A DNA stretch of 42,630 nt from Candidatus Sysuiplasma jiujiangense. GTDB taxonomy: Archaea > Thermoplasmatota > Thermoplasmata > Sysuiplasmatales > Sysuiplasmataceae. Below the pieces are notes generated by a model. It did no database searches, was not told where the DNA came from, and saw only the letters and a program-made list of their open reading frames with translations. The translations under genes and the position numbers were made by a program. Positions 1 to 42,630 of this stretch are shown here, piece by piece (position 1 is the stretch's first letter; every line of letters begins with the position of its first letter). The stretch spans positions 3,509-46,138 of the forward strand of contig JAHEAD010000015.1 of assembly GCA_019721075.1 (NCBI GenBank). The letters run 5' to 3'.

Positions 1-366
1 AACTTGCGATCATGCTCTTCGAATTTCTTGTTGAATGAAGCTGTTGTCTCATCCATTCTCTTAATGATTTCATCGAACTTGCGATCATGCTCTTCGAATT
101 TCTTGTTGAATGAAGCTGTTGTCTCATCCATTCTCTTAATGATTTCATCGAACTTGCGATCATGCTCTTCGAATCTTCTGTTGGCTGCGGCAAAACCTGC
201 CTCTCTCTCCTTTCTTGCTTCTTCGAAGCCCTCGTGCATCTCCTTGATGATTGCGTCGAACTTGCGATCATGCTCTTCGAATCTTCTGTTGGCTGCGGCA
301 AAACCTGCCTCTCTCTCCTTTCTTGCTTCTTCGAAGCCCTCGTGCATCTCCTTGATGATTGCATTG
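1..366. repeat. In-frame tandem repeats, 75-bp and 108-bp units
   Basis: Two adjacent 75-bp units (1-75, 76-150) are identical by eye. Two adjacent 108-bp units (151-258, 259-366) differ at two positions near the end. All four begin with the same 21 bases (aacttgcgatcatgctcttcg). Unit lengths are multiples of three, so gain or loss of units keeps the reverse-strand reading frame. Confidence 0.95.
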
Positions 367-554
367 AATTTAGCATCGAGTGCTTCAAACCTTGCTGAAG
401 ACTCTTCAAAATGCCGTTCCATCACCTTTTCGAAGGAGTCAATTCGTTCCACTATTCCGGCGCTAACGACTACGCTGAACTCCCTCGCCACATCAGGGTT
501 TTCCCTGAGGAAGTCCACTATCCTCTTTACTTCCTCTCTTGTGACGTCCATCAT
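1..554 (-). CDS. Coiled-coil repeat protein, C-terminus beyond the window
   Basis: The reverse strand encodes a charged helical protein that starts with two Met codons at 554 and 551 and is still open at position 1. A roughly 40-residue N-terminal segment (TREEVKRIVDFLRENPDVA) precedes a long heptad-like region built from repeats containing RFEEHDRKFDAI. Two 36-residue units (259-366 and 151-258) are followed by at least two identical 25-residue units (76-150 and 1-75). The layout recalls archaeal DUF3782-type proteins, in which a coiled coil of this kind precedes a PD-(D/E)XK-like domain. That domain would lie outside the window, so the assignment is an inference. Function is unknown. Confidence 0.75.
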   Translation of the reverse strand, partial: MMDVTREEVKRIVDFLRENPDVAREFSVVVSAGIVERIDSFEKVMERHFEESSARFEALDAKFNAIIKEMHEGFEEARKEREAGFAAANRRFEEHDRKFDAIIKEMHEGFEEARKEREAGFAAANRRFEEHDRKFDEIIKRMDETTASFNKKFEEHDRKFDEIIKRMDETTASFNKKFEEHDRK

Positions 555-691
555 GACGTGAATCCATAAAGGATGGATATTTAGTTATTCCTGCGGCATT
601 TCCGAAAATCGCCTTGATAGAGAAGTAAAAAGTTTTACATTCGAAAGACAGTGATATCGGGAAAGTTACAGGATTGTTTTTACATGCGGTA

Positions 692-1066
692 TCACAAACT
701 ATGGAAATCAAATATCCTGCCGTCATCGTTGAATTTGATGTAAAACCTCAGCATTTTCGCTTTGCAGACGGCAAGACAGTTCCTGCCGGTCGTATTGTTA
801 CCATTTATTTCGAGCCTGTCTATACTTGGCCACTGAGTTGATTCCTTAACCTTAGCTATCATGTTCCTGAACGCAAAAGCGCATGTGCTGCAGCAGAAAC
901 GCCTTTTTTCGCCTTCCACCTCATCCCAGTATTCTCCCCATGTTGCATCGCACAGAGCACATCCACGTGTGTTGTTAATCTGCAAACTGCTCGCCCCTCT
1001 CAAGTCTTGCCATAAGGTAGTCGTCCAGGAGTTCCACTGTTTTGTAGACGACAGACTGGATGTCAT
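692..1066 (-). CDS. Ta0938-like small zinc-binding protein
   Basis: This 124-residue protein carries a Cys-rich core: CALCDATWG at about residues 36-44, then a CC-x2-C cluster (FCCSTC) about 20 residues later and a further Cys (GRNCLA). The C-terminus is a short beta-rich tail (YIKFNDDGRIFDF). The order and spacing recall Thermoplasma acidophilum Ta0938, a small zinc-binding protein of unknown function, recognised from memory. The Met at 1066 makes it overlap the end of the upstream gene by 92 bases. A TTG near 1003 is an alternative start with less overlap, but the family-like sequence seems to extend upstream of it. The two genes are probably co-transcribed. Confidence 0.7.
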   Translation of the reverse strand: MTSSLSSTKQWNSWTTTLWQDLRGASSLQINNTRGCALCDATWGEYWDEVEGEKRRFCCSTCAFAFRNMIAKVKESTQWPSIDRLEINGNNTTGRNCLAVCKAKMLRFYIKFNDDGRIFDFHSL

Positions 1067-1865
1067 GCTGAAGGTCCGTTGTGTTGCAGTACTTCACTAT
1101 GAGATCCAGAGCTTCCATCGAGTGACCCGCATCGGCCTTGTAACCTTCGTAAAGGAAGGACTTGACTGCTTCCGGATATTCCCTGTCCTCGAGGATGGCA
1201 GGGTCGAAATACGTCATGCTTGAACCCATCTTTTTAATGTCGGGATTGGCAGTGAGCTCGAGTGTATGCATTGCGGCCATTGTTTCAATCCAGGTGCATT
1301 CACTGGCGATACGATTCCACCATTTAAGGCAGTTTGCTGTGGCAGGCAGCGGTCTGCTTGCATACACCGTGTTTCTGCCGATACCGATGCTCTCGCCCAT
1401 TCTGAGAAGAAGTTCATGGTGAGACGGTTGGACCGGAGGATTTCCCCTGAACTCCGAAACGATGTTGTCTATCTCATACATCTGCACATCCTCCAGGTCT
1501 GTACGGGAGATTATTGAAGCGCAGGATCTGACCCACTGGACAAGGAAATGGTGATGTTCCATCACATACCCGTAGATTGTCTTCTTGTCAGGATGTTGGA
1601 GCTTCTGAATAAAGGGATGGGGCGGATCCGCATATATTCTTTCAATCAGGCGGTTCACGATCCATCCTTTCAGGTCTCCGTTAATCTCGTAAAGGTTGAC
1701 GAGCAATGCCTCCAGTTCCGTCTCCGTAATTTTCTCGCGAACGACATATCTGTTCAGCCACCGGACATGCTGATTGCCGGCCTGTTTGGCATTAACCAGC
1801 AGATGATTTGCCAGACCGGTAAATTTTGCGCCTTCAACCGTTTCAAGACACGCCGGGCATTTCAC
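975..1865 (-). CDS. C2H2-type zinc finger plus TenA/PqqC-like helical protein
   Basis: The 296-residue product opens with a short zinc-finger-like segment (MKCPACLE, then GLANHLL and a later His, pattern C-x2-C-x14-H-x11-H). The rest is helical and resembles the haem-oxygenase-like fold of TenA, PqqC and iron-containing redox enzymes. It has scattered His and Glu residues (HHHFLVQW, QPSHHELL, MHTLELTANP, DAGHSMEALDL) of the kind that line the active-site pocket or bind metal in that fold. Whether it is an enzyme in thiamine, PQQ-like or nucleotide metabolism cannot be decided. It is followed by, and overlaps, the Ta0938-like gene, so the two probably act together. Confidence 0.65.
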   Translation of the reverse strand: MKCPACLETVEGAKFTGLANHLLVNAKQAGNQHVRWLNRYVVREKITETELEALLVNLYEINGDLKGWIVNRLIERIYADPPHPFIQKLQHPDKKTIYGYVMEHHHFLVQWVRSCASIISRTDLEDVQMYEIDNIVSEFRGNPPVQPSHHELLLRMGESIGIGRNTVYASRPLPATANCLKWWNRIASECTWIETMAAMHTLELTANPDIKKMGSSMTYFDPAILEDREYPEAVKSFLYEGYKADAGHSMEALDLIVKYCNTTDLQHDIQSVVYKTVELLDDYLMARLERGEQFAD

Positions 1866-2084
1866 ACAGATGTATAAGCGAAATTCCTATTAACCAATTA
1901 CGAATTTCCGGGGGATGCCGAAAGGCAAAGATTTGCTGCATATTTTATCCTCAGGCCGAATTCCAGATACTGGCAATCGACAGTTTGAATAATTGCCTTC
2001 TCTATTCCTTGTTGGCGACGGTAATATGAAAAGTCTTTCCGCGGGGCATTTATCGTTGCTGTCAGGGAATGCAGGCGAATCGCC

Positions 2085-2723
2085 ATGATTGACAGAGATC
2101 GGAGTGTAGCCGGCAATGCGCTTAAATGCATACAACCCGATCATGCTATCTCATTTGAGCAGCACTTCATTGCAGCTTATCTTGTAGCAATGGAACGGTG
2201 TAATGTGGTTCAGCACAATATGCGCCATCTTGAAAGCAAACACCCCGACATCGTGACGGTCGGTTATTCATCGGCAACACACAGATACATTGGCTGCGAC
2301 GTTCTGGATTGGATGGACACGTGGTGGCCTTTGGAAATGAACCGGACCAAAGTGCTTCCAAAACTGCAGGAAAGGGTCAGACTGTTCAGGGCGATGATTC
2401 CGCTCAAGGATTCTCTCCGGAACGAGCATGCAGATGCAAAACCGCAGACGCGATACATCTTCTTCAGTTTCTCTTCCCCTTCCGACAGAATACGCAGAGT
2501 CCTCCAGTCCATCGGGAATGATGCTGGCGTTCATATATTCAGCGCAGTTCAGGTAAAAAACCTGGCGAAAGCTTTAGCCGGATTCTTTGCATCAACAGAC
2601 CTGCTCCCCGATAATCATTTCGCAAGGGCTGTCCGGTTGCTTGCTGATGAAAAACGAGAAACAGTTGAGGCGGCTGATGTCCGGACTGTGAAGCAGAAGC
2701 CTTCAGGCGGCATTCAGAACTGA
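2085..2723 (+). CDS. Hypothetical protein
   Basis: I do not recognise this 212-residue protein. It has an aromatic, Trp-rich centre (DVLDWMDTWWPLEMNR), a basic helical stretch, a hydrophobic strand (YIFFSFSSPSDRIRRVL) and a second mixed alpha/beta part (GVHIFSAVQVKNLAKAL). It has no signal peptide or membrane segment. The Met at 2085 has no clear ribosome binding site, and Met at 2190 is an alternative start. It lies 61 bases before the TPR gene on the same strand and may share a transcript with it. Confidence 0.5.
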   Translation: MIDRDRSVAGNALKCIQPDHAISFEQHFIAAYLVAMERCNVVQHNMRHLESKHPDIVTVGYSSATHRYIGCDVLDWMDTWWPLEMNRTKVLPKLQERVRLFRAMIPLKDSLRNEHADAKPQTRYIFFSFSSPSDRIRRVLQSIGNDAGVHIFSAVQVKNLAKALAGFFASTDLLPDNHFARAVRLLADEKRETVEAADVRTVKQKPSGGIQN

Positions 2724-2784
2724 GGAACGCATAGACTTTAACATTGACAGATGCATATCTGATTGCAGGGCAGAGAATGAGAAA

Positions 2785-3897
2785 ATGATAGAAGATACGG
2801 ACTTCACAAGCTACAGACTTGGAAGATTGAGAAGCATATTATCAGACAACCCCGCCAATGTTGATCTGGCTGAGTTTATAAATCTTGCAATAGACCCCAA
2901 TATTGACGAAGAGAGAATCGAAGGCATACTCCTTTACCACATGAAATCATCAGAATATTTCTTCACGCGTGTCCTTTCCGTAGATCAGACATTTTACTGG
3001 CCAGCTGTCTTATTCACACGGCTGCTGGCAGTGAATGAAAGATACGGTGAGGCCATGGGCCTGCTTGATAGCGCCATCATGAAAACCGCATACAATCCGC
3101 AACTTGCCGCCCGCTTTCATAACTTATACGCTGAGATTCTGCGGATTCCGGGAAAATACAATGATGCACTCACACACCTCAATATGGCGATAAGCCTTAA
3201 CCGCACTGATCCGCGCAATTACATAGAGCAGGCAAGAACTTTCTATTGTAGCGGGCAAGAAAAAAAGTCGCTCAGGGCACTCAGAACAGCAGTTGCATTG
3301 ATGTCGCCGGGCAGCGAGGTGAGAAGCATCCTCAAGCACGTCTTGAAGGGGGAAGAGAAGATTGAAAGCCTGTTCGGTGAACCGCCCTCCTACGGCTCCC
3401 TCCTGAGATTCATGATTTTCGGCGGAAAGGCAGTTCGGGAAGTTCTGCAATCCGGTATTGAGAAATCGGGCATGCTGCAGGAGGGCATTAAGAGCATCCA
3501 CACCAGCCCTTATGTGGAGAGAATCATGAATGGCGAGGATTGCGGAAATGTAATGACAGGTATAGAATCGGACTCATCTGACCTTCCCGCTGACACAGAT
3601 GCATTCGAATGGAAGGCTGAGAACCTAACTGATGTGCTGGAACAGCTGAGTCCGGGTTTCGAATTGCAGCAGTGCAGCCGTTACTTCGATGACAGATGCA
3701 GCAGATGCACCCATTCCGAAGCCATCTATGCAGTTAACGGTCTGGGGAACTGCCCGTTTGACAGTGAATTTAAGGAATACATGAATAATCTTGTGACCCG
3801 AATTGCCGAAGAGATTAAAAGGGGTAAAAAGGTCGAAGACATAAGCGAACTTTCTGTCGAACAGAAGTTCAGGGAAATGGTCCCCCGCCGTAAATGA
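2785..3897 (+). CDS. TPR-repeat protein with Cys-rich C-terminal segment
   Basis: This is a 370-residue soluble protein. Residues about 70-180 form helical pairs typical of tetratricopeptide repeats (RYGEAMGLLDSAIMK, KYNDALTHLNMAISLNRTDP, GQEKKSLRALRTAVAL), a scaffold for binding other proteins. A C-terminal segment has four Cys within about 32 residues (CSRYFDDRCSRC, then GNCPFD), a possible zinc or iron-sulfur site. The middle (residues 200-280) looks like a flexible linker. No catalytic motif is seen. It sits between two unknown genes on the same strand, with a 45-base gap to the next one. Confidence 0.7.
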   Translation: MIEDTDFTSYRLGRLRSILSDNPANVDLAEFINLAIDPNIDEERIEGILLYHMKSSEYFFTRVLSVDQTFYWPAVLFTRLLAVNERYGEAMGLLDSAIMKTAYNPQLAARFHNLYAEILRIPGKYNDALTHLNMAISLNRTDPRNYIEQARTFYCSGQEKKSLRALRTAVALMSPGSEVRSILKHVLKGEEKIESLFGEPPSYGSLLRFMIFGGKAVREVLQSGIEKSGMLQEGIKSIHTSPYVERIMNGEDCGNVMTGIESDSSDLPADTDAFEWKAENLTDVLEQLSPGFELQQCSRYFDDRCSRCTHSEAIYAVNGLGNCPFDSEFKEYMNNLVTRIAEEIKRGKKVEDISELSVEQKFREMVPRRK

Positions 3898-3942
3898 GAT
3901 GAAAATTGATGGAACAGACAGATATGCAATTCGGGGCAGCCG

Positions 3943-4878
3943 TTGATTCAGGCACATTGCAAAGAGAAGGCGCTACGATTTATGAATAACCGCAGGGGTC
4001 TTCCGGCCGGTATCGCAGATGGTGACGGCAAGGACGGCAATCACACGCTGATCGCAGACACCCAGATTATCAACGGATTGAAATCTGTTCCCCCTGGCGA
4101 GATGAACAAGCTTGCTGAGGCAGTCAGAATTTACCTCGACTATTTCTCACCTGCGGACGAGGAGGGCAGGACTCCCGCCCAGCGGGCCTCTCTGGAGATG
4201 CCAGAATGGCTGCGTTTGATTCGGCCCGAACCGGGTGAAAAACTGAGCGAACGGGACATCGAGATTCTCAGGGAAGACAATCTCTATTTCAGCAATGTCG
4301 TGATCCAGCGAATCATTCTGGACTGGAACGAGAATGAGGGCCTGGCCGGCGTCATCAACAGCATCATGACAGAGATTGAGAAACCTGGCACGAGAACGAA
4401 ACTGGAGGAGGCCGGAAGGAATGCAGCCGGAGGACATGGAAGAAAAGACAGCCGTAACGGCAAGCAGCATAGCGAGCTCCTACGCGGATCTTCGTTGGAG
4501 GACATCATCATTGTCCCTTTCATGAGAGTCTACATGATCGAAGAAAGTTCGGATGCCTGGAACTGGCTGCTCTCATATCAAGACAGAAGGGTAATAGAAT
4601 ATTTCGGCGTGCTCCATTCAGTCCGGTTTGAGCAGAACGAAATGCCCGAGGAGGAAGTGCTTTCTGCCACCGCCTACTGCTTTAGACTCGACGGATCGAA
4701 GGTGAAGGTCGGAACAAGGCTCGGAACGATCAACTTTGCCCGCAGCAGGATCGAAGTCAGCAGCGTTGTCAAGTCGCGTTTCAGGGTGCTGACCGAGCTC
4801 GTTGAGGATATTTTTCGATTCCACGGGTTGGAACTGGTAAAGGAACTGACAGATTATTACGAGCGCCGTCCGGATTGA
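3943..4878 (+). CDS. Hypothetical protein
   Basis: This is a 311-residue soluble protein of no family I recognise. The N-terminal third is acidic and helical, the middle (about residues 145-180) is a low-complexity basic linker, and the C-terminal half looks globular with a beta-rich part (KVKVGTRLGTINFARSRIEVSSVVKSR has alternating hydrophobics) followed by a helix. The long form starts with TTG at 3943; ATG at 3982 is a plausible alternative. Close spacing to the TPR gene upstream suggests co-transcription. Confidence 0.55.
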   Translation: MIQAHCKEKALRFMNNRRGLPAGIADGDGKDGNHTLIADTQIINGLKSVPPGEMNKLAEAVRIYLDYFSPADEEGRTPAQRASLEMPEWLRLIRPEPGEKLSERDIEILREDNLYFSNVVIQRIILDWNENEGLAGVINSIMTEIEKPGTRTKLEEAGRNAAGGHGRKDSRNGKQHSELLRGSSLEDIIIVPFMRVYMIEESSDAWNWLLSYQDRRVIEYFGVLHSVRFEQNEMPEEEVLSATAYCFRLDGSKVKVGTRLGTINFARSRIEVSSVVKSRFRVLTELVEDIFRFHGLELVKELTDYYERRPD

Positions 4879-5039
4879 CAGTCATCTCGCTGACTGTTTA
4901 CTGGTGCCGAACCTGGTGCAGCGAACCCTTTCTGCCGTCCTCAATGCTTTCCCGGAATGTGAATTCTAAGGGGAACGGAAGGCTACGGCTGGCACATATC
5001 TGCAGTCCATGCAGCATTCGGCCACCCCCCAACTAGAGA

Positions 5040-5047
5040 TTTAAATA
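5040..5047 (+). promoter_or_regulatory. TATA box upstream of xerA
   Basis: The sequence tttaaata in the 271-base gap before xerA matches an archaeal TATA box. It lies about 103 bases before the chosen start, so a leader would be expected. Confidence 0.5.
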
Positions 5048-5149
5048 GGCCGGTCGTAGCGAAATACAATCAGGCGGGGTTACAGCATCCACCGTCGTCA
5101 GATTGGCGGCCTGTGACTCCTTCGTCGAATACATTGCGCGGGATCGGAT

Positions 5150-6013
5150 ATGAAACCAAGTCGGGAAGAACTGTCCAATTTCAGGACGTGGGCGATAGGC
5201 AGCGGAAAATACTCTCCGTCCACTGCCGTCAGAATGAATGTGACCGTGAAGTCGCTTTCGAAAAGATTCGACATACACAACATTTCTGCCGAAAAATTAT
5301 GGTCTTATGTCGAAACCGAAAGAAAGAAGGGAAAGTGCGAAGGCACAATAAACAATGAAATGAAGGATATCAGGGCATGGCTCTCATTCAGAAAATCAGA
5401 TGTTCGGGTTCCGATGCTCAGGATGAAGCGGAGCTGTGAACCCTGGATACCGACCGACGAAGAAGTCTGGAAAATGATAAATTCAGAAAAGCTCAATGAC
5501 GGAGGCCTGAAAGGATTGAGAAACCGGGTGATGATAGAGATACTTGCATTCTGCGGACTGAGGGTTGGCGAGATGACTCGACTGAAGGTGAGGGACTATC
5601 AGAACGGCAGACTGCATGTCGAGAGCGAGAAGCTGGAGGCGGACAGGATCGTCGCAATGCCCGATTTCGTCAGGGACGACATCGAAGAATATCTGAAAGC
5701 TGCCGATTTGAAGATGGAAAGCCCGTTATTCACTTCGGGCAACGGCAGTCTTTCCTACCACTGCATAAGAAACGTGATAAGAAAAGTCAGCTGCGATTGC
5801 GGTATTGGAAAAATGCATCCGCATGCACTGAGACACTGGTGCGCTACCCGGCTGATAAAGAACCGTGTGAGTCTGAGGGCTGTCCAGATACATCTCGGGC
5901 ATGCAACAATCAGCACCACCGAACGATACACGCACCTTTCGGGAGAAGACGTTGCACGGGAGATAGAGACAAGTTTCAATTCTTACAGCAACACAAACAG
6001 ACGAAAACAGTGA
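5150..6013 (+). CDS. xerA: Tyrosine recombinase, archaeal XerA type
   Basis: The 287-residue protein has an N-terminal SAM-like DNA-binding half (residues 1-95) and a C-terminal catalytic half. The catalytic set is complete: Arg138 in GLRVGEM, Lys in the beta-hairpin ESEKLEADRIV, His225 and Arg228 in HALRHW, His251 in LGHA and nucleophile Tyr260 in TTERYTHLS. The length matches archaeal XerA, which resolves chromosome dimers at a dif-like site. A role as integrase of a small element is the alternative. An in-frame stop at 5114 limits the N-terminus to ATG 5150. I could not find a convincing dif-like site next to it. Confidence 0.93.
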   Translation: MKPSREELSNFRTWAIGSGKYSPSTAVRMNVTVKSLSKRFDIHNISAEKLWSYVETERKKGKCEGTINNEMKDIRAWLSFRKSDVRVPMLRMKRSCEPWIPTDEEVWKMINSEKLNDGGLKGLRNRVMIEILAFCGLRVGEMTRLKVRDYQNGRLHVESEKLEADRIVAMPDFVRDDIEEYLKAADLKMESPLFTSGNGSLSYHCIRNVIRKVSCDCGIGKMHPHALRHWCATRLIKNRVSLRAVQIHLGHATISTTERYTHLSGEDVAREIETSFNSYSNTNRRKQ

Positions 6014-6343
6014 TTCTGTAAATTGTTGACCATGACACATTTCCGGAACTGTCTGAACATTTTCAGTTCCGCAGGCAAAATTCCCCAATCCCATAATGCG
6101 CATTGCAATTCTGGCGTAGCTCAAAAGGATCCGTATTGTGCATCCGGCGCCTGGATAATGCGAGAGTCATTAGAGCCCGTTTCCCAATCCAGGGCACAGG
6201 TCTCAGCAAGCCATCTTTGAACGCTGTAAAACCTCTTCATGTTCAAGAGCAATGTCATATCCGTGCCGCATTCTGCCGTTTCGCCGGATCGTCCTGATCG
6301 GTGCGAACGGTTTCATCAGGTTTCATTACCTGTATGATTATCA
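6014..6343. other. Gap between xerA and the small membrane-protein gene
   Basis: These 330 bases hold only short open frames without family features. One part (6110-6230) looked tRNA-like at first (ggcgtagctc) but does not fold as a tRNA. No function is assigned. Confidence 0.5.
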
Positions 6344-6550
6344 TTAGACAATATGTGAAAAGCCGATTATCACCAGTATAACCATAAGGATGATGTAGAG
6401 CCTCAGAAACCAGAACGCCAATCTTGTCCGTCTGCTGAAAACTATCCTTTCCACAGGAATTTTTGCATAGTCTTCAAGTCCCTCCTCCACCATAAATCTC
6501 CGGAAATAATCTTCATCATCTATCCTCGATTCAGTGTCCTCAGGCGTCAT
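6344..6550 (-). CDS. Small single-pass membrane protein next to the NRAMP-like gene
   Basis: This is a 68-residue protein with an acidic N-terminus (MTPEDTESRIDDEDYFRRF), a short amphipathic stretch, and one C-terminal membrane segment at about residues 45-66 (FWFLRLYIILMVILVIIGF). It begins 15 bases after the transporter stop on the same strand, so the two form an operon. It may be an accessory or regulatory subunit of the transporter. That is inferred only from position; no family is recognised. Confidence 0.65.
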   Translation of the reverse strand: MTPEDTESRIDDEDYFRRFMVEEGLEDYAKIPVERIVFSRRTRLAFWFLRLYIILMVILVIIGFSHIV

Positions 6551-6565
6551 TCACATCACCTCCAT

Positions 6566-7966
6566 TCACAGCCACCCCACGATGTGGCTGAACAGGGCAG
6601 GAAGCGCGATCGACAGACCGTAAAGCGCATTCATCAGTATCAGGAAACCTATTATTGAAAAACCGATTGCATTCTGCCATCGTTTGTTGGTGCGGTCTCC
6701 CATTATCCCCTTGTCATTGAGGAGCAGCAGAAGAAACAGCATGGCTGCCGGCATGAAGATTGTGGCTATGACCTGTACTGTCAGGTTGAGATAACCGAGC
6801 GGAGCACCGGGAATAAGTGTTACAGATGCCGCGATCGCAAGAGAGGCAAAACTTGGCAGGTAGAACATGACGCCGTCGCGTGCCGGAAGGTTTATACTCT
6901 TCTTCCAGCCGAATGCTTCACTCATTGCCCATGATGTACTGGCTGAAATCGCAATTGCAGCAATAAAACCCGCTTCTATGAGTCCGGCTGCGAATAGCTC
7001 CATCGGGAACACTCCCACCCTTGCTTCAAAGCTCAGCAGTATGCTGTCTATGCCTGGCGTGCCCCTGACAGCCGAGCCGTAAACTGTCATTCCGGTGAGT
7101 ATAATGATGGCAATGGCGACTGCGACCATAACTGCCGAGCCTATAAGCGTATCCCGCTGTCCGAATTTTATGTCCTTTTCCGTCAGTCCCTTGTCCACGA
7201 CAGAGGACTGCTGAAAGAACAGCATCCAGGGGGCAATGGTTGTGCCCAGGTTGGCAAGAAGGACGTAGATGAAAAGGGAACTCACGCCGCCGTTTATTCT
7301 CCATGTCGCGAAGCTGGCGGCGACCTGACTCCACGCGGGATGAGGCAGAAACAGCAGCAGCGGAATGAAAACAAGGTTGAAAACGGCTATAAAAAGCGAA
7401 ACCCGTTCCCAGGTATAGTAACGCAGGAAGAGCTGTATTGCAATCACGATGCAGACGAAGACTGCGGCCGAGAATATACGTGGCACACCGAATATAGACA
7501 GTCCGACAGTTATGCCTATAAATTCTGTGATAAGCGTCAGGAAGTTGGCAATAACCAGATCCCCCAGAGAGAAGGAACCCCAGAATTTGCCATAATGTTT
7601 CCATATGAGTTCGGCGTGTCCCCTGTGGGTTACCGCCCCGAGCCTCACAGTCATTTCCTGCACAAAATATGCTACCGGAAGCATGAGTATCATGAACGGT
7701 ATGAAAAAACCTATGCCGAAGATAGCGCCGGTCTGCGCATACGTGATCACGCCGCCTGCATCGTTGTCTGCGATCATCACCAGTATGCCCGGGCCGATTA
7801 AAATGAAAAAGAGTTCCAGTCTTGAAAGACGCGTGTGCCTTTCACGGTGAAAAGCCACATGCAGCCTGTCTTCCGCCCTGTACCTGATATCGACAGGGAG
7901 CGAATTTAACTGCTTCATCATCTCGGTTTCCGTATGCTCGGAAACATGCTTTTTCCAGGATGACAA
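6566..7966 (-). CDS. NRAMP-related divalent cation transporter
   Basis: This 466-residue membrane protein has about 11 hydrophobic segments and the NRAMP (SLC11) fold. The TM1 metal-binding motif is IADNDAGG (D67-G72) rather than DPGN. TM6 reads ANLGTTIAPWM (A238-M248), so the position of the metal-binding Met of classical NRAMPs is Ala245 and the usual His is Trp247. Loss of that Met is known from NRAMP-related magnesium transporters and relaxes selectivity away from manganese and iron, so magnesium or another hard cation is a plausible substrate. A 45-residue charged N-terminal cytosolic tail precedes TM1. The start is TTG at 7966, chosen because GGAGGTTCC lies just upstream. Confidence 0.85.
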   Translation of the reverse strand: MSSWKKHVSEHTETEMMKQLNSLPVDIRYRAEDRLHVAFHRERHTRLSRLELFFILIGPGILVMIADNDAGGVITYAQTGAIFGIGFFIPFMILMLPVAYFVQEMTVRLGAVTHRGHAELIWKHYGKFWGSFSLGDLVIANFLTLITEFIGITVGLSIFGVPRIFSAAVFVCIVIAIQLFLRYYTWERVSLFIAVFNLVFIPLLLFLPHPAWSQVAASFATWRINGGVSSLFIYVLLANLGTTIAPWMLFFQQSSVVDKGLTEKDIKFGQRDTLIGSAVMVAVAIAIIILTGMTVYGSAVRGTPGIDSILLSFEARVGVFPMELFAAGLIEAGFIAAIAISASTSWAMSEAFGWKKSINLPARDGVMFYLPSFASLAIAASVTLIPGAPLGYLNLTVQVIATIFMPAAMLFLLLLLNDKGIMGDRTNKRWQNAIGFSIIGFLILMNALYGLSIALPALFSHIVGWL

Positions 7967-7970
7967 TCAG

Positions 7971-7979
7971 GGAACCTCC
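7971..7979 (-). promoter_or_regulatory. Ribosome binding site deciding the TTG start of the NRAMP-like gene
   Basis: The reverse strand reads GGAGGTTCC about five bases before TTG 7966, a strong Shine-Dalgarno match that supports this non-ATG start. Confidence 0.7.
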
Positions 7980-7995
7980 ATTTTGACTGCTGTTG

Positions 7996-8007
7996 TTAAA
8001 TTAAAAT
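7996..8007 (-). promoter_or_regulatory. TATA box of the NRAMP-like operon
   Basis: The reverse strand reads ttttaatttaac, 30-41 bases before the TTG start, at the spacing expected for a short-leader archaeal transcript. Confidence 0.55.
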
Positions 8008-8629
8008 TGCCTCAGATTTGTCAGGGGAGAACGGGTGAAAAAAAGAAGGCTTACTGCCCGCATGCACGGGTGCAAAACTGTTAATGGCACAAGACAGGCG
8101 GAGCGAAACTGGTTCCATAAGAACTGAAGATGGCACTATTGGGGGGTTCATCGTTCATCCTCCGTCACCTGCTGTTGCCCTTCACCCTTCCATCATATAT
8201 GTAGCTTCGTACGAATGCATTCTATGATTATTTTCCGCCTGCGGATTACAACTGCCAAAACTGAACGGATGCTTATCAAAACTTGAAAAATGCATGCATT
8301 CCGGAAAGATTCCGCTACCCGGAGCCAAACACTGCATGTTTGTGAGCTGCTGACAGCCGATCAAAAAGAATGAAGCGCTCTTCAGTCGTGCAGTATAAGT
8401 GTCTGTCACGATGCCCGTCCTGGCGCTGCCTTTCCTTTCACTGCTTGCCTGGGATGCAGCATCACTCCGCACCTGTCAGCAGTTTCCTGCGGGAGAGCAG
8501 TGGCACAGATCTGTGAAAACTTCACTTCCGGAATAGCCCGTCGGTCGTTATCAAACCAATGAACTTGCATACTGAAGCTTTTTATTTCATTACCCGATGG
8601 AAAATGCGAAATTGTGATTGTGATCTTGT
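8008..8629. other. Gap between divergent NRAMP-like and PAS/receiver genes
   Basis: This stretch has the NRAMP-like promoter at one end and, at 8579-8588, a TATA-like tttttatttc some 45 bases before the signalling gene. A 96-codon reverse frame at 8182-8472 has a low-complexity, Ser/Cys-rich product with no family features and is not called. Nothing else is recognised. Confidence 0.5.
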
Positions 8630-10342
8630 ATGCGTTCCGGGAACGGTGGAATAAAAATACTCTACGTTGACGACGAGTGTTTTCTACACGATCCGTTCAA
8701 GCTCTACATGGAGAAGGACGGCGAATTCCTCGTCGATGCCGTGGACTCGGCAAATAAGGCGCTGGAAAGGCTGTCCTCCGGCCACTACGATGCTGTTGTG
8801 TCTGACTACCAGATGCCCGGAATGGACGGGATAGGATTTTTGAAGCATCTCCGTTCGAAAGACAGGAAGATTCCGTTCATTCTGTTTACCGGGAGGGGGA
8901 GGGAGGAAGTGGCAATCGAAGCAATAAACAGCGGTGCAGACTTCTACTTACAGAAGGGAGGAGACATTTCTTCCCAGTTCGCTGAACTCACCCATTTCAT
9001 CAAAGGTGTGGTTGAAAGCCGTGAAGCGGAGGAAGAGCTCGTAGCGATGGAAAGGAAACTCACATCCTTCTTCGCGCACACAGCTGATGCCATCGTCCTC
9101 TTTGACGGCGGCGGAAATGTGCTCAACATCAACGCTGCCGCGGAACAGCTCTTCGGAGCGACCGAAAGCGAACTTGCGGGCAGGAGACTCACGCTGCGCG
9201 GTGAAGGTGCAACAGCAAGATTCGATGAGATATTCAGAAAGACTGTTGAGAAGGGGACTCCGATGAGCCATGACGAAGTGCTGGAGAGGAGTGACGGCGG
9301 CCGTTTGTACCTGAGCGTCAGTATGACGCCGATAAGGGATGCATCCGGTGGTGTTGCGTTCGTCGCCTGCACGATCAGGGATGTGACAGACAAGACACGT
9401 TCCCAGGCGCTTGTGAGGGCCATACGCGATACGTCCATTGCGGTGCTCAGGGAAAGACCGCTTGACGGCATTCTTTCATATCTGTGCGGCACCGTAGCGG
9501 AGATATTCCAGTTCAGGGGAGTCGGCGTATTTCTCAAGGAGAATGACGGTTCTCTCAGACTTCTGTCGAGGGCGGAAAATATGCCGGAGTTCGGGATGGA
9601 AAAGGCGGTACGATGGGATGACAGCCCCGGCGGAAGAACACTGACAGGCAGTGCGGTGCGAACCGGCAGGATCCGGGTGGGCCGTATTGACGATCCTGAT
9701 TGCATTGAGTGGAAGGATATTGTGGGGAAGGACGGTTACGATTCGGTCATTTCCATACCGATTGTATCAGGGGACCAGACAATGGGCGCAATGACCGTGG
9801 TAGGCAGCGACCTACGGAAAATTTCAGCTGAAGCGATAGGACAACTGGAAAACGCAGCGGAAGCCATAAGCATTGCAATACAGTCATCGCGGCAAAGGGA
9901 AAAACAGAAGCTTCTGGAGGCAGCCCTCGAGAGCGCGAGCGACACTGTAGTTCTCACCGACAAGGAAGGCATAATCGAATGGGCAAACCACGCATTCACG
10001 CTAACCACCGGTTATACCCTCGATGAGGTGAAGGGCAGGACGCCACGGGTGTTGAAATCAGGGAAGCACGACGCCGCTTTCTACAAAAACCTCTGGAATA
10101 CTATACTTTCCGGAAAGGTGTTCCATGCAAGACTCACGAACAGACGCAAGAATGGCGAACTGTACATAGAGGATACTGTTATCACCCCGGTGGCGAATGA
10201 AAAAGGCACCATCTCGAACTTCATTGCTATAAAGAGGGACGTAACAGAGCAGATGACCTTGATGAAGAACTGCGGAAGAGCGAGGAGAGATACAGGACGA
10301 TGCTCGAGGGCATCGGCGAAACATACTTCGAGATCGATCTGA
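8630..10342 (+). CDS. Receiver-PAS-GAF-PAS signalling protein, frameshifted before its last PAS
   Basis: The readable frame gives a response-regulator receiver domain (residues 1-125, phospho-acceptor Asp59 in VSDYQMPGMDG), a PAS domain (about 140-255), a GAF domain (about 265-415) and a second PAS with PAC motif (about 430-540, ending IKRDVTEQM). No histidine-kinase or DNA-binding domain is visible, so it is a phosphorelay or ligand-sensing node rather than a complete kinase. After codon 544 (about 10259) the frame is lost. Adding one base near 10260 restores DEELRKSEERYRTMLEGIG and joins it to the PAS domain at 10300-10665. The last 25 residues of the present frame are therefore out-of-frame sequence. 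A sequencing error is the alternative to a real mutation. Confidence 0.85.
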   Translation: MRSGNGGIKILYVDDECFLHDPFKLYMEKDGEFLVDAVDSANKALERLSSGHYDAVVSDYQMPGMDGIGFLKHLRSKDRKIPFILFTGRGREEVAIEAINSGADFYLQKGGDISSQFAELTHFIKGVVESREAEEELVAMERKLTSFFAHTADAIVLFDGGGNVLNINAAAEQLFGATESELAGRRLTLRGEGATARFDEIFRKTVEKGTPMSHDEVLERSDGGRLYLSVSMTPIRDASGGVAFVACTIRDVTDKTRSQALVRAIRDTSIAVLRERPLDGILSYLCGTVAEIFQFRGVGVFLKENDGSLRLLSRAENMPEFGMEKAVRWDDSPGGRTLTGSAVRTGRIRVGRIDDPDCIEWKDIVGKDGYDSVISIPIVSGDQTMGAMTVVGSDLRKISAEAIGQLENAAEAISIAIQSSRQREKQKLLEAALESASDTVVLTDKEGIIEWANHAFTLTTGYTLDEVKGRTPRVLKSGKHDAAFYKNLWNTILSGKVFHARLTNRRKNGELYIEDTVITPVANEKGTISNFIAIKRDVTEQMTLMKNCGRARRDTGRCSRASAKHTSRSI

Positions 10343-10665
10343 ACGGCAACCTCACATTATTCAGCGACACGCTTTGCGGGATAACCGGGTATTCGCGGGA
10401 GGAGCTTGCCGGCATGAATTACAGAAACTACGTCAGCAGGAAGACCGCAGAGAGATTATACGAAGTCTTTGACAATGTGTTTCTTACAGGCAGGCTCGAG
10501 GCGGGAGTCGACTGCGAAATAGCAGGGAAGCAAGGCAAGGGCACATTGATGGAGGCATCAGTACAGCTCATGAAGGACAAGGACGGCAAACCGGAAGGAT
10601 TCAGTGGCCTGGTCAGAGAGATGACTGCAGGCTGTCACGATCATTCAAAGGGACACAAACAGTAA
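10300..10665 (+). CDS. Final PAS domain of the upstream signalling gene, separated by a frameshift
   Basis: This frame encodes one PAS domain: ETYFEIDLNGNLTLFSD, then GITGYSREELAGMNYRNYV and the PAC strand QLMKDKDGKPEGFSGLV. Coding-like sequence in this frame begins before the Met at 10300 (DEELRKSEERYR), which is the normal linker from the preceding PAS. It is best read as the C-terminus of the 8630 gene displaced by a one-base deletion. Translation from Met 10300 as a stand-alone 121-residue PAS protein is possible. A diverged second copy of this domain lies at 13888-14212. Confidence 0.75.
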   Translation: MLEGIGETYFEIDLNGNLTLFSDTLCGITGYSREELAGMNYRNYVSRKTAERLYEVFDNVFLTGRLEAGVDCEIAGKQGKGTLMEASVQLMKDKDGKPEGFSGLVREMTAGCHDHSKGHKQ

Positions 10666-10829
10666 GCGGTTGGACAGAAATGAAATACAGACTTCATAGC
10701 AACTGCATCCAGCTCCATTTGAGGGCATGTCCAATCAGCGCAGAAGCTTTGTGAAAAAACCCGCCGGCTGCCGAATTTTCTTCACTTGAAGGCTTCCGCT
10801 CAGCGTCTTTGAACTGCTTCATCGCCTCA

Positions 10830-11247
10830 TCAGCCTACCGCTCCTGCCTGAGTCACAGGCAGACACACTGGGTTGGACCGCGACCAGATGTTCCTCGCAG
10901 CATTCAGGTCACGGTCATGTGCGGCACCACAGGGGCATTGCCACACCTTCTCCGCTTCGAGTTTGCGGTTCACTTTCCCGCACACGGAGCATTTCTTTGG
11001 CGTACTCCACAGCGACACCGGCCCACGCCGCCTTGTACTCTGTCGCTTGCTGCAGCATCGAGAAAGGCCATCTGTTTATGCGTCGCCTGATTGATCGGCC
11101 GTTGCCATTGCCCTTCCTCTTTGACCTGCGTATGTGCTTCAGCTTCTCCATCACAATGACAAAGGATGTGTCCGGCGCCTCGGACTTCAGTCCTTCCGCT
11201 CTCTTCCCCGGCCCGGTGAGCGTCCATTTCGCGCTGCCGGCTTCCAC
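10830..11247 (-). pseudogene. tnpB: C-terminal remnant of IS605-type tnpB
   Basis: The reverse strand carries pieces of the TnpB C-terminus in two frames. The upstream piece has the helix NRWPFSMLQQATEYKAAWAG preceding the zinc ribbon. The downstream piece (10830-11018) holds the zinc ribbon and last RuvC motif: KKCSVCGKVN, WQCPCGAAHDRDLNAARN. Between them the frame shifts and the usual 8-10 residue link before the first CxxC is missing. Everything upstream of about 11250 (the N-terminal domain and first RuvC motifs) is absent. The gene is dead. Confidence 0.85.
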
Positions 11248-11290
11248 GCAAGAAAACAGTGTGGTGAATGCTCCCGAACGATCTTCCTGA

Positions 11291-11494
11291 ATATCACCCT
11301 CCCATCAGATATTCGACCGGGCGTATCTACTGCTCAAGGGCCTCAGGAAGCTGAGAGGAGAAACAGGACTCACTGTGCGGACTTTCAACTTGCGAAGAGT
11401 GCTGAACATGATGGGAACGAGGAAGCAGGTGATGCAATCACCAGCTGCTGGAGCAGCACAGAAAACATCCCGGCAGAATGCAGAAGAGAGATAA
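11291..11494 (+). pseudogene. C-terminal remnant of a DDE transposase (IS1182/IS4-like)
   Basis: The frame from 11291 to the stop at 11494 encodes RAYLLLKGLRKLRGETGLTV followed by FNLRRVLNMMG. This is the signature of the C-terminus of IS1182/IS4-group transposases, where the 'LLRG..KVRGE...' helix carries the last catalytic Glu. An in-frame stop at 11288 cuts it off, and no other transposase part is seen nearby. Family assignment is from motif memory; that it is a transposase fragment is more certain than which family. Confidence 0.65.
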
Positions 11495-11608
11495 TGCCGG
11501 CATTCAATTAGGGCATTTACTTTCTGCACAGTCTCGCAGGGATTCTCTATTTATTGCCTTATTTGTTGCACTGTTTCAGATGTAATCTCTTCGATTTGAC
11601 CGGATGCG

Positions 11609-12013
11609 TTACTCGTTTTCCCGCTCCTCCATATCTTGGGACCTTGTAAGTTCGAAACCACTGACTCCCAGAGCAGACAGCGCCGGAGGAGAAACGATTA
11701 TCATACTTCTTATTTTGTCCAGAAGTTCATTTTTCTCCAGTTTCGCAAGTTTCTTCATCATACGATCCAGATCGAGGAACGACTTCCTGTTAACAGTGTA
11801 AGTCTCCAGGAGGGCGTCTACGTGCTTGCATGGGTACTCTTCAGAAGGGCAGGAACAGGAAAAGTCCAGGCGGTCATTAAGATCGACACTTGTAATGTAG
11901 CTGCCGTATCTTCCCTCAATCAGGCAGGAAAGACGGTTTCCAGTCCTCAGCCGCGCGCGGAGAAAGCCCGAATCGACGTACTCTGCCACTCTCTCTTCCC
12001 TTGAGCGCCCCAT
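11609..12013 (-). CDS. SWIM zinc-finger protein
   Basis: The 134-residue protein has a beta-rich N-terminus (VAEYVDSGFLRARL, GNRLSCLIEG) leading to a SWIM zinc motif, FSCSCPSEEYPCKHVDALL (CxC-x(n)-CxH). SWIM domains bind DNA or proteins and occur in Swi2/Snf2 partners, MuDR transposases and small archaeal proteins. The C-terminal half is a charged helix (DRMMKKLAKLEKNELLDKI). No partner helicase is adjacent. A TATA-like gatttaag lies 35-45 bases upstream on the reverse strand. It is transcribed away from the AbiE pair. Confidence 0.8.
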   Translation of the reverse strand: MGRSREERVAEYVDSGFLRARLRTGNRLSCLIEGRYGSYITSVDLNDRLDFSCSCPSEEYPCKHVDALLETYTVNRKSFLDLDRMMKKLAKLEKNELLDKIRSMIIVSPPALSALGVSGFELTRSQDMEERENE

Positions 12014-12297
12014 ATGCAGTTCCCTGCACAGTTATGTGGGTCATTCCTCTTAAATCTTCAAGTCGGTTAGACCAGAGCAGTCTGCACTCCGATGAGTGCT
12101 GTTCGCCTTTGTCGAGCATAATCACCTGAATGGTGAAGTTGTTGATTTGATCGCAACAGCCTGAGAGATCTGGTACAGTCCTTCATGCCGGAATACCCTG
12201 TTTGCATGAGGAGAACTCGAACGGGTCCTCCGCTGTGGCCAGACCGGGTTACTGCGTGCGTGTTTATAATTGTGTAACAGAATCTCCATTTTTGTGG

Positions 12298-12305
12298 ATA
12301 TATTG
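12298..12305 (+). promoter_or_regulatory. TATA box of the AbiE operon
   Basis: The sequence atatattg is centred about 24 bases before ATG 12325, the spacing for leaderless archaeal transcripts. It supports starting AbiEi at 12325 rather than at the upstream in-frame Met 12202. Confidence 0.6.
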
Positions 12306-12324
12306 TTACAAATACTTTATATCG

Positions 12325-12978
12325 ATGAATAACGGTAATACGTATGTGACCCACAACAAGGTGCGCGATGTACTGGATGAGCTGGCAGAACACAACAAAT
12401 CTGTGTTCACCCTGAATGATGCTGCAAGAATAATGAACAAACCAAAGAAGTACGTTTCCAAGTTGCTAGCCATGAGCAGGAAAGTAACGAGAATCGAAAG
12501 AGGAAAATACTTCATCACGACGGGAAAAAACATTGATTTCTACGAGATTGCCTCTCAGATTGTGTTTCCTTCATACATCAGCCTTTTTGCAGCATTTGAG
12601 TATTACGACGTTACTGACCAGGTCATAACAACTGTCAGCGTTGTCTCTCTCAAACGCCACAGACCAGTAGCTCTATACGGACACATGATCGAATTCAGGA
12701 GTATCCAGAAGAAGAGGTTTTTTGGTTATAAGAAGACAGAGAACACATATATTGCAACGATTGAAAAGGCAATCATCGATGCGCTGTACTTCAATGCTCC
12801 ACCGATGTCCTATGTACAGGAGACATTCTCGGAGGCGGTCAAAAGGGACATTATAGACGTCGATAAACTATTGGAATTCTCGAGGAGAATGAATTCCAGC
12901 AGCCTGGTGAGAAAAGTGGAATTGCTCCTCGGTCCGAGGAACAGGAGCCTGGCGGAAGAAGGGAGTCGACGTCGATGA
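12325..12978 (+). CDS. abiEi: AbiEi-type antitoxin / transcriptional regulator
   Basis: From ATG 12325 this gives 217 residues. The N-terminal winged helix-turn-helix (VFTLNDAARIMNKPKKYVSK, then KVTRIERGKYFIT) binds the operon promoter in the AbiEi family. The C-terminal antitoxin domain follows (SYISLFAAFEYYDV, SVVSLKRHRPV, FFGYKK, ATIEKAIIDALYF). In type IV AbiE systems this protein represses the operon and counters the AbiEii nucleotidyltransferase. An upstream in-frame start at 12202 would add a Cys-rich tail across the promoter and is disfavoured. The stop overlaps the next start by four bases (ATGA), coupling translation. Confidence 0.9.
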   Translation: MNNGNTYVTHNKVRDVLDELAEHNKSVFTLNDAARIMNKPKKYVSKLLAMSRKVTRIERGKYFITTGKNIDFYEIASQIVFPSYISLFAAFEYYDVTDQVITTVSVVSLKRHRPVALYGHMIEFRSIQKKRFFGYKKTENTYIATIEKAIIDALYFNAPPMSYVQETFSEAVKRDIIDVDKLLEFSRRMNSSSLVRKVELLLGPRNRSLAEEGSRRR

Positions 12979-13769
12979 TAGACGAAGGGACACTTCTGGG
13001 GTTGTCCGGCAGATTCAGTGACCAAAGGCAACTGGAGAAGGATTATCTTCTGACCCTTCTTCTGCGTGAGATTTACTCTATATTCAGCAATGATCTGATA
13101 TTCAAAGGCGGGACATCTTTGAAGTACTTTTACAATTTAAACAGATTCTCAGAGGATCTTGACTTCTCTTACACGGGACAATACGGAGCTGATGGCAGAA
13201 GATTGCTGTACCACAAGTTAAACTCTGCACTTGACAGTCTGAGCCTTCAATATGAGGTCATTGAGAGGGAACACAGAGGCAACAAGTTTGAAGGGCGAGT
13301 AATAGGCGTCAACTTTGAGGCCAGAGTTCGGGGACCGCTGAACAGGAAGCTGGGTCGGCTTCAGAACATCAAGTTGGACATAAGCACCAGGCAGGACGTC
13401 ATGTCGAATCCAGACACCAAGTATCTGCTCCCTATTTACCCGGACATAGCCACATTCACAGTTCCGGTCATGAACATTGAAGAGATAGTCGCAGAGAAAA
13501 TCGCATCAATATTCGAGAGAGACAAACTGCGTGACATATACGATCTGTATTTTCTTCTTTTTGTGAGTGGCCGCGGATATAACGAGTCCATGGTATCGGA
13601 AAAGATGAGCAGAAGAAAGGAGATTTTCGACAAAGAGAAATTACTCAGCAAGATCAATGGAGCTCTGGATAGAATGAAATGGAGATCTGAACTCTTCTAT
13701 CTTGTCAATCCGCTCCCTGAAAGCAAAGTGGTTGTCGAAAGTCTCGAAAGAGCACTAAGGAATTGTTAA
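12975..13769 (+). CDS. abiEii: AbiEii-type nucleotidyltransferase toxin
   Basis: The 264-residue protein is a DNA polymerase beta-type nucleotidyltransferase of the AbiEii/MenT family. The active-site motif is FKGGTSLKY with RFSEDLDF (Gly45, Gly46, Ser48, Asp61 and Asp63). The strand motif KLDIS and the C-terminal helix with EKIASIFERDKLRDIYDLY are also present. Family members transfer nucleotides to tRNA or other acceptors and stop growth, for example on phage infection. All motifs are intact, so the toxin should be active. A purine-rich GGAAGAAGGGAG precedes the start inside abiEi. The stop codon lies inside a perfect hairpin. Confidence 0.92.
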   Translation: MIDEGTLLGLSGRFSDQRQLEKDYLLTLLLREIYSIFSNDLIFKGGTSLKYFYNLNRFSEDLDFSYTGQYGADGRRLLYHKLNSALDSLSLQYEVIEREHRGNKFEGRVIGVNFEARVRGPLNRKLGRLQNIKLDISTRQDVMSNPDTKYLLPIYPDIATFTVPVMNIEEIVAEKIASIFERDKLRDIYDLYFLLFVSGRGYNESMVSEKMSRRKEIFDKEKLLSKINGALDRMKWRSELFYLVNPLPESKVVVESLERALRNC

Positions 13770-13792
13770 TGTTATTCATTAACAATTCCTTA
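13756..13792 (+). terminator. Perfect 16-bp inverted repeat over the abiEii stop codon
   Basis: Left arm 13756-13771 (TAAGGAATTGTTAATG), five-base loop TTATT, right arm 13777-13792 the exact reverse complement. The abiEii stop (13767-13769) lies in the left arm. It has no T-run, so it is not a classic intrinsic terminator. It could protect the mRNA end, end transcription, or be a recombination or binding site. Confidence 0.7.
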
Positions 13793-13887
13793 ACAGACGT
13801 CGGACTGTTAAAACCTGAAAATAAAAATGTAAAGAGTTCGAAGCTTTAATTTTTGTTTATGTTTACTGTAGTGTCGTCGAACAGTGT

Positions 13888-14328
13888 GAGGTCGATCTGA
13901 AAGGCAACCTCACATTGTTCGACGATGCACTTTGCGGGATAACCGGTTATTCGCGGGAAGAGCTTGCCGGAATGAATTACAGAAACTACGTCAGCATGGA
14001 AACGGCAGAGAGACTGTATCAGGTCTTTCATGGTGTGTTTCTCACAGGTAAGCCTGAAACGGGGGTCAGTTGCGAAATACTGGGGAAGAATGGCAAGGCC
14101 AGATGGGTGGAGGTTTCGATACAGCTCATGAAGGACAAGAACGGCAAACCGGAAGGATTCAGGGGCCTTGTAAGAGAAATGACAACAAGCTGCCATGAGC
14201 TTCAAATGCACACAAACAGCGTTGAAGGAAGCTGGCATATGATGATATTCATAAAGGGAACAGGGCGCATTTCAGTCTCTCAGGCGGTCAGTAGTCCCGG
14301 TCAAAGAGTATTCCATCCCCTGAGGTAA
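13888..14328 (+). pseudogene. Orphan PAS domain, diverged duplicate of the one at 10300-10665
   Basis: Translation gives EVDLKGNLTLFDDALCGITG, then YSREELAGMNYRNYVS, and the PAC part RWVEVSIQLMKDKNGKPEGF. Matching to the 10330-10663 segment is close at DNA level across about 330 bases and ends near the shared cacaaacag. After that the frame continues into unrelated residues to 14328. The first in-frame Met (13915) lies inside the PAS fold, so a start there would truncate the domain. I therefore call it a gene fragment; expression as a small PAS protein is not excluded. Confidence 0.7.
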
Positions 14329-14573
14329 CCACCTGACTGCAACAATAACGGTTAAGCTGAAAGGGCTAAAGGCTAAAAAGTTCATTGAGAAGAAAGCCGG
14401 AGACCCGGTGCATTGCTGCACTAAGCTGTCAGATACCAGAAGACACCATCAACCGATCACCATTCAGTCGAAACTGAAAGCACAGGGACCAGCAAGCAGC
14501 TCCTTCACTCAGGCGGCTGCTGTTTCTTGGGCAGGGCAATGGGGTTCCCGCCAGATTATTTTAAAGCACCGGT

Positions 14574-15671
14574 TTAAAGTTCTGTGAATGATTTTGCCCT
14601 TTTCGAATCAAGCATGCGTATCACCGCAACCATAAGTCTGACGGCCGCATCGATATCATCAAGACTTGCAATCGCCGAATGCGAATGTATATGCCTTGTA
14701 GGAACACCAATAACAATAGAAGGGCAGCCTGCTCTGTTCATGTGAAACTTTCCCGCGTCTGTTCCGCCGCGGGACACGGTCGAAAGCTGATATGGAATGC
14801 GCTCTTTCTCTGCTGTGTCTATGACAAACGATTTGAGTTCCTGGTTTGGTATCATTGATGCGTCAAAGGTGAGTATCGAAGGTCCCTTGCCGATACGGGA
14901 CGGAGCTTCGCTTGGCTTTATTCCCGGAACATCGCCCGCAATGTCCACCTCAAGCGCAAAGGCGACGTCTGGATCGACGATGTGTGAAACTGTCTGTGCT
15001 CCGCGGAGACCGACTTCCTCCTGAACGGTCGCCGCCATGAAAACCGTGTTGGGATGGTCAACATGCTTTTTCCGGAGATGCTTAAGCACCTGGAGGCCCA
15101 CAAACGTCCCGACCCTGTCATCGAACGCCTTTCCTATCACGCAGCTGTTCCTTCCCGTGGACAGAAAGGACGCATCGGGCGCAACCGGATCGCCTATCTT
15201 TATGCCGAAATCCCTTTCAACCTCTTTTCTTCCGGTCGCACCGACGTCAATGTACATGGAGGTTAGCCTGACAACCTTCTCCCTTTCTTCGGGCGCAAGG
15301 AGGTGTGGAGGCTTGCTGGAAATTACACCTGTTACATCCCCTTTGCCTGCCCTTATCCTGACCCTCTGACCGAGCAGAACCTGATCAAACCATCCTCCAA
15401 GCGGGCTGAATGAGATGAAACCGGTCTGTTCGTCTATGCCGGTAACGACAAATCCGACCTCATCCATATGCCCGGCCATCAGGATTCTGGGTGATTCCTC
15501 CTTTCCTGACTTCCTGAATATCACTGAACCAAGCTTGTCAAAAGAGACGCTGTCGGCAAAAGGGCTTCCTGCCTCTTTGACTATTCCCGCCGGTTCACGT
15601 TCGAAACCCGATGGGCCGAAGGATTCTGAAAGCCTCTTCAGCAGTTCCGTGTCTTCTTTTGCAAATGTCAT
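14574..15671 (-). CDS. M42 family metallo-aminopeptidase (TET type)
   Basis: The 365-residue length is normal for M42 peptidases, which form dodecameric TET particles that trim peptides in the cytosol. Metal and catalytic residues are all present: His68 and Asp70 (AGHMDEVGF), Asp184 (KAFDDRVG), Glu218/Glu219 (VQEEVGLRGA), Asp243 (LEVD) and His331 (TRHIHSH). The RGGTDAGKFH motif of the family is intact. A PDZ-like insertion spans about residues 75-160. A TATA-like stretch at 15692-15703 lies 21-32 bases before the ATG, so the transcript is probably leaderless. It stands alone. Confidence 0.93.
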   Translation of the reverse strand: MTFAKEDTELLKRLSESFGPSGFEREPAGIVKEAGSPFADSVSFDKLGSVIFRKSGKEESPRILMAGHMDEVGFVVTGIDEQTGFISFSPLGGWFDQVLLGQRVRIRAGKGDVTGVISSKPPHLLAPEEREKVVRLTSMYIDVGATGRKEVERDFGIKIGDPVAPDASFLSTGRNSCVIGKAFDDRVGTFVGLQVLKHLRKKHVDHPNTVFMAATVQEEVGLRGAQTVSHIVDPDVAFALEVDIAGDVPGIKPSEAPSRIGKGPSILTFDASMIPNQELKSFVIDTAEKERIPYQLSTVSRGGTDAGKFHMNRAGCPSIVIGVPTRHIHSHSAIASLDDIDAAVRLMVAVIRMLDSKRAKSFTEL

Positions 15672-15691
15672 GATGGCAGTAAAAGCATGGG

Positions 15692-15703
15692 CATTATTTA
15701 TTT
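15692..15703 (-). promoter_or_regulatory. TATA box of the M42 peptidase gene
   Basis: The reverse strand reads aaataaataatg at the distance expected for a leaderless transcript starting near ATG 15671. Confidence 0.5.
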
Positions 15704-15791
15704 CCGACCCGCCATATTGTGTGGCGGTCTGGCGGCCCTTTCCTGTACCCTCCCTGCAGCGATAGCAGGAATACCGAGCCAGTAAGGTCCG

Positions 15792-16289
15792 TCAGCCCTT
15801 CTGCTGATCTTTCATTTCGTCCCGGCCTTTGACGATCAGGAGCTGGACCTCGATGTTCTGCCACGCTTCCCTGCTCTTCCAGGGATTGCCATCATATACC
15901 TCCCTGAAGCGTCCTGTTCTTGCAATCGTGCCGTCCTTCCTTCTCCATCTTATCCAGTCATTTATGGCATGATAGACTATCGATGATGACACCTGATCCG
16001 GATTAAATTTCACGCTCACGACGTCGAAGGGTTTGAGCGTACGGACGCTTACACCGCCGCTGCCTCTGGCCTTCCCTTTCAGTTCGATGCAGGCTTCCCA
16101 CTTTATCCTGTCCTCTCCTTCGGCCTGTTCTGTGAATATCCACTTCCCCCCACGCAATCCCCTGGACGTGATCCACTTTTCGACCTTTTCAAATGAAGTT
16201 CTTATTGCCCTGTCGCTGTAGGCAGCCTCAGTCGTTATGCAGGCAACTGTGTAGCCCGGCGCACGTTTTATCCTGAAATCAACAGCCAT
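15792..16289 (-). CDS. GyrI-like / AraC effector-binding domain protein
   Basis: This 165-residue protein is a stand-alone GyrI-like domain without a DNA-binding part. It has duplicated beta-alpha-beta halves starting DFRIKRAPGYTVACITT and RIKWEACIELKG, with a conserved basic-aromatic patch (NDWIRWRRKDG). The fold binds small hydrophobic ligands and in some members hydrolyses them. A ribosome binding site (AGAGGAGAT, 16301-16309 on the reverse strand) and a TATA-like gttttaagg further up (16332-16341) support the ATG at 16289. The ligand is unknown. Confidence 0.7.
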   Translation of the reverse strand: MAVDFRIKRAPGYTVACITTEAAYSDRAIRTSFEKVEKWITSRGLRGGKWIFTEQAEGEDRIKWEACIELKGKARGSGGVSVRTLKPFDVVSVKFNPDQVSSSIVYHAINDWIRWRRKDGTIARTGRFREVYDGNPWKSREAWQNIEVQLLIVKGRDEMKDQQKG

Positions 16290-16462
16290 ATCGCTCGATC
16301 TCCTCTTCTATGATAACGCATTGTCCCTTAAAACAATACTGTCCCCGCTTGGGTGCATATCAGGACGGGCGACACTAACCTGGCCGAATGAAACCGGACG
16401 CCAGACAGGATTTAAATCATGCAACCTAATCCGACGGAATATTCAGTCAGCGCGAGAGGATC

Positions 16463-16470
16463 TATTAATA
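16463..16470 (+). promoter_or_regulatory. TATA box of the peroxiredoxin gene
   Basis: The sequence tattaata is centred about 29 bases before ATG 16496, with no ribosome binding site between, which fits a leaderless transcript. Confidence 0.65.
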
Positions 16471-16495
16471 TTGCAGCCGGGCCTTTAGTATCGCG

Positions 16496-17164
16496 ATGGC
16501 AGAACCCATCCCCACAGATACCAGTCTGCATAGCCTTCCGCGTAATTTGCCGGCTCCCGAAGACGACGGAGCGGCTAAACACCTTCCAGGCATGGCTGTC
16601 CCCGAAATAGAGCTGCGCTCCACGTCCGGCAGACTGGTTAATGTGGGAAAAGCCGCAAAGAAGCTTTCTATTTTTTTCTTTTACCCCGCAACAGTTGCGC
16701 CGGGAATACCGATACCCGGTGAGTGGAGCGAAATACCGGGAGCAAGGGGATGCACGATCCAGAATTGCGCTTTCCGGGACGCCTACGAGGGTTTCAGAAA
16801 ACTGCGGTACCAGGTTTTCGGGGTAAGCGGTCAGGGACAGGGACCGGAAAGAGGCCTGGAGGAACAGATGGAGTTTTCCAGACGCGAAAATCTGCCATAC
16901 GAACTGCTGAACGATTCAAAGTTTGAGCTGGCAGATTCGCTGAGACTCCCCACTTTTGTTGCCAGACTGAAATTTCCGGAAGTTGTCTACGAAGGAAAGA
17001 AATATACATTCCCGCTGCAGAACCGCAGGCTGATCAAAAGACTGACAATTGTGGCATATGCCGGCCGCATAGAGAAGGTATTCTATCCAGTTTTCCCGCC
17101 TGACAGGAATGCGGCTGAAGTAATGGATTACCTTAAATCAGTGCGAAATGTGCGAAAGAATTAA
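16496..17164 (+). CDS. Thiol peroxiredoxin (AhpC/TSA, PrxQ-like)
   Basis: The 222-residue protein has the thioredoxin fold of the AhpC/TSA family: strand LSIFFFYPATVAPG, then GARGCTIQNCAFRD with Cys86 as probable peroxidatic and Cys91 as probable resolving residue (C-x4-C as in PrxQ/BCP types), and a late strand VFYPVFPPDRNA before the C-terminal helix. It should reduce hydrogen peroxide or organic peroxides in the cytosol. The first 30 residues are a Pro-rich tail without signal-peptide features. It is a single-gene transcript. Confidence 0.88.
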   Translation: MAEPIPTDTSLHSLPRNLPAPEDDGAAKHLPGMAVPEIELRSTSGRLVNVGKAAKKLSIFFFYPATVAPGIPIPGEWSEIPGARGCTIQNCAFRDAYEGFRKLRYQVFGVSGQGQGPERGLEEQMEFSRRENLPYELLNDSKFELADSLRLPTFVARLKFPEVVYEGKKYTFPLQNRRLIKRLTIVAYAGRIEKVFYPVFPPDRNAAEVMDYLKSVRNVRKN

Positions 17165-17219
17165 GGATGAAGCCGGGAGGGGGCAGTCGACACCTGCCTG
17201 CGTTGTTCCAGTCAGCAAA

Positions 17220-17723
17220 TCATTCATGTGCACGCGGGTTGTTATAAAACCATTGCATCGGAGGCGGCTCAATGTCATGCTGCCAGAGAAGCGCAATGAG
17301 TTCACCCATGTGATAGAGCTGCTCGGTGAAGGACTGCAACAGGCACTCTTCCACACTCAGCCTGAACTCTTTTCCGGCAGAGGTTTTCAATACAACGACG
17401 CGTGACAATGCCGCATCGTCGATCGACTGAAAAAACGCGTCCGTTCCCGATTCGACGCTTTGCATGTGTTCTGTCACTTCACCCATATCCGCGTAGCTTT
17501 CCCACTTCCTCCTTACGTAGCTGTCCTGCCGTCCTGTTATGACATAATTGACAATCCAGTCCTCGTTGTCGATCATGTGCAGCAGCACGTTTTTCATGCT
17601 GTAGAAGCTTGCCTCCATATTTTTCTCAACAACGTCGGCAGACAGTGTCGAGAGTTTTTCGGCAAAACGCCTCCTCACCATCCTTGCATAGTTTACAAGT
17701 TCACGCACGTCCGTCATCATCAT
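17220..17723 (-). CDS. DinB/YfiT-like metal-binding protein
   Basis: About 168 residues form a four-helix bundle of the DinB superfamily. The metal site is visible: His50 (LLHMIDNEDW) and the pair Glu135-x3-His139 (TEQLYHMGELIALLW), where Glu takes the place of the more common first His. Members include thiol transferases and proteins of unknown role. The start could be TTG 17726 or the run of ATGs from 17723. A TATA-like agtatatct at 17752-17760 favours a leaderless start here. It converges with the peroxiredoxin gene. Confidence 0.82.
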   Translation of the reverse strand: MMMTDVRELVNYARMVRRRFAEKLSTLSADVVEKNMEASFYSMKNVLLHMIDNEDWIVNYVITGRQDSYVRRKWESYADMGEVTEHMQSVESGTDAFFQSIDDAALSRVVVLKTSAGKEFRLSVEECLLQSFTEQLYHMGELIALLWQHDIEPPPMQWFYNNPRAHE

Positions 17724-17726
17724 CAA

Positions 17727-18072
17727 CCCAGGGCCGATCAGTTCAACCTTTAGATATACTGATGCCCGTTCCCGGAAATCGGGCCGGATACAACCGGGAA
17801 AATGTCATCCATTGCGAATACTGCCAAACCGCCATTTCCTTCCGCAGTTCCGTAACTGCCCTGGAATTCGGCCGCATTAGTCCATGCGCTTATCACGGTG
17901 CCCGCAGTCCTCGCTGCCCTCAGCAGGTCTGGAAAGAGACTGCGCTGAAAGAGCGATGAGGTGGACAGCGTTCGGTGTCGGCACTGAGAACTTAAAAGAT
18001 GTCGGACAAAAATGAGTAAAAATAGAAAATTAAGGGATTTAGGAAGTCATTTTTGGCTCTGGTGAATTAAAT
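17727..18072. other. Gap between DinB-like and pilin genes
   Basis: It holds the DinB-like promoter (17752-17760) at one end and, at 18008-18036, T-rich runs on the reverse strand that look like the transcription terminator of the pilin gene. The centre holds no recognisable gene. Confidence 0.5.
18008..18036 (-). terminator. Poly-T terminator of the pilin gene
   Basis: On the reverse strand three T-runs (ttttc, tttttac, tttttg) follow the pilin stop by about 35-65 bases, the usual archaeal termination signal. Confidence 0.5.
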
Positions 18073-18540
18073 TCATTGAAGAGTCGTGGAAACGAGTATT
18101 GACGAGCCATCGAGTATTTCAAAGGTGGTACCCGCTTGAATAAGTGCCGAACCAGCGCTTGAAATAGAGAAATAGTCTCCGGCTGACAGATCTGAACTAC
18201 CAGTTGCAACGTTCGTGAAATTCAGATAGACACTGTTTCCGTTTCCATGTGTATTCCAACTAGAGTACGCGTAAGTAGTTCCATTCAGTACAACTTTCAG
18301 ACCGGAAAGTGCAATGTTCGAAACAGTTACTTTATCCACCGTTACGGTCCAACTACCTGCACCATTATTTGTGGTCGTCAATCCCGCGCTGTTCGCCGTT
18401 CCCGGTGAGTGGGTGAACCCGCTCACCATCACATAAAGGACTGCAGCGAGCACGACTGTAATCGCCACCATCAATATGGTTGCAATGACAGGCGACACAC
18501 CGCTGTCCTTCAGTCTCTTTGCCATTTTCTTTGTATTCAT
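18073..18540 (-). CDS. Archaeal type IV pilin-like protein
   Basis: This 155-residue protein has a class III signal peptide: a basic N-terminus (MNTKKMAKRLKDSG) followed by VSPVIATILMVAITVVLAAV, the hallmark of archaeal pilins processed by a PibD/EppA-type peptidase before the hydrophobic helix. The rest is a small beta-rich domain full of Ser, Thr, Asn and Gly, with several N-glycosylation sequons, exposed outside the cell. No pilus ATPase or platform gene is nearby, so assembly must use machinery encoded elsewhere. A TATA-like cttttaatta lies about 50 bases before the start. Confidence 0.9.
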   Translation of the reverse strand: MNTKKMAKRLKDSGVSPVIATILMVAITVVLAAVLYVMVSGFTHSPGTANSAGLTTTNNGAGSWTVTVDKVTVSNIALSGLKVVLNGTTYAYSSWNTHGNGNSVYLNFTNVATGSSDLSAGDYFSISSAGSALIQAGTTFEILDGSSILVSTTLQ

Positions 18541-18995
18541 TTACTTATGTCCTGCAACTTACAGTTGCGAGGATTGAGTTTGCAGTTGTAATTAAAAGGG
18601 TTATCAGATGAATTGCTCATGTTGATATTCAGGGACAGACCTGCAACAGGCTTATTTTCGAAGCTGAGAATCGACTCACAAGATTAAAATAGAACAAACC
18701 GGGGAACCGTAAAGGTCGTTTGTCTTTGCTACAATTGCACAATAGCCTTCGCTTCATTTTTCCAAAATAAAGCCTGTTCTTTAACGTAGGCTGATTTTGA
18801 AGTTACTATGACAAATAAAGCCATGCAATTGCTATGCCAGGCTGACTGTCCACTCTGCACGATCTGAGTCTAGATCCTGCACCTATCAGATTATTGGGCA
18901 GCTCTTTGCTCAACCGTGTATGGTTTCTGGAAAGTAATATTCATTGCAACATGCAAAACCTCATCGTTCTAGCTGGAATTGTAATTTGAACCGAG
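18541..18995. other. Gap between the pilin and zinc-ribbon genes
   Basis: Upstream of the pilin start lies an inverted repeat GCAACT-TAC-AGTTGC (about 18554-18568) and a TATA-like element at 18588-18597 on the reverse strand. The rest is AT-rich, holds no coding frame I trust, and follows the stop of the zinc-ribbon gene. Confidence 0.5.
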
Positions 18996-20021
18996 TCAGT
19001 ATGTTACAAACTCATTGCGGCTTGTCAGCGTCGTGACGCTAATGAATGTATACTGTTTCAAATTGGAATTCACGCTTACCCATCCACTGCTGTAATGAAA
19101 TACTGAAACAGGTGTGTTGCCTGAGAAATTCCATTCGTCGGCAAACACAAGGACGGAGGATATTGGAGCTCCATCCACTTTATACGTTACCATAGACATC
19201 GTAAAATCATTCATATCGCCGCGGTACCATTCAGTCATTAACCCTGTGAAAAATGCTCCCTGCCCTGCCTTCTGGATGCCACCTGCAAAGTACGATGCGC
19301 CATATGCGCTTACGGTCTTGCTTGCGCCCGCGCTTGTATTCCAGTCATGCACTGAAAGAATGACATCACCTGCCGAGAAGCGCATACCGAGCTGAACGCT
19401 GTTACCATTGTTCACATTGGCACTGAGATCAATCAGGCCAATCGTGTCTGATGTACCGTTCGGAAAATAAACCTGATAAGCCATGTGGAATCCCTGATAA
19501 ATGACTGCAGTGTTCGCAGTCTTATTGACATCCCCGGGCCAGTTCCATGCGATGCCCACCTGATACCAGTAGCCTGCGCTCGACACGCCATTGAGGAGAT
19601 ATGAGGGTCCAAAGGCCGAGAAGTCATTTTGCGCCACCGCCGTAACATTCCAGGCGAGGGAGGAATAGTTGCTCTGGAATGCCTCGCCGATCTGCAGATC
19701 ATAATATGGAGCAGCGTTCTTGGGCAACTGAAGCGTACCGCCGTGAAACTCAAATAAAAGAACAAAATAGGAGAGGGAAAACAGCACGATAACCGCAAGA
19801 ACAACAACCACTGCGACAATTCCCACTTTCTTTTTCCTGCTCCAGCCCGGCCTTTGTTGCAGTGAAGTTATTCCCACATTTGACGATGGCATCGACATAG
19901 GTCTGACAGACTCACTTTTCGGCGCCTGCTGCACACCGGCTGATGTCTGCACAGGTGTTCCGCAGACAGTGCAGAATCTGGCGCCTTCTTCAATCGGACT
20001 ACCGCATTGCGTACAATACAA
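18996..20021 (-). CDS. Zinc-ribbon membrane protein with external domain
   Basis: The 341-residue product opens with a zinc ribbon (YCTQCGSPIEEGARFCTVCG), then a low-complexity linker, a basic patch (WSRKKK), and one membrane helix at about residues 67-90. About 250 residues follow as a large external domain rich in aromatic residues and N-glycosylation sequons. The ribbon should face the cytosol and the domain the outside. Proteins of this build are common in Thermoplasmata and their function is unknown. The start is TTG 20021, directly before the YCTQCG ribbon; a TATA-like gatatgatatc lies upstream. Confidence 0.75.
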   Translation of the reverse strand: MYCTQCGSPIEEGARFCTVCGTPVQTSAGVQQAPKSESVRPMSMPSSNVGITSLQQRPGWSRKKKVGIVAVVVVLAVIVLFSLSYFVLLFEFHGGTLQLPKNAAPYYDLQIGEAFQSNYSSLAWNVTAVAQNDFSAFGPSYLLNGVSSAGYWYQVGIAWNWPGDVNKTANTAVIYQGFHMAYQVYFPNGTSDTIGLIDLSANVNNGNSVQLGMRFSAGDVILSVHDWNTSAGASKTVSAYGASYFAGGIQKAGQGAFFTGLMTEWYRGDMNDFTMSMVTYKVDGAPISSVLVFADEWNFSGNTPVSVFHYSSGWVSVNSNLKQYTFISVTTLTSRNEFVTY

Positions 20022-20437
20022 CGCATATCGCCTGCTGGATAGATATCATATCTTTTGATAAGGATTTGTGCCGTAGTTACGTTTTTTGACACATAGTGCC
20101 TTAAAGCGATTGTGTAAAACTGTTGCTGTCGAATCAGCCTGGGAGTATTGATTATCCAGTTCTTCATAGAAATAGCCGGGTTTCGGGCACTTGCGCATTC
20201 GGCATCCTTCTGACAACATCGTTACTTTTCAGTCGTTCTTGATGGATGAAGGAGTCGTACCACTTCGCTTCAGCAAAAGCCAAGTCGAAAGCAGTTTTGA
20301 CAATGTGCATTTGGCGTGGCTATTCGATAACGAACAGCATGACTCTTTTCCCCGCCCCCCTGGAACTTTTGAAAACTGAAAGACTAAAAGAACAGCCGTG
20401 CATCCACTATGAAACAAATCAGAGGTGAAATCGAAGA
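20022..20437. other. Divergent gap before the catabolic region
   Basis: It carries the promoter of the zinc-ribbon gene on one side and the leader of the SMP-30 gene on the other. A ribosome binding site agaggtga (20421-20428) precedes ATG 20438. Short open frames inside have no family features. Confidence 0.5.
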
Positions 20438-21301
20438 ATGGCGGAAACCGTAGGAACGATAAAATGCACGCTGGCGGAGGGGCCTCTCTGGGACTCAAGA
20501 CAGAATGTGTTATACTGGGTGGATATCATTGAGGGAAGGATTCATTCGTATGACCCTGGTGCAAATGCCTTTAAGTCATACAGCGCTGGAAAGCTTGTCA
20601 GCTGCATCCTGCCAAGGCAGAAAGGCGGCTTCCTGATTGCCAGAGAACATACCGTCTATTCCTGGGATCCGCACAAAGTCCCTGAAAAGATGTTTTCAAT
20701 CGACAGCGAACCTTCCAATAACAGGTTCAATGATGGAAAATGTGACCCGGCGGGAAGATTGTGGATCGGAAGCATGGACATGGAGGAGAAGAGCGCCACA
20801 GGAAGCCTCTATATGATTGGAGAGAATCTGAAAATTGACAGGAAAGTTAGAGGACTCACAGTATCAAACGGACTTGCATGGTCCCCCGATAACACCAGGA
20901 TGTACCATGTCGATTCTCCGACAAGACGCGTGTTCAGATATCACTACGACCCCGGGAGCGGCAGGATTTCCGACAGGGAAGTATTCGTTGAAATCCCTGC
21001 AGGCGAAGGATTTCCGGACGGATTGACAACAGACACTGAAGGAAACGTCTACGTCGCTCAATGGGGAGGGTTCTGTGTTTCCGTCTGGAATTCCGGAGGG
21101 GAGCGCATCAGCAGGATTTCGATCCCTGCGTGCAATGTTTCATCATGCGCGTTCGGAGGGAGTGATATGAAGGATCTATATGTGACAACAGCTGCATACG
21201 GCCTGAGCAGGGAGCAATTGAAGAAGGAAAAATTCAGCGGAGCGATATTCAGAGAAAGAAGTGACATCCGTGGAACGGAACCGGACGCATTTGCAGGATG
21301 A
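20438..21301 (+). CDS. SMP-30/gluconolactonase family sugar lactonase
   Basis: The 287-residue six-bladed propeller has the metal-binding residues of the SMP-30 family: Glu14 (LAEGPLW), Asn98-Asp99 (NRFNDGKCD), Asn144 (SNGLAW) and Asp194 (FPDGLT). The spacing of Asn144 and Asp194 matches human SMP-30. The expected reaction is hydrolysis of an aldonolactone, the second step after oxidation of an aldose. It begins a same-strand series with a sugar kinase, an iron-sulfur pair and an SDR. The lactone it uses cannot be told from sequence. Confidence 0.9.
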   Translation: MAETVGTIKCTLAEGPLWDSRQNVLYWVDIIEGRIHSYDPGANAFKSYSAGKLVSCILPRQKGGFLIAREHTVYSWDPHKVPEKMFSIDSEPSNNRFNDGKCDPAGRLWIGSMDMEEKSATGSLYMIGENLKIDRKVRGLTVSNGLAWSPDNTRMYHVDSPTRRVFRYHYDPGSGRISDREVFVEIPAGEGFPDGLTTDTEGNVYVAQWGGFCVSVWNSGGERISRISIPACNVSSCAFGGSDMKDLYVTTAAYGLSREQLKKEKFSGAIFRERSDIRGTEPDAFAG

Positions 21302-21377
21302 ACTGCACTGTGGGCCTGCAGGCTGGACTTAACAGCTGCTAATTGAAAGCCTGAAAGCAGTTCCGTGTATTCGGGGA

Positions 21378-22397
21378 ATGAAATCGATGAAGTATGTTGT
21401 AAGTTCAGGAGAAATGCTTATTGATTTGACACAGTCCGGCGGGGGAGGGAGTGCCGTTTTTGAGGCGCATCCCGGCGGTGCTCCTGCAAACGTTGCTGTG
21501 GGTATAGCAAGGCTCGGCGGCAGATCGCGCTTTTTTGGAAAGCTCTCTTATGACTGGTTCGGCGATCTGCTTCTGCGGACATTGAAGAAAAATGGCGTTG
21601 ACACGGATTTTATTCCTGAACGCTCAGAGAGGCAGACAGCACTTGCAGTTGTTTCGCTTGACAAATCCGGAAACAGAAGATTTGCTTTTTACCATGACCT
21701 GAGTGCTGACACGCGGCTTACTCCGGGAGAGGTTTCAGGAAAGATGTTCGATGATGCATCCATTTTCCACTTCGGATCCGTCTCGATGGCTACGGATCCG
21801 CCAAGAAGCGCGATGGTCAGACTGGTTGAGAATGCAAAATCAGCGAAATGCCTGGTTTCATGCGATCTCAACATGAGAGAGGATTTATGGCCTGAGAAGA
21901 GGGATATAGGCACTGTAATGGAGTTTCTGCTGTCGAATTCGGATGTATTCAAGTGCAGCGAAGAGGAGCTTCACCTGCTGGAATGCGGACTTAAGAAAGA
22001 CGGATCACGCAAAAGTGGAGGCAATTACAGCGATCGCAGCATACGCAGATGTATAGACGAATTACTCTCTGCTGGCCCCGGAATGGTTATCGTCACACGA
22101 GGACGTGGAGGTGCGGTCGTTGGATGTGAAAACAGCATCGTAAGCGTTCCCGCTTTCCGGGTGAGAGCAGTGGACACGACCGGAGCAGGTGACGCGTTTA
22201 CCGCAGCGCTGCTCTATCGCCTTGTCAGGGACGGTTTTACAGATGCTTCCGGATTCAGCGTTTTGTCTGAGAGCACACTGACAGAAATTGGTCGCTTCTG
22301 CAATGCGGCCGCGGGTTTCAGCTGCATGCATTACGGCGGAATTGATTCCCTCCCCACAATCAGAGAGATATCAGAAATTCTGAAGACCGCGAAATGA
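21378..22397 (+). CDS. PfkB family sugar kinase
   Basis: This is a 339-residue ribokinase-fold enzyme. The N-terminal substrate motif GGAPANVAVGIARLG and the C-terminal ATP/anion-hole motif DTTGAGDAF with catalytic Asp272 are intact. The sequence pattern (GEMLIDL, ALAVVSLDKSGNRRFAFY, SCDLNMREDLWP) is of the fructokinase / 2-keto-3-deoxygluconate kinase branch. It would phosphorylate a sugar or keto-sugar acid made in this cluster. A second in-frame Met (21387) is an alternative start. It lies 76 bases after the lactonase. Confidence 0.9.
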   Translation: MKSMKYVVSSGEMLIDLTQSGGGGSAVFEAHPGGAPANVAVGIARLGGRSRFFGKLSYDWFGDLLLRTLKKNGVDTDFIPERSERQTALAVVSLDKSGNRRFAFYHDLSADTRLTPGEVSGKMFDDASIFHFGSVSMATDPPRSAMVRLVENAKSAKCLVSCDLNMREDLWPEKRDIGTVMEFLLSNSDVFKCSEEELHLLECGLKKDGSRKSGGNYSDRSIRRCIDELLSAGPGMVIVTRGRGGAVVGCENSIVSVPAFRVRAVDTTGAGDAFTAALLYRLVRDGFTDASGFSVLSESTLTEIGRFCNAAAGFSCMHYGGIDSLPTIREISEILKTAK

Positions 22398-22543
22398 CAG
22401 CTCATTCCCGTTTCGATACATGAGCGCTTTCCATGAGCAGTTTCTTCTGATGACTGTTGCAGCAGTCACTATCACTGCACTTAATGGAATTTCACATCAT
22501 GTAGATCATAAATTGTCGAATCAGAGCCGTCTAAAAACCATGG

Positions 22544-22551
22544 TTAAATAG
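22544..22551 (+). promoter_or_regulatory. TATA box of the lutA-lutB-SDR operon
   Basis: The sequence ttaaatag lies about 30 bases before GTG 22577 and 39 before ATG 22586, so the transcript probably begins close to the start codon. Confidence 0.6.
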
Positions 22552-22576
22552 TAAAATTAACTCTTCACCCCCGGCA

Positions 22577-23491
22577 GTGTTATTGATGTCTCCTGCAAAC
22601 GAGCAGCGCCTGAAGTCTCTGGTATTTTTGAAAAAGTTCGCATACGGCAATCTGATGAAAAATTATCTTCCGTTTCCAATGGATACAAAACTGTGTTCGG
22701 GATGGGCGAAGGGAATCCCGACGGAAGGTCCCACTGTAATCTATACATCCATGATGTACCAGATGGCACCTCTTTTCAAGAACTATGAGAAGATGCTTCC
22801 CACCATTTCAAAGATGAAGGGAATTTCACAGCTCGCAGGCATCGGGAAGTATTTTTACAGGCCATCAAAAACAGAGGTTGAGAGGGCATACCGCATCCTT
22901 AACAACATTGCAGCCATGCTTAGTAACTCAGGAGTACAGTTTGCATATCTGTATGACAGGGAGCCATACAGCGGGGCGCTGCTGCTTGAACTAGGCATGA
23001 TTGACGAATTCCGGGAATACGGAAAACGCCTGCTGGAATTCTTCGGAAGCAGGGGCATCACAAGACTGATAACAGTGGATCCGCACACGACAAATGCGCT
23101 GTCAAGGCTCAGGGAATACCATAAGTCCGACATTGAAGTTATCCCGTATCTCTTTCTTCTTAAGGGTGCAAGGGCGGAGGGTGAGTTTGTACTGCATGAT
23201 TCCTGCCTGTACTCGAAACACCTGAAAATGTACGAAAGCATCAGGCAGTTTATGAGGGACAGCGGCCTTAAGCTGAAGGAGGACAGAATGGTCACAGGCA
23301 GGGAGACTGCAATGTGCTGCGGTTCTCCCGTCGGTGTTGTGAATCCGGAGCTCAGCGGGGAAATAGCTGCCCATCGCGCAGTAAAACTGTCTTCTGTCGG
23401 GAGCAGGGTGATATTAATGTGCCCAATGTGCTATCAGAATCTTTCGCCACACATTCGGGATATTTCGGATCTGGCTGAGGTGATTCATTGA
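22577..23491 (+). CDS. LutA-like CCG-domain iron-sulfur oxidoreductase subunit
   Basis: The 304-residue protein has one complete cysteine-rich CCG site: HDSC, then MCCGSP, then MCPMC, of the kind found in LutA, GlcF and HdrB. The equivalent site in the N-terminal half is degenerate; where a GC(L) motif is expected the sequence reads YTSMMYQMAP. LutA with LutB and LutC oxidises lactate in bacteria; related proteins act on glycolate and other 2-hydroxy acids. The start may be GTG 22577 or ATG 22586. The stop overlaps the TTG start of the next gene by four bases. Confidence 0.85.
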   Translation: MLLMSPANEQRLKSLVFLKKFAYGNLMKNYLPFPMDTKLCSGWAKGIPTEGPTVIYTSMMYQMAPLFKNYEKMLPTISKMKGISQLAGIGKYFYRPSKTEVERAYRILNNIAAMLSNSGVQFAYLYDREPYSGALLLELGMIDEFREYGKRLLEFFGSRGITRLITVDPHTTNALSRLREYHKSDIEVIPYLFLLKGARAEGEFVLHDSCLYSKHLKMYESIRQFMRDSGLKLKEDRMVTGRETAMCCGSPVGVVNPELSGEIAAHRAVKLSSVGSRVILMCPMCYQNLSPHIRDISDLAEVIH

Positions 23492-24642
23492 TAAGTGAAT
23501 GGGATGTAGCGCTCGAAAGGTCGACAGTGAACAACGTTCCCGGGGTATGGAACGTCCTTGAGAGATACCCTTACATTGAAAGCATCAGGAAGAGTCTCCG
23601 GGAAGCGAAATTGAAGGTTATTGAAAACATGGACGTGTATCTGAAGCAGGCTATGGAGTCTGTCTCAAGGAGCGGCGGTAAACCGCATTTCGCAAGGAAT
23701 GCCGAAGAGGCCCTGAAGATAGTGGACGGCATAATAGGCGACAGCAAACATATCATCATGGGCAAGTCAAGCGTCGCATTTGAAATCGGCCTCAGAAAGC
23801 ATCTGGCTGAGACCGGGAGGGATGTGTGGGAAACAGACTTCGGCGAGCTGCTTCTTCAGATATCGAACGAGGAGCCGTCACATATCATAACAGTTGCGCT
23901 TCACATGACAAGGGAGGCTTTCGGCCGAAGCATACATGAAAAGCTGCAGAAATCGATAGACGAAAATTCGTCCGCTACGGACATGGCTGCCGTTGTAAGG
24001 TCGTTTCTCAGCGAGAAATACCAGAAGGCGGAGGTCGGAATAACAGGTGCAAATGCGGTTGCCGCTGATACAGGCTCCGTTGCACTCGTGGAGAATGAGG
24101 GCAATATCCGCATGACCACCGTAAAGCCGGCCGTTCATATCGTTGTGACAGGCATCGACAAAATTGTTCCGACAATGCAGGACGCATTCCATGAGATAAT
24201 GATCCAGTCCGCATATGCGGGTTCCTACCCTCCCACATACATCAATTTCACAACCGGACCAAGCTCAACGGGCGACATTGAATCTGAAATTGTGAGACCA
24301 GCTACAGGACCAAAGGAGGTTCATGTGGTCTTTCTTGACAACGGAAGGATGAAAGCTGCCGGAGACCCGGTTCTCAGGCAGTCTCTGTTATGCGTTAGGT
24401 GCGGAAGATGTTATTTTGCATGTCCTGTCTACGGCATACTGGGAAAGGACTGGGGAAAGCCGCCATACAGCGGGCCCACAGGTGTGATGTGGCATTCCAT
24501 CGTGACAGGCGACAGCTCATATGCGCACCTCTGCACTCATTCCGGAGGATGCAAGGAGGTCTGTCCGATGGATATAGACATACCGCGGGTAATGGAATAC
24601 CTCAAATGGAAGGATATGCAGGGAATGACAAAAGGAAAGTGA
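23488..24642 (+). CDS. LutB-like LUD-domain iron-sulfur protein
   Basis: The 384-residue protein has a LUD domain (residues about 60-280; GITGANAVAADTGSVALVEN, GIDKIVPTMQDA) and a C-terminal dicluster ferredoxin domain. The first cluster motif is complete (Cys302, 305, 308, 312 in CVRCGRCYFACP). In the second, CTHSGGCKEVCP, the second Cys is Ser352 between Cys349 and Cys355, so it may hold a three-iron cluster. A LutC partner is absent. The protein should pass electrons from oxidation of a 2-hydroxy acid together with the LutA-like subunit. The start is TTG, coupled to the gene before it. Confidence 0.87.
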   Translation: MISEWDVALERSTVNNVPGVWNVLERYPYIESIRKSLREAKLKVIENMDVYLKQAMESVSRSGGKPHFARNAEEALKIVDGIIGDSKHIIMGKSSVAFEIGLRKHLAETGRDVWETDFGELLLQISNEEPSHIITVALHMTREAFGRSIHEKLQKSIDENSSATDMAAVVRSFLSEKYQKAEVGITGANAVAADTGSVALVENEGNIRMTTVKPAVHIVVTGIDKIVPTMQDAFHEIMIQSAYAGSYPPTYINFTTGPSSTGDIESEIVRPATGPKEVHVVFLDNGRMKAAGDPVLRQSLLCVRCGRCYFACPVYGILGKDWGKPPYSGPTGVMWHSIVTGDSSYAHLCTHSGGCKEVCPMDIDIPRVMEYLKWKDMQGMTKGK

Positions 24643-24652
24643 AGGTGTACTC

Positions 24653-25435
24653 ATGGATGTTAAGGGAAAAATAGTCGTTGTAACCGGCGGCTCAAGCGGA
24701 ATAGGGAGAGCGATAGTTGAGGGTCTTATTGACGGCGGCGCAAAAGTGGTAACCTGCCATCGCGGGGATGAACAGGGAGCTGCGGAGCTTGCAGATTATG
24801 TGTCACGTAAAGGGCATGCGGCAGATTTCGAGATTGTTGACGCCGATGTATCAAAAAAGGGGACATCGGAATTGCTTCGGAAAGCTGCCGTGGATAAATT
24901 CGGTGCGCTTAACGGCTGGGTCAACAATGCTGCAATACAGATACTGTCAAGGTCTGAGGAACTGAGCGAAACTGAGTGGCACAAAATACTTTCTGTAAAT
25001 CTCGATGGCTATTTCTTTGGCTGCCAGGCGGCTGCCCGGCACTTCATAGCTACGGGCTCTTCGGGCAGCATTGTCAACATTACATCCGGCGTAAATCTCC
25101 TTGCTGTCAAATTTCTGGCCGCATACACGGCATCCAAAGGAGCGGTTGCGTCGCTCACGAGATGCCTTGCAGTCGAATGGGGACGATACGGCATCAGGGT
25201 CAATTCACTCGCGCCCGGGGCCACCGACACGCCGCTGAATAAAACACTCTATACCCCCGAGGTGAGGAAGACATACAACGACAGGATACCGCTGGGGCAC
25301 ATTGCGTTGCCGGAAGAAATTGCCGATGCGGCAATTTTTCTCATTTCGGATGCAAGCAGGTACGTGAGCGGTCACGAACTTGTTGTTGACGGGGGCCTCA
25401 ATTACAACGGCACCGTTTATCAGCCGCTCGGATAG
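24653..25435 (+). CDS. Short-chain dehydrogenase/reductase (SDR)
   Basis: This is a classical SDR of 260 residues: nucleotide motif TGGSSGIG (about residues 11-18), NNAA, the catalytic Ser in NITSGVN, Tyr-x3-Lys in YTASKGA, and the C-terminal VSGHELVVDGG. It oxidises or reduces a sugar-type alcohol with NAD(P). A ribosome binding site (aaggtg) sits in the ten-base gap after lutB, so it belongs to that operon. The position fits a sugar dehydrogenase acting before the lactonase, but the substrate is not readable. Confidence 0.9.
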   Translation: MDVKGKIVVVTGGSSGIGRAIVEGLIDGGAKVVTCHRGDEQGAAELADYVSRKGHAADFEIVDADVSKKGTSELLRKAAVDKFGALNGWVNNAAIQILSRSEELSETEWHKILSVNLDGYFFGCQAAARHFIATGSSGSIVNITSGVNLLAVKFLAAYTASKGAVASLTRCLAVEWGRYGIRVNSLAPGATDTPLNKTLYTPEVRKTYNDRIPLGHIALPEEIADAAIFLISDASRYVSGHELVVDGGLNYNGTVYQPLG

Positions 25436-25467
25436 GGTAGGCATAGGGGCGTCTGTTCCCCGCCCTT

Positions 25468-26382
25468 TCATCTGAAGGTTCTGCGGATTTTGCCGGCAAG
25501 GAATGAAACAGAGCGCACAAGATCCATGTTTCCGTTCACTCCGTCCTCGATAGATATCCATCCGTTGAAATCAATTTCCTTCAGGATTCCAAAAACACTG
25601 TCATAATCGATCAGCCCCGTGCCGACAACGCCGTGCTCGAGTGACTCAGGATAACCCACACCTGTATATTTTTTCAGATCCTCCAATGAGTAGCCGCTCT
25701 TCAGATGTCTGTCGCTGGCATGCATGGTAAGTATTCGCCGTTTGAATTTTCCGAGCACCTCAATTGGATCCTGTCCGGAAACAAGCGCGTTCGAAGGATC
25801 GTAATTGATTCCAAACCATGGTGAGTGAATGCTGTTGACTATTTCCTCGAAAATATCTATAGACTGCGCGAACTCCGGGTAAATCCATCTCCCGTCCTTG
25901 TAGTGGTTTTCCATCACCAGATGCACGCCGTATTCCTCGGCGTAGGGAATAAGCTTCTCGATGGATTCGACAACCCAGCCGATTCCGTCCTCCCTTGAGA
26001 TCTGAGGACGCCTCTGACCGGAAAGAACCCTGCATGTTCTAATCCTGCCTCCGGTTTCAGACTTCGACATCGTCTTTATCCAGAAGAGCATATCATCAAT
26101 CTGGCCTTTCCTGTATTCCCTGTCTGGATTCGTAAAGTCGGGGGAAGTGCACATCATTGGCACCAGAAGCCCCCTGGATTTTGCATAGTCATGAATTCTG
26201 AGTACGTCCCCTTCGCTTTTTTTCTGGTAGAAATACGGATACATTTCAATGCCGTCAACGCCGAGTTTGGAAGCTTCTTCTATCCAGCTTTCGAGGGGTC
26301 TGTTTCCGCTGCAGAGGTCATCGAAATAACCTTTGGGAAACGCAATCAAACCGGGTCCTTGCATTTCAACCACTCCGCTCAT
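25468..26382 (-). CDS. Sugar phosphate isomerase/epimerase (xylose isomerase-like TIM barrel)
   Basis: The 304-residue TIM barrel of the AP-endonuclease-2/xylose isomerase-like superfamily has the four metal ligands visible: Glu in VMENHYKDG, Asp in INYDPSNAL, His in TMHASDRH and Glu in ISIEDGVNG. Relatives include UlaE, IolE, IolI and ketose 3-epimerases. It follows the HUMPS-family gene with a four-base ATGA overlap. That pairing resembles UlaD with UlaE in L-ascorbate/L-gulonate breakdown, where the epimerase acts on the pentulose 5-phosphate product. This parallel is an inference. Confidence 0.85.
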   Translation of the reverse strand: MSGVVEMQGPGLIAFPKGYFDDLCSGNRPLESWIEEASKLGVDGIEMYPYFYQKKSEGDVLRIHDYAKSRGLLVPMMCTSPDFTNPDREYRKGQIDDMLFWIKTMSKSETGGRIRTCRVLSGQRRPQISREDGIGWVVESIEKLIPYAEEYGVHLVMENHYKDGRWIYPEFAQSIDIFEEIVNSIHSPWFGINYDPSNALVSGQDPIEVLGKFKRRILTMHASDRHLKSGYSLEDLKKYTGVGYPESLEHGVVGTGLIDYDSVFGILKEIDFNGWISIEDGVNGNMDLVRSVSFLAGKIRRTFR

Positions 26383-27083
26383 GCAGTGTTCGGGTGCTTT
26401 ACGAGGGATACGACTTCTTTGAGAACCTTTCGTATTTCTGATGATTCGGAAGCAGGCGAGAAGGAGTGCCCGTCAATCACCAGCGGGGCTCCGACCACAA
26501 CAAGCGGGGCTCCGAGAGCGGGCAGTTTAGGCAGATCCCTGATAGACAGACCGCCTACTGCCTGAACCGGGCAGTCAACGGCATCCACTATCTCCCGCAG
26601 GAAGTCAACCGGACTGCCGCCGTTCTCGCCCCTCTCATCGAATCCGAGATGGGCGATGACAACATCCACCCCCGCCTCCTCGAGTTCTTCGGCAGCCCTT
26701 ACCCTGTCGCTTCTGCCCAGAATGTCTCCCATGACGTATATGCCGTAGTCGCGGGCTGCCCGTATCGTGGCCCTGACGGTGGCAGGATGACTTGCAGCCA
26801 TCACGACGACAAAATTTGCGCCTGCCTTTGCCATCATTTCTGTCTCAAGATATCCTCCGTCCATCGTCTTCAGGTCTGCCACTATCGGCGTACCTGGAAA
26901 TTTTTTTCTGAAATGGGACACGGCGTGCAGACCTTCGCCGAGCAGCAACGGTGTGCCGACCTCCAGCCAGTCCACGCCCGACTCCATGGCTATTTCCGCA
27001 ATCGGTTCGGCTTCCCTTATCGTTTCCAGATCCAGGGAGACCTGGACAGTAGGTTTTTTCAGATCTCCTTTCGTCAGTTTCAT
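26379..27083 (-). CDS. HUMPS-family aldolase/decarboxylase (hexulose-phosphate synthase or keto-gulonate-phosphate decarboxylase)
   Basis: The 234-residue orotidine-monophosphate-decarboxylase-like barrel has the family active site: Asp18 (VSLDLE), Glu41 (LEVGTP), and Asp70-x-Lys72-x2-Asp75 (ADLKTMDGG). The sequence EVGTPLLLGEG and AHLGFDERGENG is closer to archaeal 3-hexulose-6-phosphate synthase than to E. coli UlaD. No SIS-domain hexulose-phosphate isomerase is adjacent, which argues against a standard ribulose-monophosphate module. Both neighbours overlap it by four bases, so three enzymes are made from one coupled unit. Confidence 0.85.
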   Translation of the reverse strand: MKLTKGDLKKPTVQVSLDLETIREAEPIAEIAMESGVDWLEVGTPLLLGEGLHAVSHFRKKFPGTPIVADLKTMDGGYLETEMMAKAGANFVVVMAASHPATVRATIRAARDYGIYVMGDILGRSDRVRAAEELEEAGVDVVIAHLGFDERGENGGSPVDFLREIVDAVDCPVQAVGGLSIRDLPKLPALGAPLVVVGAPLVIDGHSFSPASESSEIRKVLKEVVSLVKHPNTA

Positions 27084-28126
27084 AGCATCAGCACTCCTTT
27101 CGCGATCCTTCTCTTCTCCATATCTTCAAATGCGTCCTTCCATCTGTCCAGGCTGTACTGCCTGACAATCCTTTCGGGATTCAGCTTTTTTGTTGTGAAC
27201 AGCCTTAGCACTCTCTCCCATGTCTCCCAGTTGTGGCTGAATGACCCATGCAGTTCGACAGCCTTTGCAACAATCTGGTCAAGGTTAAACCCTGGAACGT
27301 CCGGACCCCAGCCAACCTTTACAATCCTTCCACCTGGCCGGATAACATCAAGCGCAGTCTTGAGCGTCGCACTGACTCCCGAGGCGTCAACAACCACATC
27401 CACACCATCGCCCCAGCCGGAATGACTCAGTGCCTCCACAGCCGCACGCGCATTGTCGAAAATCATGTTCGCACCTATTTCCAAGGCGGTTTTGAGCCGT
27501 TCAGCGTCTGAAGGCACACCGAGCATTGCAATGGCCGCTGGGGATCTGAGCGTCGCAACCTGAAGGCAGAAGAGTCCTATAGGACCCGGACCGATTATGA
27601 GAACGCTGTCGGCAGGTTCTATTTTTCCTATCGTGGAAGTGGCGTTGAAGGCCACACAGCTCGGTTCTGTCAGCGCAGCGGTTACATTGCTTACTGCGTC
27701 GGGCACCTTGTGGAGTATCTCCTCCCTTGCAATCAGGTATTCAGCCATTCCGCCGTCTGTTAGAGCGCCGAAGCCAATCCTGCTCGAGCAGAGGTTGTAA
27801 TTTCCCTTCCTGCAGTTATAGCATCTTCCACAAACATGGAACGCGGTTTCGCAAACCACTCTGTCTCCCGTTTTGAAATTTCGAACTTCGCTCCCTGTTT
27901 TATCGACTATTCCCATCAGTTCATGTCCCAGAATTACAGGTTCCTTCCTTGGATAAGATTCCGTTCCGTTGTAAACGTGTATGTCGCTGCCGCACACGCC
28001 AACAGCCTTCATCTTCAATCTCACTTCCGTCTTTCCGGGTTCGCCCGGATCACGCACTTCCTTCAGCACAACTTTTCCTTGACCATGCGATTCGGAAACT
28101 ATAGCCTTCAAATTCGACACCACCAC
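27080..28126 (-). CDS. Zinc-dependent alcohol/polyol dehydrogenase (MDR)
   Basis: This is a medium-chain dehydrogenase of the sorbitol/threonine dehydrogenase group. The catalytic zinc ligands lie in GVCGSDIHVYNG and GHELMG, the structural zinc site is CGRCYNCRKGNYNLC, and the NAD motif is GPGPIGLF. I place the start at a run of three GTG codons (28126-28118), where the family's N-terminus (LKAIVSE) begins. An ATG at 28201 would add an unlikely Cys-containing tail. It is the first gene of the overlapping trio with the HUMPS enzyme and the isomerase, so it probably makes the keto substrate. Confidence 0.87.
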   Translation of the reverse strand: MVVSNLKAIVSESHGQGKVVLKEVRDPGEPGKTEVRLKMKAVGVCGSDIHVYNGTESYPRKEPVILGHELMGIVDKTGSEVRNFKTGDRVVCETAFHVCGRCYNCRKGNYNLCSSRIGFGALTDGGMAEYLIAREEILHKVPDAVSNVTAALTEPSCVAFNATSTIGKIEPADSVLIIGPGPIGLFCLQVATLRSPAAIAMLGVPSDAERLKTALEIGANMIFDNARAAVEALSHSGWGDGVDVVVDASGVSATLKTALDVIRPGGRIVKVGWGPDVPGFNLDQIVAKAVELHGSFSHNWETWERVLRLFTTKKLNPERIVRQYSLDRWKDAFEDMEKRRIAKGVLML

Positions 28127-28470
28127 TCGGCTAGACAGGTCACATAGAATAACATTTCTAGAAACATGCAGGTCGAAGCGAAGGACAGCATGGACAGCCA
28201 TATTCCGCTGGCAAATGGCAAAGGGAGCCCATGTCTGTACACCGACGAAATTATATCGCCGTTTTACAGAAAGAATCCTTTGCTTGCGAAACGATTCGAG
28301 AAACAGAAACGCACATCGGCGGTTTCACCGGATCGTTTAATCAAAAGGTTGCGCTCTCTTCAGAAAAACTGCAGATTTGCATATCGTTCAGATCTCAGCG
28401 CTGAACAAAATTAAGTTTGCCGGGAAACAGATTAATATAGCTATATCCGGATGGGGGGGAAGGTGAAAAA
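28127..28470. other. Divergent gap between the dehydrogenase trio and the solute-binding protein
   Basis: It carries promoters for both sides. The only open frame on the plus strand (28166-28414) has no family features and is not called. A TATA-like ttaatatag (28432-28440) serves the binding-protein gene. Confidence 0.5.
28432..28440 (+). promoter_or_regulatory. TATA box of the solute-binding protein gene
   Basis: The sequence ttaatatag is 31-39 bases before TTG 28471. A purine-rich gggggaaggtga (about 28455-28465) directly before the TTG acts as ribosome binding site and supports this non-ATG start. Confidence 0.6.
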
Positions 28471-30129
28471 TTGACGCAATCTGCGAGTGGGAACGAAAAG
28501 CGTGGAAATAAAAAGATATTGTGGGCGTCAATAGTTGTGGTGGTAGTTATCATTGTTGTAGTTGCTGCCGCAACTGCAGTCATATTGTCCAAACCGCCCA
28601 CAAAGAAGAGCAATACGGTTTACTTCTACACCTGGTGGGGACCAACCAGCGGTAGAGCGCTGCAGAATCTGACGGAAGCTTTCCATACGGCATATCCGCA
28701 GTACACTGCCGTGCCTACGGTATCTCCCGGGGCGGGAGGCACCAATGCGAAGTACGCCATACTTACACTAATCAAGGCAAACGATCCTCCGAACACATTC
28801 CAGACCCACTATGGACCTGAAATGCTGAGTTACATAGAGGCTGCTCCAAGCGGAGCCAACTCGTTCGTCAACTTTACAAGCTATGTTCAGAGCAATATGG
28901 CCAACAAAGCTGTTTCGTCCGTTCTTGCTGCCGGGACCTACAATGGTGTCACATTCTCGCTGCCTGTGGATGCACATCAGGGTGCACAGCTATTCTTCAA
29001 TCCTCAGGTTCTGGCCAAATACAGCCTCCCGATACCCAATAACATGTCCACGTTGCTCAGCGACACCGTTGCTCTGGGCAGCCATGGCATCAATGCCTGG
29101 GTCATACCCGGCGGAGACGGCGGATGGGACCAGCTGAATGTCTGGGAGAATGCGTTCCTCGCGTATGGCGGCAATACCATGTATGACGAACTCATGTATG
29201 GAACGCTTAACACAAGCAGCCCGAGTGTTATGCATGTTCTGAACGAAACAAACGCCGCATTCTTTACATTTGAGAAATACAGCATGCCCGGTCTCGAATC
29301 GGACAGCTGGCTGCAGGCACTGCCCTATGTCCTGAAGGGTCAGGCGGCTTTCTACACTTCAGGCAACTGGGTTCTTGAATATACAACAGATTACCTCAAT
29401 GTCCTCGTTTATCCGGCAACCGCACCATACACTTCGTGGACAAACCTTACAATGCTCGACCAGTCCTTCCCGGGAACGCAGAACTACTGGGTCCTTGTTA
29501 CAGACTCAGTTGCGGTACCGTCCGGTCCTACATCAACGCTTGGTCTGACGTTTGCAAAGTATTTCTCATCCTATGCTGGAGATAAGGTGTTCACAAAGAC
29601 CAAGGCAGTAACATTCTATAATAATGTTACATCCGATTACTACGCGACCCAGGCGCAGTGGTACAGTTACAAGACACTTCTCAACACGAGCCCGTCCAAC
29701 TTCGTTTACCAGCTGTCGGATGGAGGACTGTTCGACAATGTGTTTGCGTCATACACCTCCGCAATGACTGCCCTTTCTGAGATAGGACCTTCTGATCTAG
29801 CGGCATGGAACCTGACGCTTTCGAGTGGCATCAGCAGCGAACAATCCGAATGGATGACCGCCAACTCTCTTGGCTACGGATACATGGGCTTCCCGGGCCA
29901 CCCCTTCGGAGGCTACGCCCCCCCATGGGCAACAGCAGCAGTGTCAGGAGTTGCAGCGCATCCTAACAGCGTCAGCACCACTGGTGTTACCAGTGCAAAG
30001 TCTCCGACTGCAAGCAGCCACATCCAGAAACCGGTGAAGATCAACTACGTCCAGATTTCACTGACTTCGGTGACCTTGCTTCAGAAGTTCTATGTAATGG
30101 GCGTCAGCCAGGGAACCAGACTGCTGTAA
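28471..30129 (+). CDS. Sugar ABC transporter solute-binding protein
   Basis: The 552-residue extracellular binding protein has a short charged N-terminus and one membrane helix (about residues 15-38) as signal anchor. The mature domain starts VYFYTWWGPTSGRALQNLTE, a pattern of sugar-binding proteins of the GlcS/MalE type. Many N-glycosylation sequons (NLT, NFT, NMS, NVT) fit a surface location. The last 70 residues (after GGYAPPWA) are a Ser/Thr/Val-rich tail with no membrane helix. The permeases and ATPase (33290-36176) lie 3 kb away on the other strand. High expression is suggested by the strong promoter and a T-rich terminator. Confidence 0.88.
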   Translation: MTQSASGNEKRGNKKILWASIVVVVVIIVVVAAATAVILSKPPTKKSNTVYFYTWWGPTSGRALQNLTEAFHTAYPQYTAVPTVSPGAGGTNAKYAILTLIKANDPPNTFQTHYGPEMLSYIEAAPSGANSFVNFTSYVQSNMANKAVSSVLAAGTYNGVTFSLPVDAHQGAQLFFNPQVLAKYSLPIPNNMSTLLSDTVALGSHGINAWVIPGGDGGWDQLNVWENAFLAYGGNTMYDELMYGTLNTSSPSVMHVLNETNAAFFTFEKYSMPGLESDSWLQALPYVLKGQAAFYTSGNWVLEYTTDYLNVLVYPATAPYTSWTNLTMLDQSFPGTQNYWVLVTDSVAVPSGPTSTLGLTFAKYFSSYAGDKVFTKTKAVTFYNNVTSDYYATQAQWYSYKTLLNTSPSNFVYQLSDGGLFDNVFASYTSAMTALSEIGPSDLAAWNLTLSSGISSEQSEWMTANSLGYGYMGFPGHPFGGYAPPWATAAVSGVAAHPNSVSTTGVTSAKSPTASSHIQKPVKINYVQISLTSVTLLQKFYVMGVSQGTRLL

Positions 30130-30160
30130 ACCCTGCAAGGAATCAAAACTTTTACAAACC

Positions 30161-30186
30161 ACTTTCTTCTCTTTATTTTATTTTTG
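30161..30186 (+). terminator. T-rich terminator of the binding-protein gene
   Basis: The sequence ctttattttatttttg follows the stop by about 30-55 bases, typical of archaeal poly-T termination. Confidence 0.6.
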
Positions 30187-30224
30187 AATGATACGCTGCG
30201 GCATCATCCGGCATTTTACAGTAG

Positions 30225-31253
30225 CTACAGCGTCAACATGACTTTTGACGAGCCAATAAGATTGGAGGCCAGTTTCCTGAAAACATCAGGCCCGTTATCA
30301 AGCGGCTCCATCGAAATCCAGTTCTGCCGATCATCCAGGATGTTCGTGCCCGCAAGCTTCACCGCCCTGGAAAATTCGACGTCCGTATATGCGTACGACC
30401 CCTCTATCACAAGTTCGCCCCTCACAATTGAGTTTGCTCCGAGCCTGGACGATGCCTCATGATTCCCGATGAAAATTGCCTTGCCGCCTCTTCTTATGAC
30501 CTCGACACACTGAGCCCTCGTTGATTCCAGGCCAACAGCATCGAATGAGAAATCTGCCCCCTGGCCAACTGCATTTTGCAGGTTCAGTATGGCATTGCTG
30601 TCACTGCCGTTTATCACCCGCGTGGCTCCCATACTCCGGGCTGTCTTCAGCCTCTCCTCGTTCACGTCGACTGCGGTGCAGTCTTCCACGCCATGCAGTT
30701 TCAGGAGTTTGAGAACTAACAACCCTATAATGCCCATTCCAAAGACAACAGCGCTGTCGCCTGTTCTGAATTTGCACTTGTCAACGGCCCTGAGAGCCGT
30801 TGCAAGCGGTTCGGCTATTGCGCCGGCAACCGGATTTTCCACCGGATGGCATGATGCTGCAGGAACAGCGACATATTCCGCAAAGGAGCCTGGAAACGCG
30901 GCTCCGATGATTCTCCTGTCCTGACACAGATTCCTCAAACCTGAAAGACAGTACGTGCAGTGGCCGCATGTTACCATTGGATTGACTGCGACAAGCCTGC
31001 CTTTCAGATGCTCCGGCGAACCAGTACCTGTCTCCTCCACGATGCCCGAAAATTCATGCCCCATAGTGAGTGGCGGTACCCTCAGTTCATTCAGACCCAG
31101 ATACGCAGCAACTTCGCTTCCGCAGACGCCGGACATGGAGACCCTGACAAGCACCCAGCCGGCAGGGATCTCAGGTTTGGACACGTCCTCGATCTTCATC
31201 TCATTTCTGGCTACCCATACAAGCGCTTTCATTGCCACCGACATCTGAAACAC
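30225..31253 (-). CDS. Zinc-dependent alcohol/polyol dehydrogenase (MDR), second copy
   Basis: This is another medium-chain dehydrogenase: catalytic zinc motifs GVCGSEVAAYLG and GHEFSG, structural zinc site CGHCTYCLSGLRNLC, and NAD motif FGMGIIGLL. It differs clearly from the dehydrogenase at 27080-28126 and so probably acts on a different carbon or substrate. The most family-like start is the Met at 31232 (MKALVW); starts at 31253 and 31241 are in frame. It reads towards the binding-protein gene and shares the cluster with the Gfo/Idh/MocA enzyme. Confidence 0.87.
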   Translation of the reverse strand: MFQMSVAMKALVWVARNEMKIEDVSKPEIPAGWVLVRVSMSGVCGSEVAAYLGLNELRVPPLTMGHEFSGIVEETGTGSPEHLKGRLVAVNPMVTCGHCTYCLSGLRNLCQDRRIIGAAFPGSFAEYVAVPAASCHPVENPVAGAIAEPLATALRAVDKCKFRTGDSAVVFGMGIIGLLVLKLLKLHGVEDCTAVDVNEERLKTARSMGATRVINGSDSNAILNLQNAVGQGADFSFDAVGLESTRAQCVEVIRRGGKAIFIGNHEASSRLGANSIVRGELVIEGSYAYTDVEFSRAVKLAGTNILDDRQNWISMEPLDNGPDVFRKLASNLIGSSKVMLTL

Positions 31254-31329
31254 TGGCTTAACATTATCGTTTTTCGGCAGAAACGCATACGCGATTCAGA
31301 GGTTGCCGCTGTTACCGTTTCAAAGCTCG

Positions 31330-32316
31330 TTACTTCTGCAACGGAGTCGTTCCGGCCTTATAGATTTCCAGGACAGCTGCAAGATCTCTCTTCGCAATTA
31401 CCGGATCCATGGGTGGTTCGCTCCTCTCTTCGACAGCCTTGAGAAAACCTCCGATCTCCTTATCGAATACATCTTCTATTTTGATGTCAACTGTCTTTCC
31501 GTTCAGTACGGGTTTTCCAAACGCGTAGCGGATGCCGGACATGTACTTGAAATCCACTTCGGGATGTGTGCCGACATCCTCCACTATGCTGCCCTCGCTG
31601 CCTATGACTTCGAACGAGGGTAACCGCGGACTGTAAGGATAGCTCCATGTATAGAAGAGCAGGCCATGTGCCGACGATTTGAAATCAAACAGTGAAATGG
31701 ACGTGTCCTCTCCCTCAATAGAGGAAGAGCCATGGTAAGCCGCCGACCTGATACTGCGGTAGTCGCCGCCCAAGTTGAGAAGCGTGTCGACGAAATGGAT
31801 GCCGCCGTCAATAAGGGAACCGCCACCCATTACTTTCGCATCTGTCCTCCAGCCGTTCTTGCTGTAAAGCCTCTGATCCCGGACAATGATCGTGTGAACT
31901 CTGCCGATTTTTCCCTCGTTCACTGCCCTGACTGCATATCTGACGGATGAATCAAAGTAATACTGCTCTGCCACCATGAATTTCACTCCTGTCCTGGCCG
32001 CCGTTTCAATCATCAATTCGGCGTCGGCGACAGTCGTTGCTATCGGTTTTTCAATCAGCACATGCTTCTTCCTGGAGATGGCGTCTAATGCAACTGCCCT
32101 GTGCATGTTATGCGGCAGGATGATATCGACTATTTCGGCGTCTGATGACAGAGCCTTCGTAATATCGCTGAAAGTCTCCGTTGCGCCGTAGGCTTCGGCC
32201 GTCTCTTCAAGAATCTTTTCATTACGGTCATAGAGCGCAATTTCGACGTTCTGTTTTTTCCATGAGTCGAGATGCACCTTGCCAAAACCTCTTGAGCCGA
32301 GAACCAGGGTTTTCAT
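31330..32316 (-). CDS. Gfo/Idh/MocA family sugar/inositol dehydrogenase
   Basis: The roughly 328-residue oxidoreductase has an N-terminal Rossmann domain (VLGSRGFGKVHLDSW), the family EKP motif (LIEKPIAT), and a beta-sheet C-terminal domain with GGSLIDGGIHFVDTLL, where the catalytic His usually sits. Family members oxidise inositol, glucose or other sugars with NAD(P). I chose the Met at 32316 because MKTLVLGSRGFG is the natural N-terminus and a TATA-like cttttaat lies 25-32 bases upstream. An in-frame Met at 32355 overlaps that promoter. Confidence 0.88.
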   Translation of the reverse strand: MKTLVLGSRGFGKVHLDSWKKQNVEIALYDRNEKILEETAEAYGATETFSDITKALSSDAEIVDIILPHNMHRAVALDAISRKKHVLIEKPIATTVADAELMIETAARTGVKFMVAEQYYFDSSVRYAVRAVNEGKIGRVHTIIVRDQRLYSKNGWRTDAKVMGGGSLIDGGIHFVDTLLNLGGDYRSIRSAAYHGSSSIEGEDTSISLFDFKSSAHGLLFYTWSYPYSPRLPSFEVIGSEGSIVEDVGTHPEVDFKYMSGIRYAFGKPVLNGKTVDIKIEDVFDKEIGGFLKAVEERSEPPMDPVIAKRDLAAVLEIYKAGTTPLQK

Positions 32317-32340
32317 GAAGGAGGGATAGACGTGAAGGTG

Positions 32341-32348
32341 ATTAAAAG
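32341..32348 (-). promoter_or_regulatory. TATA box of the Gfo/Idh/MocA gene
   Basis: The reverse strand reads cttttaat at leaderless distance from ATG 32316 and lies inside the longer reading frame, which is evidence against the 32355 start. Confidence 0.55.
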
Positions 32349-32427
32349 TTTTCATGGATGTACATTTCGAATCCGTTCGTTCCTGGAAATAGAAGTTTTA
32401 ATTTCCCGGGATCGTCACACGTTTGCC

Positions 32428-33234
32428 TCAGCGGGAATCGCTGCGGTGCATTTTCCTGAGGACTGAAAATGCGGTCGTCTCATTAAGTGCTGTCATCTGA
32501 CCACCGTCAACCAGCATGGAACTGCCGGTAACGAATGATGACCTGCCTGATATCAGAAAGCTCACTGCCTCGGCAATCTCTTCGGGTTTGCCTGCCCTTC
32601 CGAGAGCATGCGAGAGGCAGGATGCCTCATATTCAGCCGGTTTTCTCTTCTTCCAGTCCAGTATCCGCTCGCTCGCCACAAGACCGGGCAGTATGGAATT
32701 TGCCCTTATCCCAAGATGACCGAATTCAAGCGCTATCGAGCGTGTCAGTGCATTCATTGCGGCCTTCGCGGCGTCATATGCAGCTGAATCGACATCTCCG
32801 GCCGCAAGAGCGTGCACAGAGGATATGTTGACTATACTTCCGCCTCCATTCCTGATCATCAGCGGGATTAGTTTCCTGCACAGGAGAACAGGTGCGAAGA
32901 AAGTGACATCGAATGTCCGTCTCCAGTCTTTCCCTGTGAGTTCCAGAAAGGGCTTGCTTACCATGGCAAAAGCACTGTTCACGAGTCCGGTCAGTTTCAC
33001 CCCTGATCTGCCCGCGGCACGTGCAATCCGGTCTATTGTTCCGGCCTCGGAAATGTCGCCTGTGACATGGATTACAGAATCATTACTGCCTGCGATTTTA
33101 TCGAAAACCCTGCTTGTGTCCACTAAGTCGTTCAGAATAAGATCATAACCTTCCGAGGCCAGCTTCATGGCTGTTGCCTTGCCTATTCCAAGGGAAGCGC
33201 CTGTAATAACAACTGTATTTCCGCTTCCTTCCAT
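32428..33234 (-). CDS. Short-chain dehydrogenase/reductase (SDR), second copy
   Basis: This is a classical SDR of 268 residues with TGASLGIG, catalytic Ser in NISSVHA, Tyr-x3-Lys in AAYDAAKAA and the C-terminal VTGSSMLVDGG. The NNAG structural motif is replaced by VNSAFA, as in some family branches. It probably oxidises or reduces a sugar, keto-acid or polyol of this pathway. A TATA-like gttatatc at 33266-33273 on the reverse strand gives it its own promoter. It sits between the ABC importer operon and the Gfo/Idh/MocA gene. Confidence 0.88.
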   Translation of the reverse strand: MEGSGNTVVITGASLGIGKATAMKLASEGYDLILNDLVDTSRVFDKIAGSNDSVIHVTGDISEAGTIDRIARAAGRSGVKLTGLVNSAFAMVSKPFLELTGKDWRRTFDVTFFAPVLLCRKLIPLMIRNGGGSIVNISSVHALAAGDVDSAAYDAAKAAMNALTRSIALEFGHLGIRANSILPGLVASERILDWKKRKPAEYEASCLSHALGRAGKPEEIAEAVSFLISGRSSFVTGSSMLVDGGQMTALNETTAFSVLRKMHRSDSR

Positions 33235-33289
33235 TTCACTTCATCCCGTTCATCGCTGCATTACTGATATAACTTACCGGCGTCCGGAA

Positions 33290-34462
33290 TCAGTTAAACG
33301 CCGGCTGTATGACTTTTCCGTCGTAATTCATTATCGAGCGCCCTTCGGTGTCAAACAGCAGAATCTCGTTCTTCCTGACATATACCTTTACTGGAGTTCC
33401 TCCCGGCAGCGGAACTTCGCTTGTTGTCACAATATCCTTGTCTATGCCGGGAATGTTGAATATCACCCTGAACACGCCAACCGAATAACCGGAAATGTTC
33501 ACCGTACCGTTGCTGAGCATGAGCCATTCTTTCTCATTCAGTTCTTCATCCTCATCTTCTGTCGTAAGCATTATTCCCTCTGGCCTGAGACCGAGAAGGA
33601 TTTTCATTTCTCCGGCGCTCCTGTGCGCATCCCCTAACTGCTCCGGGCTGATTTCAAAACCGATCTTCTCCCCGATATTGACCACAGACCTGCTGCCGGC
33701 TGTCAGTTTCGAAGGTATGAGGTTTATTTCACCAATCGCCCTGGCTACATCGATAGCCTTCGGCTTGTGATAGAGCGTTTCGGTCGCGGCTGTCTGAATG
33801 TTCAGGCCGTTGGATATCACCAGGGCATTGTGCGCGAGTGCGAAAATATCGGCCGGATCATGGGAAACAATTATGGCCGTGATTTCCAGTTCCTTCTGCA
33901 CGTTCCGGACAAGCGAACGTGCGCTGTCCTTGATGGTCGCATCGAGATTGCTGAAAGGTTCGTCGAGGAGGAGCAGGGACGGATCCTTGGCGAGCGCCCT
34001 GCTCACGGCGACCCTCTGCTGCTGTCCGCCGCTGATATTGCCGGGCCTCCTGTTCAGGGCTTCCCGTATATCGAGGAGATCGGCAAGGAACTCCACCTTT
34101 TTCCTGATCTCGGGAGCGGGCATTTTTCTCGCCCTCAACGGGAAGGCTATATTCTCATAGCTCGTAAGATGCGGATAGAGCGCCCAGTTCTGGAATACCA
34201 TACCGATGTTTCTGCCCTCGGCCGGAACATTGATCTTTCCGTTTTCAGCGACCACTTCATCGTTGAAATAGATTGAACCCGTCGTTGGTTCTTCCAGGCC
34301 GGCAATGAGTCTCAAGAGTGTCGTCTTGCCGGCGCCGCTGGAACCGATAATGCCGTAGAAGTCCCTGTTTTCAACTGTGAACGATATGTCCTTGATGGCT
34401 GTTTTTATCCTGTTTCCGCGTCCAAACGATTTCGTAACATTTCTGAATTCTATTTTTACCAA
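33290..34462 (-). CDS. Sugar ABC transporter ATP-binding protein (MalK/GlcV type)
   Basis: The 390-residue ATPase of the carbohydrate importer family has Walker A GSSGAGKTT, Q-loop VFQNWALYPHL, signature ISGGQQQRV, Walker B LLLLDEPFSNLD and switch His in VSHD. The C-terminal 150 residues form TOBE/OB regulatory folds (LGLRPEGIML). It drives uptake through the two permeases encoded just upstream, with a six-base gap after the second permease. It resembles Sulfolobus GlcV in overall layout. Confidence 0.93.
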   Translation of the reverse strand: MVKIEFRNVTKSFGRGNRIKTAIKDISFTVENRDFYGIIGSSGAGKTTLLRLIAGLEEPTTGSIYFNDEVVAENGKINVPAEGRNIGMVFQNWALYPHLTSYENIAFPLRARKMPAPEIRKKVEFLADLLDIREALNRRPGNISGGQQQRVAVSRALAKDPSLLLLDEPFSNLDATIKDSARSLVRNVQKELEITAIIVSHDPADIFALAHNALVISNGLNIQTAATETLYHKPKAIDVARAIGEINLIPSKLTAGSRSVVNIGEKIGFEISPEQLGDAHRSAGEMKILLGLRPEGIMLTTEDEDEELNEKEWLMLSNGTVNISGYSVGVFRVIFNIPGIDKDIVTTSEVPLPGGTPVKVYVRKNEILLFDTEGRSIMNYDGKVIQPAFN

Positions 34463-34468
34463 TCCGGT

Positions 34469-35320
34469 TCACCCCTTGCCGCCCGAGCCCAGGGCCAGAA
34501 ATCCTCTTATGAAGTATCTGCCGAGTACGATTATAAGCAATAGCGGAAGAAGGGACGATATCAGTGCGGCAGCAAAGCTCTCATTGTACAGCGCACCGTA
34601 GCTGCCCGAATAGGACATCACCAGCACCGATGCAGTTCTCATGGGAGGTGTCGAGGTGAGTATAAGAGGTATGAAAAAATTATTCCATGTTTCAACTATT
34701 ATGAACATGAAGGTGGATATCGCACCTGGGATGACCAGCGGCCATACTACCTTCCTGAATATGAGCCAGTCATTTGCTCCGTCTATCCGCGCCGCTTCCA
34801 GTGTCCGCTTCGGCAGGACGGCCATAAAGATCGACATCAACAGGGCCCCTGTCGGAAGGTAGAAAACAAGAAAGGCGAATATCAATCCGTAATATGTATT
34901 GAAAATACCCAGCTTCACCGCCAGGCTGGTCAGCGGCACAAGCGTTATCTCATAGGGCACAAAGGTGGCGATTGCTATTATTGTAAAAACAGTGTCGTTG
35001 AAGTATGATTGCTTGAGGGAAAGATGGTATGCAGCCATTGCCCCCAGGAAGGTCGAGATTGCAGCCACCGGAATCGTGACGATAAGGCTGTTGAGCAGAC
35101 TCTGCTTCATCTGGGAGAACACTGTTTCTATAGCGGACAGTGAGAAGCCCGCAGGCTCCAGAACGGGAGTGCTGATGACTCCCGATGCAGTCTTGAATGA
35201 ATTGATTAGCAGGCTGTAGACAGGAATCAGCCATATTGCCGCAAAAAAGCACAGCAGTGCAATTACAACAGCAGAGCGTATCAGTATTTTGGTCCGCGCG
35301 CTGATCAGCTGCTCAGTCAT
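34469..35320 (-). CDS. Sugar ABC transporter permease (MalG type)
   Basis: This 283-residue protein has six hydrophobic segments and the EAA coupling motif EAARIDGANDWLIFRKVVWP that docks on the ATPase. The first helix (AVVIALLCFFAAIWLIPVYS) and the beginning of the binding-protein-dependent transport domain are typical of the MalG/GlcU class. It overlaps the upstream permease by eight bases and is followed by the ATPase, forming an operon of permease, permease, ATPase. Confidence 0.93.
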   Translation of the reverse strand: MTEQLISARTKILIRSAVVIALLCFFAAIWLIPVYSLLINSFKTASGVISTPVLEPAGFSLSAIETVFSQMKQSLLNSLIVTIPVAAISTFLGAMAAYHLSLKQSYFNDTVFTIIAIATFVPYEITLVPLTSLAVKLGIFNTYYGLIFAFLVFYLPTGALLMSIFMAVLPKRTLEAARIDGANDWLIFRKVVWPLVIPGAISTFMFIIVETWNNFFIPLILTSTPPMRTASVLVMSYSGSYGALYNESFAAALISSLLPLLLIIVLGRYFIRGFLALGSGGKG

Positions 35321-36176
35321 TTGTTATCCACCTCTTCAGGCCCAGGAGCGCGTAGGGTATCACGACAACTGCCGCCAGAATAACCAGCACTACGCTCGCA
35401 GCAGATGAATCGGCGAAAAACTCGGTAATGTAGTAGAAGTACATACTGAGGACAGCCGTTTCGGTAAAGGGATTCAGACCGGTCGATACAAAGGGAAGTG
35501 AAAATATTCTGAGTGCAAACAGGAAAAGCAGTGCTGTTGAAACAATGAATGCATTCTTCGATTCAGGAAGCAGTATTTTCGTAAGGATCCTGATCGTTGA
35601 GGCACCGTCTATCCTGGCGGATTCGATTACCTCCTTAGTGACATTCTGGAATGATGCAAGATAGAATATCACAGCAAGCCCGGAGAATACCCAGATGGAT
35701 ACGAGGATGAGACTTGGAAGTGCGGAGGCAGGCCTGTCGAGCCATGTGTACTGCGGCAAACCCAGAGCCCGGAAAATTGTGTTTATGCCTGTCCTTGTAT
35801 TGTACAGCCATGTCCATATCACAGCGGATGCGGCCAGGGAAATGGCAAGCGGGTAAATGAAAATAGTGGTGAATATCAGCCTTATTTTGCTGCTTCCGAC
35901 ATTATATATCAGTGTTGCAAAAAATATTCCGAAAATATTGCCAAACAGTATGAGAGAAGCGGACCATATGAGAGAGCTCCTCAGCGGATTGGTGAATGCC
36001 GTGTCTCTGAAAATTGAAGTGTAAGTCTGGAAGCCCACAAAAGTGGCGACCGGATGAAACGAAGAGGAGTTTGTGAAGGACGTATATACATTCCAGCCGA
36101 CAAGATACAGGAGGACAACGGAGAATATTCCTGTTGGAATGAAGAAAAGGAAACTGGTTCGTTTTAAAAGCACCAT
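35313..36176 (-). CDS. Sugar ABC transporter permease (MalF type)
   Basis: This 287-residue permease has six membrane segments and the EAA-type motif IESARIDGASTIRILTKILL. The N-terminus (FLFFIPTGIFSVVLLYLVGW) and the periplasmic-side loop (SFTNSSSFHP) are typical of the MalF/UgpA/GlcT class without a large insertion. It is the first gene of the importer operon. A TATA-like tatttaagg lies about 110 bases upstream (36283-36291), suggesting a leader. Confidence 0.92.
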   Translation of the reverse strand: MVLLKRTSFLFFIPTGIFSVVLLYLVGWNVYTSFTNSSSFHPVATFVGFQTYTSIFRDTAFTNPLRSSLIWSASLILFGNIFGIFFATLIYNVGSSKIRLIFTTIFIYPLAISLAASAVIWTWLYNTRTGINTIFRALGLPQYTWLDRPASALPSLILVSIWVFSGLAVIFYLASFQNVTKEVIESARIDGASTIRILTKILLPESKNAFIVSTALLFLFALRIFSLPFVSTGLNPFTETAVLSMYFYYITEFFADSSAASVVLVILAAVVVIPYALLGLKRWITND

Positions 36177-36829
36177 ACTGCATTGCCCCCCGTCTGAAAC
36201 TGCAATATACGCAACTATTCCATCTCTTTCATTTTTATGGTTCTGTCATTCCTGTTTTACACTTCAGTCCGAAACGCTTTACCTTAAATAACATTAACTA
36301 TAAATCATGATAGATGCCCGCTGCAGTCCAGCGCGACGACCAGGAGTCAGGTGGAAGGATCTGGAATGAACTGAACTCTGGAGTTCGGCCGTGCGTGTAA
36401 GAACAGAACGAGTGAAGGCTGAGCCTGCAGGATTCATCTCGGCAGAAATCCAAAATTGCTGCAGGCGAGACATCAGAAATAAATGCACTCAGCAGAGTTC
36501 TGATCATGTAACTTTTATTTCCAGAAAAAGGCGGCAATTCATTCAAGGCCTGAAGAAATTCAGAAAACGCGGCGGTAAGGGCGGCGAAGCATGAAGGGCG
36601 TGATTGTTTAGCCGCATCAATCACCGGTTACCCGTCGCCTGAAATGGAAAAAAGAAACCTGCAGAATGTACCAATTGTTTTCCTCCGATCGGACTAATAC
36701 AATATGCATGATACATAAATTAAAAAGCTCGCTCGCGCCAAAGTGCGGCGGGACAGGCAGATGGCGTGGCGATCACAATTTGGACTGTCGCACTTTGAGC
36801 AACCGTTTATCAGGCAATACCTCAACGGT
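36177..36829. other. Gap upstream of the sugar importer operon
   Basis: It contains a TATA-like element for the importer (36283-36291, reverse strand) and an AT-rich patch (36705-36725). A 108-codon reverse frame (36298-36624) has a Ser/Cys-rich product without family features and covers the promoter, so it is not called. Confidence 0.5.
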
Positions 36830-37627
36830 CTATCCCGGTCTGCCCCCTGTTCGCTTTCTTTTCAGAAATACCAGAAAAGCCACTGCAGCAACAATCGCAA
36901 CAGCGCCTGCGATGCCTTCCAGAACAAACTGCGACAGACCGCGCTGAGACGACGAGACGGAGGGACCCAGCGGTACGTTCGTCGCCATTACAGCACTGCT
37001 CTCATTGTTCCATACCTGCCCGTAGTACGTATTCGCTTGTCCGCCAAGCCTAATACCGGAAAATCTGTCAATCGCAAAGGTTGCGTTGAAATAAATGGCT
37101 GTTCCGTGCAGGAAGACAACCTGATGCAGATGAACGGTGTCTGAGTGAAAAGTGCCGAGAGGCGTTGTGAACAAAGAATTCGCGGAAACTGTCATAGAGA
37201 AGTCTGGACCTTCCATGGCAGATACCCACGGGGGCACCTTTCCAGCGTTGAAATACATCAGCGCCGTCTGATTGACGGCAGGATACAGCGACTGCGAGGA
37301 CAGATTCTCCGAAACTGTCGTGTTAGGAACTCCAGAGCCTGAAGAACCTGATACTGTCACCGTGTAGCTCCCGTTTGCTGTGCTCACCTTCGATATATAA
37401 AAGGTCTGAACCGTCGTTCCATTGCTGCCGGAGGGAGAGCCCGTGGACTTTACACTGTAACGGACAAACGAACCGTTAAAAAACCAAACAGGGAACTTCA
37501 CTTCAGCAGACTGATTTCTGTAAAACAGTGGACTGCCCGTATGCCTGGAAACTGCCGGAACGGTGAACACCACAATTATTGAAATTACGACCAGCAACAA
37601 TGCTGCGGCCGGCCTTCCTCCTTGCAT
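36830..37627 (-). CDS. Secreted/membrane-anchored glycoprotein-like protein
   Basis: Starting at Met 37627 (MQGGRPAAALLLVVISIIVV), this has an N-terminal signal-anchor helix, a Ser/Thr/Asn-rich external domain with many N-glycosylation sequons, and a C-terminal membrane helix (EGIAGAVAIVAAVAFLVFL) followed by basic residues (KRKRTGGRPG). The topology is that of an archaeal surface protein held by a C-terminal anchor. No enzyme motif is seen. A longer frame to 37705 exists but would put charged residues before the signal. Confidence 0.75.
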   Translation of the reverse strand: MQGGRPAAALLLVVISIIVVFTVPAVSRHTGSPLFYRNQSAEVKFPVWFFNGSFVRYSVKSTGSPSGSNGTTVQTFYISKVSTANGSYTVTVSGSSGSGVPNTTVSENLSSQSLYPAVNQTALMYFNAGKVPPWVSAMEGPDFSMTVSANSLFTTPLGTFHSDTVHLHQVVFLHGTAIYFNATFAIDRFSGIRLGGQANTYYGQVWNNESSAVMATNVPLGPSVSSSQRGLSQFVLEGIAGAVAIVAAVAFLVFLKRKRTGGRPG

Positions 37628-37950
37628 TTTTGTCAGGGTAACCTGAGGCGGATAATAGCGACGGATAGAAATATTTTCCGTTTCAGTTTTGTAGAGCCCA
37701 GGCACTTTCAGGCGCAGGAATCATCGGGCAGGCATCGTTACAAGTATCGCAATCGGCATAAGCATGACTGATAGTTGAACTAACCTGGACACCGATCTGG
37801 CAAATTGACAGTGCAGCTGACCACAAGCCTCTCTGGAACAAGAACGCGGCCGTCATTCCTTTCGTAATATATTGCGCCTGCCTTCCAGAATGAGTCTTCG
37901 TCAGGCACATTGACGGCTAAGGCGTTTGGATACCCAGCCATTGGAATCAC
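37628..37950. other. Gap between the surface-protein gene and the IS605 element
   Basis: It contains a TATA-like aaatatttc near 37670 on the reverse strand for the surface-protein gene. A 75-codon frame has no family features. The remainder is unremarkable. Confidence 0.45.
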
Positions 37951-38575
37951 CTGACATCCTCCCGCGAATAAATTCGTGTGTTCCTGGCTGCATTAGAATG
38001 CGACCTCCTTTGCGGCCGGCGGTTCACGTTTCTTCGAGACTGCTCACCTTCCCTTCTGGGAGGTGTTGGCAATTCTCTCCACGCGCGTGAATTCGGGCAT
38101 GCCCTGCCCTGCCGTCTGTGGTTACGGCGGAGCCGTTGTATGCGTCGGGATAGGTAAGCGACAGCATTTCATCCTTGAAACGCGGATATCCTGCAATGTG
38201 TCTGAAGAATGATTTGAATGCCCTGTCCAGCCTGTGCAGGCATTCCTGTGCGACATGACTGTAGACTTGACCTATACCGCTGCCGTCGTTACTGTGCCAC
38301 ATAGCGAGTGATTTGCACTTTTCAGCATAGACGACTGAAACCCGCCCTGTTTTCCATTCATGCTGTCTCTGCTCCAGCGCATAGTTCCAGAGGGACCTCA
38401 GCTCATCGGGCTGGCGCATGAGCTTACGTTCCTGGTTGCGGAACGGATACAGGCGGTACTTGAAGGGGACATACACCGGAGGCCACATCTGTTGCATATT
38501 CACCTTCCTGTTTAGTTCCGCCGCCCGCTTACCCACGAATAAATTCATGGGCCTGCGCTCGTTTTTTTAGTCAAA
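37951..38575 (-). mobile_element. Internally deleted IS200/IS605-type element
   Basis: Both ends carry a similar imperfect palindrome with the shared core cgaataaattc: 37961-37978 on the left and cccacgaataaattcatggg at 38532-38551 on the right. The left one lies beside tgacatcctcccg, which on the reverse strand ends in GGGAGGATGTCA, typical of the right end of IS605/IS1341 elements and the end of their guide (omega) RNA. Between them lies the first third of tnpB and perhaps its last codons, about 0.6 kb instead of the usual 1.3-1.5 kb. No tnpA is present. Confidence 0.7.
38024..38497 (-). pseudogene. tnpB: tnpB, N-terminal part with internal deletion
   Basis: From the Met at 38497 the product begins with the TnpB N-terminal domain: FKYRLYPFRNQERKLMRQPD, SLWNYALEQRQHEW, then GQVYSHVAQECLHRLDRAF and SLTYPDAYNGS. 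It then passes abruptly into a segment (from about GRAGHARIHARGEN) that no longer matches and may be the gene's far 3' end out of frame. The RuvC motifs and zinc ribbon are missing, so the protein cannot cut DNA. A longer frame from 38548 starts inside the element's terminal palindrome and is not the natural start. Confidence 0.8.
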
Positions 38576-38631
38576 CAGAGCACGCAATTTCTGCAGCCTT
38601 ACAGCCGGTGCCACAGCTCCGGCCCCTGAAT

Positions 38632-39564
38632 TCAGCGACGGGAATGTTTTCTTCTCATTTCCCGTGTGACCTCTTTCCCCGAAGGAATGCCCGAAAGTCC
38701 CGGCGAACTCACTTTGCGTGAAGCAACTATGTTGCCTGCGTTCAGCGAATCCTCCAGATCCATGCCACCTAAGTGTGCCCACATGAAAGCGCCGTCGAAC
38801 GCATCGCCTGCGCCGACTGTATTTTCCAGCCTCCTTGCTTTGACACCGGGAACGCGAACAGACACATTACCGTCAGTTGCATACGCGCCTCTTTCCCCGG
38901 TCTTTACAACTATCAGATTTCCTTTTGCACCGGAGCTGTGCACTGATTTGAACCTGCGCAGGAATCGATGCTCCACTTCGTTGACAAACACGATATCCGA
39001 GTTCGTCAGGAAGAACCCCGGATCGGGTATTGTGTCAATCAGCGGTCCCGGATCGAACGCCACCGTCACACCCGTTTTCCTGCATTGCTCCAGAATACTG
39101 CGCATCATACCTGCAATCTTTACCGCCTGCGAAATGAAATAACCGTCGAAAAAAATAGCCCTTGTCCCTGGCAGAACTGCCTGCAGTCGCCGCGACAGCA
39201 GCTGGGAATGGACGCCGCTGCCGCCGTATCCGACAAATGTGTGTTCCTTCTTCCTGCTCACGAGCACGGCGCAAATTGCCGTGTGCCGGCCGGAAGACGA
39301 AACTACGCCTCCTGTGCAGACACCTTCCTTCCTCAGCACACTGAGCAGCAGCGATCCTGCAGGATCCTTTCCCAGGAAATCGAAGAGCGCAGTCCTCAAG
39401 CCCATTCTGCTCGCCGTTATCGCGACAGTGCACATTCCGCCGGGCACGAATGACGCACTCCCGGATGAAACGACTTTGTCAGCCTTCAGGGGAAAGGAAT
39501 CTATATCGAGGTAAATATCCAGGACTGCATCGCCGATACATAGAAGATCAATGTCTTTTCGCAT
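38632..39564 (-). CDS. PfkB family carbohydrate/nucleoside kinase
   Basis: The 310-residue ribokinase-fold protein has an N-terminal LLCIGDAVLDIYLDIDSF and FVPGGMCTVAITASRMGL, and the C-terminal catalytic motif ENTVGAGDAFDGAF. It is only distantly similar to the kinase at 21378, with GGMCTVAI in place of GGAPANVA, so it uses another substrate. It overlaps the end of the ADP-ribosylglycohydrolase gene by 17 bases and is co-transcribed with it and the MFS transporter. A kinase acting on ribose or a nucleoside freed by that hydrolase is plausible. Confidence 0.88.
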   Translation of the reverse strand: MRKDIDLLCIGDAVLDIYLDIDSFPLKADKVVSSGSASFVPGGMCTVAITASRMGLRTALFDFLGKDPAGSLLLSVLRKEGVCTGGVVSSSGRHTAICAVLVSRKKEHTFVGYGGSGVHSQLLSRRLQAVLPGTRAIFFDGYFISQAVKIAGMMRSILEQCRKTGVTVAFDPGPLIDTIPDPGFFLTNSDIVFVNEVEHRFLRRFKSVHSSGAKGNLIVVKTGERGAYATDGNVSVRVPGVKARRLENTVGAGDAFDGAFMWAHLGGMDLEDSLNAGNIVASRKVSSPGLSGIPSGKEVTREMRRKHSRR

Positions 39565-40552
39565 TTAACAGCACTCTCGCGGTTTTGATAAGGTCGACAT
39601 CCGAATTCTTTCCGACTGCACGCACCCAGTCACTGCGTATGCCTCCCAGCCCTGTGTAGGCGCCGGACACTGCGCCTGCTATGGCACCGATGGTATCACA
39701 GTCGCCGCCCAGATTTGCTGAAAGCAGCGCGACGCGGTTGAAATCGAATTCCGCATACGCGCATAATGCAAGCGCTATCGGCACGGCGTCCTCGGTGAGT
39801 GCCTTCCTCTTGCCTTTCATAAAAGCATAGAGATCGGTGAGCAGCTGTTCCTCGCTTCCTGCACCTTCCGCTATCCGGATGGCATGACGTATCCTGAGAT
39901 CCAGTTTGCCGCGATAATCACGGCCGCATTTTGAGCAGCTTGGAAAAGCCGCACCGTCGAGCGCACTCTGTATTATCAGAGCGGTGTCCCTCTCGCCCTC
40001 GATGGCCCTCTTTGTCGCAAGGCAGACTGCTGTTGCACCGGATATTGCAATGCCTGTGCAGTGAGTGGGCATGCAGGCTTTTTCAACATCCGACTTGGCC
40101 TCTTCGTCCGCACGGCCTGCATTTACAATGGCCACGGGTGAAATTCTCATGGCGCATCCGTTGGTGGTCCCGCCCTGTCCCGATTTTTCGGGCGACTGCC
40201 CGTTCATGAGCTTCGTTATTGCACGACGGGTGCTTGGTCCGATTAGAGTTGTCTGCAGTATGCTGCGCCTTTTGGCCCATGATACAAGCGACTTTGCAAA
40301 TGCATCCGGCGAGACAGCTCCAGTCCTGATTATTGATTCTGCAAGAACCAGAGTAAGCTCCGTGTCGTCTGTAAAGCTTCCGGCAGAGAGAGCCTCATGG
40401 ACCCTGGAAGATTTGGGTTCGATGAAACCAGTTACCCTGCCAAATTTCATTAAAATTTCGCGATGGGGAATGAAGGTCGTTGCCGCACCCAGTGCATCTC
40501 CGATGGCAACGCCGGAAAAGGTGCCCGCCGCCCTCTGCTCTGTCTCATTCAA
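39548..40552 (-). CDS. ADP-ribosylglycohydrolase family protein (DraG-like)
   Basis: The 334-residue all-helical hydrolase of the DraG/ARH family carries the metal-binding motifs GVAIGDALGA, GSFTDDTELTL and LGGDCDTIGAIAG, which hold two magnesium or manganese ions. Known members remove ADP-ribose from proteins or split other N-ribosides. A CxxC pair (PSCSKCGRDY) in the middle is an unusual insertion. The start is TTG at 40552, four bases after the MFS stop. Between a transporter and a PfkB kinase, a role in nucleoside or ADP-ribose salvage is more likely than nitrogenase control. Confidence 0.88.
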   Translation of the reverse strand: MNETEQRAAGTFSGVAIGDALGAATTFIPHREILMKFGRVTGFIEPKSSRVHEALSAGSFTDDTELTLVLAESIIRTGAVSPDAFAKSLVSWAKRRSILQTTLIGPSTRRAITKLMNGQSPEKSGQGGTTNGCAMRISPVAIVNAGRADEEAKSDVEKACMPTHCTGIAISGATAVCLATKRAIEGERDTALIIQSALDGAAFPSCSKCGRDYRGKLDLRIRHAIRIAEGAGSEEQLLTDLYAFMKGKRKALTEDAVPIALALCAYAEFDFNRVALLSANLGGDCDTIGAIAGAVSGAYTGLGGIRSDWVRAVGKNSDVDLIKTARVLLNAKRH

Positions 40553-40556
40553 GAGT

Positions 40557-41852
40557 TCAGCCCCACATTCTTACGCTCTGCCCTTCACCGGTCTCGACGC
40601 CATGGAGACGCCATGCGACTGCAGCGGCGAGTCCGAGAGCAAAGATGCCGAGTTCTGCCCAGAGATAGTCGCCAATCGGCAGCTCAGAGGCAAGGAAGAT
40701 AACAGGTATGGAACCGCCAAGTGATATTACACGGACTATGCCTGTAAATGTGCCGCGCCCCTTCACCGGCCACACCTCCGATTTCAGCGTGTCCTCAGTA
40801 AGGAAGAATATGTTTATCATTATGTTGAGCACGACAAAGAGGAGCCAGAACACAATCATGTCTACAAGCCATACTTTCTCTGTCACGATGAAAAGAAATG
40901 TCACGACTATCATTCCTATTATGGAATAAGTCAGCATATTCCTCCTGCTCAGCCTGTCGGAAAATATGCCTATGAAACCGCCAAGGAATGCAGATACACC
41001 GGATATGAGTATTATGTAGTCTGTCAGAGAAGGAAAGAAGTATGGGCCGATTGCGAGGACGCCCAGGCTGAAGCCCGCAGTATAGGACCACCCGATGATG
41101 CCTCCAACTGCCAACCTGAACGCTTTCCCGGGATGTTTCCGCTCCCCGGGCTCGGCCTCCTTCGTGAAATGCGTTTCACCTGCCTTCACCGTCTCGGGAC
41201 TGCCATCATAGTATTCGGCAAACTCCCTGCCGGCTGTATTTTCTTCACCCGACTTCTCAAGCCACATTACTGATTCAGGGAGCCTTAGTCTGATAAGGAA
41301 GATAACGAGAGCCACAGCAATTACAGAGATTCCCAGAAGGAGTTTCTGGGAAGAGACGGAAGTAATTGCCACTATTGCAAGCGCCGTAGCGACGATACCG
41401 CCGACGTTCGTGAAATTCAGTTCGAGATACAGGGCCTTGGATCTGTGTTTTTTTGGAAAAAGTTCGTGGGTGCTGACCAGAATCGTGTTGTATTCCCCTC
41501 CTGCGGCAAGCAGCAGGATTGCAAGAGCAATCAGAATTTCGACAAAGTCGTATGCAGCAATCAGCACAAGAGCGCCAACGACATAGGTTGAGAGTGTAAC
41601 ATAGAACGTCTTCTTCCTGCCTATGCGGTCTGCAAGAGGGCCTGCGGCAATACCGCCCACAAGGAGCCAGAGCGGTGACCAGACAGAAATCAGGGCTATG
41701 AGGTATATCGGAAATTTCACCCAGGTTGTGGCGATGTACGGGAGCGAGTAAATGTATGCCTCTAGCAGTGTCCCAACACAAAAGGCAGTGAATATCCAGC
41801 TGTGAAGCGATGACCATTTCGCATTCTCTACATATGTGGAATAATCTGCCAA
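40557..41852 (-). CDS. MFS transporter
   Basis: This 431-residue protein has 12 membrane segments. The loop 2-3 signature GPLADRIGRKK and the second-half copy FSDRLSRRNML mark the major facilitator superfamily, in the sugar/metabolite:proton symporter group. A charged central loop (about residues 205-245) divides the halves. It is the first gene of a three-gene unit with the DraG-like hydrolase and PfkB kinase, so its substrate is probably a nucleoside or ribose compound. The start is TTG 41852; a TATA-like element lies near 41884-41895. Confidence 0.88.
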   Translation of the reverse strand: MADYSTYVENAKWSSLHSWIFTAFCVGTLLEAYIYSLPYIATTWVKFPIYLIALISVWSPLWLLVGGIAAGPLADRIGRKKTFYVTLSTYVVGALVLIAAYDFVEILIALAILLLAAGGEYNTILVSTHELFPKKHRSKALYLELNFTNVGGIVATALAIVAITSVSSQKLLLGISVIAVALVIFLIRLRLPESVMWLEKSGEENTAGREFAEYYDGSPETVKAGETHFTKEAEPGERKHPGKAFRLAVGGIIGWSYTAGFSLGVLAIGPYFFPSLTDYIILISGVSAFLGGFIGIFSDRLSRRNMLTYSIIGMIVVTFLFIVTEKVWLVDMIVFWLLFVVLNIMINIFFLTEDTLKSEVWPVKGRGTFTGIVRVISLGGSIPVIFLASELPIGDYLWAELGIFALGLAAAVAWRLHGVETGEGQSVRMWG

Positions 41853-42076
41853 ATGACCCCATCCGCGGTCATATCAGGCAGTCTATTTCAAATTTGGCTT
41901 TTGCGTCTTCACACCACTCCCGCTTAAGGCATGGGCGAATCGAAATGCTGGCATCAGACCTGGAATTTTGTTAAACAGTGATGAAACTTTGACATATCCC
42001 CCTGTTCAGGCAAATATGACGGGCCAATCGCAAAGTTCGACTATGTGTTTGTGTATGAGCCTGGCTGGTTATGGAA

Positions 42077-42084
42077 AAGGAGTG
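42077..42084 (+). promoter_or_regulatory. Ribosome binding site of the OsmC gene
   Basis: The sequence aaggagtg lies about 9-16 bases before ATG 42093 and supports that start over the upstream in-frame Met at 42045. Confidence 0.6.
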
Positions 42085-42092
42085 AAATAAGC

Positions 42093-42482
42093 ATGGATGA
42101 AAAACCGAAAGTGGAAATTGATCTTCTGCACGACTATGTCTTCCGTGTTTCGTTCCCTGACGCGGACGGAACGACACTTGTCATGGACGAGCCGGAACCG
42201 CTTGGCAGGCTTGAGGGGCCCAATGCATCGAGGGTGCTCGCTGCTGCAATAGGGAACTGCCTGAGCGCTAGTCTTGCTTTCTGTCTGAGAAAGAGCAGGA
42301 TAGACGTCAAGGGCATACATACAGAAGTGACACCGACGCTTGAAAGGAACAAGGAAGGCTACTGGAGAGTCACTAAAATGGATGTGAAGGTCAGGCCTGC
42401 TCTGGATCCGGAAGCTGAAGAAACAAGGGTAATTAGCAGCAGGAAACTTCAATACCATATGTGCTTATGTAGGATCAAATGA
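42093..42482 (+). pseudogene. OsmC-family protein, 3' end lost to an insertion
   Basis: From ATG 42093 the product shows the OsmC N-terminal half: FRVSFPDADGTTLVMDEPEP, GPNASRVLAAAIGNCLSASL with the first redox Cys, and the strand VKVRPAL. OsmC proteins reduce peroxides with two cysteines; the second lies in the C-terminal helix. Here family-like sequence stops after AEETR (about residue 112). The next 17 residues (VISSRKLQYHM...) come from the IS607-type element that begins at about 42427. The second Cys helix is missing, so the protein is probably inactive. Confidence 0.75.
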
Positions 42483-42630
42483 AGTTGGCGGATTGGGCGC
42501 GGGAACAAGGCATAGATTACAAGACGGCCTATCGTTGGTTCCGTGCAGGGCAATTGCCCGTAAGGTCTGAACAGATGCCAACTGGAACCATTCCCGTCTA
42601 TCCCACTCCGAAGAATGAAGGTGGTGTTGC
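42427..42630 (+). mobile_element. Left end of an IS607-family element, cut by the window
   Basis: The OsmC frame loses similarity at a GG dinucleotide near 42427-42428, the target type IS607 elements use. A serine-recombinase gene starts 51 bases further on. The right end, and a possible tnpB, lie outside the window. Confidence 0.65.
42479..42630 (+). CDS. tnpA: IS607-family serine recombinase (TnpA), N-terminal part
   Basis: The 50 visible residues (MKLADWAREQGIDYKTAYRW, then FRAGQLPVRSEQMPTGTIPV) are the MerR-like helix-turn-helix that opens IS607 transposases, ahead of the serine-recombinase domain that lies beyond the edge. The ATG overlaps the truncated OsmC stop by four bases. The sequence is undamaged so far, so the element may be active. 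Confidence 0.9.
   Translation, partial: MKLADWAREQGIDYKTAYRWFRAGQLPVRSEQMPTGTIPVYPTPKNEGGV

Follow-up and report, generated by a model that had tools for sequence, protein, structure and literature searches.

Candidatus Sysuiplasma (Thermoplasmata), an acid-mine archaeon, carries a conserved gene cluster whose functional core is a trio of enzymes: a zinc-dependent dehydrogenase (H), a predicted lyase of the HUMPS superfamily (G) and a xylose-isomerase-like TIM barrel (F). The trio, which also occurs as a group in many soil bacteria, is uncharacterised, and G is a relative of enzymes that remove one carbon from a sugar. The best explanation of the whole cluster, which we hold tentatively and at somewhat less than even confidence, is a catabolic island that would take an imported aldose (or its aldonate) through a keto-aldonate to a pentulose. 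For the archaeon, this would name a sugar-oxidation route distinct from the Entner-Doudoroff pathway. More broadly, the analysis defines a HUMPS subfamily, as yet uncharacterised, that keeps the same partners across two domains of life, and one set of enzyme assays on proteins from easily grown Paenibacillus or Bacillus could assign function in dozens of genomes.

A conserved gene cluster in Candidatus Sysuiplasma

The window is the whole 42,630-nucleotide stretch of DNA that was analysed, and the cluster occupies positions 20438-36176. An earlier note on this DNA had placed a set of sugar-acid enzymes and a sugar ABC importer here. Family scans found every gene family that it named, full length and in frame:

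20438..21301, + strand: A, SMP-30/gluconolactonase-type lactonase (PF08450, 273 bits)
21378..22397, + strand: B, PfkB sugar kinase, fructokinase-like, accessory (PfkB, 169 bits; PRK09434, 186 bits, below cut-off)
22577..23491, + strand: C, LutA-like CCG protein (PF02754; CCG domain, 28.5 bits)
23488..24642, + strand: D, LutB-like LUD/4Fe-4S protein (PF02589, 150 bits; TIGR00273)
24653..25435, + strand: E, SDR dehydrogenase 1 (PF13561, 200 bits)
25468..26382, - strand: F, xylose-isomerase-like TIM barrel, core module (PF01261, AP_endonuc_2, 130 bits)
26379..27083, - strand: G, predicted HUMPS-superfamily lyase of a distinct clade, core module (PF00215, OMPdecase, 83 bits)
27080..28201, - strand: H, zinc-dependent dehydrogenase 1 (ZnDH1), core module (PF08240/PF00107)
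28471..30129, + strand: I, GlcS-type sugar-binding protein of the ABC importer (NF040930)
30225..31253, - strand: J, zinc-dependent dehydrogenase 2 (ZnDH2; PF08240)
31330..32355, - strand: K, Gfo/Idh/MocA dehydrogenase (PF01408 and PF22725; 72.6 bits)
32428..33234, - strand: L, SDR dehydrogenase 2 (SDR2), glucose-1-dehydrogenase-like (PRK07231, 171 bits, below cut-off)
33290..34462, - strand: M, GlcV-type ABC ATPase (NF040933)
34469..35320, - strand: N, GlcU-type permease (NF040932)
35313..36176, - strand: O, GlcT-type permease (NF040931)

Genomes G001, G002 and G004 keep the gene set, G002 in identical order, as does the 4.8 kb that survives in G007; the cluster was found, with its order largely kept, in all relatives with contig coverage of the region. 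SDR2 has no counterpart in the G004 cluster. Because the gene set is conserved in relatives and the pairs F/G, G/H and C/D overlap or abut, the grouping is more than chance. Scattering of these genes in relatives, named beforehand as evidence against a single catabolic system, was looked for; the genes stay clustered, and the reading as one system stands.

Predicted sugar import and opening to an aldonate

The importer resembles the archaeal glucose ABC transporter GlcSTUV of the Sulfolobales type. Three of its four subunits exceed the curated cut-offs: the binding protein I against GlcS (616 bits, cut-off 500), O against GlcT (360.5 bits, cut-off 360) and N against GlcU (356.6 bits, cut-off 340). 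The fourth, M, differs in falling slightly under the cut-off for GlcV (432 bits, cut-off 450). These scores fit import of a hexose-like sugar as the predicted substrate, in agreement with the earlier proposal.

Lactonase A is confined to the four Sysuiplasma genomes whose cluster is complete, and all four have it. In G004 it adjoins a dehydrogenase resembling glucose dehydrogenase (GDH), and in an operon of Paenibacillus foliorum a lactonase lies beside LacI-H-G-F-SDR. The lactone and aldonate steps proposed earlier gain from these associations: importer, C1 dehydrogenase and lactonase together fit the conversion of a sugar to a lactone and its opening to an aldonate. It counts against this reading that just 1 of the 57 bacterial loci retrieved through F has the lactonase. 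A non-phosphorylative Entner-Doudoroff route would use a sugar-acid dehydratase, and family scans found none in the cluster. The earlier statement that no such enzyme is present holds for the cluster but not for the genome, where four MR_MLE-family proteins exceed the cut-off elsewhere (genome-wide content was tested one family at a time).

The H-G-F module in bacteria and haloarchaea

G and F co-occur in the identical 5 of 60 relatives. Among the bacterial loci, 49 of 57 encode a G of the same clade; a dehydrogenase lies nearby in 46 of these 49, and H itself adjoins G/F in 33, with an SDR replacing it in some bacteria. H, G and F are found as a group in Paenibacillus, Bacillus, Alicyclobacillus, Actinomycetes and Abditibacteriota, which identifies them as the functional core of the cluster. 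On haloarchaeal plasmids, F and H lack G as a partner and have a ketohexokinase and a class I aldolase as neighbours; this counts against the pathway proposed below, as F may use a free ketose instead of the product of G. The collections searched yielded no annotated record of the complete module, and the annotated matches listed from a plasmid search with the HUMPS protein were all ordinary HxlA or UlaD. Literature searches on the HUMPS subfamily, on the gene neighbourhood and on 3-ketogluconate/apiose-type decarboxylases yielded nothing on the H-G-F module.

G belongs to a distinct clade of the HUMPS superfamily

The key residues of G are D70, K72, D75, D120, H145, F148, V176 and G198-A199-P200. 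They include the HUMPS DxKxxD motif as D70-L-K72-T-M-D75, in which D, K and D are invariant, and the catalytic frame D..DxKxxD..D..H is invariant across 28 aligned members. The predicted structure (AF2 pLDDT 89.5) matches hexulose-6-phosphate synthase (HPS) and UlaD in Foldseek, with a TM of 0.78 to 1xby. UlaD is a decarboxylase, whereas HPS is an aldolase. In the tree, which has long outgroup branches, G falls into a separate 45-sequence clade outside HPS with support of 100/100.

G is not UlaD. The UlaD-diagnostic residues Glu112, Arg139 and Thr169, whose changes to D/V/A are named in the titles of PDB entries 1xbx and 1xbz, correspond to D120, F148 (F or Y) and V176 in every member of the G clade checked, and the score against the curated UlaD model is 62 bits (cut-off 294). 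The characterised family closest to G in both sequence and fold is HPS (HxlA; archaeal HPS-RraA and HPS-PHI fusions), with which it shares 38% identity in a structural alignment (9lj9), the DLKTMD motif and an Asp at the 112 position. However, G stands alone rather than fused, has QAVGG and GAPLVID in place of the xAGG and GSAI of HPS, has Phe/Tyr at position 139 where HPS has Ile/Leu/Thr/Val, and has Val at the A169 position of HPS. The separate clade and a score of 147.9 bits against the RuMP_HxlA model (cut-off 200) led us to reject G as an ordinary HPS. Ordinary RuMP formaldehyde handling was rejected because 6-phospho-3-hexuloisomerase (PHI; TIGR03127) does not exceed the cut-off in any Sysuiplasma genome. 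At the positions that separate UlaD from HPS, Asp120 and Phe148 place G nearer HPS, so the residues fit a formaldehyde-releasing retro-aldol reaction just as well as decarboxylation.

The partner of G, the TIM barrel F, has a putative metal site at E158, D195, H221 and E279; both Glu residues and the Asp are invariant, and H221 is kept in 23 of 24 aligned members. Its predicted structure (AF2 pLDDT 93) is nearest to Art22, AtHYD, IolE, ketose 3-epimerases and UlaE. The curated models for UlaE (PRK13210; 25.8 bits, cut-off 200) and D-psicose epimerase (25.0 bits, cut-off 300) score far lower than their cut-offs; in sequence F is remote from UlaE, and identity with it is not supported.

These data bear on the parallel drawn earlier with the L-ascorbate/L-gulonate systems (UlaD-UlaE; YiaK, SgbH, SgbU). 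The pairing survives: as in ula/yia, a HUMPS enzyme adjoins a xylose-isomerase-like TIM barrel, and a dehydrogenase supplies the keto acid. The identities with UlaD and UlaE do not. The known systems also import by PTS or TRAP, whereas the Sysuiplasma cluster has an ABC importer and a kinase outside its conserved module.

Proposed pathway and the place of phosphorylation

The data show the gene content and its conservation, the H-G-F module, and the HUMPS clade with its residues; from these we infer every reaction of the island, the step order and the substrate as follows. The GlcSTUV-type transporter would bring in the sugar, an SDR (the GDH-type enzyme in G004) would oxidise C1 to give the lactone, and the SMP-30 lactonase would convert this to the aldonate. 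ZnDH1, or an SDR in some bacteria, would then oxidise a secondary hydroxyl of the aldonate to form a keto-aldonate. G would cleave the C-C bond next to the ketone, most likely with loss of CO2 via an enediolate, and the metal-dependent F would epimerise or isomerise the resulting pentulose.

Kinase B, whose best PDB match is PH1459, has orthologues in G001 and G002 and adjoins the lactonase in three of the four complete Sysuiplasma clusters. The G004 cluster is without one, and none of the 57 bacterial loci has a PfkB homologue (just four have an FGGY kinase). Given these absences, the PfkB kinase is accessory and lies outside the conserved core module. Phosphorylation is best read as peripheral, lineage-specific or carried out by an unlinked kinase; in the Sysuiplasma genus, B may phosphorylate an intermediate or the pentulose.

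The kinase distribution weakens the earlier proposal of a kinase step directly before the HUMPS enzyme, in which PfkB phosphorylates the keto-aldonate, G acts like UlaD and forms pentulose 5-phosphate by decarboxylating a 3-keto-aldonate 6-phosphate, and F is a 3-epimerase. The kinase beside the lactonase and the resemblance of the HUMPS-TIM pairing and E-D-H-E metal site to UlaD/UlaE favour it, and to our knowledge all characterised HUMPS enzymes among the PDB matches take phosphorylated substrates. With the UlaD-diagnostic residues also missing from G, however, we consider this version doubtful.

Were H-G-F instead a kinase-free oxidative pentose route, G would decarboxylate an unphosphorylated 3-keto-aldonate and F would epimerise the free pentulose. 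We regard this as unlikely. An unphosphorylated substrate would break the rule that the HUMPS superfamily uses phosphorylated sugars, G would be a HUMPS-superfamily enzyme without a phosphate handle, and Bacillota and Thermoplasmata would share a route that parallels the oxidative pentose phosphate pathway without phosphorylation.

An HPS-like aldolase role for G is quite unlikely; in that reading G would split a free or 6-phosphorylated 3-ketose to yield formaldehyde and a pentulose, and F would interconvert 2- and 3-ketoses. HPS is closest to G by sequence and fold, the Asp at the UlaD E112 position and the non-Arg residue at 139 are HPS-like, and a class I aldolase takes the place of G beside F/H in haloarchaea; but the lactonase implies an acid intermediate, and the lack of PHI, the subthreshold HPS score and the Val at the A169 position argue against it. 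A Thermotoga-kind inositol/cyclitol pathway, with Gfo and zinc dehydrogenases oxidising the ring, the lactonase-like protein as ring hydrolase and F as epimerase, is highly improbable and was set aside as the main explanation: the best-scoring model for both H and J is scyllo-inosose 3-dehydrogenase IolM (207 and 165 bits), K matches IolG (82 bits) and F matches IolE (60 bits) and IolO (37 bits), but the resemblance noted earlier stays far under every curated cut-off (450, 355, 290 and 300, respectively), the importer is glucose-type and mostly over cut-off, and G has no role in the Thermotoga pathway.

Alpha-hydroxy-acid enzymes and the rhamnose-type cluster

In the preferred reading, the catabolic island for an aldose or aldonate, LutAB together with SDR1/ZnDH2 most likely oxidise an alpha-hydroxy acid and recycle electrons; the organism's rhamnose-type cluster offers a parallel. 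D scores 336 bits against TIGR00273, below the cut-off of 444.8, and C stays beside it in relatives. A paralogous LutAB pair lies in the rhamnose-type cluster (L119) with an L-rhamnose-1-dehydrogenase-like SDR, a rhamnonate-dehydratase-like protein and a 38% paralogue of J. Because LutAB recurs there and the bacterial loci are without it, save for one distant LutB, it was rejected as a module-specific part. The C1 SDR, zinc dehydrogenase and LutAB are shared with a cluster resembling the Thermoplasmatales L-rhamnose pathway; in place of the dehydratase and DapA-like aldolase found there, the sugar-acid cluster has the HUMPS enzyme and the TIM barrel. In favour of the preferred reading, alpha-hydroxy-acid enzymes recur beside the module, as LutAB in Sysuiplasma and as other types in Bacillota, where the neighbours include a nickel-pincer isomerase (545.9 bits, cut-off 400), a D-2-hydroxyacid dehydrogenase and Ldh_2.

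Gene Set and Conservation of the Cluster

All genes claimed at 20438-36176 in the earlier note, on contig 15 of the 2.29-Mb draft genome, were recovered by ORF reading and family scans, with intact reading frames and the expected domains.

Genes at 20438-36176
A, lactonase
B, PfkB kinase
C, LutA-like
D, LutB-like
E, short-chain dehydrogenase SDR1
F, xylose-isomerase-like TIM barrel
G, HUMPS-superfamily lyase
H, zinc-dependent dehydrogenase ZnDH1
I, binding protein
J, ZnDH2
K, Gfo
L, SDR2
M-N-O, ABC ATPase and permeases

The importer resembles GlcSTUV, with three of its subunits exceeding curated cutoffs in a profile search.

Scattering of these genes among relatives, proposed as evidence against a common system, was not seen. 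Gene order is kept in genome G002 and mirrored in G001; in G004 the set is rearranged yet still together, and a 4.8-kb contig of G007 retains I-H-G-F-E. Of 60 relatives, the five that have G are exactly the five that have F. In the G search, strong matches outside this family are mostly long frames (~430-580 residues, 34-45% identity) that look like HPS (3-hexulose-6-phosphate synthase) fusion proteins. The lactonase was found only in the four genomes whose clusters are complete: the source genome, G001, G002, and G004. Near the G004 cluster, B and L are absent, with no good B homologue elsewhere in that genome (best, 31%); its lactonase lies beside a zinc dehydrogenase with a Glu_dehyd_C domain.

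A Module Shared with Bacteria

The core of the cluster is a trans-domain dehydrogenase-HUMPS-isomerase module, H-G-F. Querying 84,980 species genomes with F yielded 60 loci, 57 of them outside Thermoplasmata. In 49 of these 57, F is accompanied by a same-type G protein, a count that gives the frequency of G alongside F rather than the reverse. Among the 49, a dehydrogenase is nearby in 46, and 33 carry a zinc dehydrogenase >38% identical to H. Neither a PfkB homologue nor LutA was found in any of the 57 loci, and a lactonase was found in one. LacI regulators, sugar ABC importers, and SDRs are common neighbors. Less frequent, though recurrent, are D-2-hydroxyacid dehydrogenase, Ldh_2, and nickel-pincer isomerase group 22. 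The last is encoded at 14162-15460 of locus L105, in the module's own gene row (545.9 bits; cutoff, 400). Paenibacillus foliorum has the consecutive genes lactonase-LacI-H-G-F-SDR. No paper on the module was found in a search of a largely open-access library.

HUMPS Lyase and TIM Barrel

The superfamily frame D..DxKxxD is invariant in aligned G members, and the AF2 model of G (pLDDT 89.5) matches HPS best, followed by UlaD (3-keto-L-gulonate-6-phosphate decarboxylase). In the tree, whose outgroup branches are long, 45 G proteins form a single clade (support 100/100) separate from HPS fusions, stand-alone HPS, and one UlaD-type sequence. UlaD positions E112, R139, and T169, named in PDB entries 1xbx/1xbz, are D120, F148, and V176 in G, the second being F or Y, never R, in every member checked; HPS, in contrast, has D, I/L/T/V, and A. 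The last strand reads GAPLVID in G versus G[SG]AI. G is thus, by its frame, a HUMPS lyase, and the tests applied place it in neither of these two families.

The four Sysuiplasma G sequences cluster with two Bacillota MAG sequences (99/99) within an otherwise bacterial clade. This nesting suggests acquisition from bacteria, with MAG mis-binning an alternative for the Bacillota-labeled contigs. The nearest non-Sysuiplasma H-G-F modules are on two such contigs (L053 and L054; G 69% identical).

F carries E158-D195-H221-E279, the usual metal site of its fold in ketose 3-epimerases. Across 24 aligned sequences the E, D, and E do not vary, and 23 have the H. The nearest folds to its model (pLDDT 93) are Art22, AtHYD (2-hydroxy-3-keto-glucal hydratase), IolE, ketose 3-epimerases, and UlaE (L-xylulose-5-phosphate 3-epimerase). 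Identity to these is 12-20%, so the fold does not fix the reaction. Three haloarchaeal plasmids (L116, L117, and L118) encode F and H homologues (45-48%) with a prokaryotic ketohexokinase and a class I aldolase-like protein in place of G. Sulfatases and other hydrolases lie nearby, and a sugar catabolic system of salt-loving archaea is possible.

Proposed Route

The interpretation in the earlier note is partly supported: the cluster is a real, new-looking sugar-acid system, but the tests applied did not support a UlaD/UlaE identity or an inositol pathway. The best-supported steps are import by I and M-O, C1 oxidation by L (or, in G004, by the GDH-like enzyme), and lactone hydrolysis by A. We infer that H oxidizes to a keto acid, G cleaves a C-C bond, and F performs a rearrangement. 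The residues of G are compatible with decarboxylation or formaldehyde release; decarboxylation is preferred because the lactonase implies an acid. Phosphorylation by B may be a lineage-specific addition or may act on the pentulose.

Paralogues of C and D adjoin an SDR and a zinc dehydrogenase resembling J on contig 19 of the source genome and in G003. In lactate-forming rhamnose routes, LutAB oxidizes lactate; by analogy, C and D probably oxidize an alpha-hydroxy acid. With the Thermoplasmatales L-rhamnose dehydrogenase model, the SDR of contig 19 reaches 421.6 bits (cutoff, 450), and the nearest relative of its MR_MLE protein is rhamnonate dehydratase. This second sugar cluster (L119, contig 19, 3000-21000), also containing a DapA-like aldolase, an MFS transporter, and the paralogous LutA-LutB, is probably the L-rhamnose pathway.

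Other Features

At 38632-40552, a second, ribokinase-like PfkB gene overlaps an ADP-ribosylglycohydrolase-like gene, possibly for ADP-ribose or ribose salvage. Judged by eye, 12202-13769 holds two neighboring genes that form a candidate AbiEi/AbiEii-type toxin-antitoxin pair, 5150-6013 a candidate tyrosine recombinase gene, and 38024-38548 a short frame that is a candidate N-terminal fragment of a TnpB-type transposon protein.
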